Of a stretch of 53,267 bases of DNA, positions 1 through 53,267 are shown piece after piece. A program made the translations under genes and the position numbers. The notes under the pieces were generated by a model that saw only the letters and a program-made list of their open reading frames with translations, had not been told where the DNA came from and did no database searches. The stretch's first letter is position 1, and each line of letters starts with the position of its first letter. The DNA lies in contig JAFRQD010000049.1 of assembly GCA_017428785.1 (NCBI GenBank), positions 1 through 53,267 of the forward strand. The letters are read 5' to 3'. Source of the stretch: Bacteroidaceae bacterium. Lineage in GTDB: Bacteria > Bacteroidota > Bacteroidia > Bacteroidales > Bacteroidaceae.

Positions 1-1
1 C

Positions 2-351
2 CTTTGGGATTCCTGCAGCGAGCGACAGCAGCGCATGCGCGATTTCTGCCACTCGCACAACGACTACAGCGACTACGAGCCCTCGTCGCCAAGATGAACA
101 ACGAGGAGATGGCAAACCTGCTGCTCACCCTCTGCCACCAGACAGACAAGATGATGTGCACCTACATAGAGAAGCTCGAGAAGCGCTTCGTGACGGAGGG
201 CGGCATCAAAGAGCGCATGTACGCAGCCCGCACTGGCTACAGACAAGAGCAAGACGCTTACCAGCACCAGCTGGAAGCAGAGAACAAGCAACTGAAAGCC
301 GAAAACGAAGCACTAAGGAAAAAGATAGAGGAACTGACCAGGAAGCCCTAG
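2..351 (+). pseudogene. Four-helix-bundle suffix-domain protein, 5'-truncated by window edge and apparently frameshifted
   Basis: Two reading frames join to make one recognisable protein end. From base 2 one frame reads a segment with RMRDFCHSHNDYSDYEP and stops at TGA 95-97. The frame one step over then reads MNNEEMANLLLTLCHQTDK and a charged coiled-coil tail to the TAG at 349-351. In Bacteroidales four-helix-bundle 'suffix' proteins these two pieces are normally continuous (an HN..DYEP segment, then a helix with EEMAN..L.LCHQ.DKM and GGI.ERM). One extra base near 82-90, in the CCCTCGTCGCC stretch, would restore one frame. The alternative is a separate 85-residue ORF starting at ATG 94, whose start overlaps the upstream stop as ATGA. 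I favour a frameshift (mutation or sequencing error). The function of the family is not established. Confidence 0.6.
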
Positions 352-402
352 GAAGCCCCAAAACTTTCCCGGAGGAAGATGCTTGCAATTGAAAACTTTT
401 CG

Positions 403-410
403 TAAATTTG
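403..410 (+). promoter_or_regulatory. Bacteroidetes-type -7 box (TAAATTTG)
   Basis: TAAATTTG fits the TAnnTTTG consensus of the Bacteroidetes primary sigma factor and lies 51 bases before the ATG at 462. No good -33 TTTG is present; a TTG at 383-385 is the nearest. Probably drives the coiled-coil protein gene. Confidence 0.5.
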
Positions 411-461
411 CAGCGAAATAAAATATATCAACAACTGACTAAATAAGAAAAAGTACAGTAT

Positions 462-1478
462 ATGAGCAAAGTTTATCATCGCTACTTCACTAACAACGAT
501 AAATACGGAGAAAGAAAGACTCCGTATCTTGATTCCCTTGCATTTGTCGTACAGGAGTTTTTATATTCTAAAGACAAGGCAAAACAGGAAATCATATACA
601 AAGAAAGAGTATTTAACAATTATACGATGACGACTCAGATTAACAGAAAAACAAAGTCTTTCGACTGCTATATGCAGGGGCACATTCAGTTGTATGATTT
701 CGTTACCATGACATTGCACCTTATCAATACCTTACCTTCCGACTATGCAAAAGTTCAATTGAAAGAATATCTTGCTGATTTGAAGAAAACAAATAGTATA
801 TGTTCCCGTAATGCTATATATTATACCAATAATGATGGTATTTATCTCTATAACCCGTCCAAAGAGATGATTTTTGCCTTGCTATGGACCGCATGGATAT
901 ATATGAAAGTGTTTCTCGATTTGAATCCTAACAAGATGTTAGAGAAACGCGTAGATATGCTTTATGATGCAATGAAAGAGAACTATCCATTTACAGAAGA
1001 AAATCTCGAGAAGCATCCGCTCATCGCTCACGCTCCTGATGCCATGACGTTGATGTGTCAGCATATAAAAGCTAAGTCGCAAAAATCCAAACGCAGCAAA
1101 AGTCCAGAAAAGGAAGCCACTGAAGATGGGGATGCAAAGTTGCTGGCTCGCATCAAGGAACTTGAGGCTGAGAATAAAGAATTGAAAGAACAAATAGAAT
1201 TACTGCAAAGTCCTGAAGGTGCTCCGATAGACACAGAAGGGCACGGAGTTGTGCGTTTGGAGTTGCTCCGGCAGTTGATGGACAAGGCTGGCGCTCAATG
1301 GCAGAAGCGGGGGAATAAAGTCATCGCAGCTCAATTGATGGCAGCCATCACTGGACTTGCCCCAAAGACATGCAAGAACCATCTGTCCGACCCCATCGTA
1401 AAACACACAGAACATAAGGAAACAATCCTCGATGTAAACTCCAAATTGAAAGCTTTAGGAATAGAAATTACCCTATAG
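462..1478 (+). CDS. Hypothetical protein with central coiled coil and Bacteroidales-type C-terminal domain
   Basis: A 338-residue soluble protein of unknown function. The first ~200 residues are mixed and aromatic-rich. A Lys/Ser-rich linker (KSQKSKRSKSPEKE, about 204-217) leads to a heptad-like coiled coil (LARIKELEAENKELKEQIELL, about 229-249, written here as one helix) and then a C-terminal ~75-residue domain with AAQLMAAITGL and KTCKNHLSDP. From memory, a similar tail (K.A.LM..ITGL....CKNY....L) recurs in Bacteroidales hypothetical proteins near mobile or replication genes; this was not checked by search. There is no signal peptide or membrane segment. Codon use is more AT-rich than the neighbours at 1.7-4.5 kb, which suggests a separate origin for this gene. 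It has its own promoter (403-410) and terminator (1502-1540). Confidence 0.75.
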   Translation: MSKVYHRYFTNNDKYGERKTPYLDSLAFVVQEFLYSKDKAKQEIIYKERVFNNYTMTTQINRKTKSFDCYMQGHIQLYDFVTMTLHLINTLPSDYAKVQLKEYLADLKKTNSICSRNAIYYTNNDGIYLYNPSKEMIFALLWTAWIYMKVFLDLNPNKMLEKRVDMLYDAMKENYPFTEENLEKHPLIAHAPDAMTLMCQHIKAKSQKSKRSKSPEKEATEDGDAKLLARIKELEAENKELKEQIELLQSPEGAPIDTEGHGVVRLELLRQLMDKAGAQWQKRGNKVIAAQLMAAITGLAPKTCKNHLSDPIVKHTEHKETILDVNSKLKALGIEITL

Positions 1479-1501
1479 CTCGGGACAAACTCGGGGACAA
1501 T

Positions 1502-1554
1502 AAAATCCTTACTTAGACTGCCTAAGGATTTTGTTTAGTTAATAGGCAGTCTAA
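1502..1554 (+). terminator. Two mutually exclusive hairpins; likely terminator of the 462-1478 gene
   Basis: A perfect 10-bp stem (AAAATCCTTA at 1502-1511 with TAAGGATTTT at 1523-1532, 11-base loop) is followed by a T-rich run, as in an intrinsic terminator. A second perfect 12-bp stem (1513-1524 with 1543-1554, 18-base loop) shares bases 1523-1524 and the first stem's loop, so both cannot fold fully at once. The arrangement resembles an attenuator but may only be a bidirectional terminator. Confidence 0.55.
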
Positions 1555-1565
1555 TACATTCGCCG

Positions 1566-1601
1566 TAAATTTGCACTCGGAAGTTAGGCCACCCGAGTGC
1601 A
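1566..1601 (+). promoter_or_regulatory. Promoter (TAAATTTG) with dyad symmetry over the start site
   Basis: TAAATTTG at 1566-1573 matches the Bacteroidetes -7 box. A 9-bp perfect inverted repeat (TGCACTCGG 1572-1580, CCGAGTGCA 1593-1601) begins at the box's last bases and spans the expected transcription start near 1580, a good place for an operator. A second small dyad, CCACG/CGTGG (1640-1644, 1659-1663), lies in the ~120-base leader before the ATG at 1700. Confidence 0.5.
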
Positions 1602-1699
1602 TTTTGTATTTGCGCCTGTCTGTAGGAGGCAAACCTTCACCACGCAATTCTAGACAATCGTGGTTCACCTTTTTAAGAACGTCATAATATAAATAATGT

Positions 1700-2191
1700 A
1701 TGACAACTTTAAATCAATCCAAGCCCAAGCCTCGCAAATTGAGGGGATGGGCAACTTACGAGGGCGATGAGTTTGCATTCCGTCCTTGCGAAGAGGGTGA
1801 ACCCACCCAACTGAACGTCCGCACTACTACTGGCGGCAAAGTATTCACTACGACTTCTGCAAAGAAGCCCTTGCAGGTGGCGCACCTCTCGTGCCCTGCC
1901 GATGCTGCAGACCCTTGGCAGGAGTACACTGCCCAGCTCAAAAGGCTCGGCATCAAGCCGCTGAAGGAGCAGAAACTCCCTGAGAAGCAGCGCCTCGTGG
2001 ACGAGGGAGGCATGCAGGTCTTCCTCAATGCCACGCAGGGCCAGCTGACCTATCAGGGCTGCATAGACCTCAGCAAGCAGAGGAACTGGCAAAGCGAACT
2101 GATGCGCCAGCTGCAGCTCATCGTGCGCACGCTGCCAGGCTGCGAGAAATTCAACAAAGTACTCACATCATTAAAAAAGAAAAAACTATGA
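1700..2191 (+). CDS. Hypothetical protein encoded with the VirE-like protein
   Basis: A 163-residue protein I do not recognise. It is soluble, with no signal peptide. The N-terminal half is polar and may be beta-rich (Thr/Val/Phe-containing, residues ~10-60); the C-terminal half is helical and ends in a basic tail (LTSLKKKKL). Its stop overlaps the next start as ATGA at 2188-2191, so it is translationally coupled to the VirE-like gene, and it probably works with it as a small accessory. The N-terminal segment (WATYEGDEFAFRP) has the look of a small beta domain, but I do not assign one. Transcription probably starts near 1580. Confidence 0.75.
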   Translation: MTTLNQSKPKPRKLRGWATYEGDEFAFRPCEEGEPTQLNVRTTTGGKVFTTTSAKKPLQVAHLSCPADAADPWQEYTAQLKRLGIKPLKEQKLPEKQRLVDEGGMQVFLNATQGQLTYQGCIDLSKQRNWQSELMRQLQLIVRTLPGCEKFNKVLTSLKKKKL

Positions 2192-4533
2192 TTGCTTTTC
2201 AGAAAGACATTTGGTCCCCTACCATCGAGGGCACCAAAGAAATCATTGTGAAAGCCGAGTCTTCGAACAGGACAAAGGCACTGATAGAGAAGTTCCGCGA
2301 GGACAACTTGGACCAACACAAGCGCAATCTCCCTGCCGTCTGCTACATGGCAACATTCGAAGAGAGCGAGAACGACAAGGGCGTAAAAGCCTGCTGGCGC
2401 AAGCAGGAAATGGCGCACCTCAATGGGCTTGTAGTCTCCGACTTCGACCACCTCGTCGAGAATCCAGGCACACTCTTCGCTCTTTGGCAGACGATGCTCG
2501 ACCTGAAGCAGGAAGGCATCCTGAAGGTCTTCGTCACGCCAAGCGGACGAGGCATCAAAGTGGTGTCGAAGTGGCGCAAGGAGTGGGGAAACCTCGCAGA
2601 AAACCAACTGCAGATAGCCCGCATGCTCGACATGGAGCGCTATCTTGATGCGAGCGGAAAGGATGCTTCAAGAACGGCCTTCGTGCCAATGCGGAGCGAG
2701 GTGCTCTACGAGGACGAGGAGGTCTACACCTACTTCGATCCAGAGTGCGACAAAACATGGGGAGAAGCATACAGAAGCCCCTCTCCAACTCCACAGCCCA
2801 GCGAGAATGAAGCACTCCCCCAAAGGGGGAGCGGGGAGGGGGCCTCTTTCTCTGAGCGCGAGCAAGCCATCATCAAGGCTCTCAACGAATACTACGGGGA
2901 GAGTCTGGGCGAGGGCAAGAAGCATCCCACCTTCTGCCAGCAGACTTCGCAGTGGCTGTGCTGGCTCTTGGAGAACAATCCGGAGCGAGCCATCGCAGTG
3001 GCTTATGAGTTGGACTACGTCAAGAACTGGAAGCCCCAGCCTGGCGAAGTGGAAGACCTCATTAACAGTGCTGCCAAGAAGAAGCTACTGAAGTCTACCC
3101 CTCCAGCGCTCAAGGAGATACTCGAAAAGGCAGGCATAGACAAAGAGGAGTCTCAGGAAACTGATGGCGAAGAAGGTTTGCCCTTCGAAGAATGGGCGAA
3201 GCAGATTCGAGGCTTGTTCGATGTATATCCTTGCGTCCGCGAGATTTGCGAGCCGCATCCCCAACGCCTTTGGCCTTTCCTGCTCTTTGCCTCTGCAGCT
3301 CTGCTGGGCACAGACATGACACTCTGCTGGTACTACTTCTACGACCAGCCAGAGAAACCGAGACGCCTGAACTACAATGTGCTTGGCATTGGTGACCCAG
3401 CAAGTGGCAAAGGTGCTTTGGTACGTATTGCAGGACTGCTGACAGAACCCCTTGAACAGTCTGACCAGTTGGCAAACGATGCCATCAATGCTTGGAAAGA
3501 AGACCAGCGTTCGAAGGGTGCCAACAAGGACAAACCTGCCAAACCCAAGGCTGTGGTGCGTCTGCATGGCCCTCGCACATCGAACAACGTCTTCATCAAC
3601 GACATGATGAATGCTTGGACAGAGGTGGATGGTGAGCGCATCCAGATGCACATGCTCACTATCGACACCGAGGCTCTGAACTCCATCAAGATGCAGAAAG
3701 GCGGCTCTTGGATAGACCGACAAGTGATGGAAATCAAGAGCTGGAGCAACGAGAAAGACTCGCAGCAATATGCGAACCTCGACTCCGTGACAGGCTTCTT
3801 CAATGTCTATTGGAACCTGGTGCGCACCTGCACGCCAATGGCACTGAAGTCACTCGCCAACGAGCGCAACTTCGGCAGCGGATGGCCCACACGCGTCTCT
3901 GCAATACCCATCCCTGGCACAGGCTTCAAGATGATAGAACTGCGTCGATATAATCAGAAAGCTATCGATGCCGACGAAACCTTGAAGCAATGGGCTTATC
4001 GAATGGACAGACGCCAAGGGGAACTCCCCATCTGGCCTCTGGTGGAACATGCTTGGCACTGGACAAGCGACCACATGGAGATTGCTGCTTTCAATGGTGA
4101 CAAGGCTGACGAGCTATTGCTCAAGAGAATTGCCCCCAACACACTTGCCATCGCAGCACCCTTTGTCGATATGCGACATTGGGAAGAGCGAGAGCAAAAG
4201 GGTACATACGAAGTGGACGAACAAGACAAGGCGTTGCTTGATTTGTTGCTCGACATCCAATATCGTACCACTACATATTGGTTCGGTGCATTGGCTCGTA
4301 ACTACTTCGATGAACAGACGAAGGATGCAACTCAGTACCGGCGTCGCACTACGCGCTTTGAGTACTGCTACATGAGGTTGCCAGAAGTGTTCACTACACA
4401 ACAGTTCTCACAAGTGTTCGGCTATGCTAACAGCAACTCAGCTTCGAAAACATTAGACCGCCTCATGAAGGACAAGACAATTGAACGTACCAAGCGTGGC
4501 GAATATCGCAAGCGAGTTCAAAGTCTTAGCTGA
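2188..4533 (+). CDS. VirE_N (BT4734-like) and ATPase-domain protein, replication/mobile-element type
   Basis: A 781-residue protein in two parts. Residues ~10-190 resemble the VirE N-terminal/BT4734 domain, a primase-like fold (VVSDFDHL, FVTPSGRGIKVVSKW and DASRTAFVP are characteristic). Residues ~330-780 resemble DUF3987-type ATPases, with a Walker A-like GDPASGKGA at about 402-410. Such proteins sit in Bacteroidales integrated elements and are thought to act in DNA replication or priming; the exact role is not known. The linker (residues ~196-221) is encoded by a GC-rich palindromic element (2773-2849) that keeps the frame. It is coupled to the upstream gene by a 4-base overlap and followed by a strong terminator (4605-4641). 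No integrase or conjugation gene is visible, so this is probably a remnant or the edge of an element. Confidence 0.8.
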   Translation: MIAFQKDIWSPTIEGTKEIIVKAESSNRTKALIEKFREDNLDQHKRNLPAVCYMATFEESENDKGVKACWRKQEMAHLNGLVVSDFDHLVENPGTLFALWQTMLDLKQEGILKVFVTPSGRGIKVVSKWRKEWGNLAENQLQIARMLDMERYLDASGKDASRTAFVPMRSEVLYEDEEVYTYFDPECDKTWGEAYRSPSPTPQPSENEALPQRGSGEGASFSEREQAIIKALNEYYGESLGEGKKHPTFCQQTSQWLCWLLENNPERAIAVAYELDYVKNWKPQPGEVEDLINSAAKKKLLKSTPPALKEILEKAGIDKEESQETDGEEGLPFEEWAKQIRGLFDVYPCVREICEPHPQRLWPFLLFASAALLGTDMTLCWYYFYDQPEKPRRLNYNVLGIGDPASGKGALVRIAGLLTEPLEQSDQLANDAINAWKEDQRSKGANKDKPAKPKAVVRLHGPRTSNNVFINDMMNAWTEVDGERIQMHMLTIDTEALNSIKMQKGGSWIDRQVMEIKSWSNEKDSQQYANLDSVTGFFNVYWNLVRTCTPMALKSLANERNFGSGWPTRVSAIPIPGTGFKMIELRRYNQKAIDADETLKQWAYRMDRRQGELPIWPLVEHAWHWTSDHMEIAAFNGDKADELLLKRIAPNTLAIAAPFVDMRHWEEREQKGTYEVDEQDKALLDLLLDIQYRTTTYWFGALARNYFDEQTKDATQYRRRTTRFEYCYMRLPEVFTTQQFSQVFGYANSNSASKTLDRLMKDKTIERTKRGEYRKRVQSLS
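2773..2849 (+). repeat. GC-rich palindromic element inside the VirE-like gene
   Basis: The left arm (AGAAGCCCCTCTCC, 2773-2786) pairs imperfectly with the right arm ending GGAGGGGGCCTCTTT (to 2849), and CTCCCCCaaaGGGGGAG forms an inner hairpin around 2815-2831. It belongs with the elements at 20528-20612, 46905-47000 and 51058-51187. It is translated in frame as a Ser/Pro/Glu-rich linker between the two domains. Confidence 0.6.
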
Positions 4534-4604
4534 GAAAGTGGGAAAGTGGGAAAGTGTCTTGTGGACAGGAAGCGTTTTGAGCTATAGGGAACATCTTTAA
4601 TTGG

Positions 4605-4641
4605 AAATCCCCGCTGCACATCCTGCTGCAGCGGGGGATTT
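4605..4641 (+). terminator. Strong intrinsic terminator after the VirE-like gene
   Basis: A 14-bp stem (AAATCCCCGCTGCA 4605-4618 with TGCAGCGGGG..ATTT 4627-4641, one bulged G) with an 8-base loop, followed by TCTTTC. It lies between convergent genes. It is followed at 4645-4672 by CAATCTT repeats that run into the stop of the minus-strand YggS gene. Confidence 0.85.
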
Positions 4642-4669
4642 CTTTCAATCTTCAATCTTCAATCTTCAA

Positions 4670-5338
4670 TTACTTATAAATTCTTTCGCCGAAGATGAGG
4701 CTGCCGATGCGGACCATGTTCGAGCCGTGGCGGATGGCGATGGGGTAGTCGTCGCTCATGCCCCAGGAACGTACTTTCCACTTTCCATTTAGCCATTTGC
4801 CATTTACCATATCAAAGAGTTCCTTTGCCTGTTCGAACTCGCGGGCTATCTGCTCTTCATCATCGCAGTTCGTTGCCATGCACATGAGGCCCTCTATGCT
4901 GACGTTCTCGTACTGTTGCCATGCACCGCTCTGCATGAAGGCGAGCAGTTCGTCGGGCAGGAAGCCGAACTTTGTCTCTTCCTTTGCCACGTGCACTTGC
5001 ATGAGGACTGGGATGATGCGTCCACACTTCTTCGCCTGCTTGTCTATCTCCTTTAGCAGATGCTCGGAATCGACAGCATGGATGAGGCTCACGAACGGTG
5101 CAATGTACTTCACCTTATTTGTCTGAAGGTGCCCTATGAAGTGCCATTCGATATCCTTTGGCAGCGCTTCTCGTTTCTGCACCATTTCCTGCACATGACT
5201 CTCGCCGAAGATGCGTTGCCCGCCATCGTAGGCGTCCTGAATCATCTCGATGGGATGGTACTTGCTGACAGCCACAAGCCGTACGCCCTCGGGCAACGAC
5301 TGCTTGATACTATTTATTCTTTCCCTTGGGCTTGTCAT
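4670..5338 (-). CDS. yggS: YggS family pyridoxal phosphate homeostasis protein (PLPHP/PROSC)
   Basis: A 222-residue cytosolic PLP-binding protein. The family has an alanine-racemase-like barrel and is linked to PLP homeostasis rather than a defined reaction. The PLP lysine is K26 in AVSKYHP; FGESHVQE, WHFIGHLQTNK, HAVDS, KFGF, GLMCMA and a C-terminal HGSNMVRIGSLIFGER are all family signatures. The usual SMGMS.DY motif reads SWGMSDDYPIAIRHG. Just before it, residues ~177-189 read NGKWLNGKWKV, encoded by a simple repeat (CCATTT units, 4775-4810) that looks inserted or expanded. Last gene of the minus-strand run; its start overlaps the DUF4494 gene by 29 bases. Confidence 0.93.
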   Translation of the reverse strand: MTSPRERINSIKQSLPEGVRLVAVSKYHPIEMIQDAYDGGQRIFGESHVQEMVQKREALPKDIEWHFIGHLQTNKVKYIAPFVSLIHAVDSEHLLKEIDKQAKKCGRIIPVLMQVHVAKEETKFGFLPDELLAFMQSGAWQQYENVSIEGLMCMATNCDDEEQIAREFEQAKELFDMVNGKWLNGKWKVRSWGMSDDYPIAIRHGSNMVRIGSLIFGERIYK

Positions 5339-5810
5339 TTGTTTTCTTTTTTTTCGGTTGCTCCTCCTCTTGCTCGGCTTTGAACTTGAAGACGTCGATG
5401 ATGGCTGTCTCTGTGATGGAGGCTATCTCCCATTCGCCGAGTGTTCCTTTCATGCCTTCATCGAGCCTGGCGAGTGCACGATGGAAATCGTTTGCCTGAA
5501 CAAGTGCTGTCTGCACGGTACGTTTCTCCACGGCAGTCTTCTCGTCCATCGTGATGAAAGCGACGCGTGCCTTGAACCATCTGTCGTCGTTCAGGTCGTC
5601 GCTGTCGAAGAGGTCTGCGAGCCGTGCTCTCTTGATGTCTGTCACGATGAACTCGCCCGACATGAAGGGCTCTATCTCCTCGATGAATCGTTTCTCTGCC
5701 TCCGTAAAGCTGAGGGCATCAACCAAATATGTCTCTGTGGTCTTCTTGATGAGACCGCTCTCCAAGGTCTTGTCGTAACGGACCTTGCATTCAAACCATT
5801 CGCTTTGCAT
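5310..5810 (-). CDS. DUF4494 domain-containing protein
   Basis: A 166-residue protein of the Bacteroidetes family DUF4494, of unknown function. The N-terminus WFECKVRYDKTLESG..KKTTETYLVDA and the SFTEAEKRFIEEI segment are typical of the family. The C-terminal ~20 residues are Lys/Glu/Asn-rich and likely disordered. No signal peptide or membrane segment. The gene lies 27 bases after the YgiQ gene and overlaps YggS by 29 bases, so the three are probably co-transcribed. Confidence 0.85.
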   Translation of the reverse strand: MQSEWFECKVRYDKTLESGLIKKTTETYLVDALSFTEAEKRFIEEIEPFMSGEFIVTDIKRARLADLFDSDDLNDDRWFKARVAFITMDEKTAVEKRTVQTALVQANDFHRALARLDEGMKGTLGEWEIASITETAIIDVFKFKAEQEEEQPKKKKTNDKPKGKNK

Positions 5811-5837
5811 TATCTTCTAATATTTAATTCTTCATTC

Positions 5838-7679
5838 TTAATTCTTCTTGTACCAGAAGAAGAAGCTGTTCTGTTTCTTTTTCTCCTCAGGTGTCTTGGC
5901 GCTGAAGATGGGTTCGAGTGTGTAGGGATGGTAGCCCGTTGCCCAGCATGTTGTGCTGACGGTGAGGGGCGTGGGTGTGAAGTCCTGCACCTGCTCGAGC
6001 TTGAAGTCCATTTGCCTTGTGATTTGCGCAAGCTCCTGCATGTCGTGCTCTGTGCAGCCGGGGTGTGAGCTGATGAAGTAGGGTATGAGTTGCTGCCTTA
6101 GTCCTGCCTCTCTGCAAGTCTTGTCGAAGATGCTTTTGAACTGTCGGAAGAGGCTGAACGAGGGTTTCCTCATGATGGCGAGCACCTTGTCGCTAGTGTG
6201 TTCGGGAGCCACCTTCAGGCGTCCGCTGACATGCTTGGTGATGAGTTCCCTGGTATATTCTCTTGCAGCGCGATTCAGGGCTTCGTCTTTGACTTTCCCT
6301 TCGGCCGTCGAGCCTTGCTTCCAGTCGTGGAGGAGCATGTCGTATCTGACGCCGCTGCCGATGAAGCTTTTCTTGATGCCAGGCAAGGCATCCACGCTCC
6401 GATAGATGTCGAGCAAGGGACGGTGGTCTCCGTTGAGGTTCTGGCATATGGAGGGATGGATGCACGAGGGGCGTTTGCACTTCTCGCACAGCTCCTGGCG
6501 CTTTCCCCTCATCATATACATGTTGGCACTTGGTCCGCCAAGGTCGCTCAGGTAGCCTTTGAAGTCGGGCATCTTGGTAATGGCCTTCACCTCGCGGAGG
6601 ATGCTTTCTTTCGAGCGGCTGACGATGAACTTGCCCTGGTGGGCGCTTATGGTGCAGAAGGCACAGCCTCCGAAGCATCCGCGATGAAGCGTGACGCTGA
6701 ACTTTATCATCTCGTAGGCAGGTATGCGTTTGCCTTTGTATTTGGGATGCGGCAGGCGTGTGTAGGGCAAGTCGAAGCTGCGGTCCAGTTCCTCGGAAGT
6801 GAGAGGAGGGTAGGGAGGATTCACCACTATCCACTTGTCTCCTGTCTGCTGCAGGAGGCGCTTGGCGTGTATCTTGTTGCTCTCTTCTTCGATGTGGCGG
6901 AAGTTCTCGGCATGAAGCTTTGGCTCCCGCAGGCAATCCTCATAGCTGTGCAGCACGATGTCGTCGGGCTTGATGCCGCCTGGTATCTCATCCTCTCTGT
7001 AGAGGGCAACGGTTTGCGGCACCTCGCAAGCCACTTCCCGAAGCACTTCCCGTGTGATGCAGGCCTCGCCGTTCTCGTCGTAATGGAGTAGGGGATGAAA
7101 GTCGTTGATGGCATCCTCCAGGCGATGCACGAGCTCCAGCGTCGGCTTCTCGCCCATGCCGTATGTTATGAGGTCTGCATCGCAGTCACACAGGATGCCG
7201 GGACGAAAGCGCTCCTGCCAATAATCGTAGTGCATCACGCGTCGCAAGCTTGCCTCTATGCCTCCAATAACAATGGCTACTTCGGGAAATAGCTTCCTCA
7301 AGATGTCGGAATAGACGATGGTAGGATACTCGGGACGCAAGTCGTGACGCCCGTCGGGACTGTAGGCATCCTCACTTCTGAGGCGACGCGCTGCTGTGTA
7401 TTTGTTCACCATCGAGTCCATACAGCCAGGCGAGATGCCGAAGAAGAGCCGAGGCCTGCCAAGCTTCTTGAAGTCGCGATAGTCGCCGTGCCAATCAGGT
7501 TGCGGCACTATGGCAACTCGCAAGCCTTCTGCTTCAAGCAATCGGCCGATGACGGCAGCACCGAAGGCAGGATGGTCCACATAGGCATCAGCACTGAAGA
7601 TGATGACATCAGCGCAGTCCCACCCACGCAACTCCATCTCTTTCTTTGTGGTGGGAAGCCAATCGGTCAGATTTGCCAT
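5838..7679 (-). CDS. ygiQ: YgiQ family radical SAM protein
   Basis: 613 residues from the ATG at 7679; a TTG three codons upstream (7688) is possible but less likely. Residues near 331-340 read GCFGGCAFC, the CX3CX2C motif that binds the [4Fe-4S] cluster of radical SAM enzymes. The N-terminal region (DVIIFSADAYVDHPAFG, GISPGCMDSMVN, VIGGIEASLRR..HYDYW) is the cobalamin-binding-like part diagnostic of UPF0313/YgiQ. The C-terminal DFTPTPLTVSTTCWATGYHP is also conserved. The reaction is not established. It starts 12 bases after the preceding small gene and is followed by DUF4494 and YggS. Confidence 0.93.
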   Translation of the reverse strand: MANLTDWLPTTKKEMELRGWDCADVIIFSADAYVDHPAFGAAVIGRLLEAEGLRVAIVPQPDWHGDYRDFKKLGRPRLFFGISPGCMDSMVNKYTAARRLRSEDAYSPDGRHDLRPEYPTIVYSDILRKLFPEVAIVIGGIEASLRRVMHYDYWQERFRPGILCDCDADLITYGMGEKPTLELVHRLEDAINDFHPLLHYDENGEACITREVLREVACEVPQTVALYREDEIPGGIKPDDIVLHSYEDCLREPKLHAENFRHIEEESNKIHAKRLLQQTGDKWIVVNPPYPPLTSEELDRSFDLPYTRLPHPKYKGKRIPAYEMIKFSVTLHRGCFGGCAFCTISAHQGKFIVSRSKESILREVKAITKMPDFKGYLSDLGGPSANMYMMRGKRQELCEKCKRPSCIHPSICQNLNGDHRPLLDIYRSVDALPGIKKSFIGSGVRYDMLLHDWKQGSTAEGKVKDEALNRAAREYTRELITKHVSGRLKVAPEHTSDKVLAIMRKPSFSLFRQFKSIFDKTCREAGLRQQLIPYFISSHPGCTEHDMQELAQITRQMDFKLEQVQDFTPTPLTVSTTCWATGYHPYTLEPIFSAKTPEEKKKQNSFFFWYKKN

Positions 7680-7691
7680 TAACGACAATTG

Positions 7692-8030
7692 TCAGGACTC
7701 CTGTTCCTCTGTCTTGAGAGAGGCTTTCAGCGCATCGAGTTTCTCCTTCTCCCAATCGATGTAGAGCAGGATGAGTTGGTGCAGGCCGAAAGCCTTCATG
7801 TCGTTGTGAAAAAGGATGCGTTCGCAAAAGTCGAGCAGCTGAGGGTCTGGACTTCCCGAAGCAAGCAGGGAACGAACATTCAGCCTCAGCTTTTCGAGGA
7901 CACCTTCCTCTACTATGCCGTTGCTGTCGAGCAAGTCGGAGAAGAGGGCATAGCGCTCAATGGTATTCAGGTGGGATTCTTCGACAGAAAGCTGCCGGGA
8001 ACCTTTCATGTTGCAAAGTATTGTGTACAT
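7692..8030 (-). CDS. Small conserved-looking hypothetical protein
   Basis: 112 residues, or 105 if translation starts at the second Met (8009), which gives a more natural start (MKGSRQLSVEESHLNTIERYAL). All-helical by appearance, acidic, with no signal or membrane segment and no motif I recognise. Its place inside the tightly spaced minus-strand run, 12 bases before the YgiQ gene, supports it being real. Preceded by a spacer of AT-rich GAATTAAGAA repeats (8036-8080). Confidence 0.65.
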   Translation of the reverse strand: MYTILCNMKGSRQLSVEESHLNTIERYALFSDLLDSNGIVEEGVLEKLRLNVRSLLASGSPDPQLLDFCERILFHNDMKAFGLHQLILLYIDWEKEKLDALKASLKTEEQES

Positions 8031-8086
8031 CTTAAAAATGAAGAATTAAGAATGAAGAGTGAAAAATTAAGAATTAAGGGGCTTGC

Positions 8087-11005
8087 TTATTTCCCGAGCA
8101 GGTAGTCGATGGCTATGCTCATGATGTTCTGCCGCGACTCGTCTTCTCTGATACAGTCAAGCGGGAAGCCGAAAGCAAGCACTCTGTATCCGGGGCCAGG
8201 ATAGGCAATGGCTGCCGAGTAGCCTCCGTTTGTGTATGTCATCGTGCTGAAGGCTCCGCTTACACCTTCGAGGACATCAGTCCTTGCCAGCCAATAGTTT
8301 TGCTCGCTTGCACGGCTATAGATGGTGGCGGTGTTGTTGAGTCCTTGAACAGAGCAGATACTGTCTGTGGGGACGCTCGATACAAAGCGATACTTCAGTT
8401 TGTCTGCCATGAAGGCATCCTGCTGTGCATCGTGCATGTCGCTTCCTATGAAGGCACCGCTCACCAGGATGGATGTGTTTTGAAGCGTCAGCTGTGAGAT
8501 GGCAGTAAGCATCTCGGGTGTAAAAGCTCTCCGGCGTGTCAAGGAGTAGCCGTCGTCCTTCTGTGCTCCGAGGATGAAGTCGGCAATGCGATAGCCGCGA
8601 AGGTCGAGATGCGGCAGCTGAACAGGTGTGCAACTGCTGATGTTGTAGTCCTGGCTCTTGGCGAAGATGTCGGAGGCATGGCGCACAGAGTAGTTGTGTG
8701 TGTTGCCTGCAAGGAACATGCCTTCCCATTCGTCGCTGCTCACACCCATGCCGTCTTCCACCTCTTTCCCGTATCCGCTCTTGTTGAAGCTGAGCTGGCG
8801 TCCGCAGTAGCCGGGAGTCTTCACATCAATCACGCCCGGATCGCTGTCGAAGTCAAAGCCGCCAGTGGTTTCCGTGTCAAAGGGAAGAGGACTTGCCAAC
8901 CTCTGGAAGGCATCGACAAGAAGGATGGAGGGAGCATTCTCGCTCTGCGCAATTGCGGCACATACCTCATCGCTTGGCAGGCTGGCACCGCCTTCGTTGA
9001 CGGCTTCCACACGGAAGCTGTAGAGGATGCCTGGCTCTGCTTGCATCTCGAAGGAGCAGTCGCGTCCGTTCACATAGTGTCCGTTGTCGAAGTCGCCTCC
9101 TGGTTTCTTCACATATACCACATATCCATCGGGCTTTGCCGTTGGTTCGCCCGGGTCTTCCCTTGGTGTCCAGCGAACAGTTATCTCGCCCTTCTCCTTG
9201 TTTGGCTCAGCACTGAGACCAGCCACAGGAAGGGGCTGAACCACGACATCCTTGCCTCCGTGAATGGTGGCAATGAAGCGAAGTATTCCTTTATATATGG
9301 AGCGCGACATGAGGAACTTGAAGTAGGGGTCGTGGCCGAAGCGCATGTCAGCCCAATTCTGATGGCTTATCATCTCGAGCAGTACGGCAGGCACCTGTGG
9401 GTCGCGACTCTCGCCATAGTTGCGGTCGTAGATGTCGCGTCGGTTCCAGAAGCCTATCTCCCTCGACATGTCTGCATTGATTTGTGTCATGACGAGGTCC
9501 ACGAGGTCGCGACTCACGAGCCTGGAGAGACCTGTGGCAGTCTTGCCGTCGTAGAAGCCTGTGGTGTAGATGCCGAGAGTGCCGACAAGCGTGTTGTCCA
9601 ACCTGTAGCCGGCATCGCTGTGCACAGCCATGTAGAGTTCTATTGGGACGCAAAGCCCGCTGTCGCCCTTCAGGTAGTTGGTGCCCTTTGTCAGGTAGTT
9701 GACGGTAAAGGGTCGGGCGTTGACGTCGTCTCTGCCGTCATCATTGCCTCTTGGAGAATAGACGCTGTCGGGCATTCCGTACCATTGTGCCGAGTAGCGT
9801 GCTGCTTCCAGGCAACGGGGCAAGTCGCTTCCAATAGGCAGGTACATTGTGGAGTCGCCTCGCACGATGTTGCCCATGCCTCCGCCAAGACGGATGGCAT
9901 CGGCAGTCACCACACCTTTGTAGTTGCTCTGGTTGGTGAGGACGATGCAGTTGTCTTCGCTCAGGCCTTTGGTGAAGTGGAATGTTCCGAGATACACCCA
10001 TGTGCCTCCGCCCATTTGCTGGTTGACGTGGAACTGAGTGGAGATGCCTCCGTGCTTCACGGTATAGTTGGCATCCGATATGCTTCCCGGCACAGTCTGA
10101 TAGGAGACATATACTGCATAGTCGTCCTCCACGAGCACTTCCGGAATCCATACGATGTCGCTTGTCACCCTCTTGTTCGTCGTTGCCTCAATCATCCTGT
10201 AGGTTCCCATCTTGAACGGGTTCTCGCCATTCTCGTAGCCTTCTTGTTTGTGACCGAAGCCCACGCCTCCGTATTGCCAATGATAGCTGGTGACGCGTTC
10301 CTCATATCGGCTGCCGTCCATGATGTAGTCGTTGTCGACAATGATTTCCTGCTTTTGCCAGTCGCGTTCTCTTGGTGTGAAGACGACGGCTCCTGCATTC
10401 TGTAGCATCGGGATGAGGTAGGGGACTACGAAGGTCTGTGTGAACATGTCTTCGGTTGTGCAGAAGAGTCTTGGCCTTTGCCATCTCCATTCCAGCTTGT
10501 CGAAGTTGAAGTACTTGCCGTGACTGTGGCATACGCTCAGATGTCGGCCCAGCAGTCCTTTCTTTATATTGTATGGCCTGTTGATTGGCGTCACCCAGGG
10601 ATTGCCCTTGTAAAGCTCCTTTTTATAGACGCGAGCCGTATCAGCTCTGTCCATCATGCTTGTGGGGATGAGTTGCTCGATGGGCGTGTCGTTGGCAAAG
10701 ATGCTGACGTCGTAGGTGTTGTAGGGCATCGGGAGCAGTTTCTTCACATCATTGTAGAGGTCGCCCACCACAAGAGGCGTGAGCGGCTGTGCTATGAAAT
10801 TGTCGCTCAGCACAATGGTGATGTGTTTGTCTCGGGCATTGGTGATAATGTCCTCTACCGTTATCTTCTTGAGGTTGGGGTAGTACGGGTTGCTGTATCC
10901 CTCGAAGTATTCTCGGAGGTTAGCATAGTCGTTGTCCTGAGCGAATAAAAGGTGAAAAGGTAAAAAGGTGAAAAGAAAAGTAAGAAGAAGTATTATGCGT
11001 TTCAT
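8087..11005 (-). CDS. Exported N-acetylmuramoyl-L-alanine amidase-like protein with golvesin-like and FN3 domains
   Basis: 972 residues with a signal peptide (MKRIILLLTFLF...FAQ, cleavage after ~22). An Amidase_3-like catalytic fold appears in two parts. Part one contains CHSHGKY and TEDMFTQTFVVPYL, candidate zinc His and Glu. Part two contains VHSDAGYRLDNT (zinc His) and VLLEMISHQNW (catalytic Glu). Between them (about 255-370) lies a golvesin/xanthan-lyase-type domain (VYVSYQ, GGTWVYLGTFHF, TADAIRLGGGMGN). An FN3-like domain (~590-690) and a ~280-residue C-terminal domain follow. Bacteroidales homologs are often labelled 'xanthan lyase', which is probably misleading; cleavage of peptidoglycan stem peptides is the better guess. 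The signal peptide's FLFTFLPFH stretch is encoded by GGTGAAAA-type repeats. Confidence 0.8.
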   Translation of the reverse strand: MKRIILLLTFLFTFLPFHLLFAQDNDYANLREYFEGYSNPYYPNLKKITVEDIITNARDKHITIVLSDNFIAQPLTPLVVGDLYNDVKKLLPMPYNTYDVSIFANDTPIEQLIPTSMMDRADTARVYKKELYKGNPWVTPINRPYNIKKGLLGRHLSVCHSHGKYFNFDKLEWRWQRPRLFCTTEDMFTQTFVVPYLIPMLQNAGAVVFTPRERDWQKQEIIVDNDYIMDGSRYEERVTSYHWQYGGVGFGHKQEGYENGENPFKMGTYRMIEATTNKRVTSDIVWIPEVLVEDDYAVYVSYQTVPGSISDANYTVKHGGISTQFHVNQQMGGGTWVYLGTFHFTKGLSEDNCIVLTNQSNYKGVVTADAIRLGGGMGNIVRGDSTMYLPIGSDLPRCLEAARYSAQWYGMPDSVYSPRGNDDGRDDVNARPFTVNYLTKGTNYLKGDSGLCVPIELYMAVHSDAGYRLDNTLVGTLGIYTTGFYDGKTATGLSRLVSRDLVDLVMTQINADMSREIGFWNRRDIYDRNYGESRDPQVPAVLLEMISHQNWADMRFGHDPYFKFLMSRSIYKGILRFIATIHGGKDVVVQPLPVAGLSAEPNKEKGEITVRWTPREDPGEPTAKPDGYVVYVKKPGGDFDNGHYVNGRDCSFEMQAEPGILYSFRVEAVNEGGASLPSDEVCAAIAQSENAPSILLVDAFQRLASPLPFDTETTGGFDFDSDPGVIDVKTPGYCGRQLSFNKSGYGKEVEDGMGVSSDEWEGMFLAGNTHNYSVRHASDIFAKSQDYNISSCTPVQLPHLDLRGYRIADFILGAQKDDGYSLTRRRAFTPEMLTAISQLTLQNTSILVSGAFIGSDMHDAQQDAFMADKLKYRFVSSVPTDSICSVQGLNNTATIYSRASEQNYWLARTDVLEGVSGAFSTMTYTNGGYSAAIAYPGPGYRVLAFGFPLDCIREDESRQNIMSIAIDYLLGK

Positions 11006-11046
11006 AAATGGTCAATTTTCAATATTCAATCTTCAATATTCAATGT

Positions 11047-11622
11047 TCAAACAGAGAACTGTTCTGGGTGTAGTCCTTTGAAGTTTGCGTAGTATTCTTT
11101 TATTTCCTGCATCTGGGCTTCTATGTCGCCGTTAGGGATGATTGTCTTTGTGCAGACGATTCTCCTTTCTGCGAAGTCGAGGCCATAGAGCAGGATAGGT
11201 ATTTCAGCCTTGAGGGCGATGTAGTAGAAGCCCTTCTTCCATTCGGGTTGTGCTTTGCGTGTTCCTTCGGGTGTGATGCAGAGGCGGAAGCTCTTGGCCT
11301 GTCTTGCCTGTTCGGCGATGATGTCGGTGGAGTGCATCTGCTTGCTGCGATAGACAGGTATGCCGCCAAGCTTGCGCATCAGGATGCCCATAGGCCAGAA
11401 GAACCATTCCTTCTTCATCAGGAAGTCGCAATGGAAGTTTCGGGCACGGCTGTAGAGATTGCCGATGATGAAGTCCCAGTTGCTCGTGTGTGGTGCAAGA
11501 GCAATGATACATTTCTCAGGCAATGGCTCCGTAATGGTTTCCTTGAAGCGAAGCCAACCGAACAGAATCCAATTACTAAAGGAGTGAAAAGGTGAAAAGG
11601 TGAAAAGGTGAAAGGGCTTCAT
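11047..11622 (-). CDS. PlsC-like lysophospholipid acyltransferase
   Basis: 191 residues. Family motifs: APHTSNWDF (HX4D-type catalytic motif, about residues 45-50), GGIPVYR (acyl acceptor region) and ITPEGTRK (motif III). These define 1-acyl-glycerol-3-phosphate acyltransferase-like membrane enzymes; the short length is usual for the Bacteroidetes branch, and the exact substrate is unknown. The first ~14 residues (KPFHLFTFSPFHSFS) are a translation of a GGTGAAAA tandem repeat at 11580-11622, so the native N-terminus may have been extended or replaced by repeat sequence. The next Met lies inside the conserved region, so this start is retained. It begins 18 bases after the small gene upstream. 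Confidence 0.85.
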   Translation of the reverse strand: MKPFHLFTFSPFHSFSNWILFGWLRFKETITEPLPEKCIIALAPHTSNWDFIIGNLYSRARNFHCDFLMKKEWFFWPMGILMRKLGGIPVYRSKQMHSTDIIAEQARQAKSFRLCITPEGTRKAQPEWKKGFYYIALKAEIPILLYGLDFAERRIVCTKTIIPNGDIEAQMQEIKEYYANFKGLHPEQFSV

Positions 11623-11640
11623 TCTTGATTTTTCAACTTT

Positions 11641-11904
11641 TCAAAGGTTCTGTATCTGGTCGATAATCTCGTCTGTCCGGTTCTGCATGTCTTCTTTCAG
11701 TTTCTTGAAGAAGAGCTTGGTGCTGCCGGGTTCCACATGCGACAGGCGGCATATCCAGTCGCCCTGCATCTTCAGGATGCCGAGCATCACATTCTCCACA
11801 TCCTGCTTGTTGTCCTTCTTTGTGAAGTCGGTAGCAGCCATACACTCTGCCAGCAGTTCGCCGCACAGATAGTTGATGTGTTTTTTCAGGTCTTTGCGTT
11901 TCAT
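11641..11904 (-). CDS. Small conserved hypothetical protein of Bacteroidales
   Basis: 87 residues starting MKRKDLKKHINYLCGELLAEC; an upstream Met at 11934 adds ten unlikely residues. Helical, charged, cytosolic, with no membrane segment. I recall similar small proteins (MKR..LK..I...C.EL.AEC.A) in Prevotella and Bacteroides with no known function. First gene of the minus-strand run that continues with the acyltransferase. A promoter of the right form lies at 12011-12041 on the minus strand. Confidence 0.75.
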   Translation of the reverse strand: MKRKDLKKHINYLCGELLAECMAATDFTKKDNKQDVENVMLGILKMQGDWICRLSHVEPGSTKLFFKKLKEDMQNRTDEIIDQIQNL

Positions 11905-12010
11905 ATTGTTGTTCGTGTAAAGTACATTCAGCATTAAAGGCTGCGATTAAGCGAGAGCAGAGCCAAACTTGTTTGAGCTTTGCAGAGCGAAAGCAGTCTC
12001 GACTGCAGGT

Positions 12011-12041
12011 CAAAGTTACATATTTTTTCCGACCCGACAAA
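12011..12041 (-). promoter_or_regulatory. Promoter for the minus-strand run at 11.9-4.7 kb
   Basis: On the minus strand TAACTTTG (12018 to 12011) matches TAnnTTTG, and TTTG (12041 to 12038) lies at the usual -33 distance. The expected start near 12005 leaves a leader of about 100 bases. Gaps of 18, 41, 56, 12 and 27 bases and one overlap follow, so all seven genes could be read from here. Confidence 0.6.
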
Positions 12042-12210
12042 CAAAAGCCGCAAAACTTTCAGCTTTTTTATGATTTCCCACACAGAAACCATCTTTTTAA
12101 AGACCTCCAATCTCCAATTCTCCACCCTTCTTTTTTAATTCTTCAATCTTCCCTTTTTCATTCTTCATTCTCCATTTTTAATTTTTCATTCTTCACTCTT
12201 CATTTTTGAT

Positions 12211-12387
12211 TTTGTAAACTTTCTTTCCGGGCGGACGCTCTCTGGCGCATTATTTTTGCTTCGGTGGCACTTTCCTACCCTAAAGGCAAAATATGGGCTT
12301 AAATCGCGTTTTCCTTTGTGGATGGTGGTTTGTGAGGTGGCTTTTTGACGCACAAAGCAAAGAAAGTGCAATCATCATGTGTCAGAT
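12211..12387. repeat. Dispersed intergenic block, copy A (paired with 32830-33005)
   Basis: From TTTGTAAAC onward this stretch aligns base for base, with small gaps, with 32830-33005. The best part contains a shared GGGCTTAAATCGCGTTT core; identity there is roughly 80-85% by eye. The block runs directly into the 22-base array. Bases 11935-12210 hold only the minus-strand promoter and TTCATTCTTCA-type simple repeats. Confidence 0.75.
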
Positions 12388-12542
12388 TGCAAAACGGAGC
12401 GTGTTTTCGGGCCGATTTCCTTGTAGAGCGTTTGCCAACTTCACAGGGGGCGATTGCAAACTTCACGTGTTAAGTTGGCAAACTTGACGTGTTAAGTTGG
12501 CAAAGTAGGCGTGTGGCGTTTGGAATCTTCTCGTGTGGAGTT
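12388..12542 (+). repeat. 22-base unit array 1 (seven units)
   Basis: Contiguous units begin at 12388, 12411, 12433, 12455, 12477, 12499 and 12521, each 22 bases, with one extra G at 12410. The pattern is TGCAAA at the start, TT or TC at 8-9, CGTG near 12-15 and GTT at the end. There is no spacer between units, so it is not a CRISPR. It lies 167 bases before the exported protein gene at 12710. Confidence 0.85.
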
Positions 12543-12675
12543 GCCTTTTGTCTCGTTTGACGGTCGGTTTTTTGTAAAGGATTTTTCACTCTTTTTTCTG
12601 TTGACGAACGATAATTTCCGTCAAGGAAAGAGATTTTTTTCACTTATTGCCATTCTGTTTTACGAAAATTATTCG

Positions 12676-12683
12676 TAACTTTG
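12676..12683 (+). promoter_or_regulatory. -7 box (TAACTTTG) for the 12710 gene
   Basis: TAACTTTG matches TAnnTTTG and lies 26 bases before the ATG at 12710. No well-placed TTTG at -33. Upstream, a GTAAAGGATTTTTCACTCTT stretch at about 12575-12594 is shared with 33543 onward. Confidence 0.6.
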
Positions 12684-12709
12684 TGGCGTAATTTAATATA
12701 ATAATGTTT

Positions 12710-15700
12710 ATGAAAAAGTACTACCTTATTCTTGTCCTGCTGTTTATGGCAGGCTTTGCATGGGCAGCAGACGACAACCTCTATTGCTGCGGCCAGAAGC
12801 AGACGAGCTTGTACAACTGGAAGTACACTCCGACGAACAACATCAATGGCGCCATCCAGATGGGCAGCATCTCCTACGACGCCGCCTCGAAGACGGTGAC
12901 GTTCGACGGCGCCTATGCCACCGTCACCGGCGACAACCGCATCTTCTACAACAAGAACGTCCCGGGCCTGAAGATTGTCTTCAAGGGATATTGCAGGCTG
13001 AGGAGCGACAAGTGCGTGTTCCGCCTCGACAAAGACACGGAAATGAAGGGTTCGACGGACAGGGTAGAGTTCATGGCCCTGGGAGACAATGCGGAATGCA
13101 TCTACTGCCCCAACGAGACCAGTCTGACCATCTCGGACTTCGCAAAATTGCGCATGACGTCAAAGTACTGGCGTGCCATAAATACCAACGGCACGGAAGT
13201 CACCATCAAAAACTCAAGAGTCTCGGCAGAAGGTGCAGACTGCGCTATCCAGAACAATAAGGGCAACGACGAAAAAGGAGATTTGTATTTGGATGGATGC
13301 TTTATCAGAGATACATGGACAGAATCCAATGGGTCTGTCGGTGGTGACCCTTATCTCTTTTCTGGCTCTATCAGCACATTCGTTGAAGTTTGGAATCAAG
13401 TCAGAGTCCACACTTCGATGGCGAAGTCTGTAATGATTATCCTTGCTGAAGATTATATTGGAGTCAAACTGAAAGGCATCGCCCTTACGAAGGGATGGTG
13501 TGAGTGTACCGACCCGACCAATCCTGCCTACGACATTGAAGACTACTACATATACGATGAATCTACAAATACCCTGACCCTGAAGAAGGATTACCGTGCC
13601 ATGACAGAAGAACAGGATTACTCGACAGATGAGAGAAATGGTATTAAAGTTTCTAAGCCAATCACAATCGATGGAGGTGGGCATTTCGTTTATGGGCGAC
13701 TTGGTATGCTGTGTCGTAGTGATGTAACACTACGCAACATTATAATTGGTGGGAATGAAGACTACGGAATAGAGATATACGTTGGTGACGCAGCCAATAA
13801 TGTTACCCTGACGTTGAAGGATAATGTAATAATCGGTGGAGTGGAAAACGCCATTTATGCTCGTCATGGGCATGGCGACGTCGTTTTCAATCCTTCACTA
13901 GGGACGACCGTACAATTGTTTCCTTGCGACAAGAACTTCAAAGTGAAGAGCACCTTCGACGACAAACCGATAAGAGTTAACTCTACAACTCTCCAAGACT
14001 GCTACGTCTCCGAACCTGCAGGCGGCGGGGTTGGCACAAGTGGAATAGAGGTTGACGGCAACACCGTCTTCTCGAAGGTTGTCGTCACAGGATATGAACC
14101 CTATGACCTTTGGGTAGGCGAGACGCAGGTAACGTCGCTTAATGCCTCCGACATCCTTGGCGACGGCGGCCACTTCAAGTACAACGCCTCCACAAAGACG
14201 CTCACCGTCAGCAATGCCACATTCGAGAACCAAAGCACAGACGATAACTATGGCGGCATCTATAATTACGGCATCGACGGCCTCACCGTCAAATTCTACG
14301 GCAAGAGCACCTTCGACACCTTTAGGAACTCCATCTTCTCAAAAAAAGACATCACCCTTGCCGGCAACGGCAGCCTTACTGCCACAGTAGGCTCATCAAC
14401 TAATGGTGGTATCTTTCTATATAAATGTACCTGTACCATCAATGGTCCGCAACTTGACTTTACCGCGCCAGAAGAGCCTATATACAGTGCCACTAACTCA
14501 ACGCTCAATGTGATGGGCAGCACTACACGACTTGCATTGCATCCAGGCGTGGGCTATCATGCCTTGCGTATGTCTGAGTTGAACATAGGCGAAGGTCTCT
14601 ACATCACAGAACCTCTCGGCGGCTACTTCGATTCCGACCTGCACAGCATCACCGTGGATGGCACAAATCCCTACAAAGGCGATGTCCTCATCAGCAGCAC
14701 CCGCTCAGAGGCTTATGACCTTTGGGTAGGCGAGACGCAGGTAACGACGTTCAATGCCTCCGACATTCTTAACGACGGCGGCCACTTCAGTTACGACGCC
14801 TCCACAAAGACGCTTACCGTCAACAATGCCACATTCGAGAACCAAAGCACAGACCAAAGATATGGCGGCATCTATAACTACGGCATCGATGGCCTCACCG
14901 TCAACTTTGTCGGCGAGAGCACCTTCAATACCTATGCGAACTCTATCTACTCAGAAGAAGACATCACCCTTGCCGGCAATGGCAGCCTTACAGCCACAGT
15001 AGGCCCGGATATTTGGTGTTGTATCCTTCTATATGACTGTACCTGCACCATCAATGGTCCGCAGTTTGACTTTACCTCAGCAGAAGAAGCTATATATGAT
15101 AACTCAAACAATTCCACGCTCAACGTGATGGGCAGCACTACACGACTTGCCTTGCATCCAGGCGAAGGTTATAGTGCCTTGCATATGTCTGCATTGAACT
15201 TAGGCGAAGGCATCTTCATCTCCGAACCACTCGGCGGCTACTTCAGTCCCGACCTGTTGAGCATCACCGTGGATGGCACAAATGCCTACAAAAGCGATGT
15301 CATCATCGAAAAAGAACAGTTACTGGGCTTCAGCATCAACGGACAGAAGATGGGTATGCACAATATGAACAATGTGCCTGGAGTCAAGAGCGGATTGGCC
15401 CACGTCGAAGTAAGCGAACCAGACGCACCAACCCTCGTGCTCGACAATGCCACACTCGACTGGAACGATGCCGACGAAGCCTTGAGCCTCAACCTGAGCA
15501 GAAACCTCACAATCAAAGTGGTGGGCAATTGCACCATCAATGCCAAAGACCATACAGGTCTCAGCCTTTCAGGAAGAGCCACCATCGAAGGCGGCGGAAC
15601 GCTGAGAATAAATGCCAAGCAGTCAGCCATCGAGACATTCGACTACGCACGCTTCACCATTCGGACAGGCACGTCGGTAATAGCGCACAGCAGCGACTCC

Positions 15701-16102
15701 TATGGCTATAATGACAGAGGCATGGAAGATGGTGCATATTGCACGATAGAGAGCGGCGCTTTGTTAGCAGCCTTCGGAGCCGAACCATACCCAACATTCC
15801 GGTTGGGCTACGGCCTTGTTCGTTTGGGCGAAGGCATCGATGTGCGCTATCCTATCGGCGCTCGGTTCTCGAACAGGCATATCTATAATGCCGACGGAAC
15901 AGAAGTGACGAACGACTGGGTTGTCATCGGCCCCAACATAGAACCAATACAAGACTTGGTAGACGGCGTGGACGAGATAGCCAACGGCAGGCAGACAACA
16001 GACAACGGATTTATCTACAATATAGCTGGCCAGCAAATGTCAAATAGTAAATTGCCTCGTGGCATCTTCATCAAGGACGGCAAGAAGGTCATGGTGAAGT
16101 AA
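12710..16102 (+). CDS. Large exported repeat protein with beta-solenoid-like repeats and C-terminal sorting-type tail
   Basis: About 1130 residues; the ATG at 12710 gives a clean signal peptide (MKKYYLILVLLFMAGFAWA, cut before ADD), and an ATG two codons earlier is equally possible. The body is rich in short strands (TLTLKDNVIIGG, LTAGNG..LTAT-like) of right-handed beta-helix type. Two tandem repeats of about 205 residues begin YDLWVGETQVT at ~464 and ~671 and are nearly identical over long stretches, showing a recent duplication. A more diverged third copy follows (~868-1080). The tail (FIYNIAGQQMS..LPRGIFIKDGKKVMVK) is of the type seen at the end of many Prevotella secreted proteins and may be a secretion or anchoring signal. 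Function unknown; surface binding is plausible. Followed by a terminator at 16135. Confidence 0.8.
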   Translation: MKKYYLILVLLFMAGFAWAADDNLYCCGQKQTSLYNWKYTPTNNINGAIQMGSISYDAASKTVTFDGAYATVTGDNRIFYNKNVPGLKIVFKGYCRLRSDKCVFRLDKDTEMKGSTDRVEFMALGDNAECIYCPNETSLTISDFAKLRMTSKYWRAINTNGTEVTIKNSRVSAEGADCAIQNNKGNDEKGDLYLDGCFIRDTWTESNGSVGGDPYLFSGSISTFVEVWNQVRVHTSMAKSVMIILAEDYIGVKLKGIALTKGWCECTDPTNPAYDIEDYYIYDESTNTLTLKKDYRAMTEEQDYSTDERNGIKVSKPITIDGGGHFVYGRLGMLCRSDVTLRNIIIGGNEDYGIEIYVGDAANNVTLTLKDNVIIGGVENAIYARHGHGDVVFNPSLGTTVQLFPCDKNFKVKSTFDDKPIRVNSTTLQDCYVSEPAGGGVGTSGIEVDGNTVFSKVVVTGYEPYDLWVGETQVTSLNASDILGDGGHFKYNASTKTLTVSNATFENQSTDDNYGGIYNYGIDGLTVKFYGKSTFDTFRNSIFSKKDITLAGNGSLTATVGSSTNGGIFLYKCTCTINGPQLDFTAPEEPIYSATNSTLNVMGSTTRLALHPGVGYHALRMSELNIGEGLYITEPLGGYFDSDLHSITVDGTNPYKGDVLISSTRSEAYDLWVGETQVTTFNASDILNDGGHFSYDASTKTLTVNNATFENQSTDQRYGGIYNYGIDGLTVNFVGESTFNTYANSIYSEEDITLAGNGSLTATVGPDIWCCILLYDCTCTINGPQFDFTSAEEAIYDNSNNSTLNVMGSTTRLALHPGEGYSALHMSALNLGEGIFISEPLGGYFSPDLLSITVDGTNAYKSDVIIEKEQLLGFSINGQKMGMHNMNNVPGVKSGLAHVEVSEPDAPTLVLDNATLDWNDADEALSLNLSRNLTIKVVGNCTINAKDHTGLSLSGRATIEGGGTLRINAKQSAIETFDYARFTIRTGTSVIAHSSDSYGYNDRGMEDGAYCTIESGALLAAFGAEPYPTFRLGYGLVRLGEGIDVRYPIGARFSNRHIYNADGTEVTNDWVVIGPNIEPIQDLVDGVDEIANGRQTTDNGFIYNIAGQQMSNSKLPRGIFIKDGKKVMVK

Positions 16103-16134
16103 CGTCACATCACAAACGAGAGACATCTATTGTT

Positions 16135-16163
16135 GCAGCAGTCAGTTTGGCTGCTGCTTTTTG
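16135..16163 (+). terminator. Intrinsic terminator after the 12710 gene
   Basis: A 9-bp stem (GCAGCAGTC 16135-16143 with GGCTGCTGC 16149-16157, one G-T pair) with a 5-base loop, followed by TTTTTG. Confidence 0.85.
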
Positions 16164-16231
16164 TTGTTTATGACAGCATATTTATTCCTTAGGAAACTTT
16201 TTCGCGCATAATATATATAATAATGTAGCAA

Positions 16232-16266
16232 TTTGTTGTCCAAAACAAAGGAAAGTGTTAACTTTG
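16232..16266 (+). promoter_or_regulatory. Promoter of the leucine operon
   Basis: TTTG at 16232-16235 and TAACTTTG at 16259-16266 form a Bacteroidetes promoter. The expected start near 16273 leaves a leader of only about 30 bases before leuA, too short for a T-box or leader-peptide attenuator, so none is called. Confidence 0.65.
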
Positions 16267-16304
16267 CGCCCCAAAAGGAATATATATATATCAAGATAAA
16301 TAAG

Positions 16305-17801
16305 ATGGACAAATTATTTATTTTCGACACGACTCTTCGCGATGGCGAACAGGTGCCGGGATGTCAGCTCAACACAGTCGAGAAGATTCAGGTTGCCAAA
16401 CAGCTCGAGGCACTCGGTGTGGATGTGATTGAGGCAGGCTTCCCAATCAGCAGTCCCGGCGACTTCAATAGTGTGATAGAAATCAGTAAGGCTGTGACTT
16501 GGCCCACGATTTGTGCCTTGACACGTGCAGTGGAGAAAGATATCGACTGTGCTGCCGAGGCTCTGCAATATGCCAAGCACAAGCGCATCCATACGGGCAT
16601 CGGAACAAGCGAGAGCCACATCCGATATAAGTTCAACTCAACGCCTGAGGAGATTATCGAGCGTGCCGTGGCTGCCGTGAAGTATGCCAAAAGGTATGTC
16701 GAGGATGTGGAGTTCTATGCCGAAGATGCTGGCCGCACAGATAACGAGTACTTGGCTCGCGTCATCGAAGCAGTCACGAAGGCAGGGGCAACCGTCTGCA
16801 ACATTCCCGACACGACAGGCTTCCGCACACCTTACGAGTATGGTGAGAAGATTAAGTACCTCTACGAACATGTCGATGCCTTTGCTGCTGGCAAGAGCAT
16901 CCTCTCAACACATTGCCACAACGACCTCGGAATGGCTACGGCCAATACCGTGGCAGGCATATTGAATGGCGCTCGTCAGGCAGAGGTGACGATAAACGGC
17001 ATCGGCGAACGTGCCGGCAATACCTCGCTCGAAGAGATTGCCATGATATTCAAGACACATCCCGACCTGGGCATCGACACCAATATCAACACGACTAAAA
17101 TCTATCCGACAAGCCGAATGGTAAGTTCCTTGATGAACATGCCTGTGCAGCCAAACAAGGCGATTGTGGGCAGGAACGCGTTTGCTCACAGCAGCGGCAT
17201 TCATCAGGATGGCGTCCTCAAGAATGCTTCGACCTACGAAATCATGAATCCCAAGGACGTGGGCATCGACGATAATGCCATCGTGCTGACAGCAAGAAGC
17301 GGCAGGGCTGCTTTGAAACATCGTCTGAGCGTGAATGGAGTTGATATTGATGGCGAACGCCTCGACAAGGTTTACGAAGAGTTCCTCAAGCTTGCCGACA
17401 AGAAGAAGGAAATCACGGACGACGACATCTTGGTATTGGCAGGCGCAGATCGCTCTGCTTCTCATAATGTCAAGCTCGATTATCTGCAGGTTACGACGGG
17501 CAAGGGTGTTCGTAGCGTGGCAAGTATCGGCCTTCTTATTGCCAACGAGAAGTTCGAGAGTGCAGCCTCAGGAAACGGTCCTGTTGATGCAGCTATCAAG
17601 GCACTCAAGACCATCATCAAGCGTCAGATGACACTTCGCGAGTTCACCATTCAAGCCATATCGAAGGGCTCCGACGACATGGGTAAGGTCCACATGCAAG
17701 TGGAATACGACGGCAAGGTCTATTACGGCTTTGGCGCCAACACAGATATCGTAACGGCTTCGGTGGAAGCTTATATTGATTGTATAAATAAGTTCAAATG
17801 A
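16305..17801 (+). CDS. leuA: 2-isopropylmalate synthase
   Basis: 498 residues from [16 protein letters not shown]; the upstream in-frame start overlaps the promoter and is rejected. Condenses acetyl-CoA with 2-oxoisovalerate, the first step of leucine synthesis. The HMGL-like barrel shows [10 protein letters not shown] (metal Asp and catalytic Arg/Glu), [23 protein letters not shown] (metal His pair) and NGIGERAGN. Residues ~340-498 form the leucine-sensing LeuA dimer domain ([37 protein letters not shown]), so feedback inhibition by leucine is expected. Overlaps leuC by four bases (ATGA). Confidence 0.96.
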
Positions 17802-19183
17802 AAACACTCTTCGATAAGATTTGGGATAAGCATGTAGTGCAGAACGTCGAGGACGGGCCGACACAGCTTTATATTGACCGCTTGTATGCTCATGAAGTGA
17901 CAAGTCCGCAGGCTTTCGACACGCTTCGCGACAAAGGCATTAAGGCTTTCCGTCCTGACCACATTGTTGCTATGCCCGACCATAACACACCAAGCGACCA
18001 GCAGGAACGCATAGACGACCCTGTCGGACGCAAACAGGTGGAGACGCTTGCCGCCAATTGCAAGGAGTTTGGCATCCGCCACTTTGCTATGGGCACGAAG
18101 GATAACGGTATCATCCATGTTGTTGGTCCCGAGAAAGGTCTTTCCCTGCCAGGTATGACGATTGTTTGCGGCGACTCGCATACCTCGACTCATGGAGCGG
18201 TCGGAGCCATCGCGATGGGTATCGGTACGAGCGAAGTGGCTCAAGTGCTTGCTTCTCAATGCATCCTTCAGCAGAAGCCCAAGACCATGCGCATCAATAT
18301 CGAGGGCGAACTTCAGCCGGGCGTGACAGCCAAGGACGTTGCCCTCTATATCATGGCACAAATGACAACCAGCGGAGCCACGTGTTATGCTGTGGAATAT
18401 GCTGGCAGCACCATTCGCAATATGTCGATGGAAGGCCGTCTCACGCTCTCTAATCTCTCCATCGAGATGGGCAGTCGTGCAGGCATTATTGCTCCAGACG
18501 AAACGACTTTTGCCTACTTGAAAGGACGCGAATATGCTCCGAAAGGTGAGGCTTGGGACAAGGCTGTCGAGGAGTGGAAGAAGCTCAAGAGCGACGAAGA
18601 TGCTGTCTTCGATAAGGAGGTAACCTATCGTGCTGAGGACATCAAGCCCCGCATCACTTATGGCACGAACCCGGGTGCAGGCATTGCTATCGACGAATGC
18701 ATCCCGACGCTCGAAAGCATTCCCGAAGCCGACCGTGCTCAGTTCCTTGCACAGCTCGACTATATGCAGTTCAAGCCCGGGCAAAAGCTCGAAGGGACTC
18801 CTGTAGATTATTGTTTCCTTGGTGCTTGCACGAACGGAAGAATCGAAGACTTCCGTGCTTTTGCCTCTGTCGTAAAAGGCAAGAAGAAGGCAGAGAATGT
18901 GGTGGCTTGGCTTGTGCCGGGCAGTTGGTTGGTACGTCAGCAAATCATAGACGAAGGCATCGACAAGGTGCTTGAGGAAGCAGGCTTCGAGCTTCGCTTG
19001 CCCAGCTGCTCAGCTTGCCTCGCGATGAATCCCGACAAGGTGCCTGCAGGTAAGCTTGCTATCTCTACAAGCAACAGAAATTTCGTAGGTCGTCAAGGTC
19101 CGGGCGCACGCACAGTTCTTGCAAGTCCTCTTGTAGTGGCAGCAAGTGCCATCACGGGCGTCATTACTGACCCCCGTAATTAA
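17798..19183 (+). CDS. leuC: 3-isopropylmalate dehydratase large subunit
   Basis: 461 residues, the normal length. With LeuD it isomerises 2- to 3-isopropylmalate. Cluster cysteines lie in FLGACTNGR (about 344) and in [11 protein letters not shown] (about 404 and 407). [30 protein letters not shown] (read as two parts) and AVEYAG are family signatures. Translationally coupled to leuA; leuD follows after a 26-base AT-rich repeat spacer. Confidence 0.97.
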
Positions 19184-19209
19184 GAATTGTGAATTAAGAA
19201 TTAAGAATT

Positions 19210-19830
19210 ATGTCTAAGCAGAAATTCGACATCATACAGTCAACTTGCATTCCTATCGAGATTGACAACAACAACACGGATAACATCATCCCTGCACGTT
19301 ATCTTGCCTTCACCACGCGCGACCCCAAGTTCTATGGCGAAGCCTTCATGCACGACCTTCGCTATGATGCTGAGGGCAAACCAATACCAGACTTTGTGAT
19401 GAACAAGCCTGAGTTCTCGGAGGCTCCAAGCAAAGGCATCCACGAAATCATCATAGGCGGGCAGAACTGGGGCTCGGGCTCGAGTCGCGAGCATGCAGCT
19501 TGGGCGATTGCAGGCTTTGGTGCAAGAGTGGTGATAAGCAACAGCTTTGCCGACATCCATCGCAACAACCTGCTGAATTGCTTCGTGTTGCCCGTTATTG
19601 TAAGCCGCGAGTTTCAGCAAGAACTCTTCCAGACGGTTAAAGAGAATCCGAAAGCCGAAGTGAAGGTGGATGTGCCTAACCAAACCGTCACGAACCTCAC
19701 GACGGGCCATAGCGAGCAGTTCCCCATCAACAGCTACAAGAAGTACTGCCTGATGAATGCCTACGACGACATCGATTTCCTGCTGGCAAATAAGGAGAAA
19801 ATTCTTAACTTTGAAGATAAAAGAAGATAG
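19210..19830 (+). CDS. leuD: 3-isopropylmalate dehydratase small subunit
   Basis: 206 residues, carrying the swivelling domain that completes the isomerase. NTDNIIPARYL, GGQNWGSGSSREHAAWAI and the FADIHRNNLLNCF segment are diagnostic. The final residues (NFEDKRR) and stop run into an AAGAAGATAG purine repeat, so the C-terminus may have been remodelled by repeat sequence. Spacing and order (leuA, leuC, leuD, cimA) match the operon known from Bacteroides. Confidence 0.96.
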   Translation: MSKQKFDIIQSTCIPIEIDNNNTDNIIPARYLAFTTRDPKFYGEAFMHDLRYDAEGKPIPDFVMNKPEFSEAPSKGIHEIIIGGQNWGSGSSREHAAWAIAGFGARVVISNSFADIHRNNLLNCFVLPVIVSREFQQELFQTVKENPKAEVKVDVPNQTVTNLTTGHSEQFPINSYKKYCLMNAYDDIDFLLANKEKILNFEDKRR

Positions 19831-19832
19831 AA

Positions 19833-19894
19833 GAAGATAGAGGACGATAGTTCAGACCGTCAATGTATTGTCTTCTATCTTCGTCGCTAGCGAC
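19833..19894 (+). repeat. Hairpin-forming purine/pyrimidine repeat between leuD and cimA
   Basis: GAAGATAGAGGAC (19833-19845) pairs with GTCTTCTATCTTC (19870-19882) with one mismatch, and GTCGCTAGCGAC (19883-19894) is a perfect palindrome. It could act as a processing or partial termination site within the operon, lowering cimA relative to leuACD; no T-tract is present. Confidence 0.5.
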
Positions 19895-19936
19895 ATATCT
19901 TCTTCTAACTTCTTCTATCTACTAATAATTCCTTCT

Positions 19937-21544
19937 ATGGATAATAGAACGATAGAGATAATGGACACCACCCTTCGCGATGGTGAACAAACCAGCGGCG
20001 TCAGCTTCATGCCTCACGAGAAGCTCATGATAGCGCGTGCTTTGCTGCAAGACCTGAATGTCGATAGGATTGAGGTGGCAAGCGCTCGTGTATCGGAAGG
20101 TGAGATGGAGGCCGTGAAGAGCATCTCGCGTTGGGCGAGTCAGAATGGCAAGCTCGATAGGGTAGAGGTGCTCGGTTTTGTGGATGAGACGAAGAGCGTG
20201 GACTGGATTGTAGAGTGCGGCTGCAAGTGCATGAACCTCCTTTGCAAAGGGAGCCGCAAGCATTGTGAAGGCCAGCTGCACAAGACCCTCGAGGAGCACG
20301 TCAGCGATATCCTTCGCACGATTGACTATGCTCAAAAGCAGGGCGTCAGCGTCAATGTCTATCTCGAGGACTGGAGCAACGGCATGAAGGACAGTCCCGA
20401 TTATGTCTTTGCTTTGATGGAAGGTTTGGCAGACTTGCCCATCCAGCGTTTCATGCTTCCCGATACACTCGGCATACTTAATCCGATGGAAGTCACGGAG
20501 TTTGTAACAGAAATAGTGAACAGATACAGACCCTCTCTAACTCCCCCTCTAAGGGGAGAACAAAAAGAAAACTCCTTCCCCATAGAGGGGGAAGGGTTTG
20601 GGAAGAGGGTCTCCTTCGACTTCCATGCCCATAATGATTACGACCTCGCTATCAGCAATGTGCTTGCTGCCGTTACTGCCGGTTGTGGGGGCATCCATAC
20701 AAGCGTTAACGGCTTGGGCGAGCGGGCTGGAAACGCGCCTTTAGCCAGCGTGCAGGCCGTTCTGAAAGACCACCTTCATGTTCTCACTCATATTGACGAG
20801 AGTCGTTTGGGCGAGGTGTCTCATCTTGTGGAGAGTTATAGCGGTATTGCTATTCCGCCAAACAAACCCATTACGGGCGAGAGCGTCTTCACGCAAGTTG
20901 CTGGCGTTCATGCTGATGGCGACAACAAAGCAGGCCTTTATCAGAATGCCCTTCTGCCCGAGCGTTTCGGTCGTAAGCGTGAGTATGCGCTTGGCAAGAA
21001 CTCGGGCAAAGCAAACATATTGAAGAACCTTGAGGAGCTTGGGCTTGAGCTCTCGCCTGAGCAGACGAAGCGCGTTACTGAGCGCATTATCGAGTTGGGC
21101 GACAAGAAGGAACTCGTCACGCAGGAAGACCTTCCCTATATCGTGAGCGATGTGCTGAAGCATGGCGCTCCTGAGGAGCACGTCAAACTGCTCTCTTATG
21201 TGGTAACAACGGCTTACGGCCTCAAGCCTTTGGCAAGCGTCCGGCTCGAGGTGAATGGCGAGACCTACGAGGAGAGTGCAAAGGGAGACGGTCAGTTCGA
21301 TGCCTTTGTGCGTGCCATTCGTCACATCTACAAGAACCGCCTTGGGCGCGACTTCCCGTGGCTGACCAACTACACCGTCAGCATTCCTCCTGGAGGCCGG
21401 ACCGATGCCCTTGTGCAGACCGTCATCACTTGGAACTGGAACGACCGCATTCTTCGTACGCGAGGCCTTGATGCCGACCAGACGGAGGCAGCCATCAAGA
21501 GCACAATCAAGATGCTCAATCTCCTCGAAGACGAAAACCTTTAG
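19937..21544 (+). CDS. cimA: Citramalate synthase / LeuA-like protein
   Basis: 535 residues from [18 protein letters not shown]; the upstream in-frame start lies in the repeat and is rejected. A second LeuA-type enzyme that in Bacteroidales leu operons is assigned as (R)-citramalate synthase (pyruvate plus acetyl-CoA, the threonine-independent isoleucine route). TLRDGEQTSG, HAHNDYDLA and NGLGERAGN keep the catalytic and metal residues. The C-terminal ~150 residues are the allosteric LeuA dimer domain (ending TVSIPPGGRTDALVQTVITW). Residues ~198-225, just before the FDFHAHNDYD metal site, are encoded by a GC-rich palindromic element (20528-20612), giving an extra Pro/Gly/Lys-rich loop not expected in the family. 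The substrate could also be 2-oxoisovalerate. Confidence 0.85.
   Translation: MDNRTIEIMDTTLRDGEQTSGVSFMPHEKLMIARALLQDLNVDRIEVASARVSEGEMEAVKSISRWASQNGKLDRVEVLGFVDETKSVDWIVECGCKCMNLLCKGSRKHCEGQLHKTLEEHVSDILRTIDYAQKQGVSVNVYLEDWSNGMKDSPDYVFALMEGLADLPIQRFMLPDTLGILNPMEVTEFVTEIVNRYRPSLTPPLRGEQKENSFPIEGEGFGKRVSFDFHAHNDYDLAISNVLAAVTAGCGGIHTSVNGLGERAGNAPLASVQAVLKDHLHVLTHIDESRLGEVSHLVESYSGIAIPPNKPITGESVFTQVAGVHADGDNKAGLYQNALLPERFGRKREYALGKNSGKANILKNLEELGLELSPEQTKRVTERIIELGDKKELVTQEDLPYIVSDVLKHGAPEEHVKLLSYVVTTAYGLKPLASVRLEVNGETYEESAKGDGQFDAFVRAIRHIYKNRLGRDFPWLTNYTVSIPPGGRTDALVQTVITWNWNDRILRTRGLDADQTEAAIKSTIKMLNLLEDENL
20528..20612 (+). repeat. GC-rich palindromic element inside cimA
   Basis: AGACCCTCT at 20528-20536 is the reverse complement of AGAGGGTCT at 20604-20612, and inner arms CTCCCCCTCTAAGGGGAG and CCTTCCCCATAGAGGGGGAAGG form further hairpins. 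The same ends occur in the intergenic element at 51058-51187. The insert is open in the cimA frame. Confidence 0.75.
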
Positions 21545-21570
21545 GCCGACGCAAGTCAGCAAGGGGTGGT

Positions 21571-21724
21571 GCCAAATTAGGCGTGTTATATTTGCAAATT
21601 AGGCGTGTTATGTTTGCAAAATTCACATGTGAACTTTTCAAAATCCACTCGTGAACTTTGCGAAATCCACTCGTGAACTTTGCGAAATCCTCGCGTGAAC
21701 TTTTCCAAATCCTCGTGACGTGTT
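21571..21724 (+). repeat. 22-base unit array 2 (seven units)
   Basis: Seven contiguous 22-base units start at 21571, 21593, 21615, 21637, 21659, 21681 and 21703. Adjacent units are often nearly identical (for example 21637 and 21659), so the array has expanded locally. It lies between cimA and the exported protein gene at 21976. Bases 21725-21930 hold no gene that I can see. Confidence 0.85.
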
Positions 21725-21930
21725 TTCAGTAAGTACAAGATTGGCTCTTGTCAATCATTTAATCAACTGAAACACTTAGCCTTTCCCCCTCACTCAATCT
21801 TCCTCCTCAAAGCCTGCCGCCAAGATGAGCTCCTCAGCAGTTTCATGTTGCTGCTTTGGAGTTATTATGCAATGATAGAGCATCTTTTTGCAAAAAAATG
21901 TCAGTTTTTTTGTGAATGTGTAAATTGTTG

Positions 21931-21938
21931 TATTTTTG
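21931..21938 (+). promoter_or_regulatory. -7 box (TATTTTTG) for the 21976 gene
   Basis: TATTTTTG fits TAnnTTTG; TTTG at 21909-21912 may serve as -33. The expected start leaves a leader of about 30 bases. Confidence 0.55.
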
Positions 21939-21975
21939 TAGCAGAAATTTAATATTTTTTATATAATTAAGTGTT

Positions 21976-24900
21976 ATGAAAAAGCAATTACTTTTTTCTA
22001 TGCTTCTCCTGCTTGTGGGAGGAAGCATGAAGGCTCAATCCGTCTCAGAAGAGCAGATGGACGAGCGGTTCAACGATGGAACCAACCTACCATACGGCTG
22101 GTTTACAGAGGGTTGGACGGTTAAGGATGGTGCCGTTCAGACGGAGTCATCATCCGGCTTCGACTTCGAAGAAATGATGAACGACGAGAATGGCTTCGAC
22201 GTGAGCAAGCTTCTTGAATCTTTCATGGGCGGTGACAGCAAAGACAACTATCTGCTTACACCTCCTGTGGTGGTGGGTGAAGGCGAGACGCTTGTGTTCT
22301 CTGCCAAGAAAGGCAAGAAGGACGACTCAGGCATGAGCTTCAGTTTCGGCTCGAGCGACTCCACATTCGTTGTGGAACGTTCGGTTTACAGCCGCAATCA
22401 ATGGCTTCGCGTTGCCGACTTCACCTTGGACCTCGACACCATCTACAAGACGTTCACCATCTCCAATACCGAAGCCGGCGAATACCGCTTCCGCTTCAAG
22501 GCCGCAGGTACTGTGCTGATTGACAGCGTTGCAGGCTTCCGCATCGACAAAGAGGCTCCCGACATCTATATCATCGAGAACGATGCCCGAGCTCAGCATG
22601 TTGACTTCAGCCTTTGCTTCGAAGACAGCACACGCACGCTCAAGGTCATCAATACGGCTACAGGCACGTTGAAGTTGGACATCACCCCTGCCGACGCTAA
22701 CCTGTTCTCAGCAAGTCCAAACCAATTGGAGGTGGATGCCGCCGACTCGCTTGATGTCGACATCACCTTCCATTTCGCAGCCGGACAGCCTGGCAAGAAC
22801 GAGACACCGATTGCATTCACTCCTGTTGACGAGCGCGTATGGGGAAAGACCTTGCGTGCGACGGCTGTTGTCACACAACCCGATGTATGGGTTGAGGACT
22901 TCAATGCCAACGAACAGCCTAAAGGCTTCTTTACCGAAGGCTGGGAGTTCCACGACAATATTACGACCACCAGCGGCGGCGGCATGGCTGCCATGTTCGG
23001 CTTCGGCTCTCCCTCTTTCCTGATGACTCCCCCTCTCAAGGTTGAAAGCACCGACGAGGTATTGCTCTTCTCTGCAAAGAAAGGCAGCAGCGACGACGGC
23101 TTCGACATGGGCAGCATGTTCGGCGGCGGCTCGTCGATTGTTGTCGAGAAGTCTGTCTATGGCAGCAACAAGTGGGAGAAGTTGAGAGAGTTTACCGAAC
23201 CGCTCGATTCCGTCTACAGAACGCTTTGGGTAGGTTATGTCGAGCCAGGCGAGTATCGCTTCCGCATCATCGCCTCCGACAGCATCGTTGTGGACAGCAT
23301 CGCCGGATTCCATCTCGACAGCAACGCTCCCGACATCTATGTGCTGCACAACAACACCGCAGCCTCTGCCATCAACTACGGCATGCCGCAGGCCAACAGC
23401 ACAGAAACGTTTGCCGTAGTCAACACGGGTACGGGTTCGCTGCAAGGTGCTGCTACATGTAATAATAAGTATGACTTCGCTCTCAGCGCTGCAGACTTCG
23501 CCGTTGAAGCCGGCGACACGGCCTTCATCGATGCTACTTATCTCTTCGACGAGGAGGTATTGGGCACTCATCAGGGCATTGTCACCTTTGCGCCGACGAC
23601 GCCAGTCCTCGCTCCTCTCTCTTATCCGCTTACTGCCTACAGCACATACAATGATGCCTGGAAGGAAGACTTCGAACCGGAATACCTGCGTGAAGACGAG
23701 ACGCAGCCGATTGACCTTCCCGAAGGTTGGGAAACGACAGGCTGGGATGTTCGTTTGCCTGGTAACGAAGGTGGTATAATGGGAATGTTCAGCGGCATGA
23801 TGGGTGGCGATGCTGCTCCAAAGACTTGGATGGCCACCACAGAATCTGACGCCTACGAACTCATTACCCCGAGCTTGCAAGCCAAGAAGGGCGACGTTCT
23901 GCGCTTCGAGGCCGAGCTTGGCGGCGGCGGCATGATGGCCATGATGGGCTCGTTCATGGGCGGCGGCGCAAGCGGACAGCTTAACGTCTTCTACAGCCTC
24001 GACGACGGCAACAACTGGATATACTACAACACGTTCGTGCAGAACGGCTATAACTACTTTGTCGCTCCCTACACGGGCGTCTACAAGCTGCGCTTTACAT
24101 CTCCAAGCGCTTCGCTCGACAACTTCTACGGCCTGCGCAAGCCTCTCGAGAAGATTGCCATCTACGATGACTCTGAAAGTGATGACGTCAATGCCGAGGT
24201 GCTCGAGCAATACAACGGCCAGACCGTCAATGTCAGCTACGAGCGCACGCTCTCTGCCACTCAGAAAGAGGACGGCACTTGGGATCCTCGTGCCTTTATT
24301 GTCAGCCTGCCTTACGACTACGACTTCACAGAATATTATGATGCAGACCAAGTCAAGATTTTCAGTCTGCAGTTCAAGGAAGAATACTACAAGCAGTTCA
24401 TCTTCCTGCCGGAAGACAACTTCAACCCCAACCTCATGCGTGCAGGCAAGGCATATCTCGTTCTTGTCCTGAAGGGGCAAATCAATCTGAGTGCTACCGG
24501 AGTGAAGGTGAAGAGCGATATCATCAACGACGACAGTAATGTGGTGAACAGCTTCGAGGACTGGTACTTCAATGACACGTTCACGCCTGCCGGCAAGTGG
24601 ATGGCCAACTTCCGCAGCATCTCCGACGTGGAGGCCGACGAGAAGAACATCTTCTGCATGCGCGAGGACGGGTCTTGGGCACGCTTCAAGTCTGAGGACG
24701 GCACGGAGAAGTTCCGCATGAAGCCCTTCCGCGGCTATCTCGATGCCACGGAGTTCAGCGAAGAGCCTTCTTCTTCGCGCAAGCAAGCCGCACCTCTGCC
24801 AGGCACATACAGGACGATGTTCCAAACGACAGACCAGCAGGGTACTGCTACTGGCGAGAATGTCAGCTTCGAGAATCTTGACTTCGAGCCCATCATCCCC

Positions 24901-25065
24901 TTCATCGACGGCGGAACGGGCATCCAGCCTACCTTCCGTGTTATCGACACAGACGGCACCAACCTCTACTTCGACCTGCAAGGCCGCATGCTCAACGGCA
25001 AGTCTCTCAACGGCTTGTATATCGAGAAGCAGGGAACGGACGCCAAGAAGGTTCTCAAGCGATAG
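21976..25065 (+). CDS. Exported multi-domain adhesin-like protein (choice-of-anchor J type repeats)
   Basis: 1029 residues with signal peptide MKKQLLFSMLLLLVGGSMKAQ. Three successive jelly-roll-like domains begin ERFNDGTNLPYGW, EDFNANEQPKGFF and EDFEPEYLRED. Each has a D(Y/S)LLTPP or YELITPSL strand and an AGEYRFRF-type strand, as in cleaved-adhesin/choice-of-anchor J domains. Domains one and two are separated by abnormal-spindle-like segments (DIYI.EN...). Met/Gly-rich loops occur in each (GFDMGSMFGGGSS, GGGGMMAMMGSFMGGG). The tail (LYFDLQGRMLNGKSLNGLYI..GTDAKKVLKR) resembles the sorting tail of the 12710 protein. Probably surface-exposed; ligand unknown. It interrupts the leu cluster between cimA and leuB. 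Confidence 0.78.
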   Translation: MKKQLLFSMLLLLVGGSMKAQSVSEEQMDERFNDGTNLPYGWFTEGWTVKDGAVQTESSSGFDFEEMMNDENGFDVSKLLESFMGGDSKDNYLLTPPVVVGEGETLVFSAKKGKKDDSGMSFSFGSSDSTFVVERSVYSRNQWLRVADFTLDLDTIYKTFTISNTEAGEYRFRFKAAGTVLIDSVAGFRIDKEAPDIYIIENDARAQHVDFSLCFEDSTRTLKVINTATGTLKLDITPADANLFSASPNQLEVDAADSLDVDITFHFAAGQPGKNETPIAFTPVDERVWGKTLRATAVVTQPDVWVEDFNANEQPKGFFTEGWEFHDNITTTSGGGMAAMFGFGSPSFLMTPPLKVESTDEVLLFSAKKGSSDDGFDMGSMFGGGSSIVVEKSVYGSNKWEKLREFTEPLDSVYRTLWVGYVEPGEYRFRIIASDSIVVDSIAGFHLDSNAPDIYVLHNNTAASAINYGMPQANSTETFAVVNTGTGSLQGAATCNNKYDFALSAADFAVEAGDTAFIDATYLFDEEVLGTHQGIVTFAPTTPVLAPLSYPLTAYSTYNDAWKEDFEPEYLREDETQPIDLPEGWETTGWDVRLPGNEGGIMGMFSGMMGGDAAPKTWMATTESDAYELITPSLQAKKGDVLRFEAELGGGGMMAMMGSFMGGGASGQLNVFYSLDDGNNWIYYNTFVQNGYNYFVAPYTGVYKLRFTSPSASLDNFYGLRKPLEKIAIYDDSESDDVNAEVLEQYNGQTVNVSYERTLSATQKEDGTWDPRAFIVSLPYDYDFTEYYDADQVKIFSLQFKEEYYKQFIFLPEDNFNPNLMRAGKAYLVLVLKGQINLSATGVKVKSDIINDDSNVVNSFEDWYFNDTFTPAGKWMANFRSISDVEADEKNIFCMREDGSWARFKSEDGTEKFRMKPFRGYLDATEFSEEPSSSRKQAAPLPGTYRTMFQTTDQQGTATGENVSFENLDFEPIIPFIDGGTGIQPTFRVIDTDGTNLYFDLQGRMLNGKSLNGLYIEKQGTDAKKVLKR

Positions 25066-25116
25066 AGCCGCTCGTTTGTATTGTTGATGTCCGCTAAAAG
25101 TTGAGACATCATAAGA

Positions 25117-25160
25117 AAACTATCCGCAATGCCGAAATATAAAGGCGTTGCGGATAGTTT
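25117..25160 (+). terminator. Terminator between convergent genes
   Basis: A 17-bp stem, 25117-25133 with 25144-25160 (one G-T pair), and a 10-base loop, followed by GTTTCTG. AAA/TTT flanks on both sides make it usable in both directions. Confidence 0.8.
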
Positions 25161-25168
25161 GTTTCTGT

Positions 25169-25293
25169 AGGAACTGCTTGTCTGAGGCTATTCCTTGGTG
25201 GGGGACTGCTTGTCTGAGGCTATTCCTGGTAGGAACTGCTTGTCTGAGGCTATTCCTTGGTGGGGAACTGCTTGTCTGAGGCTATTCCTGGTA
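25169..25293. repeat. 62-bp tandem duplication overlapping the 3' end of the 25282 gene
   Basis: Two 62-base copies (25169-25230 and 25231-25292) differ by one base; each contains two ~31-base half-units with ACTGCTTGTCTGAGGCTATT. The minus-strand gene's last codons and TAG lie in the final half-unit. Confidence 0.85.
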
Positions 25294-26328
25294 GTCAGGC
25301 TCTTCCACCGTCACTTGGCATTCGGCACATACGCCGCTGCCGTCGATTGCGCGGCAGGTGATGGTGCAGGTGCCGGGGAAGAAGGCTGCAATCAGACCCT
25401 CGCTGCTGACCGACGCCACCATTTCGTCGCTGCTTTCCCAGGTCACGTCGGGATAGTAGGCATCAGCAGGCAGTACCGTGGCCGCGAGGCTTTTCGTTTC
25501 TTCGGGCAGGAGGCTGACGGACGATTCGCTCAGGATTATCTCCGAGACAAGAACGCGCTGAATCTTCCCGACGCGGACAGGCCTTACGTTCTCGCCCGTA
25601 TATCGGCGGTCGGCTCCCCAGAAGATACCGCTCCACATGTGGGCCCAATCGTAGGCATCCCTCGGAGCATCCTCTCTGAGCGAACGCGACCAGCAGGAGC
25701 CGAAGCTGTCTCGGCGGTAAATTGAGTTCCCGGACACGAACCCCGATGCCGGCAGGAATATCCAGTTGCCGTTCTTTTTGCTCGTTATCATCGTGCCGTA
25801 GAAGTCGTTGAGGTTTGTCCACTTCGAGGAGGTGAAGAATGTGTCGAGCAGTTCCTCCACTTGTGCCAGGCTGGGCATCTGCCAGTCGCTGCCCCAGTTT
25901 GCGGTCGCTGCATCGTCTTCGGGCAGGAGTTCTGTCAGGCCGTCCGTCTTGCCGTTCGAGCCGAAACTGCCGATGGTGCAGTATTTCGTCATCATGCCCG
26001 AGCCCCTGTTGAACTTGTAGTTGCTCGTATCGTAGAAGTCCTTCGGCTCTGTCTCGCCCCATGCGAAGTAGTCGCCATACTGCTCAGGATTGTCGGAGCC
26101 GATGTTGCAGGTTGCCCAAAGCGTGCCCGACGGCAGGCCGAGGTCAATCCATTCGTGGCTTTCTTCGGCAGAGGGTTCCTTTTCGTCGAAGACGATGCTG
26201 TCCAGTTCCGACACATCGCATCTGATGGTCTCGCCGTTGGTCTTGTAGAGCGTCACCTTTTGTGCCTGCGCCGTCTGCACGCCTGCCAACAGCAGGAGCA
26301 AAACTGAAAGGAAGTAGATGTGTTTCAT
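25282..26328 (-). CDS. Exported protein with DLGLPSGTLWA module and Ig-like BIG2 domain
   Basis: 348 residues with signal peptide MKHIYFLSVLLLLLAGVQTAQAQ. A short KVTLYKTNGET..CDVSELDSIVF strand segment precedes a ~190-residue module with WIDLGLPSGTLWATCNIGS, GDYFAWGETEPK, GLTELLPEDDAA and WQMPS, resembling the Fibrobacter succinogenes major paralogous domain. A BIG2 domain follows (about 262-342: SVSLLPEETKSLAATVLP, GTCTITCRA). Paralog of the 33796 protein, with one module instead of three. The C-terminus (EEPDYQE) stops inside a tandem repeat and lacks a sorting-type tail, so it may be truncated from a longer multi-module ancestor. Function unknown; surface location likely. Confidence 0.8.
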   Translation of the reverse strand: MKHIYFLSVLLLLLAGVQTAQAQKVTLYKTNGETIRCDVSELDSIVFDEKEPSAEESHEWIDLGLPSGTLWATCNIGSDNPEQYGDYFAWGETEPKDFYDTSNYKFNRGSGMMTKYCTIGSFGSNGKTDGLTELLPEDDAATANWGSDWQMPSLAQVEELLDTFFTSSKWTNLNDFYGTMITSKKNGNWIFLPASGFVSGNSIYRRDSFGSCWSRSLREDAPRDAYDWAHMWSGIFWGADRRYTGENVRPVRVGKIQRVLVSEIILSESSVSLLPEETKSLAATVLPADAYYPDVTWESSDEMVASVSSEGLIAAFFPGTCTITCRAIDGSGVCAECQVTVEEPDYQE

Positions 26329-26357
26329 AACTGTCGGGTTTTAGAGGTTTTCTGCCG

Positions 26358-26389
26358 CAAATTTAGTTTCTTTTTCGATACGAAGCAAA
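26358..26389 (-). promoter_or_regulatory. Promoter for the 25282-26328 gene
   Basis: On the minus strand TAAATTTG (26365 to 26358) and TTTG (26389 to 26386) fit the Bacteroidetes consensus with usual spacing; the start would lie about 20 bases before the ATG. Confidence 0.6.
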
Positions 26390-26484
26390 CGAAATGTCTT
26401 TTTTTTACATATCGCGCTGCTGCGTGTCCTTGTGTGTGTGTGTTGTTGTGTGCCGCGTCCGGCACTCTGTGTTTCGAATCACGG

Positions 26485-26559
26485 TGCAAAGGTACGGCGA
26501 TTTTTCTGCGCCGCCAAATTTCAGCACTCAAATTGACGCGATTTTCAGCACGAATTCGA
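26485..26559 (-). repeat. 75-base dispersed repeat with outward promoter, copy 1
   Basis: Same length and 69 of 75 bases identical (by eye) to 41035-41109. On the minus strand it contains TTTG (26518 to 26515) and TACCTTTG (26494 to 26487) at promoter spacing, pointing at the 25282-26328 gene. Confidence 0.8.
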
Positions 26560-26590
26560 ACGATTTTCTTCAACGCCTTGATTTTCAGTT

Positions 26591-26746
26591 CCGTACAACC
26601 GTACAAACCGTACAAGCGAAAAAAAGACATAGGGTGGTACCCCTATATTATATATATTAAAGAAATAATTACTTATTATATAATATATAATATTTAGCAT
26701 TCTCTCGTCTCTCAAAATCGGTTGTACGGTTTGTACGGTTGTACGG
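26591..26746. repeat. 25-bp perfect inverted repeat enclosing 106 AT-rich bases
   Basis: 26591-26615 is the exact reverse complement of 26722-26746; each arm is itself three GTACAA-type repeats. The interior contains GGTGGTACCCC and a TATATAAT-rich palindromic core. It lies between divergent genes (25282-26328 and leuB). Bases 26747-26923 hold nothing recognisable. Confidence 0.85.
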
Positions 26747-26923
26747 ATTGCAAAAGAAACCTCACAGAGTTTTTACAAATGTGCTCAAACGCTCTATTCA
26801 TGGGTGTTCCACACCCTAAGTTGGAAATGGTTCAAGGACGGGTGCACGACAAAATGTCAGTCCTCCTTCGATTGCTTCGATAAGTATTTTTCGCTTTTCA
26901 TTTTTCGTTTCCGTTTTTTTTCG

Positions 26924-26931
26924 TATCTTTG
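26924..26931 (+). promoter_or_regulatory. -7 box (TATCTTTG) for leuB
   Basis: TATCTTTG matches TAnnTTTG, 28 bases before the leuB ATG. leuB therefore has its own promoter and need not depend on the leuA promoter. Confidence 0.6.
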
Positions 26932-26959
26932 CAGACGTAATTTATAACAACAGGAAAAT

Positions 26960-28039
26960 ATGAGACTTAAAATTGCAGTTTTGGCGGGCGATGGAATCGG
27001 CCCGGAGATAATGGAACAGGGTGTGGCAGTGCTTAGTGCAGTTGCTGAGAAGTTCGGTCACGAAGTCAGTTACAAGGAAGCGCTTTGCGGTGCTCATGCC
27101 ATCGACGAGGTGGGCGACCCTTTCCCAGAAGAGACGTTCCAGGCTTGCGAGGAGGCCGATGCGGTGCTTTTTGCCAGCGTTGGAGACCCGAAGTTCGACA
27201 ACAATCCCTCGGCTAAGGTGCGTCCCGAGCAGGGATTGCTGGCTATGCGCAAGAAACTCGGCCTTTATGCCAACATCCGTCCCGTGGAGACTTTCGACTG
27301 CCTGGTGCATAAATCGCCTCTCAAGGACGAGTTGGTGCGTGGTGCTGACTTTGTTTGCATCCGCGAGCTGACTGGCGGCATGTATTTCGGCAAGAAACAG
27401 GAGCCTGCAGTCAACGCAGATGGTGTGGAGGATGCGCTCGACACGAACTACTACAGCCGCCCCGAGGTGGAGCGAATCCTGCGCGTAGGTTATCAATATG
27501 CCCGTGCCCGCAGAAAGCATCTGACGGTGGTGGATAAGGCTAACGTCTTGGCTTCCAGCCGTCTGTGGCGCAAAGTGGCGCAGGAGATGATGGGCGAATA
27601 TCCCGATGTCACGACGGACTTCATGTATGTGGATAATGCTGCGATGAGGATGATTCAAGACCCTCGTTTCTTCGACGTCATCGTGACCGAGAACACTTTC
27701 GGCGACATTCTGACTGACGAAGGCAGTTGCATCACCGGCAGCATGGGGTTGCTCCCGAGCGCCTCGACAGGCAGTTCCACCCCCGTTTTTGAGCCCATTC
27801 ACGGCAGTTGGCCGCAAGGAAAGGGCTTGAATATCGCCAATCCGCTGGCTCAAATACTCTCCGTAGCCATGCTTTTCGAGTATTTTGACCTCAAAAATGA
27901 GGGAAAACTCATCCGCGAAGCCGTAAATGCAAGCCTCGACCAGAACGTCCGCACTCCCGAGATACAGGTCGAAGGCGGCGAGAAGTACGGCACGAAGGAA
28001 GTGGGAGCCTGGATTGTGGATTACATCAAGCGTGCTTAG
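26960..28039 (+). CDS. leuB: 3-isopropylmalate dehydrogenase
   Basis: 359 residues, normal length. NAD-dependent oxidative decarboxylation of 3-isopropylmalate in leucine synthesis. [36 protein letters not shown] (split here by reading frame position ~95-115), DKANVL, DNAAMRM and [13 protein letters not shown] are family signatures, and the substrate and Mg-binding Asp residues are present. Separated from cimA by 5.4 kb containing two exported-protein genes, unlike the contiguous operon I recall from Bacteroides. Confidence 0.96.
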
Positions 28040-28041
28040 CC

Positions 28042-28107
28042 CCAAATCGCGGCACGCCAGGTTTGCAAACATGGCTCGTTAAGTTCGCCATCTTGGCATG
28101 TTAACTT
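28042..28107 (+). repeat. 22-base unit array 3 (two clear units, one degenerate)
   Basis: Units at 28064-28085 and 28086-28107 fit the pattern (TGCAAAC... and CGCCATC...CATGTTAACTT); 28042-28063 fits weakly. It fills the gap between leuB and the porin gene, 25 bases before its ATG. Confidence 0.7.
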
Positions 28108-28132
28108 TTCAGCCTAAACACACACAACAACT

Positions 28133-29290
28133 ATGCCCTCGCCAAACCATAAAACATTACTTGCTGTTTTTCTGATACTTATCTGCGCAGTCTCGCCCCT
28201 CAAGGCGGAACAGACCGACGAGTATCAGGAGGGCTTCCTGACGGCCTATCTGAACAGAGCGATTGAGAAGGCGATGAATGTCGCCCCTCATGGGGATTCA
28301 GAAGGGTCTGAGCCTCTGCAATATGGCCGCCACATCACGAAATACATCTCTGCACCCCAGTTCGGGGGGTATGTGATAGGAAGCTACAACTATTCTTCTC
28401 AGGACAATGCCGACAGGAACGCTTTCGAGTGCAGGATGGTCAGGATGTATGTCTCGGGCACTATTCTCCGCGACTTCAAATATCGCATCCAGCTGGAGCT
28501 GAAGAACCCCGCAATGCGCGATTTCACCCTCGAATGGGTGCGTTTCAAGGAGTTTCAGGTCAAAATTGGGCAGTTCAAGCGTTGTTTTACCTACGAAAAC
28601 CCGATGAATCCGTGGGATGTGGGTATGGGCAACTATTCGCAGACGGCTCAAAGAATGACGGCTTTGATTGCGGAAGATCCAAGCGGCGAAGTTGCTCAGA
28701 ACGGCCGCGACCTCGGCCTGCAGTTTCAGGGCGACCTCTTTCCCGTAGGCAAAGACAAGCATCGCCTCGTCCGCTATCAGGCTGCCGTCTATAACGGTAA
28801 CGGACAGAACAAGAAGGACAACAACAAGCAGAAGGACTGGATTGGCAACATTCAGGTGCAGCCCGTCAAGGACCTCTATATCGGTCTCTTCGGCTGGACC
28901 GGCACCTATACAGGCGCAAATGGCGTGAGCGCCCGACGCAACAGATGGGCTCTCGCAAGCATCTACGAGCATAAAGATTGGAGTTTTAGGGCTGAATATG
29001 CGCATCATACGGGCAGCAACGTCAACGACCCGAACGCTCCGAACAAGGCAGACGGATGGTATCTGCTTGCAGGAGTGCCTGTGACGCCCTGGCTGAAGAT
29101 TTACGGCAGCTACGATGTCTATCGCAAGGATGCCACCTTCGGCTCGATGAAAAGCATTTACGGCATTTGCCCGAACTTCCAGCTGCACAAGAACCTCAAG
29201 TTCCAGGTGCAATATAACTATGTGAACGACCGGACTGCCGACGACCATAACTATCATGAACTATGGGCTCAAACGTACGTAAGATTCTAA
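28133..29290 (+). CDS. OprO/OprP-type outer-membrane porin
   Basis: 385 residues with signal peptide (LLAVFLILICAVSPLKA). Alternating strands typical of a 16-stranded barrel, with GYVIGSYNYSSQDN, YRIQLELKN, VKIGQFKRCFTYENP, GRDLGLQFQGDLF and the terminal aromatic LWAQTYVRF, match the phosphate-selective porin O/P family (PF07396). In Bacteroidetes these act as general or anion-selective porins, and substrate cannot be told from sequence. There is no pst/pho gene nearby to support phosphate. Its end lies 38 bases before the next gene's preferred start. Confidence 0.85.
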   Translation: MPSPNHKTLLAVFLILICAVSPLKAEQTDEYQEGFLTAYLNRAIEKAMNVAPHGDSEGSEPLQYGRHITKYISAPQFGGYVIGSYNYSSQDNADRNAFECRMVRMYVSGTILRDFKYRIQLELKNPAMRDFTLEWVRFKEFQVKIGQFKRCFTYENPMNPWDVGMGNYSQTAQRMTALIAEDPSGEVAQNGRDLGLQFQGDLFPVGKDKHRLVRYQAAVYNGNGQNKKDNNKQKDWIGNIQVQPVKDLYIGLFGWTGTYTGANGVSARRNRWALASIYEHKDWSFRAEYAHHTGSNVNDPNAPNKADGWYLLAGVPVTPWLKIYGSYDVYRKDATFGSMKSIYGICPNFQLHKNLKFQVQYNYVNDRTADDHNYHELWAQTYVRF

Positions 29291-29328
29291 AAGAAGAAGA
29301 TAAAAAGAAGGCCGTGAAGCAGGGAAAT

Positions 29329-31179
29329 ATGAGGAAAGCCATACTTTCTGCATCCCCCTTCCTCTTTGCCGTTTATTTCATCTTGTTGGCATGGTATTTC
29401 CTCTATATGAGGAATGCCGACACGATGTATTTTCTGCAGGACAGAGGTTGGTGGAACAGTTCTGCACTCTTCTGGCACGACTGCATGAGGTTTCCCGGAG
29501 GCTTCCTCGCCTGGGCAGGAGCCTATCTGACGCAGTTCTTCTATTATTCTGCTCTCGGCACGGCGATGCTTATCGTTCTATGGCTCGCCACCTTCTGCCT
29601 GGCAAAGTGGTCGTTCAAGGTTCCTGCAGAATGGAGTTTCCTGCTCTTCATTCCTATGGCGGCTTTGCTTTGCAGCGACATTCAGCTGGGCTATTGGGTT
29701 TACATCATGAAGGACGTCGACTATGTCTTCTACCACTCTTTAGGCCTCTTCTTGGCTTTGCTTCTTTCTTCACCATTTTGGCAGTATCTTCCTGTAAACG
29801 ATAAGGTTAAGAACTGGATTGCCCTTGTATGGATACCCTTGCTTGCAGCGCTGTTCTACTATCCTTTAGGTGTCTATGCTTTGCTGGCGGCAACGATTGT
29901 GGCGGTAAGGCGGTTGTCTTTCAACCTTCAATCTTCAATCATCAATGCCGTTCTCCTCGTCCTCACACTTTGGCTCGTGCCTCTTCTTGAAACATCCGGC
30001 ACGACAATCATGCGTCCCGACCAGCCTTGGCTATACGGCTTCCGCAAGTTCGAACTTGACGATTTGAGGGATTGTTCCCTCGAAATTCCCTTCTATATTG
30101 TCCTCGTCGTGCCTCTTTTCTTCCCCTTCATCAAGCAGATAAAGACACGGAAACTTTGGCAGAGCCAGGGCATCATGGTGGTTGTGGCTTTGGCCATGAC
30201 GTTCTGCCTTTCTGCCCGCGACTTTACCGACTACAACTTCCATGCGGAGATGCGGATGCAGAGAGGGGTAGAGGAGTGCAGATGGAACGACGTGCTGCGA
30301 GAGGCGGCGATAGTGAAAGGCCCGGTCACGAGGGAAATGGTGATGCTGCGCGACATTGCCCTCATCAATAGGCGCGAGTTTTGCGACAAGCGTTACATGT
30401 ATAATAATGAGAGCATCCCCCCTGTTACCGTCAGCGACTCCATTCATATCCGCATATGCGACCAGGCTGGAGACCTCATCTATTACAATTTCGGCGAGAC
30501 GAACTTTGCGATTCGCAGAGCAATCGAGCGTTGCATGCACTACGGCTATTCCTATTACACCTTGCGAATCCTGACACAATGTGCGCTCGTCAATGGCGAG
30601 AAAGACAACGCCCGCAAGTACCTTCGTCTGTTGAGCCGCACAACCTTCCAGAAGAAGTGGGCTGAGAAGATGCAGCGCTTTGTTTGCGACGAGAAACTTA
30701 TGGCAGAGGATGAGCATTTCCGTATGCCATTGAAACTGTATAACGAAGGCTCGGAACTCGTGGGAACAGACGACAAATACGTCGAGCTTACCATCATGAA
30801 GAAGTGGATGTATAACTACACCAACGACCCTGAGGCTCAAGAGGTTGCCTTGGGTTGCGCCATGATAATGCGAGACAAGAGATGCTTCTGGACGCAGGTG
30901 CAGCAGTTCTACAACATCGATGCCGAACGCCACTTCCCCATTCATGTGCAGGAGGCTATGCTCTTCGAAGTCTATGAGCTTGGTACACAAGGCGTGAACC
31001 TCTCCTTCGTGAAGTTCGACCAGCGTGTTTTGGACCGCTATCAAGCCTTTACCGACAGGATGAAGCAGTATGCTTCTCGAGGCATGAACGAGATAGAGAT
31101 AGGCAGAGCCCTTCGTCCCGAGTTCGGAGACACCTATTATTGGGATTATTGTGTATTGAGGGAGGTACAAACGAACTGA
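29329..31179 (+). CDS. DUF6057 family membrane protein
   Basis: 616 residues from MRKAILSASPFLFAVYF; an in-frame ATG at 29263 would overlap the porin by 28 bases and adds a charged stretch, so the later start is preferred. About seven hydrophobic segments fill residues 8-330 (FAVYFILLAWYFLY, GTAMLIVLWLATFCL, VYALLAATIVAV, and others). The remaining ~300 residues look soluble and helical, like tetratricopeptide arrays (GEKDNARKYLRLL, EAQEVALGCAMIM). Residues ~200-206 (FNLQSSI) are encoded by TTCAATC repeats. The role is unknown; the neighbour is the CXXCH propeller lipoprotein, suggesting a joint envelope function. Confidence 0.75.
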   Translation: MRKAILSASPFLFAVYFILLAWYFLYMRNADTMYFLQDRGWWNSSALFWHDCMRFPGGFLAWAGAYLTQFFYYSALGTAMLIVLWLATFCLAKWSFKVPAEWSFLLFIPMAALLCSDIQLGYWVYIMKDVDYVFYHSLGLFLALLLSSPFWQYLPVNDKVKNWIALVWIPLLAALFYYPLGVYALLAATIVAVRRLSFNLQSSIINAVLLVLTLWLVPLLETSGTTIMRPDQPWLYGFRKFELDDLRDCSLEIPFYIVLVVPLFFPFIKQIKTRKLWQSQGIMVVVALAMTFCLSARDFTDYNFHAEMRMQRGVEECRWNDVLREAAIVKGPVTREMVMLRDIALINRREFCDKRYMYNNESIPPVTVSDSIHIRICDQAGDLIYYNFGETNFAIRRAIERCMHYGYSYYTLRILTQCALVNGEKDNARKYLRLLSRTTFQKKWAEKMQRFVCDEKLMAEDEHFRMPLKLYNEGSELVGTDDKYVELTIMKKWMYNYTNDPEAQEVALGCAMIMRDKRCFWTQVQQFYNIDAERHFPIHVQEAMLFEVYELGTQGVNLSFVKFDQRVLDRYQAFTDRMKQYASRGMNEIEIGRALRPEFGDTYYWDYCVLREVQTN

Positions 31180-31190
31180 AGCCCTCCTTA

Positions 31191-31204
31191 CCCCCTTTAG
31201 GGGG
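31191..31204. terminator. Small GC hairpin between the DUF6057 gene and the propeller lipoprotein gene
   Basis: CCCCC (31191-31195) pairs with GGGGG (31200-31204) around TTTA, inside a CCCTCCTTACCCCC context related to the GC-rich palindromic family. Without a T-tract it is probably not a full terminator. Confidence 0.4.
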
Positions 31205-31224
31205 AATAATAAACGCAATTCAAT

Positions 31225-32799
31225 ATGACGAAACATTCTATCCATAGACGCCCCTCTTTCATCACGCCCCATAAAGGGGTATGGGGAGTCTTTTTCCTTC
31301 TTTTGCTCCTTTCCTGCAGCAAGCACCCCTCCTTGCCTTCGAGTTTTACGCAAGTGGAGAGCGAGCCCTGCATCTGGCCTGATTATGCGGGAGTGACTGT
31401 GCCGCCAAACATCGCGCCGCTCAATTTCCTTGTCGATAGCGTGGACGATGTGGTGGCGCAAGTCGGGTCCCTCGTCTATGGAGGCAAGAAAAACAAGGTA
31501 TGCATCGACGAGAAGGAATGGCGCGAACTGCTTAAATCAGCCAAGGGAAAGAGCCTTCCTGTTACCGTCTATACAAAGAGCGACGGCAAATGGCTCGCCT
31601 ACAAGCCCTTCCACATACATGTCGCAGAAGAGGATATCGACCCCTATATCTCCTATCGCGTGCTGCCTCCAACCTTCGTGGGGTTCGACGAACTCATCAT
31701 CAAGCAGCGCAACCTCACAAACTTCGAGGAGACAACCATCTACAACAACCATATGATAACCAAAGGCATAGAGGGGCAATGCATCAACTGCCATTCCTAT
31801 CAGAACTACGGCACCAGCAACATGATGTTCCACACGCGTCTCCAAAATGCCGGCACCATGATAGTGAGCGACGGAGAGCTCGTCTTCGTCAACCTCAAGG
31901 ACGAGAGCATGATATCGGCAGCCGCATACAACAACTGGCATCCCTTCCTGCCCATCATCGCTTTCAGCACCGACCACACCATGCAAAGCTTCCACACCCG
32001 CGACATAACGAAGGTCGAGGTGATGGAATCCGCCAGCGACATCATCATCTACGATGTGAAGAAGAACCGCGTGCAGACCGTCCTCAACGACTCCCTCGAG
32101 TTCGAGCTCTTCCCCTCTTGGAGCCCCGACGGCAAATGGCTCTACTATTGTTCCACACATTACGAGTATAAGAAAGGATATGAGGATACCGACGAACTTC
32201 TGGAGAACTACAGAACCCTGCAATACAACCTCTACCGTCTCTCCTTCGATGCCGAGACGATGACCTTCGGAGAGCCCGAGCTTGTCTATGATGCCCGTAG
32301 CAAGAACCGCAGCGCCGTGCAGCCAAGAGTTTCGCAGGACGGCCGATACGTCGTCTTTGCCGAAGGACCTTGGGGTCTCTTCCACATCTGGCATACCAGC
32401 GCCGATATCGGGATGCTCGACCTTGCCTCCTCTCCTGCTTCTCCCCAAGGAGAGAACGGAAGCCCCGCCCAAGAAGGAGAGGTTGGGAGAGCGTCTCTCA
32501 ATCTTCAACCCTTGAACAGCGACCTCCCCGAGAGCTATCCATCTTTCTCGAGCAACGACCGATGGCTGATGTTCGAGAGCCGCCGCGACGACGGGAACTA
32601 CACGCGAACCTATTTCGCCTATTTCGACAAGCAGGGGAAAGTGCACAAGCCCTTCGAAGTGCCAGCCGAAGACCCCGAGTATTTCCGCCTGTTGCTCAGG
32701 AGTTGGAGCCGTCCCGAGTTCATGAAGGAGCCCGTCCGCATCACCCCCCGCCAGTTCTACGAGAAAGCACTTACCGAGCCCATCAAAGTCGCGAAATAA
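31225..32799 (+). CDS. TolB-like beta-propeller lipoprotein with a CXXCH heme-binding motif
   Basis: 524 residues. The hydrophobic run GVFFLLLLLSC ends in a lipobox with Cys31, so it is a lipoprotein. CINCH at 186-190 is a c-type heme attachment motif (CXXCH), followed by SYQNYGTSNMMFHTR. The C-terminal ~280 residues carry PD40/WD40-like blades (FPSWSPDGKWLYYCS, QPRVSQDGRYVVFAEG, YPSFSSNDRWLMFESRRDDG). I recall similar lipoproteins in Bacteroidetes beside DUF6057 genes, but the role is not known. Residues ~401-425 (SSPASPQGENGSPAQEGE) and the region before the signal (RRPSFITPHKG) look encoded by GC-rich palindromic sequence. One heme per protein and a periplasmic or surface location are predicted. 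Confidence 0.8.
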   Translation: MTKHSIHRRPSFITPHKGVWGVFFLLLLLSCSKHPSLPSSFTQVESEPCIWPDYAGVTVPPNIAPLNFLVDSVDDVVAQVGSLVYGGKKNKVCIDEKEWRELLKSAKGKSLPVTVYTKSDGKWLAYKPFHIHVAEEDIDPYISYRVLPPTFVGFDELIIKQRNLTNFEETTIYNNHMITKGIEGQCINCHSYQNYGTSNMMFHTRLQNAGTMIVSDGELVFVNLKDESMISAAAYNNWHPFLPIIAFSTDHTMQSFHTRDITKVEVMESASDIIIYDVKKNRVQTVLNDSLEFELFPSWSPDGKWLYYCSTHYEYKKGYEDTDELLENYRTLQYNLYRLSFDAETMTFGEPELVYDARSKNRSAVQPRVSQDGRYVVFAEGPWGLFHIWHTSADIGMLDLASSPASPQGENGSPAQEGEVGRASLNLQPLNSDLPESYPSFSSNDRWLMFESRRDDGNYTRTYFAYFDKQGKVHKPFEVPAEDPEYFRLLLRSWSRPEFMKEPVRITPRQFYEKALTEPIKVAK

Positions 32800-32829
32800 C
32801 ATCTCTTGCCGAACCGTCAGACGCCAATA

Positions 32830-33005
32830 TTTGTAAACATTTTTCCGAAGACTTCCTCTCTAAGGGCTTGTTTTTACCTCTGTGGCACTTTTCTACCTCT
32901 AACGCAAAATAAGGGCTTAAATCGCGTTTCCCTTTGAAATAAAGGGTTTGGGAAGGAGCGTTTTGAAGAAGAAAGCAACGAAAGTACAATCGCCGCGCTC
33001 TATCT
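32830..33005. repeat. Dispersed intergenic block, copy B (paired with 12211-12387)
   Basis: Aligns with the 12.2-kb block along its length, including the shared GGGCTTAAATCGCGTTT core, and also leads directly into a 22-base array. Short antisense ORFs here and at 12.3 kb share the peptide KGKRDLSPYFA; I do not call them genes. Confidence 0.75.
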
Positions 33006-33116
33006 TGCAAACAAAAGCGTGCTTTGGGGCCGATTTCAGCGTGTGGCGTAGGGAAACTTCACATGCGATAATTCCAAACCTCGCGTGCGGCGTTGGCCAA
33101 CCTCGCGTGCGGCGTT
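33006..33116 (+). repeat. 22-base unit array 4 (five units)
   Basis: Units start at 33006, 33029, 33051, 33073 and 33095, with one extra G at 33028 in the same place as the extra G of array 1. The last two units are GC-rich and differ from each other only at their first few bases. Confidence 0.85.
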
Positions 33117-33177
33117 TGGTCTTTCCCTGTGCCGCGATGATAAACATCCCGTTTCTTGTCACTATTTTTGTAATATT

Positions 33178-33533
33178 GGTGTCCGAGGAAATTCGGTCTG
33201 ACTGCTTTGCTACTGAGTATAGTCAGTTTGCATATTAAGCCTGTAGGGCTATACTTTGAGTAACCGGGGGCGAAGCCCTCGGAATCAGCGGATAACATGC
33301 TACTCGCTGCCTGGAGGGCAGTACTATGAGACGCCAGTGTACTGCCTTCCAGGCAGGAGCGGGGGAGATGCTCTCTATGTTCTGTCCGAGGGCTTCGCCC
33401 CCGGTTACTAATTGTGAAGCCTTCCAGGCTTTTTTTACATCATTGCGTCCCAAGCCCATGACAATAGCTATTCATTTTAAATGCCGATGTAATCGAGGGT
33501 GTTGATGTTTATGAAATAATTTTACCGGACACC
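33178..33533. mobile_element. Candidate MITE-like insertion (about 356 bp) with terminal inverted repeats
   Basis: GGTGTCCG (33178-33185) and CGGACACC (33526-33533) are inverted ends. ACTATTTTTGTAA occurs at 33161-33173 and again at 33534-33546, directly abutting the right end, as a target duplication would; four extra bases separate it from the left end. The related site at 12.57 kb has only one copy of the TTTTTGTAAAGG target, like an empty site. The right end (ATTTTACCGGACACC) resembles ends I associate with IS4-like elements of Bacteroidetes. No transposase is encoded. Confidence 0.55.
33237..33431. repeat. Three nested inverted repeats inside the candidate MITE
   Basis: Outer arms 33237-33250 and 33417-33431, middle arms 33259-33283 and 33385-33409 (25 bp, perfect), inner arms 33307-33324 and 33339-33356 (18 bp, one mismatch). 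The RNA of either strand would fold into a long cruciform-like hairpin. Outer arms end in TTTTTT, so it may also terminate transcription rightward. Confidence 0.8.
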
Positions 33534-33735
33534 ACTATTTTTGTAAAGGATTTTTCACTCTTGTCTGTTCCCTTTTTTGCCTTCTTGAGCGCATGGAAAT
33601 GATATGCGAGCGTTTCGCTGAAGTCTGCGGCTGCGTTTTTTGATTGCAGGCTCGTCTCAGGTCCCGCTCAACATTCCGTTCGGTCGTGTGATTGCCCCAA
33701 TCGGGGCATTATTTGCAAGAAATATTGGAAAAGAT

Positions 33736-33767
33736 TTGGCAGTTTGTTAAAAAATGCTTATTTTTGT
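33736..33767 (+). promoter_or_regulatory. Promoter for the 33796 gene
   Basis: TTTG at 33736-33739 and TATTTTTG at 33760-33767 fit the Bacteroidetes consensus with a 24-base offset, 28 bases before the ATG. A palindrome with GCCCC/GGGGC lies at 33694-33708 just upstream. Bases 33550-33690 hold nothing I recognise. Confidence 0.65.
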
Positions 33768-33795
33768 GTTGAATTAACTTGTAAATCCTATGCTT

Positions 33796-36303
33796 ATGAA
33801 ACTCAGAAGTGCTATCGCATCCCTGTTCCTCGTGTTGGCAGGTGTGCAGACGGTCTTGGCACAGAGTGTTGTGCTCTATATGACCGACAAGGAATCGAAT
33901 GTGTACGATCTAAAGAAGGTGGAAAGCATCAAGTTCTATGAGGAAGGACAATATGTTGACGACGGCCATGTATGGGTTGACCTCGGGCTGCCGAGCGGTA
34001 CGCGTTGGGCTTCCTGCAATGTGGGTGCCGTAAGTCCGGAAGCGTATGGCGACTACTTCGCCTGGGGCGAGACGCTCCCCAAATTCAAATACGGCTACGG
34101 CTTCTATGAGCAGTCCTACAAGTATTGTCAAGGCACTATAACGTCGTTAACAAAATACTGCTCCACGAGCGGAGCGGGTACGGTCGACGGCCTGTCGGAG
34201 CTGTTGCCCGAGGACGATGCCGCCACTGCCAATTGGAGCAAGAAATGGGAAATTCCATCGAAAACACAATTTGAGGAGTTGTTCGATACCCGCTACACCA
34301 CCTCTGTGTGGACAAGCATGAAAGGTGTGCGCGGCATGCGTGTTACCAGCAAAGCCGACAGAAGCAAATACATCTTCCTGCCCGCCGCTGGAGTAGGGGA
34401 TTATTGGAGAATCGTCCAAGTGAATGAGATGGGGTCTTATTGGACGCGTGAAGTATATGCAGACGACCCTATCGCAGCAAATTGTAAAATCTTTAACTTT
34501 AGCAACTCATCGATAGAACCAAGAAGTCGCATTCTGGGGTTAAGCATTCGTCCGGTGGTTTCTTCGGAATTCTATTCAACATTTGTGAATTCTATTGTGC
34601 TTAGCGAAACCTCGCTTGCAATGGCAGAGGGCGAGACGCGACAGCTAACAGCCACCGTTTACCCGGCAGATGCCGAAAACACATCTGTTGAATGGAGCAG
34701 CAACAACAGCGAGGTGGCACAGGTATCGAGCACAGGCGTCGTTACGGCCAAAGCCACAGGCAGGTGCACCATTACATGCAGTTCTACAGACGGCTCTGGC
34801 GTAACAGCCCAATGTTTTGTGAAGGTTGGCGACGGCACACAAGGTGAAATTGGTGGACACAAATGGGTTGACCTCGGATTGCCGAGCGGTACGCTTTGGG
34901 CCGAATGTAACGTGGGAGCAAGCAGTAGGGCAGAAGCAGGCTCATATTTTGCTTGGGGCGAAACACAAGAGAAAGAAACTTACTCTATTAGGACTTACAA
35001 GCTCTCCGAGGGCTCGACTACCAAACTGACGAAGTATTGCACAAACTCCCACTACGGCTTGGACAACTTTGTGGATGGTTTGACGGAACTCTTGCCCGAA
35101 GACGATGCTGCTGCAGTCAACTGGGGCTCTGATTGGCAAACTCCGTGCACTGAGCAACTGGCAGAACTGACAGACCCCACTTATGTGAATCTGTATTATG
35201 TCAGTGCGACGGAGTCTACGATATCCGGCTTGTTGATTGAAAGTAAGGCAAACGGGCAGAACATCTTCCTGCCTGCTGCCGGCAAGTACAGCAGCTCGAA
35301 TCTGTCTTCATATGATGGGGAATGCGACTATTGGTCGCGCACACTATGCAATATGCCGCATTCGGCTCATTCCCTGCGTTTCGTTACAAACGCCAACCAA
35401 TGTAGCATGGTACAATCAACGCGGCCCCAAGGCTTAACTGTCAGACCGGTAATGGTGCAGGAAACACCTTACGAATATCTTATCCAAAGCCTCGAGCTGA
35501 ACAAAACAGAGCTCTCTTTGAGTATTGGTTCGTCGGAAAAGTTGACTGCAACCTTCCTGCCATCATACGCCAAGAACCAAGACTTAATTTGGGAGAGCAG
35601 CGACGAGAATGTTGCTTATGTAGCCACCAATGGAATGGTGTCGTCAGTTGCATCTGGCACTTGCACCATCACCTGCAGCACCACAGATGGCAGCAATCTG
35701 TCTGCCACGTGTCTGGTGAAGGTAGAAGATTATGAGTACGTTGACCTCGCTCTGCCATCTGGCACGCTTTGGGCTGTACACAACATCGGCGCCAACAGCC
35801 CGGAGGAATTCGGCCTATACTTCGCTTGGGGCGAGACTGAGCCAAAAAGCGAGTTCACATGGACCAACTACTTGCTCGGCACAGGCGAAACGGCGGCCGA
35901 CATGACAAAGTACAATGCTGCTGACGGCCTGCTCGAACTCTTGCCCCAAGACGATGCTGCAACTGTCAACTGGAATGCAAACTGGCAGACGCCAAGCAAG
36001 GAACAGTTCGAAGAACTGCTCAACGAGGCTTACACTACAATAGAAAAGACCACGCTGAATAATGTCTCGGGAAGAAAGATAACAAGCAAGGTTAACAACA
36101 AAAGCATTTTCCTTCCCAATTCGGGGAATTATGGTTTCAGAGGTCTGGAAGGTGTAAACCAGTCTGGCTCATTCTGGTCTCGTACACTCAACGCCGAATA
36201 TGCAAACGATGCGCACCTCTTGTTGTCGCAATCATCCAATATCATTTCCACTTTTGGCTATCGCTTCTGCGGTAAGGTCATCCGTCCTGTACGCAAGAAA
36301 TAG
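33796..36303 (+). CDS. Exported protein with three DLGLPSGTLWA modules and two BIG2 domains
   Basis: 835 residues from MKLRSAIASLFLVLAGVQTVLAQ; an ATG two codons earlier is possible. Modules begin WVDLGLPSGTRWASCNVG (~60), WVDLGLPSGTLWAECNVG (~357) and YVDLALPSGTLWAVHNIG (~648); each has YFAWGET, LLP(E/Q)DDAA and a C-terminal RPV strand. BIG2 domains lie between them (~265-350, ~563-645: GRCTITCSSTDGSG, GTCTITCSTTDGSN). The same module and BIG2 architecture appears once in the 25282 protein, so modules have multiplied or been lost. Likely surface-displayed; binding partner unknown. Confidence 0.8.
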   Translation: MKLRSAIASLFLVLAGVQTVLAQSVVLYMTDKESNVYDLKKVESIKFYEEGQYVDDGHVWVDLGLPSGTRWASCNVGAVSPEAYGDYFAWGETLPKFKYGYGFYEQSYKYCQGTITSLTKYCSTSGAGTVDGLSELLPEDDAATANWSKKWEIPSKTQFEELFDTRYTTSVWTSMKGVRGMRVTSKADRSKYIFLPAAGVGDYWRIVQVNEMGSYWTREVYADDPIAANCKIFNFSNSSIEPRSRILGLSIRPVVSSEFYSTFVNSIVLSETSLAMAEGETRQLTATVYPADAENTSVEWSSNNSEVAQVSSTGVVTAKATGRCTITCSSTDGSGVTAQCFVKVGDGTQGEIGGHKWVDLGLPSGTLWAECNVGASSRAEAGSYFAWGETQEKETYSIRTYKLSEGSTTKLTKYCTNSHYGLDNFVDGLTELLPEDDAAAVNWGSDWQTPCTEQLAELTDPTYVNLYYVSATESTISGLLIESKANGQNIFLPAAGKYSSSNLSSYDGECDYWSRTLCNMPHSAHSLRFVTNANQCSMVQSTRPQGLTVRPVMVQETPYEYLIQSLELNKTELSLSIGSSEKLTATFLPSYAKNQDLIWESSDENVAYVATNGMVSSVASGTCTITCSTTDGSNLSATCLVKVEDYEYVDLALPSGTLWAVHNIGANSPEEFGLYFAWGETEPKSEFTWTNYLLGTGETAADMTKYNAADGLLELLPQDDAATVNWNANWQTPSKEQFEELLNEAYTTIEKTTLNNVSGRKITSKVNNKSIFLPNSGNYGFRGLEGVNQSGSFWSRTLNAEYANDAHLLLSQSSNIISTFGYRFCGKVIRPVRKK

Positions 36304-36331
36304 CGTCGCCAGCGAGAAACTCACAAACAAT

Positions 36332-36362
36332 AAGCCCCGAAGTCTGTCTGGCTTTGGGGCTT
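36332..36362. terminator. Bidirectional terminator between convergent genes
   Basis: An 11-bp stem (AAGCCCCGAAG 36332-36342 with CTTTGGGGCTT 36352-36362, one G-T pair), A/T-flanked, between the 33796 gene and the minus-strand SemiSWEET gene. Confidence 0.8.
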
Positions 36363-36369
36363 ATTCGTA

Positions 36370-36654
36370 TCATTTCTTGAAGTAATCGTTGTAGATCTTT
36401 ATGCAGAAAACGATGCAGCTGCAGGTGGTTGTGACGAGGTTCGTCAGGAATAGCGACCAGATGATGTCAGGCTTGTGAAGGAGCCCCTGAAGCATGAAGG
36501 CAAAGCCGCCAAAGGCCATCATCAGGAAGGTTGGAAAGGCGATGCCGTCTGTGTTGCGGGTGCGAATCGTCTCAACCGCTTGCGGCAGGTAGCCCAGAAT
36601 CATGCAGACGCTCGCCACAATGCCGCAAAGAGAAAATATCGTGTCTTGTTCCAT
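36370..36654 (-). CDS. SemiSWEET-type sugar transporter (PQ-loop/MtN3 family)
   Basis: 94 residues from MEQDTIFSLCGIVASVCM; the longer upstream ORF would start in the promoter. Three membrane helices are evident (~5-26, ~40-58, ~66-88). The PQ motif sits in GYLPQAVETIRTRNTDGI (P24, Q25), which is the hinge of the SWEET fold. A bacterial SemiSWEET works as a dimer to pass mono- or disaccharides across the inner membrane. Promoter TATCTTTG lies at 36683-36676 on the minus strand. Confidence 0.92.
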   Translation of the reverse strand: MEQDTIFSLCGIVASVCMILGYLPQAVETIRTRNTDGIAFPTFLMMAFGGFAFMLQGLLHKPDIIWSLFLTNLVTTTCSCIVFCIKIYNDYFKK

Positions 36655-36675
36655 CGTTTTTCTTTCTTTTTGTTG

Positions 36676-36683
36676 CAAAGATA
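36676..36683 (-). promoter_or_regulatory. -7 box (TATCTTTG) for the SemiSWEET gene
   Basis: TATCTTTG on the minus strand matches TAnnTTTG and lies 22 bases before the ATG at 36654. TTCATTC tandem repeats (36692-36735) occupy the -33 region, so no -33 box is clear. Confidence 0.55.
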
Positions 36684-36740
36684 CAAATAATTCTCCATTC
36701 TTCATTCTTCATTCTTCATTCTTCATTCGTCATTTTTTCG

Positions 36741-36748
36741 TACCTTTG
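36741..36748 (+). promoter_or_regulatory. -7 box (TACCTTTG) for recF, nearly leaderless
   Basis: TACCTTTG matches TAnnTTTG and ends only 8 bases before the ATG at 36757, so the predicted transcript would have almost no leader. Upstream is a (TTCATTC)n repeat, 36692-36735. Confidence 0.55.
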
Positions 36749-36756
36749 TGGTCGAA

Positions 36757-37854
36757 ATGATACTGACGGAGCTTACCATATTCAACTATAAGAACATTGC
36801 GGAGGCGGAGTTGCACTTCTCGCCGAACCTGAACTGCTTTATTGGCGGCAATGGGCAGGGCAAAACGAATGTGCTCGATGCCATCCATTTCCTCAGTTTC
36901 TGCCGCAGCTACAGCAGTAGCATCGATATGCTGAGCGTACGGCACGGCGAGGGATTCATGTCCTTGCAAGGGCTCTATGAGAGCGAAGACGGCACGAAGG
37001 AAGACATCCATATCGGCCTGAAAGTGGGGCAGAAGAAGATTGTTCGCAGAGGAAAGAAGGCTTACCGCCGTCTCGCGGAGCATATCGGACTCATCCCGTT
37101 GGTTATGGTCTCTCCGGCAGACCAGGTTCTTGTCTCGGGAGGGAGCGAGGAAAGGCGGCGCTTTGTCGATATGGTCATCTGTCAGTACGACTCGAATTAT
37201 ACGGAGTCGCTGATTCGATACAATAAGGCTTTGCAGCAACGCAACGCCATGCTCAAGCAGGAAGAGGAGCTTGACCCTGAAGTCTATCTTATCTTCGAAG
37301 AGCAGATGGACCGCGAAGGTGAGTATATTTTCAAGAGACGCAGCGAATTCATCTCCGAGCTCATCCCTATCTTCCAGCAGTTCTACAACCAGATATCGCA
37401 GGAGAAAGAGCAGGTTGAGCTTCGCTATGTGTCTCATTTGCAGCGAGGTCCTCTCTTGGAGCAGCTTACGGGCAATCGCTCCAAAGACAAAGTCGTAGGC
37501 TATACCCTGCATGGGGTTCATAAGGACGACCTCGAGATGCTGCAAGGCGGCTATCCTGTCCGTCGCGAGGGTTCGCAGGGACAAAGCAAGACTTTCCTGA
37601 TTGCCTTGAAGCTCGCGCAATTCGACTTCCTGAGCAGGACTGGCTCCCGAACCACTCCTCTGCTTTTGCTCGACGACATCTTCGACAAACTCGATGCCGA
37701 CAGAGTGGAGCAGATAGTAAAGTTGGTGAGCGGAGAAAGGTTTGGGCAAATCTTCATCACGGACACCAATCGCGACCATCTCGACGCTATCTTGGCTTCG
37801 ATGAAGAGCGACAACAAGATTTTCTTTGTAGAGAAGGGGGAGGTGCGGATATGA
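36757..37854 (+). CDS. recF: DNA replication/repair protein RecF
   Basis: 365 residues from MILTELTIFNYKNI; an in-frame GTG at 36748 overlaps the promoter box and is rejected. An SMC-like ATPase that loads RecA at gaps with RecO and RecR. Walker A GGNGQGKT at 30-37, signature SQGQSKTFLIALKLAQ and Walker B LLLLDDIFDKLD are present. Overlaps the DUF721 gene by four bases, an arrangement common in Bacteroidetes. No dnaA, dnaN or origin features are nearby. Confidence 0.95.
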   Translation: MILTELTIFNYKNIAEAELHFSPNLNCFIGGNGQGKTNVLDAIHFLSFCRSYSSSIDMLSVRHGEGFMSLQGLYESEDGTKEDIHIGLKVGQKKIVRRGKKAYRRLAEHIGLIPLVMVSPADQVLVSGGSEERRRFVDMVICQYDSNYTESLIRYNKALQQRNAMLKQEEELDPEVYLIFEEQMDREGEYIFKRRSEFISELIPIFQQFYNQISQEKEQVELRYVSHLQRGPLLEQLTGNRSKDKVVGYTLHGVHKDDLEMLQGGYPVRREGSQGQSKTFLIALKLAQFDFLSRTGSRTTPLLLLDDIFDKLDADRVEQIVKLVSGERFGQIFITDTNRDHLDAILASMKSDNKIFFVEKGEVRI

Positions 37855-38141
37855 TTCACACCAAATCCCAGCCTCTGCGAGATGTCCTGCTGGCTTTCCT
37901 TCGTCAGGAAGGCCTCGAAACGCCTTTGCTCGAGTATCGTATCATGCAGGCCTGGCCGGAAGTGATGGGCGCAACGATAAGCCGCTACACCAAGCAGGTC
38001 TTTGTGCGCGAAGGCAAGCTGCAGGTTCAACTCACGAGTGCTCCGCTTCGCCAAAACCTCCTGATGGAGCACAAACGCATCGCTCAAAAGCTCAACGAAT
38101 ATGTAGGTTCGTATGTGATTAGCGATGTCTGCTTCTTTTGA
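37851..38141 (+). CDS. DUF721/DciA family protein
   Basis: 96 residues with the DUF721 pattern (LLEYRIMQAWPEVMGATISRYTKQV..GKLQVQLTSAPLRQNLLMEHKRI, seen across residues ~27-75). DciA proteins in other bacteria help load or activate the replicative helicase. Coupled to recF by ATGA, consistent with a replication/repair role. Ends just before a triple-hairpin repeat. Confidence 0.88.
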   Translation: MIHTKSQPLRDVLLAFLRQEGLETPLLEYRIMQAWPEVMGATISRYTKQVFVREGKLQVQLTSAPLRQNLLMEHKRIAQKLNEYVGSYVISDVCFF

Positions 38142-38143
38142 AA

Positions 38144-38240
38144 GCCTGACGGAAAAGCGTCAGGCACAGGGGCTCTCGACGGAAAAGCGCCAGGCGCGGG
38201 GGCTTCCTGACGGAAAAGCGCCAGGCACAGGGGCGCGGGC
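38144..38240. repeat. Three tandem hairpin units (about 30 bp each) between convergent genes
   Basis: Units begin GACGGAAAAGCG at 38148, 38178 and 38209. The first forms a perfect 8-bp hairpin GCCTGACG-gaaaag-CGTCAGGC (38144-38165); the third keeps it with one mismatch and the second less well. It lies directly between the DUF721 gene and the stop of the GH5 gene, where it can terminate from both sides. Confidence 0.8.
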
Positions 38241-39314
38241 CTATATCAGCAGCGCTAACATTTTGCGGTCCAGTTTGTGGCCGTGGAAGTCTTCATAATC
38301 CACATCATGCCGGTTGCTGTCCATGATGCCGAACGAGCCGGAGAGATTCCAAAGTGCCCAGCCCCAATTGTTTTGCTTGAAGACGGCCAGATTGTCTTCC
38401 AACCATTTCAGGGCGACTTGATGCGGAGTGCGGTTGTGGCATCCGAATTCTCCGATGAAGACCTGCCCGCCCTGCTCCAGCAATGGAGTCCACGCCTGCT
38501 GAAGCATCTCCTCTATCCAAGCTTTGTCGTAGTGCTGCCCATCTGCATCAAGAGGCCATGCAAGTTGCTCGCGAGGTATCTGCATCGGTTGGTTCCCAAA
38601 GACCCATGATGCCTCGTAATGTGAGATGAGCATAGGCTGATAGCCTCGACCGCATTGGATGATGTTTGATATATCGTGAATGGTCAGAAGCGGTCTTCCG
38701 CCCCATTGCAGGCCGTCGATCATGATGATGCGCTTTGGACTGATGTGGCGTATCTCGTGGACGAGGCGGCGCACCACTCGCTCGTAGTCGGCATCGGGGA
38801 TGTTGGCCACTTCGTTCAGCAGGTTAAAGCTCAAGTGCTTGCTTGAGATTCCCTTGTAGCGTTTGGCGAAAACGCCCCACTGATAAGCACAGCCGTCGAG
38901 CGCACTCTGGTCGCGGAAGATGTTCTCCGGCTCGTCTGGCTTGTTTACGCAGTAGCCGGGTGCACGATGGAGGTTGATGCAAACATGGATGCCGTATTGT
39001 TGCCCCCAGCGAACAGCATTGTCAATATCTGCCAGCATGCGCTCGTCCATCTTATAGTATTCGCCAGGCTTGCTCCAGTTCCAATAGGACAGCGGCAGAC
39101 GCACAAAGTTGAAGCCCCAGTCGCGCATCCATTTGAACTCCTCTTCTTCGAAAGGCTTGGGATAGCCGGCCGTGAAGTAGTTCAGCAGATTGAAGCCCCG
39201 CCAGCGCTCCGGATGCGCTTTTCTACTTCGGGCTATGACATCGGATGCCAGACCGGGTGTCATGAGCATGCCGGCTGTGGCACTCAGGGCCAGAAGGAAA
39301 TCTCGTCTTTGCAT
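38241..39314 (-). CDS. Glycoside hydrolase family 5 (cellulase-like) enzyme, exported
   Basis: 357 residues from MQRRDFLLALSATAG, a twin-arginine-like signal start, placed 10 bases after the upstream gene's stop; a longer start would overlap that gene. GH5 motifs: FVRLPLSYW, INLHRAPGYCVN, FNLLNEVANIP (acid/base Glu168), HYEASWVFG and VFIGEFGCHN (nucleophile Glu289), then WALWNLSGSFG. Likely endo-acting on a beta-glucan, mannan or similar; specificity is not readable. Probably co-transcribed with the GH140 enzyme. Confidence 0.9.
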   Translation of the reverse strand: MQRRDFLLALSATAGMLMTPGLASDVIARSRKAHPERWRGFNLLNYFTAGYPKPFEEEEFKWMRDWGFNFVRLPLSYWNWSKPGEYYKMDERMLADIDNAVRWGQQYGIHVCINLHRAPGYCVNKPDEPENIFRDQSALDGCAYQWGVFAKRYKGISSKHLSFNLLNEVANIPDADYERVVRRLVHEIRHISPKRIIMIDGLQWGGRPLLTIHDISNIIQCGRGYQPMLISHYEASWVFGNQPMQIPREQLAWPLDADGQHYDKAWIEEMLQQAWTPLLEQGGQVFIGEFGCHNRTPHQVALKWLEDNLAVFKQNNWGWALWNLSGSFGIMDSNRHDVDYEDFHGHKLDRKMLALLI

Positions 39315-39324
39315 ATCAGTTTTC

Positions 39325-40743
39325 TTATGGGCGTTTGTATTTCTTGCTTGCATCGTCGATGACAAGAATCCAGTCGAGTTCCTCTCCTGGGTTGGGGGAG
39401 ATGAAGCTTACCCGTTCGGCTCGCTCCACCTTTCCAATCTTCAGGGACTGACCATTTCGCGGATTATACCACCAGCCCTTGAGCTTTTCCCCACGGATGA
39501 CGGTTGTGTTTACCTCAAACCTGCGTCCTACAGGAGCATAGACCATCAGATAAGTGCCATCCGTATCCATCGTTGCAGCAAAGCGGTAGAGGCCTTCACC
39601 TGGCCATGCAGAGGGAATGTTGCTTTCCGGGAGGACTGATTCCGTGGCAGGGATGCGGGAAAGGTAGGGGCGGCTGAGCATGAGCCGCTTGCCCCATTGC
39701 ATCTGTACGGCCCCAGGTTGATGTATGGCTTCATACCAGGGCAAAAGGGGATTGTTGACGGGATAAGGGCTTTTGTCCGGATGCCACATCTGCCAAACAG
39801 AATGATGACCATAGGTGTGTCCGCAAGCTCCATTGAAGAGGTCCCAGTAGAGTGCCCTGCGACAGTCGGCAGCCACAGAGTGTCCGCGCTTCCCTGCATC
39901 AAAAGCTATTGGGTGGTCCTCGTAGATGGGTTCTCCGTCGAGTACAGGTTTCACGGTGCTGGAGCGATTCCAGTCGTCGCGCGTCATTTTATATGCCTCA
40001 GCCCAATGGTTGTGCCCGTTCTGGCGCATATTGAAGTCGAGCCAAGCTTCGTCATGGAAGAACTGCGCGCTGCTGCTGAACCCTGTGGGATGATAGGTGA
40101 TGAGGTGGGTGTGCTGGTCGCCTTCAATAAGCCCAAGAGCCATCTGGCGAATGACGTCGCGTTGCCCTTCGTCCCCCGGATTGCGGTCGCCACCAAGCAC
40201 CCAGATAATCTTGGCATCGCGATATCTGCTGGCCAGCCAACGCCCGTAGGTGTGGGCATTCCTTGCGTTGAAGACGGGCTTGTTGCCATCGTGCCAGTAG
40301 CGCCCCCAGGTGGGCAGCATGGCTATGTAAAGCCCCTCTTCGTTGGCTCTGCGCACGATGTAGTCCACATGGTCCCAATAATCGTTGTCAGCTCCTTCCT
40401 CGATGGCCGGGCGTGCAGGGTCTTCGTCCACAAAGGGAAGATGTCCGTAGGCATTGGGGGTATTGATGCCATCAAGTTCGGCTACAGCTACGGCCTGAAT
40501 GGCAGTAAAACCTTTCCGTGCACGGTCCTTGAGATACATATCAGCCTCCTCGCGGCCTAAGCGGTGGAAGAGCTCCCAAGCGGTGTCGGCCAGGTAGAAG
40601 AAAGGCAGGCCTTGCTCGTCCACCAAATACCGGTGATTGGCAGAAATACAGATGCGCTCAGGCATCTTGGCCGTTTGAGCGGAAGCACACAAGATGCTGC
40701 AAACCCAGATAAGCAGTAGAAAGAGTATTACTTTTTTCATCAT
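39325..40743 (-). CDS. Glycoside hydrolase family 140-like enzyme (DUF4038 with collagen-binding-like C-terminal domain)
   Basis: 472 residues with signal peptide ([23 protein letters not shown]). A TIM-barrel DUF4038 domain ([44 protein letters not shown]) precedes a C-terminal Ig-like domain ([26 protein letters not shown]) of the PF12904 type. In GH140, known for apiosidase activity in Bacteroides, the catalytic pair corresponds to Asp186 and Glu271 here. Probably acts on plant cell-wall side chains with the GH5 enzyme. The 300-base upstream region is structured and fed by the promoter in the 41.0-kb repeat. Confidence 0.85.
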
Positions 40744-40810
40744 GTTTCTTTAGCCAGTTCAATGCTCCGTTTTGTTGTTGTTGAGGCTATCGCCTTTGTA
40801 TGAGGCAGAG

Positions 40811-40990
40811 CCTCGAGGCTCGTGTGAAGATGTCAGACGCAATGTGTCAAATTGGCCACTTCAACGCGTGTCGTGTCTGGCGGAACCCTGCAGCAGTTCC
40901 GGGCGCTTTCGCCCCCTGAGGCGTGCTTTTCTGATGCACGGACCTCATCTTCACACAAGGGATTCTCGAGCGTCGGCTCATGCAGCGGAA
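40811..40990 (-). promoter_or_regulatory. Structured leader region upstream of the GH140 gene
   Basis: GTGTGAAGATG (40822-40832) and CATCTTCACAC (40946-40956) are perfect inverted arms, flanked by weaker GAGCC/GGCTC pairs, with a CAGACGC/GCGTGTCGTGTCTG pair and a GGCGCTTTCGCCCC hairpin inside. If transcription starts near 41030, this would be a folded 5' leader. One degenerate 22-base-like unit may lie at about 40855-40877. Confidence 0.4.
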
Positions 40991-41034
40991 AAGGGCCCTG
41001 TTTTCGATGCAGTGAACATCAGTTCTAAATCCGA

Positions 41035-41109
41035 TGCAAAGGTACGTCTTTTTTTCTGCGCTGCCAAATTTCAGCACTCCAATTGACGAGATTTTCAGCA
41101 CGAATTCGA
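41035..41109 (-). repeat. 75-base dispersed repeat with outward promoter, copy 2
   Basis: Pairs with 26485-26559. On the minus strand it has TTTG (41068 to 41065) and TACCTTTG (41044 to 41037) at the same spacing as copy 1, pointing at the GH140 gene. Confidence 0.8.
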
Positions 41110-41150
41110 TGAATTCCCAGCAGGGCGAATGGAGGTGGGGTGTGGGTTGC

Positions 41151-41277
41151 AGGTATACATATTTATGTAACCAAACACACACACACCTATTCCCACATCT
41201 AAGGGCTATTATTTAATAATAGAACTTCTTTTCTGGAGTAGGGTCCCTAATTTTGGTGTACATATTTATGTATACCT
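41151..41277. repeat. Imperfect inverted repeat next to the 75-base repeat
   Basis: AGGTATACATATTTATGT (41151-41168) and ACATATTTATGTATACCT (41260-41277) are inverted with a few central mismatches, enclosing about 90 bases with a TTATTTAATAATAG core. The position relative to the 75-base repeat matches the 26.6-kb inverted repeat. Bases 41278-41530 hold nothing I recognise. Confidence 0.65.
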
Positions 41278-41530
41278 GACCCCTTTCCTGTGTGCGTGTG
41301 TCTGTTCCTGAAAAAGGTTGACTCGTAATCCGTTGATTTTTAGCATTTGTCTATCCATACGGGGGTGGCTTGCTCATCTGGTGGAGTTGTCTTCTTCCTC
41401 TGAAGTGGTTGTTTTTTTCCTAAGAATGTAGACATCGTAGGGATATTTGTTTAGTTTTTCATCTTTTTTGTAACTTTTGTGATGTACAAATGGCGTCGAG
41501 GGGCGTTCTTGCCTTGCTGGTATTATTGTG

Positions 41531-43636
41531 TTACCAAATGTCTTCCGGATGTTCGGGATTGTCGTAGATTTCCTTCGGGCAGTACTCGATATGGTCCATA
41601 TAGAACTCGGCTGTTTCTGTGTCGAGCACGGATTTCATCTTCAGGTAGTAGGTCTTGTCCGGGTCGAGTGTCTGCCGTGTGATGATGCGGCGCACGATGT
41701 TGCGGTTTACGTTGGCTCTGGCCGTTGTCCCTGGGTTCTTTAGGATGAGGATGCTTTCTTCGCCCTTCATGAATCCGCAGTTGCGCATCTGTTTGTCGGC
41801 TTCTGCATCGGCATCGTCGTCGTTTCCTGTATCTTCAATCCAGCCAGTGATGGGGTCTGCGCCTCCAAGGGTGAGGTTGACGGGGATTCCTGTGGCTGGC
41901 ATAGCATCCTTTCTGTCGCCGAAGTAGAATTGTGCGATGCCTCTGTCGCTGTTTGTGAGGATGCGGTATCTGACTTCGTAGGTGCCTCGTTTTGGTACTG
42001 GCGGCAGGGTGAAGATGAGCTCCCATCGCCCCACGCATTTCACCTCGTCGCCGCAGAGGCTGCCGAATTTGTAGTCGTAGGCGTTATAATATACAAAGGT
42101 GGAGCCTTCGTTGATACTAAGATTGCCGATGTATTTGTACTCTGAATCGTCGGGGAAGTGCACCCATTGGTGTCTGGCATCTTTCAGTGCCACTCGCCGT
42201 ATGTCGTTGTTCATCACTTCAGGGAAGAAGCTCATGCAGTCCATTCTGATGCGGGTTCGAGCCAGATTGTTGCGTGTCTCTTCGTCGTATGCGATGGGGG
42301 CGTCTATTTCGTAGAGGTAGCCGTTGAGGGCTGTCCGTTTGTCGAGGTCGAGGTCTTCGCGCATCACCCTTGAACCCACTTTGTCCGGGTCGCAGCTTGT
42401 CTCGTGTCCTGTTCCGTGACGCTCATTGTCGAGGTTGGGGAAACGGTTGAGATAGACGCCTTCCGACTCCTTGCTTTCAAATATCTTGAGCAGACGGCGC
42501 TTTCCCATCGTGACATAATACTCCATAACGGGGACTGAGAGCTTCCCAGGCGAACCCACATAATCGTAGCCTTTCTCGTTGAAGTGGAAGACGAGGCGGT
42601 CTGGTGCCAGCTTGAAGGGCAGAACATGATAGGTGGTCCATTGGTAGAGCAGGTTCGAGGGGTCTTTGAAGTTTGTCCCTGCTGTGGCCTCCGGATAGTA
42701 GTTGTGAGCGTCGACCCAGGCTTGGACATCTTCCGGCGTAATCTCCTCGGCTGGTTTGCCAATTGCTTCTTGCCAGAAGTTGTCCGATTCGGCAAAGATG
42801 GTGAAGCCGTACTTTCTGTGCTCTGGTGCATAGGAATAGCCGCCATCCATCGTCTTGAGGCCGTTTGCTGGTGTTTTCTCCGCTATCATGTTCGTCTGGT
42901 AGAGGTTCTCGTAAACCTCGTCCCTTATCTTCGAAAGTGTGTCCATCAGGCCGCATGCCTGTATGATTCGCGACATCACGACAAATCCGCTGGCCTCGCC
43001 TTCGAGCTGTTCCTGCATGATGGTCTTCAGGGTGACTTGTCTTGGCGCGATGACTCTTTCCATCTGGTGTATGATGCCATTGATGGCAGGAATGTCGCGA
43101 TTGTGGGAGTTAATGGGATAGATGCGGTTGATGTAGATGCTGTCAGGGTCTTTGGGGCGATAGACACTGAGCTTGATGTCGTTCATGTTGGGGCGTCCGA
43201 ACTCGTCATTGTTGTTCAGTGGGAAGTTTGCGGTTTCATAGAACTCGTAGTCTCCGCCGTCGATGATGCTGTTATAGACAATGACTCGCATGATGCTGTC
43301 TCGCAGCTTGTCCGTCTTGAAGCTGTCCCAAGAAGGCGCTTCTATGTATTCGTCATCCACCAGTTCTTGCAGATAGAGGGCAATTGCATCGTTGGTGGGA
43401 GCAAAGCAAGTATAGTTGCCTCGTGCACTCAGAAGTTGGAAGACGGTGCTTTTGCTCCGCTTGCTGATGGGAACAAGCCCGAGCAATCGGACATATTCGC
43501 TGTAGTCGTCGTGTTTCTGCAGGTAGCTGAGTATCGTTTCCTCCTTGAAGACATAACGGGCAGAGGAGTCGATATCTTCTGTGCAAGCACAAAGAAGAAG
43601 GAGGCAGGAAGTGATGAGTAGGAGGTGTTTTTTCAC
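41531..43636 (-). CDS. Fasciclin (FAS1) domain lipoprotein
   Basis: About 701 residues if started at the GTG before KKHLLLITSCLLLLCAC, which gives a proper lipoprotein signal; a much longer ORF upstream is a poor start. FAS1 features: ETILSYLQKHDDYSEYVRLL and the paired TCFAPTNDAIALYLQEL, then DSIMRVIVYNSIID and IPAINGIIHQMERV; a second FAS1-like stretch begins TLKTIMQEQLEGE. The C-terminal ~200 residues look like a beta-sandwich (GRWELIFTLPPVPKRGTYEVRY, YYLKMKSVLD). Such lipoproteins occur near surface glycan systems in Bacteroidetes; the partner genes are not in view. A near-consensus TTACTTTG lies at 43675-43668 upstream on the minus strand. Confidence 0.78.
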   Translation of the reverse strand: MKKHLLLITSCLLLLCACTEDIDSSARYVFKEETILSYLQKHDDYSEYVRLLGLVPISKRSKSTVFQLLSARGNYTCFAPTNDAIALYLQELVDDEYIEAPSWDSFKTDKLRDSIMRVIVYNSIIDGGDYEFYETANFPLNNNDEFGRPNMNDIKLSVYRPKDPDSIYINRIYPINSHNRDIPAINGIIHQMERVIAPRQVTLKTIMQEQLEGEASGFVVMSRIIQACGLMDTLSKIRDEVYENLYQTNMIAEKTPANGLKTMDGGYSYAPEHRKYGFTIFAESDNFWQEAIGKPAEEITPEDVQAWVDAHNYYPEATAGTNFKDPSNLLYQWTTYHVLPFKLAPDRLVFHFNEKGYDYVGSPGKLSVPVMEYYVTMGKRRLLKIFESKESEGVYLNRFPNLDNERHGTGHETSCDPDKVGSRVMREDLDLDKRTALNGYLYEIDAPIAYDEETRNNLARTRIRMDCMSFFPEVMNNDIRRVALKDARHQWVHFPDDSEYKYIGNLSINEGSTFVYYNAYDYKFGSLCGDEVKCVGRWELIFTLPPVPKRGTYEVRYRILTNSDRGIAQFYFGDRKDAMPATGIPVNLTLGGADPITGWIEDTGNDDDADAEADKQMRNCGFMKGEESILILKNPGTTARANVNRNIVRRIITRQTLDPDKTYYLKMKSVLDTETAEFYMDHIEYCPKEIYDNPEHPEDIW

Positions 43637-43776
43637 GTTGTAGGGCTGCGAAAGTGTAGTTATTTCTTGCAAAGTAACAAAAAAGTACAACGCCATGCAA
43701 GTGTTCAGGCAAAAAAGTGCTTGCTTTGATGCTTGATTCCTTGTTTTTTGTCCCCCAAACCTCCTCCTCGATCCAT

Positions 43777-44268
43777 TTATCGGGGCATTTCTATGACTTC
43801 GAGGTCGCTGAAGTTGCCGTTGTCCACAGAGAAACGAACGAGCGTGCGAACCTGGTGCCATCCTTGCAGTCCTGCAGCTCCTGGATTGATGTGAAGCAGC
43901 TTCAGCCGCTCATCATACTGCACTTTCAAGATGTGGCTGTGGCCTGAGATGAAGAGTTTGGGCGGTCGGACGAGGAGTTGTTGCCTGATTCGAGGGTCAT
44001 AATGGCCTGGATAACCGCCTATATGCGTCATCAGAACATCGGCTCCTTCGCAAGTCCAACGCAGTTTCTCGGTGTAGAGCCTTCGCAAATCTCCTCCGTC
44101 GCAATTGCCGTAAACGGCTTTCAAGGGACGGAACTCTTGCAGCCTCATCGCCAGTTCGAGCGAGCCGATATCGCCAGCATGCCATATCTCGTCGCAGCTC
44201 TCGAAGTACTCGAGATAGCGATTGTCCCAATAAGCATGGGTGTCGCTAAGCAGACCGATGCGTTTCAT
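43777..44268 (-). CDS. YfcE/MJ0936 family metallophosphoesterase
   Basis: 163 residues. Metal ligands are visible in order: LLSDTHA (D9, H11), HAGDIG, GNCDG, MTHIGGYPG and FISGHSHI. Small single-domain phosphodiesterases of this family hydrolyse artificial or cyclic phosphodiesters; the natural substrate is unknown. Overlaps the MATE gene by 23 bases and is read with it. Confidence 0.92.
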   Translation of the reverse strand: MKRIGLLSDTHAYWDNRYLEYFESCDEIWHAGDIGSLELAMRLQEFRPLKAVYGNCDGGDLRRLYTEKLRWTCEGADVLMTHIGGYPGHYDPRIRQQLLVRPPKLFISGHSHILKVQYDERLKLLHINPGAAGLQGWHQVRTLVRFSVDNGNFSDLEVIEMPR

Positions 44269-45607
44269 CCCTCTTTATTTTCCTAATCATATAAATAAGC
44301 ATTCCCGTTGCTGCCACGAAGCTTATGGTATCGCTGATGGGCATCGAGAGCCAGACGCCGTCCAGTCCCCACCATTTTGGCAAGATGGCAAGCAAGGGAA
44401 TGAGGAAGAGCATCTGTCGGGTGACACTCAGGAAAATGCTCTTTCCTGCGTGGCCTATGCTCTGGAAGAAGTTTCCGATGACCATCTGAGCACCCACAAG
44501 CGGGAAGGCTGCCACAACGAAATGGAAGGCACGAACTGCTTTCTGAGTCAACTCAGGACCTGCTCCGAAGATATGAATGATGGGAGCTGGAATGAATTCA
44601 CCAGCCAGACAAGCAAGCAAAGTGATGCTCGTGGCTCCGATAATGCTGTAACGAAGCACACGGAAGACGCGGTCGTTCTGCCTTGCACCCCAGTTGTAGC
44701 CCACAATAGGCTGCATACCTTGCACAAGTCCCATCACCACAGTCACGAACAAGAAGACCACTCTGTTCACGATTCCATAGGCTCCGATAGCCATATCGCC
44801 GCCATATTGGAGCAATCTGTTGTTGCAAATCAGTACCACCAGGCAAGCGCAACTGTTGAACAGGAACGGGCTGAGACCGATTGCAAGACATTGGCGGACT
44901 ATATCGAGCCTGAGCCGATAGATGCCTCTTCGCAGATGAAGCAGTTCTGTGGGTCGGCTAAAGAGCCTCAATTGCCAGCAGAAAGCGACGATCTGGGCAA
45001 TGATGGTGGCCCAGGCAACACCCTGAATGCCCCATTTGAACACGAAGATGAAGAGCGGGTCGAGTATGCAATTGACGATGATGGCAAGGAAAGTGCAGCC
45101 CATAGCCAAGCGAGGATGACCGGCGCTGCGCAGTATCGCGTTCGAACCGAAGTAGAGGTGTGTCACGATATTGCCAAGCAGGATGATTAGCATATACTCG
45201 CGAGCGTAGGGTAGGGTGACGTCGCTTGCTCCGAAGAGGTACAGGATGTTGTCCAGGAAGGGCAGGCTGACCAGCGTGAACAGCACGCCAAGGATGACAT
45301 TCAGGGTAATCGTGTTGCCCAGAATATGCTGCGCCTCCTCGTATTTCCCTTGCCCAAGACGGACGCTTATCACCGTGCTTGCACCCACTCCAACCATAGC
45401 TCCGAAAGCGGCAGACAGGTTCATGAAGGGACTTGCCACAGCCATTCCGCTGATTGCTTCGTCGCCCAAACCCTGACCAACAAAGATGCTGTCCACGATA
45501 TTATATATCGAAGAGGCCACCATCGCGATGATTGCGGGCAGACTATACTGCCAGAGCAGCTTGCCGATAGGTTTCGTTCCGAGTTCTGTGGGGACGTGCT
45601 GAGTCAT
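44246..45607 (-). CDS. MATE family efflux transporter
   Basis: 453 residues with about 12 membrane helices, the normal MATE length. PIGKLLWQYSLPAIIAMVASSIYNIVDSIFVG (helix 1 to 2), ISGMAVASPFMNL, GASTVISVRLGQGKYE and GIQGVAWATIIAQ are typical of the DinF/NorM superfamily. Exports cationic compounds using Na+ or H+; the substrate is unknown. First of a two-gene unit with the phosphoesterase. Confidence 0.95.
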   Translation of the reverse strand: MTQHVPTELGTKPIGKLLWQYSLPAIIAMVASSIYNIVDSIFVGQGLGDEAISGMAVASPFMNLSAAFGAMVGVGASTVISVRLGQGKYEEAQHILGNTITLNVILGVLFTLVSLPFLDNILYLFGASDVTLPYAREYMLIILLGNIVTHLYFGSNAILRSAGHPRLAMGCTFLAIIVNCILDPLFIFVFKWGIQGVAWATIIAQIVAFCWQLRLFSRPTELLHLRRGIYRLRLDIVRQCLAIGLSPFLFNSCACLVVLICNNRLLQYGGDMAIGAYGIVNRVVFLFVTVVMGLVQGMQPIVGYNWGARQNDRVFRVLRYSIIGATSITLLACLAGEFIPAPIIHIFGAGPELTQKAVRAFHFVVAAFPLVGAQMVIGNFFQSIGHAGKSIFLSVTRQMLFLIPLLAILPKWWGLDGVWLSMPISDTISFVAATGMLIYMIRKIKRDETHRSA

Positions 45608-45674
45608 TTGCTGTGTGACGATTTACAATATGGGATTTGTTAAGTCGAGAAGTTCTGCTCTCACTTTGCGGCTG

Positions 45675-45682
45675 CAAAATTA
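45675..45682 (-). promoter_or_regulatory. -7 box (TAATTTTG) for the MATE gene
   Basis: On the minus strand TAATTTTG (45682 to 45675) matches TAnnTTTG, about 68 bases before the MATE start. It is divergent from the promoter at 45867, with a 22-base array between them. Confidence 0.55.
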
Positions 45683-45734
45683 CGAAAAAAAGTTGAGTTC
45701 TTATGTATAATGTATAAAATAAGCGAGCTTAGTT

Positions 45735-45855
45735 GATAAACTTAGCGTGGTTAGTTCGCAAAGTTGACGTGTGATGTTCGCAAAGTTGACGTGTGATGTT
45801 TGCAAAGTTCACGTGTGATGTTTGGAAAGTTGACGCGTGATGTTTGGAAAGTTCA
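45735..45855 (+). repeat. 22-base unit array 5 (five units plus a partial)
   Basis: Units start at 45735, 45757, 45779, 45801 and 45823 with no gaps; 45757 and 45779 are identical, and 45801 and 45823 differ from them at two and three positions. A partial sixth unit (45845-45855) runs into the promoter of the 45937 gene. This is the cleanest array in the window. Confidence 0.92.
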
Positions 45856-45874
45856 ACTTTTCTTCATAATTTTG
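45843..45874 (+). promoter_or_regulatory. Promoter for the MG2 protein gene
   Basis: TTTG at 45843-45846 and TAATTTTG at 45867-45874 fit the consensus with a 24-base offset. The -33 TTTG is the junction of the last full 22-base unit and the partial unit, so the array itself supplies a promoter element. Confidence 0.65.
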
Positions 45875-45936
45875 TGTCGTCTTTTGTTACAAAACGACGC
45901 CTTGGGCGTTATATAAGAAAAGACCATACGCAAAAA

Positions 45937-48876
45937 ATGAACACAAAGGTTCTTCTCTTTCTCTGCCTGTTGCCATTCCTCGCCCATGCCGAGGAGTCGG
46001 CGCTCGAAAAGCTTGCTCAGAGGCAGGCTGCCTTTGGTCGGACCATTCCGCAGGAGAAGGTCTTCGTCCACATGGACAATACCAGCTACCAACTCGGCGA
46101 TACGATTTGGTTCACGGCATACCTTCGTCGAACCGATACGGACCGCCCTTCCGACGTGAGTGGCGTGCTCTATGTGGAACTTTATGGTCAGGAAGGCTAC
46201 ATGATAGAGCGTAAACTCATCCAAATGAAAGAGGGTCGAGGCTCTGGATTCTTTGCTTTAAACAGATACATACAATATGCTGGGTTCTATGAACTTAGGG
46301 CATACACGCGTTGGCAACTCAATTGGGGACGCTTCGAGCGCAAGCATACCGAAAAGATTAAAGAATGGTTCCCGACCAAGCGACAGGAGAAGGAGTATTT
46401 CCGCGACTATGAGAAGCTCTACAGCCGCGTGTTTCCCGTCTACGACAAGCCCCTCGAACCAGGCGAATACACACACGATATGACCCTTCGTGCCATGCGT
46501 CGCCTCTATCCCAATCCAGCTGATAATCGCAAATTGACGCTTTCTCTTTATCCGGAAGGCGGCAATCTCGTTGAAGGAATACCCTGCAGAGTGGCTTTCG
46601 AGGCCTGTTTCGACGATGGAGAATGGGCAGAAGGTTGGGTCGTTTATGATGGCGATTCAATCAAGACTAAGAATCGCGGCAGAGGATGCTTCGAGATAAC
46701 TCCGCAGAAAGGACAGGAGAAAGAGGTGATCTTCGTCAGCAAAGACGGCAAGCAAGCCAAAGCGAAACTGCCAAAACCAGAGCAGACGGGCGTTTCCCTG
46801 AAAGTGGAACAGACCGATAGCGGCTGGGTGGCTCATATCCGACATACTGCTGATTTGCAGGACGACAGCTTGGGCGTGAGCTTGATGAGAGAGGGAAAAA
46901 GTGTCAGCCCCCTCCCCGCTCCCCCTTGTGGGGAGTGCCCCCAACCCGCAATCTGGCCGCTCATTAGCACCCCCCAAATGGGGGAGCGGGGAGGGGGCTG
47001 GGCCTCTGGCGTTTACCAGCTTACCGTCTTCGACACGCAAGGCCGCATCTTTGCCGACAGACTCTTCTTTAATATAAGTAAGGAGGACTTGATGCCCACA
47101 CTCAGTATCGAGGGTCTCAAAGAGGAATACCAGCCTTACGAACCCGTCAACCTTACCTTGAAAGCGCCTCAAGGCAAGAATCAAGTGTCTTTGACGGTAA
47201 GGGACGACAACAATCGCGACTGCCTCTACGACGACTCTAACATCCTGACCGAGATGCTCCTCTCAAGCGAGATACGCGGCTTCGTGCCTCAACCTGGCTG
47301 GTATTTCGAGGCTGACGACGAGGAACATCGTTCTGCCCTCGACCTCTTGATGATGACACAAGGCTGGCGTCGCTTTGATTGGCGAAGCATGGCGGTAGCA
47401 GGGGCGTGGGACATCACACAGCCTGCCGAACGGGCTCCCATCCTGATTGGCAACACCTACAAGAATGTCATTGTCGATTTCGTGGAAGGTGAAGAGGCGG
47501 ACAACGAGAATGAGGACGATGAAGAATACCCTTTCAGCGAAGACGGAAGAGACCCTCATGAGGAAGATTACTATGAGACCAAGCCGATGGACCTGCCCGA
47601 CCTCTTCAGCAAAGGCAAGAGTAAGGCTCGAGAGGAGAAGGCATACGACAAAGCCATCAACACGAGGGATCAGAAGAAGGGAACGGAACTCAAGGTTCAT
47701 GCCGAGATAGTTGCGCTCGATGCGGAGTCTTCTTTCATCGGCGAAAGCGAGACTTACAGGAAAGGCTTCCGCATTCAGCTGCCTCCATACTACGGCTCTG
47801 CAATCGTCTTCCTCAGCGCTGCCGATACGACGAAATGGAAGAAAGGCAAGCCTTATACTTGGATACAGGCCGAACCAGACAACCTCGAGACGGACTACAT
47901 GTACTTGCCAGCGAGCCGGAAGCTAAGGCAAAAGATATTCGTGGAGCCTGCCGACTACCTCGCCCGCATCAGCTGGCCCTATCCGCGCTTCGTGAATCCT
48001 TACTCATATTACCAGAATCATCTTGCTCCCACACCAGAGAAAAGGGGCGCCAATGGCGAGTGGATAAGGCTGGACGACGAGACCATCATGAGCGAAGTGA
48101 CTGTGAAGGCTAAGCGGCGAGGCTTGAAAAAGTTCGACGACACTTGGCCCATTTTTGCCATCGATGCAGAGGAGGCTAACAACATAGCACAAGATATTGG
48201 ATTGGGCTTTATGCAGGTCTATACGGCGGACTTCGGTGTCGGCGTTATTGACAGGAAATATGGGGAAGGTCAGGAGCCAACCTTCGAGACCCGCAAAGGA
48301 ATGGGAAGGACACGAAGAATGCTTATGGCCATGCGGGTCGACTCGATTCCCTCTGATTCCATGTATGCAAGGAAGTATCTCTCCTCGTTTTCCTTAAATC
48401 AAGAAGGCAGTATGGAACTCTCGCCAGGCGAGAAGCTTGAGTACGAGGGCAATGGCGTCTGGGATATGTATGTGCTTTACTCTGATTACAGCCCTCGACA
48501 GTATGGCAACGAAATGTATTACGGCAGCAACGAGCCCAAGACGAAGCTTGTTCAATATCCTTTCCCTGACGGCTCGCGACGATTGACTTACCGCGACCGC
48601 CGCTATGTAATACCTGGCTTTGCCTATCCGGCAGAGTTCTATTCCCCCGATTACAGCAAGCAAGTTCCCTCGGAAGACAAGAAAGACTATCGCCGTACAC
48701 TCTATTGGAACCCCAACCTCAAGCTGAACAATGAAGGAGAGGCAGAAATCACGTTCTTCAACAATAGCCGCATCACCAGGCTGTCTGTTGATGCAGAAGG
48801 ACAGGCTTCAGACGGCACTTTGCTCTGGAACGGACAGCACGCCGACAAGAAGCGCAACCTGCTTCCACAAGAGTAA
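45937..48876 (+). CDS. Exported MG2 (alpha-2-macroglobulin-like) domain protein
   Basis: 979 residues from MNTKVLLFLCLLPFLAHA; earlier in-frame starts precede the promoter. The N-terminal domain EKVFVHMDNTSYQLGDTIWF..YLR and YAGFYELRAYTRW is the MG2 type found in large Bacteroidetes exported proteins. Further beta domains follow (LTLSLYPEGGNLVEG, VNLTLKAPQGKNQVSLTVRD). Residues ~530-570 are an acidic Glu/Asp-rich stretch, and the C-terminal region contains NPNLKLNNEGEAEITFFNNS, a strand pattern near the end of such proteins. Residues ~323-355 (SPLPAPPCGECPQP... GERGGGW) are encoded by a 96-bp palindrome (46905-47000) and add two cysteines. No thioester motif is seen, so protease trapping is not implied. 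Confidence 0.8.
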   Translation: MNTKVLLFLCLLPFLAHAEESALEKLAQRQAAFGRTIPQEKVFVHMDNTSYQLGDTIWFTAYLRRTDTDRPSDVSGVLYVELYGQEGYMIERKLIQMKEGRGSGFFALNRYIQYAGFYELRAYTRWQLNWGRFERKHTEKIKEWFPTKRQEKEYFRDYEKLYSRVFPVYDKPLEPGEYTHDMTLRAMRRLYPNPADNRKLTLSLYPEGGNLVEGIPCRVAFEACFDDGEWAEGWVVYDGDSIKTKNRGRGCFEITPQKGQEKEVIFVSKDGKQAKAKLPKPEQTGVSLKVEQTDSGWVAHIRHTADLQDDSLGVSLMREGKSVSPLPAPPCGECPQPAIWPLISTPQMGERGGGWASGVYQLTVFDTQGRIFADRLFFNISKEDLMPTLSIEGLKEEYQPYEPVNLTLKAPQGKNQVSLTVRDDNNRDCLYDDSNILTEMLLSSEIRGFVPQPGWYFEADDEEHRSALDLLMMTQGWRRFDWRSMAVAGAWDITQPAERAPILIGNTYKNVIVDFVEGEEADNENEDDEEYPFSEDGRDPHEEDYYETKPMDLPDLFSKGKSKAREEKAYDKAINTRDQKKGTELKVHAEIVALDAESSFIGESETYRKGFRIQLPPYYGSAIVFLSAADTTKWKKGKPYTWIQAEPDNLETDYMYLPASRKLRQKIFVEPADYLARISWPYPRFVNPYSYYQNHLAPTPEKRGANGEWIRLDDETIMSEVTVKAKRRGLKKFDDTWPIFAIDAEEANNIAQDIGLGFMQVYTADFGVGVIDRKYGEGQEPTFETRKGMGRTRRMLMAMRVDSIPSDSMYARKYLSSFSLNQEGSMELSPGEKLEYEGNGVWDMYVLYSDYSPRQYGNEMYYGSNEPKTKLVQYPFPDGSRRLTYRDRRYVIPGFAYPAEFYSPDYSKQVPSEDKKDYRRTLYWNPNLKLNNEGEAEITFFNNSRITRLSVDAEGQASDGTLLWNGQHADKKRNLLPQE
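46905..47000 (+). repeat. GC-rich palindromic element inside the MG2 gene
   Basis: 46905-46925 is the exact reverse complement of 46980-47000 (21 bp); CTCCCCCTTGTGGGGAG makes an inner hairpin. It is 96 bases long, a multiple of three, and open in the gene's frame. Confidence 0.85.
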
Positions 48877-48922
48877 TAAACAGGTGAGCCATTCCCCTTT
48901 CTTATACCCCTCAGAGAGGCTT

Positions 48923-49010
48923 TGCAAACGCCGCGTGCGGCGATGGCAATCCCCGGCTGCGGCGATGGCAATCCCCGGCTGCGGCGTTGGGCATTTCCGC
49001 AGGCGGCGTT
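48923..49010 (+). repeat. 22-base unit array 6 (four GC-rich units)
   Basis: Units start at 48923, 48945, 48967 and 48989. The middle two differ only at one base near the end. This array is far richer in G+C than arrays 2 and 5 yet keeps the 22-base period and the (T/G)G(C/G) start and GCGTT/GCGAT end. Confidence 0.85.
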
Positions 49011-49150
49011 TGAAGCCCCCTTGCAGGGAGGTTCTCAGGCGAGGCTAAGTGCCATATTTCCAGCCCCTTTTCCCCTCCCTCGCACATCGCATCTCTTTTC
49101 TTCTTTACACCCTCCTGAAGTGTTAAAGTTTTGTTAAAATCAAGAAAACT

Positions 49151-49183
49151 TTTGGAAGATATTGCGAAAACGTCATACTTTTG
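49151..49183 (+). promoter_or_regulatory. Promoter for the DUF4932 gene
   Basis: TTTG at 49151-49154 and TACTTTTG at 49176-49183 fit the Bacteroidetes consensus with a 25-base offset; the leader would be about 28 bases. Confidence 0.65.
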
Positions 49184-49217
49184 CAGTGTACTATTTAACT
49201 ATTACACTAACATAAAT

Positions 49218-50300
49218 ATGAAAAGAGGCATTATCACCATCCTTTTTGCCATCGTTGCAATGGTGCTTCAGGCGCAAATAAAGGTAGAAGTAAGCGAGGC
49301 CATTGAGCTGATGAGCATTCTTGCACGCACGGCGGGAAACGGGGAGTACAACATGGACATGGCCGGGCAGTACACCCGGGACACCGAGACTTGGTTCTCG
49401 CCCTACAAGCAACACGCCGCTGTCGCCTGTTTCCAAGAGCATAAAGACAACCATAGCATCAGCTATGATGCCGTGGCAAGCATGGCAATTCACCTTGGCG
49501 TTGATGGGGGAAAAGTCAAGTTCCTCGGCGAGACATCTGATTTGGATAAACGTTGGACCAACGTTAACATCGACGACTTCATCGACAAACTCAATAAGTT
49601 CTATAAGGACACGCGCTTCCATGAGTTCTTCGAACAGCACCGATCATTTTACAACGAGGGCATAAAGAGCTACGAGACGGAGGTGATGTCTAATTTCCAT
49701 CAGGACTGGTACGCTCGTTTCTATGGCACCGAGTCGACGGAGCGTTTCCATGTCATCATAGGATTCACCAATGGCGGTCAAAACTATGGCTCAAGCCTCC
49801 ATGTATCAGGACAGCCGCGCGAGGTCTTCGCCATCTGCGGCTACGCTCTCAATCCGACGACAGGCAGCCCCTTCTGGGATGCGGCTACGCTCATACACGA
49901 ATTCAATCACTCCTTCGTCAACCCTCTGCTCGATGTCGCCCAGAATGCCGCACTTGTCGAGAAGGTCGGCCAAAAGCTCTTCATGTTGTCGCAGCCAGAA
50001 ATGGAGAGGCAAGCTTACAACGACTGGCGCATCGTCGTCAACGAGAGCATTGTCCGCGCCGCCGTATTCATCTACATAAAAGATTACAATCTCGTCAATA
50101 GAGGGACGGGGGATTTCCTGTTTCAAGAGGTATGGCGCAAAGGCTTCCGATGGACGCCAGAACTCGTTGCCTGCCTTCGCAACTACACAGCCAACCGCGA
50201 ACAATACAAGACTTTGGCTGACTACTACCCGGAAATAGCACGCCAGCTCAGCAAATACATCAAGGACGAGACAACAAGATTGCAGAACGTCTTGAAATAG
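49218..50300 (+). CDS. DUF4932 protein, putative exported zinc metalloprotease
   Basis: 360 residues from MKRGIITILFAIVAMVLQAQ (signal peptide); an earlier in-frame ATG precedes the promoter. The family is DUF4932. HEFNH at 227-231 in LIHEFNHSFVNPLL is a zincin HEXXH motif; a third ligand may be Glu in NESIVRAA (about 277-284). GFTNGGQNYG and VFAICGYA precede the motif. A peptidase role is inferred from the motif only. Followed after 76 bases, including an AATTCTTAATTC repeat spacer, by the ABC genes. Confidence 0.82.
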   Translation: MKRGIITILFAIVAMVLQAQIKVEVSEAIELMSILARTAGNGEYNMDMAGQYTRDTETWFSPYKQHAAVACFQEHKDNHSISYDAVASMAIHLGVDGGKVKFLGETSDLDKRWTNVNIDDFIDKLNKFYKDTRFHEFFEQHRSFYNEGIKSYETEVMSNFHQDWYARFYGTESTERFHVIIGFTNGGQNYGSSLHVSGQPREVFAICGYALNPTTGSPFWDAATLIHEFNHSFVNPLLDVAQNAALVEKVGQKLFMLSQPEMERQAYNDWRIVVNESIVRAAVFIYIKDYNLVNRGTGDFLFQEVWRKGFRWTPELVACLRNYTANREQYKTLADYYPEIARQLSKYIKDETTRLQNVLK

Positions 50301-50376
50301 ACATTCCGCGAAAACGAACGACATTTATTTTTTAAATTCATAATTCATAATTCTTAATTCTTAATTTATATATATT

Positions 50377-51072
50377 ATGATCAACATTCAAAACATCAAA
50401 TTCGCCTACAGTAAGGAAGTCGTGCTGGACGGCTTCTCGCTCCAGTTCGACAAGGGCGGCATCTATGGCCTGCTGGGCAAGAACGGCACGGGCAAGAGTA
50501 CATTATTATATTTAATGATGGGCTTGCTGCGTCCGCAGAAGGGAATAGTCACGGTGGACGGCATCGACACCACGCTGCGCCGTCCCGAGGTCTTGAGCGA
50601 AATGTTTCTCGTGCCCGAGGAGTACGACCTGCCAGCCATCTCGCTCTCGGCTTACGTCAAAGCCATCAAGCCCTTCTATCCTCGCTTCTCAGAAGACCTG
50701 TTGAAGCAATGTCTCGCCAACTTCGAAATGAGCACGGACATCAATCTTGGTGCTCTCTCAATGGGACAGAAGAAGAAGGTCTATATGAGCATTGCCCTTG
50801 CTGCCAACACACGTTATCTGCTTATGGATGAACCAACAAACGGCCTCGACATCCTCTCGAAAAGCCAGTTCCGCAAAGTGGTGATTGAAGGCATGAGCGA
50901 AGACAAGACCATCATCATCTCCACCCATCAGGTTCACGATGTGGAGCTTCTGCTCGACCACGTCTGCATCATCGAACGCAACAATGTGCTGCTCAACGAA
51001 CCCCTTGTGGAGAAGGACCAAGCCATCAACCTGGAAGAGTTGTTCATTAAAACAGTAAAAGACCCTCTCTAA
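50377..51072 (+). CDS. ABC transporter ATP-binding protein
   Basis: 231 residues. Walker A GKNGTGKST (34-42), signature LSMGQKKKV, Walker B YLLMDEPTNGLD and a switch His in ISTHQVHD are intact. The short form without a transport domain pairs with the membrane protein encoded next (51193-52050), as in ABC-2-type exporters. Its last residues (KDPL) and stop codon lie within the left end of a palindromic element (51058-51187), so the C-terminus has probably been trimmed or replaced by the insertion. Confidence 0.92.
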   Translation: MINIQNIKFAYSKEVVLDGFSLQFDKGGIYGLLGKNGTGKSTLLYLMMGLLRPQKGIVTVDGIDTTLRRPEVLSEMFLVPEEYDLPAISLSAYVKAIKPFYPRFSEDLLKQCLANFEMSTDINLGALSMGQKKKVYMSIALAANTRYLLMDEPTNGLDILSKSQFRKVVIEGMSEDKTIIISTHQVHDVELLLDHVCIIERNNVLLNEPLVEKDQAINLEELFIKTVKDPL

Positions 51073-51187
51073 CTCTCCCTTAGGTAGAGAACCTATCAGT
51101 ATCCAAATCATTTAACACACAACTGCCCATGATCCTGCAAAGCAGTTCCCTCGCCCTTTAAGGGAGAGGGTTAGGGAGAGGGTCTTT
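51058..51187. repeat. Palindromic element between the ABC ATPase and permease genes
   Basis: AAAGACCCTCTCTAACTC (from 51058) is inverted at the right end (AGGGTTAGGGAGAGGGTCTTT, to 51187, two-base gap), with AACTGC/GCAGTT inside. It shares its termini with the element in cimA (20528-20612). Confidence 0.8.
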
Positions 51188-51192
51188 ATGAT

Positions 51193-52050
51193 ATGTTCAG
51201 TTTCAAACGATTTATAAATGTTGCTCGCTGGGACCTCAGCGTCAACAGCAAGTTCTATACGCGTTCGGCCATCATGATGATGGCGTTCATCAGCACACCC
51301 ATCGTGCTCTTCTACCTCTACAACATGCTTACGAAGGGCTTCCTGCTCATGGGCAACACTACGGACAATGTAGAGGGCTTTGCCGTGACTATTTCTTTAA
51401 TAGGCATTGCCTACATGATTATCTCGTCGGGCTACATGTTCCACAATCTCCTGACCAAGCAGGGACGCATCAGCGAACTCACCTTGCCTGCCACGAACCT
51501 TGAGCGTTTCCTCTGGCATGTTGTAGTCATCGTGATTGGCGTGCAACTGGTCTATTTCTGTGGCGTAGTGGTGGCAGACTTCTTGCACTTCCTCTTCCGT
51601 CTGGCCATACAGAATGCCGACATCCAGTCCCTCACGGCAGCTTGCTTCTGGGGCGTCGGTGAGCCTTGGATTGAGTCTTCTAATGTTGGATATATTAACT
51701 TTGTGAAGAATTATGGCTATGAGATAACATTGGCCATATTTATATGGGCGTCTTGCTATACGAGGAGCTTTTGCCTCTTCAATGCCTGGAAGTATAAGTA
51801 TAACATCCCTTGGACGTTCCTCTTCTACTTCATCCTGCAGACCGTCCTGCCCCTGGTTCTGCTCTTCCTCGGCACTATGTTCTTCTCGAAGGAGAATGTC
51901 TTGGACTTCATGGAGTGGATCAAGGATGTGAACCCCCATAACATCATAATCGGAATGGACATCGTAGGCATCCTTGTCTATATCTGCATCTGGCTCCTGA
52001 CCTATCGCCTCTACAAGCGTGCACAACTGACAACTAAAAGAAACCCTTAA
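51193..52050 (+). CDS. ABC-2-type membrane protein, likely permease partner
   Basis: 285 residues with about six membrane helices (AIMMMAFISTPIVLFYLY, TISLIGIAYMIISSGYMF, FLWHVVVIVIGVQLVYF, ITLAIFIWASCYTRSF, WTFLFYFILQTVLPLVLLFLG, IVGILVYICIWLLTYRLY). The first half, with SGYMFHNLLTKQGRISELTLPATNLER, resembles Bacteroidetes membrane subunits beside small ABC ATPases. Substrate unknown. The position after the ATPase supports the assignment. Confidence 0.8.
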   Translation: MFSFKRFINVARWDLSVNSKFYTRSAIMMMAFISTPIVLFYLYNMLTKGFLLMGNTTDNVEGFAVTISLIGIAYMIISSGYMFHNLLTKQGRISELTLPATNLERFLWHVVVIVIGVQLVYFCGVVVADFLHFLFRLAIQNADIQSLTAACFWGVGEPWIESSNVGYINFVKNYGYEITLAIFIWASCYTRSFCLFNAWKYKYNIPWTFLFYFILQTVLPLVLLFLGTMFFSKENVLDFMEWIKDVNPHNIIIGMDIVGILVYICIWLLTYRLYKRAQLTTKRNP

Positions 52051-52104
52051 AAAGGTGAAAAGGTGAAAAAGGTGAAAAGGTGAAAAAGTGAAAGGGGGAA
52101 AAGA
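52047..52104. repeat. GGTGAAAA tandem repeat between two genes
   Basis: AAAAAGGTGAAAAGGTGAAAAAGG-type units, the same kind translated in the acyltransferase and amidase N-termini at 11.6 and 11.0 kb. Here it fills the gap between the permease and the next gene and places a purine-rich stretch just before the ATG at 52107. Confidence 0.75.
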
Positions 52105-52106
52105 AG

Positions 52107-53267
52107 ATGAATAAGAAAATCATCATCATCCTGCTTGCTCTCGTAGCTATAATCGTCGCAATCTTTGGCGCCCTTGCCATCTACTTCAAAAATCAGATAG
52201 CGAATGCCCCGACTATGCAGGAACTCGCAGAAGCATATCCGTGGAAGGTGCCCGACGACTGGTTCCAGACAGACACCATCACGCTGAAAGGCCGCATCGA
52301 AGGCTATGATGCAGAGAAGTTCGGCTTCACCTCGATGAAATGTTCCTTCAATGATGTCTTCGAGAGCGACCGAAGCACAGTCCTTGTGCTCAACATCGCC
52401 GAAGACGGCACGTTCTGCAAGAAGTTCCTTGCAAGCTACCCGATGCAGCAGGTGTTCTATACTACGGACTCTAAGGTTTCCTTCCATGAAATCCCCTTCT
52501 TTGCCCGTCCCGGCGAGACCATCGACGTCACGGTGCGCAAAGGCTCACTCGGGCGGTACAAGTGCATTTATAACAACGGCAGCAGCAAGGATGTGGAGCG
52601 ATGGCTCCGCAACTGGGACGAACTTGCGAAGAGTTTCAGTCCGCTTTGGCACTTCGAGGGCACGTTTGAAGAGGCAAACGAGGTGGCCGACATGACATGG
52701 AAGATAGTAATGGCAAAGCTGCAGAAGCTGATCCGCAGCGAGCATTTCACGCCGATGGAAGTGCAACTGGCACTTGCCGACGCCCAGGCACGCTTCGGAA
52801 CAGACTACTTGGGCTGCATCGTGAAACAAGCAGATGCCTTGGTGATTCGCGAGAAGCGCGACAGCCTCGGGCGTGCTGAGATACTCGACAGCGCGGAATG
52901 GAAGAAGTATAGTGACGCGGAAACTTACGCTCCCTTGCGGCGCATCGACTTCGACAATCCGTTGCTCTTCGCCAGCTATCATTTCTATTTACTGCAAAAC
53001 CGCATCGAGTACGCCAGACCTGTTGCTACGGGCAGCTTAGTACTCTCCTTTGAGAGCTACTCAGAGCAGCTCACAAACTACCTTGCTGCCCTGCGCAACC
53101 TGATGGGCGACGACCACGATAATCTGATGGCACAGCTTTGCGCTTACAAAGACTTTGCTTTCAATTTCGACACATTCCGCGAGGAATATCAGAGCATACT
53201 CACAAACGACAAGCTGACCGAGGAGCAGAAGCAAAGATACATCGACGGTTGGCCTACGCTCGCCAAG
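52107..53267 (+). CDS. Membrane-anchored or exported protein, 3' end beyond the window
   Basis: At least 387 residues, open to the last base. MNKKIIIILLALVAIIVAIFGALAIYF is a single N-terminal membrane segment or uncleaved signal. The next ~90 residues (DTITLKGRIEGYDAEKFGFTS, VLNIAEDGTFCKKF, FHEIPFFARPGETIDVTV) resemble the DUF4369-type beta domain that precedes thioredoxin domains in Bacteroidetes TlpA-like proteins. The visible remainder is helical. No CXXC is in view; one would be expected past the window end if it is TlpA-like. I treat the TlpA idea as unproven. Confidence 0.7.
   Translation, partial: MNKKIIIILLALVAIIVAIFGALAIYFKNQIANAPTMQELAEAYPWKVPDDWFQTDTITLKGRIEGYDAEKFGFTSMKCSFNDVFESDRSTVLVLNIAEDGTFCKKFLASYPMQQVFYTTDSKVSFHEIPFFARPGETIDVTVRKGSLGRYKCIYNNGSSKDVERWLRNWDELAKSFSPLWHFEGTFEEANEVADMTWKIVMAKLQKLIRSEHFTPMEVQLALADAQARFGTDYLGCIVKQADALVIREKRDSLGRAEILDSAEWKKYSDAETYAPLRRIDFDNPLLFASYHFYLLQNRIEYARPVATGSLVLSFESYSEQLTNYLAALRNLMGDDHDNLMAQLCAYKDFAFNFDTFREEYQSILTNDKLTEEQKQRYIDGWPTLAK

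Follow-up and report, generated by a model that had tools for sequence, protein, structure and literature searches.

Palindromic 22-bp repeat arrays in a rumen Bacteroidaceae clade as probable extragenic repeat elements

Results

Repeat arrays in the window

The window is the whole 53,267-nucleotide stretch of contig JAFRQD010000049.1, from the Bacteroidaceae genome referred to here as G000. A first-pass annotation had described six arrays within it that share an exact 22-base period. A lag scan bore out the period: 22 was the top lag in the 10-39 range for all six stretches, with lag-22 identities of 0.59 (12388-12542), 0.80 (21571-21724), 0.61 (28042-28107), 0.54 (33006-33116), 0.84 (45735-45855) and 0.80 (48923-49010), compared with shuffle means of 0.24-0.28 and with none of 2000 shuffles as high for any stretch. 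Neighbouring units, which had been called near identical, reach a lag-22 identity of at least 0.80 in three of the six arrays, but the other three are lower. At an array threshold of 70% identity over 44 positions, which yielded no arrays in dinucleotide-shuffled windows (n = 200), the window contained five arrays at period 22 and 0-1 at any other period from 15 to 30. Five of the six stretches held a run above this threshold, while the one at 28042, with about three degenerate units, failed.

The features are given here without strand. Within the first stretch positions 12388-12424 are degenerate and only 12425-12538 passes the threshold; this array, of mixed TTGCAAAC/CACGTG dyads, lies in a divergent gap (-/+), with the called genes on either side at distances of 490 bp and 171 bp. 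The second array (21569-21719), in which two unit types abut in phase, AATTAGGCGTGTTATATTTGCA and then AATCCACTCGTGAACTTTGCGA, begins 24 bp beyond the stop codon of the CimA/LeuA-like gene at 19961-21544. The degenerate array at 28042-28107 begins 3 bp 3′ of the leuB stop, and the corresponding place in the relative L051 is without such a repeat. The 33006 stretch has a degenerate initial part followed by an array with GC-rich dyads (33054-33120), situated in a codirectional gap 254 bp 3′ of the upstream stop and 669 bp ahead of the next start. The array of GCAAAGTTGACGTGTGATGTTC, also in a divergent gap, extends from 45720 to 45857, longer than first described. Finally, the element at 48922-49014 belongs to family A (AAACGCC...GGCGTTT, four dyads), has flank dyads around 49022 and 48912, and begins 45 bp 3′ of the stop of a 979-aa gene. 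Three of the five detected arrays carry the family C label. It is true, as had been noted, that no array precedes leuA or leuB, yet arrays directly follow the stops of leuB and of the CimA/LeuA-like gene. The proposed common core (TGCAAA/CGTG type) is not general, the array at 48923 being of a GC-rich family.

Array units are palindromic and fall into unrelated families

Each array is a lattice of short dyads, in which the 22-bp unit comprises two half-sites face to face, so that dyad centres recur about every 11 bp. Reverse-complement symmetry of at least 0.72 was found for 49% of G000 unit consensuses vs 3% of shuffles, and mean unit symmetry exceeded shuffles in all eight of the other array-bearing genomes examined. 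Because the units are near-palindromic, array direction is only weakly defined. The plus orientation ascribed to all arrays holds within the window but not beyond it, where a pattern of three CGTG units gave 103 and 141 overlapping matches on the two strands of the contigs. The same pattern read backwards as a control gave 43 and 78 matches, probably because near-palindromic arrays fit it too, and the pattern was therefore rejected as a genus-wide probe; its sequence is also too specific, the palindromes of relatives being different ones.

B-DNA has 10.5 bp per turn and A-form 11 bp per turn. Twenty-two base pairs are thus 2.1 turns of B-DNA, and each unit turns the presented face by about 34 degrees, contrary to the suggestion that one face of the DNA carries every core; the period suits A-form better.

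A single genome holds several unrelated core sequences. Arrays were labelled A, B or C from motif counts, with X comprising AT-rich 7-mer arrays and unlabelled true arrays. Family A is a block of about 86 nt with terminal inverted repeats (AAAACGCC...GGCGTTTT), present in at least 71 copies each in G000 and the relative G069 (71 candidates scored per genome) and, under stricter filters, without a match in 48 of 60 other congeners. Its copies were defined by dyad chains (a regular expression for the ends captured 4 copies), and of the 44 chains with three or more dyads, 40 have exactly four. None of the 13 equivalent family B chains extends beyond three dyads. For both families, in-phase dyads of other sequence occur one period beyond the block: 24 of 86 family A ends had a dyad (at least 5/7 pairs), often CCCC...GGGG, at this distance, compared with 3-15 ends in nine control windows lying further out, and for family B flank dyads were found at +22.0 (z 8.1). 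In-phase flank dyads were not found for family C. Outer inverted repeats (at least 7) beyond the arrays showed a modest excess, 12/55 vs 2/55 shuffled.

Arrays are abundant and lie mainly 3′ of genes

An 833-kb sample of the genome contained 106 arrays of period 22 (127 per Mb), with 0-12 arrays at each of the periods 19-21 and 23-25 and none at 23; none of period 22 was found in 240 kb of sequence representing other families in the order (arrays with N excluded). Genes were called with a custom script; arrays with N were set aside, as were edge and in-ORF arrays in placement counts. Only one of the 106 arrays, and one of 94 in relatives, lay within a called ORF. Of the 46 family A, B and C arrays in codirectional gaps, 41 were closer to the upstream stop than to the downstream start (Wilcoxon p = 4e-5); family X, counted apart, has 7 codirectional arrays, 4 of them closer to the stop. 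Arrays were borne by 24/46 convergent, 50/156 codirectional and 18/62 divergent gaps. The relatives showed the 3′ bias again (32/40 arrays, many of unrelated array sequence), and there divergent gaps were not avoided (20/85 arrays vs 166/672 gaps); these counts omit L114 (runs of N), L051 and AT-rich (>78%) arrays, the locus L054 lies in genome G042, and the compared genomes include incomplete bins. Placed family C arrays were in divergent gaps in 11 of 29 cases, and family A elements ran with the codirectional gene in 16 cases and against it in 10.

Sites recur among relatives while array sequence changes

Where a G000 gap has an array, the same gap carried one in G069 in 4/6 cases (Fisher p = 0.006), in G042 in 2/2 (p = 0.02) and in G041 in 1/2 (p = 0.22), vs 0/26 for G000 gaps without an array; gap length is uncontrolled in this comparison, and G041 and G042 share a gap. 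The array in a shared gap can be inverted or from another family. The close species available for comparison are 95-98% identical in places; at one locus they differ by 67 bp, or roughly three 22-bp units belonging to two kinds. At two loci coordinated changes extend across most units. The earlier view that units homogenise locally while the period is kept is supported.

Tests for RNA-level selection, termination and mobility

Folding of family A gave a mean z of -3.84, with 24 of 44 elements below -3 (20 shuffles each), and a two-sided change was seen in only 1 of 22 family A pairs. On the G000 sense strand G-T exceeded A-C by position (116 vs 70, p = 0.0009, the positions not being independent) and stood at 26 vs 17 when counted by arrays; in relatives the excess was not clear (130 vs 104 positions, 21 vs 17 arrays). 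RNA-level selection was rejected on this near-nil covariation and on the wobble bias not being replicated. Among 50 family A gene ends within 300 bp, a simple terminator lay in or just after the array in 12 and ahead of it in 10 (2 had both), leaving 30 with neither, so that intrinsic termination as the sole role of the arrays is unsupported. Terminators were found within 250 bp of the stop at 30/98 gene ends facing an array gap vs 35/150 without an array. Rfam gave no match above gathering score in the window, L172 or L164.

Shared k-mers (k 4-6) at the ends of 36 family A elements were at shuffle level, and MITE insertion with target duplication was rejected for want of any such duplication. 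The tags GTAG and CGTC occurred 4 and 3 times in 88 family A flanks, vs about 9 expected. Matches to Y1 transposases were found in 7 of 25 congeners, one of them in G000, whose sole Y1 gene is flanked by other palindromes; none was found in G005, G008, G018 and G020, all four with abundant matches to the three-unit CGTG pattern, although these are incomplete bins in which absence is weak evidence.

Discussion

The arrays are best read as spreading, fast-changing, lineage-specific repeats evolving in concert, rather than as a switch for exported-protein genes, and they are probably extragenic palindromic repeat elements of the BIME/BrickBuilt kind in an uncultured rumen Prevotellaceae/Bacteroidaceae clade. 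According to this model, blocks would spread between genes, become homogenised through unequal exchange, gene conversion or hairpin template switching, and come to rest where harm is least, 3′ of genes. There, as the weakest step, a transcript hairpin could bound or protect the mRNA end.

We found no description of these 22-bp arrays in the open literature, a search that left most subscription papers out of reach, and only the BrickBuilt and REP papers were directly relevant. BrickBuilt, in the available part of its description, is a MITE/minisatellite of Porphyromonas gingivalis, a single described family with a 23-nt unit, 19 elements per genome and a leader and tail of up to ~300 nt (PMC4596501). 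On the same partial description, the resemblance comprises membership of the Bacteroidales, short tandem units that are imperfect and have no spacers, an intergenic position, predicted long stem-loops, strain differences in unit number and, less clearly, terminal inverted repeats (PMC4596501). As far as that description goes, the present arrays differ in their 22-bp period, in having several families per genome and hundreds of arrays by extrapolation, and in their different families across the genus and in-phase mosaics; no long leader or tail was seen beside family A elements. BOX and ERIC are likewise intergenic imperfect palindromes, BOX with an internal repeated module, but they belong to other clades and have longer units. 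REP/BIME elements are bound by gyrase, IHF or Pol I. They are described, in the portions of the sources available, as high-copy extragenic palindromes, mostly 3′ of coding regions and some species-specific, with regular spacing and alternating orientation that the arrays resemble (PMC3733652, PMC2817692). High-copy extragenic palindromes mainly 3′ of genes are what we observe, family C less so. Against those same portions, the arrays differ in the lack of a GTAG/CGTC tag at family A ends and of a consistent RAYT, and in 22-bp units with dyads about every 11 bp.

A rather unlikely alternative is that the arrays are functionless minisatellites, hairpin-prone 22-bp repeats arising by slippage and template switching, whose placement reflects tolerance only. 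The ~3-unit difference at one locus, the coordinated changes at two others and the near absence of covariation are consistent with this, and purifying selection on promoters would likewise leave a 3′ bias. However, families A and B are blocks of near-fixed size at many loci, for which slippage alone is insufficient; unlike dyads adjoin them in phase; and the sample has period 22 with none at 23.

We hold it unlikely, too, that the 22-bp spacing and not the sequence is under selection, a clade-specific machine building and rewriting palindrome lattices. With the same reserve, that machine might be a structure-reading protein or an enzyme copying palindromes in fixed 22-nt steps, and sites would, as doubtfully, be long-lived while their sequence is swapped, inverted and homogenised repeatedly. 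In a narrower version, which seems a little less probable again, a clade-specific nucleoid or structure-specific protein would read dyad geometry (11 or 22 bp) while sequence drifts. The spacing kept across unrelated palindromes and mosaic joints and the recurrence of arrays in orthologous gaps point this way, but an inherited period requires no reader, the orthologous-gap comparison is without gap-length control, and family C is without in-phase flanks.

It had been proposed that cooperative oligomerisation of a DNA-binding protein along the arrays regulates the gene for an exported protein that follows them. We consider this improbable, and both the placement of the arrays and the heterogeneity of their families led us to reject it as the main explanation. 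By eye all six downstream genes in the window have signal-peptide-like N-termini, which with the regular phasing favours the proposal, but the crude rule used to call signal peptides flags fewer. By that rule signal-peptide-like genes follow array gaps more often than gaps without an array (24/79 vs 27/180, p = 0.0056, window excluded; 28/86 vs 29/194, p = 0.0008, window included; permutation stratified by gap length). This enrichment is mild and inconsistent among families: it is present in family A, the 3′-end kind (12/32), but missing from family C outside the window (4/30). A protein that polymerises head to tail on tandem repeats is known in BldC, which, in the available part of its description, recognises short AATTXXXX(C) direct repeats in promoters (PMC5859096). 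Unlike those sites, so far as that part shows, the units here are palindromic and mostly 3′ of genes. Arrays occupy about half of the convergent gaps, and relatives can carry another family in the same gap. Several unrelated cores in one genome are hard to reconcile with a single sequence-specific protein.

That the arrays are classical REP/BIMEs mobilised by a RAYT (Y1 transposase) is very improbable: they are palindromic, extragenic, 3′ of genes and high in copy, as REPs are in the available part of their description (PMC3733652), but the missing tags, the setting of the G000 Y1 gene and the inconsistent presence of Y1 genes disfavour it.

One rigid period combined with many unrelated palindromes at this density would not be expected from the available descriptions of REP or BrickBuilt. 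The arrays should not be read as operators without tests, and either way they affect the assembly and annotation of these genomes. If the period is only inherited, their concerted evolution and hairpin-driven turnover can be studied as in a natural experiment; a constrained spacing would point to a novel DNA reader or writer in this group of rumen bacteria.

The 22-bp arrays and their distribution

The 22-bp arrays are real, and more extensive than the first-pass annotation knew. The period that it had reported for six arrays in the window (beginning at 12388, 21571, 28042, 33006, 45735 and 48923) was recovered as the best lag in all six. Array runs exceeded a strict threshold in five of the six, against 0 in 200 dinucleotide shuffles; the array at 28042 is degenerate, and two others have degenerate first parts. 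At 21569-21719, unlike units adjoin to form a two-type array.

The source genome, G000 (2.98 Mb, 71 contigs, 84% complete), was sampled in stretches totalling 833 kb including the window (28% of the genome), which contained 106 period-22 arrays, or 127 per Mb. This sample held 12 arrays at 21 bp, 3 at 20, 6 at 24 and 0 at 23, and the 21-bp class takes in AT-rich 7-bp repeats like those of the window. There, such 7-bp arrays (TTCAATC, TTAAGAA and similar) are numerous (4644, 8032, 11012, 12127, 19178, 29920, 36690 and 50335) and are a second, separate repeat habit. The window also carries 8-bp arrays of AAAAGGTG or GTGAAAAG (10947, 11584 and 52050), a 62-bp tandem repeat of 32-bp subunits (GGAACTGCTTGTCTGAGGCTATTCCTTGGTGG) behind the gene for a 1029-aa protein (25167-25294), and, in the stretch from the array at 33054 to a Big_2 gene, a large but imperfect palindrome, CCGGGGGCGAAGCCCTCGG...CCGAGGGCTTCGCCCCCGG (about 33260-33408).

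LeuA of the window is 88-100% identical to LeuA of the first 32 loci listed (L051-L082), which come from bins of uncultured bacteria classified as Prevotellaceae, Bacteroidaceae or Bacteroidales; many of these bins are rumen-derived (e.g. RUG606, UBA711). Array density in eight array-bearing relatives was 30-150 per Mb; samples of 20-80 kb each from genomes G007, G011, G017 and G018 contained no 22-bp arrays, and 240 kb scanned from other families of the order contained no N-free ones. The 22-bp sequences of relatives are very unlike: TTTCCCACTGGTGGGAAA, GTTTCTGCTGCAGAAAC, TTACCAACGCTTGGTAA, TAAGACGCGCGTCTTA and GTTCCAATGCTTGGAAC. Arrays were classed by motif counts as families A, B, C and X. 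With 71 candidates scored per genome, family A (AAACGCC...GGCGTTT) was plentiful in G000 and its relative G069 among the matches listed, and at E 1e-4 with stricter filters 48 of 60 other congeners gave no match.

Dyad lattice of the unit

Palindromy of the unit consensus was far above chance, a symmetry of 0.72 being reached by 49% against 3% of shuffles. The unit comprises a pair of facing half-sites and two short spacers that together add to 22 bp, and the centres of the resulting dyads (short palindromes) therefore fall about every 11 bp. Family A is a block of about 86 nt, usually starting with AAAACGCC and ending with GGCGTTTT; among 44 sampled chains with at least three dyads, 40 had four, 3 had three and 1 had five. 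Beyond the block, dyads return at 11 bp (z 12) and 22 bp (z 8). One period out, a dyad with at least 5 of 7 pairs, frequently CCCC...GGGG, was found at 24/86 family A ends, against 3-15/86 in nine windows farther away. None of the 13 family B chains that reached three dyads (TCATGA or ACATGT) extended beyond that number, and they are bordered at +22.0 by dyads of differing sequence (z 8.1). Thus, the lattice crosses joints of unlike sequence in families A and B. The same test detected no in-phase flank-dyad signal in family C.

Placement relative to genes

Array placement is biased away from 5′ regions but follows no strict rule. Only 1 of the 106 arrays in the G000 sample lay within a called ORF. 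Among G000 gaps of at least 100 bp, arrays occupied 24/46 convergent, 50/156 codirectional and 18/62 divergent gaps. Family A, B and C arrays in codirectional gaps were closer to the upstream stop in 41/46 cases (family A, 25/26); for family A the median distances were 44.5 bp to that stop and 192.5 bp to the following start. In relatives, 32/40 codirectional arrays were closer to the stop, convergent placement accounted for 25/85 placed arrays against 100/672 gaps, and divergent placement was at background (20/85 against 166/672). Family C departs from this pattern, with 11/29 placed arrays divergent. The bias could be explained by tolerance alone. In one relative, G003 (L031-L040), seven of nine arrays lie between convergent genes.

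The first-pass annotation had also proposed that the arrays act as operators of exported-protein genes. All six downstream genes in the window do have signal-peptide-like starts, judged by eye, and with the window excluded such genes followed 24/79 array gaps against 27/180 gaps without an array (stratified p 0.0056). The excess varied by family (A 12/32, B 4/13, and 5/9 for X, which mixes AT-rich 7-mer arrays with unlabelled true arrays) and was absent downstream of family C (4/30). Genes whose 3′ end faces an array showed none, whether codirectional (9/50 against 26/106) or convergent (10/48 against 9/44). We take the association, called with a crude predictor, as genuine but unexplained; it does not fit a common operator, and the operator claim is not upheld as stated.

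Turnover between relatives

Loci L051 and L054 encode near-identical LeuA; upstream of leuA they differ by 143 bp containing an array. Within the CimA/LeuA-like gene, the window has an in-frame palindromic insertion of about 75 bp (CTCCCCCTCTAAGGGGAG..., about 20505-20612) relative to L051, and at that position L053 carries a short repeat of another kind. Between the cimA-like gene and leuB, the window has about 5.4 kb (21545-26957: an array, the 1029-aa exported-like protein and a minus-strand exported-like gene) where L051 has about 20 bp.

Genomes G041 and G042 are 95-98% identical across much of one region, and 7 of 10 G042 arrays could be placed through both flanks. Several were almost unaltered, one site showed a 67-bp difference, equal to roughly three 22-bp units of two types, and one further gap held an array in G041 and very different content in G042. 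Two more sites, on another contig, showed identical changes in most units between conserved flanks. Between G000 and G069 (about 80% identity), family A occupied the same gap in 4/6 G000 array gaps, one of the other two being an AT-rich repeat. At locus L164, 2/3 aligned family A sites were oppositely oriented, and one module had 11 rather than 12 bases in 5/7 family A copies from the G069 stretches covered, against 0/7 G000 copies (L164, L024). G000 and G041/G042 carry arrays of differing families in two shared gaps. Where G000 gaps lacked an array, relatives had one in 0/26, with gap length uncontrolled.

Mechanism and comparison with known repeats

Near-fixed dispersed blocks, together with occupied sites whose sequence has been exchanged, argue for spreading palindromic elements subject to concerted evolution. 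In-place inversion may have arisen by gene conversion between near-palindromic ends, or by re-insertion. A Y1 transposase search of congeners and G000 yielded no mobilising enzyme for the arrays, and no target duplication was seen at family A ends. The sole Y1 match of G000 (L172, 11500-12800) is bordered by its own palindromes, GCCCTGAAAGGGC and CCCAGGGCAACGCCCTGGG, which resemble in style the dyads (CCCC...GGGG) that flank family A; these palindromes may offer a lead to a link with RAYTs, the Y1 transposases associated with REPs.

Single-strand folding was strong in family A (z below -3 in 24/44) and weaker elsewhere (B 3/12, C 13/29), and Rfam gave 0 matches in the three sources searched (window, L172 and L164). 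Because family A covariation was nearly nil and the wobble asymmetry of G000 arrays did not replicate in relatives, an RNA-level role is only plausible.

The nearest described counterpart that we found is BrickBuilt of P. gingivalis, described as spacer-less 23-nt intergenic repeats with stem-loops, in 19 copies (PMC4596501). Placement and palindromy are common to the arrays and REP/BIME elements, as the latter are outlined in PMC3733652; the arrays share neither the REP tag, looked for at family A ends, nor the RAYT. We would file them as working like BIME and BrickBuilt and as a member of neither. What merits attention is that the 22 bp stays rigid both between unrelated palindromes and over the mosaic joints.
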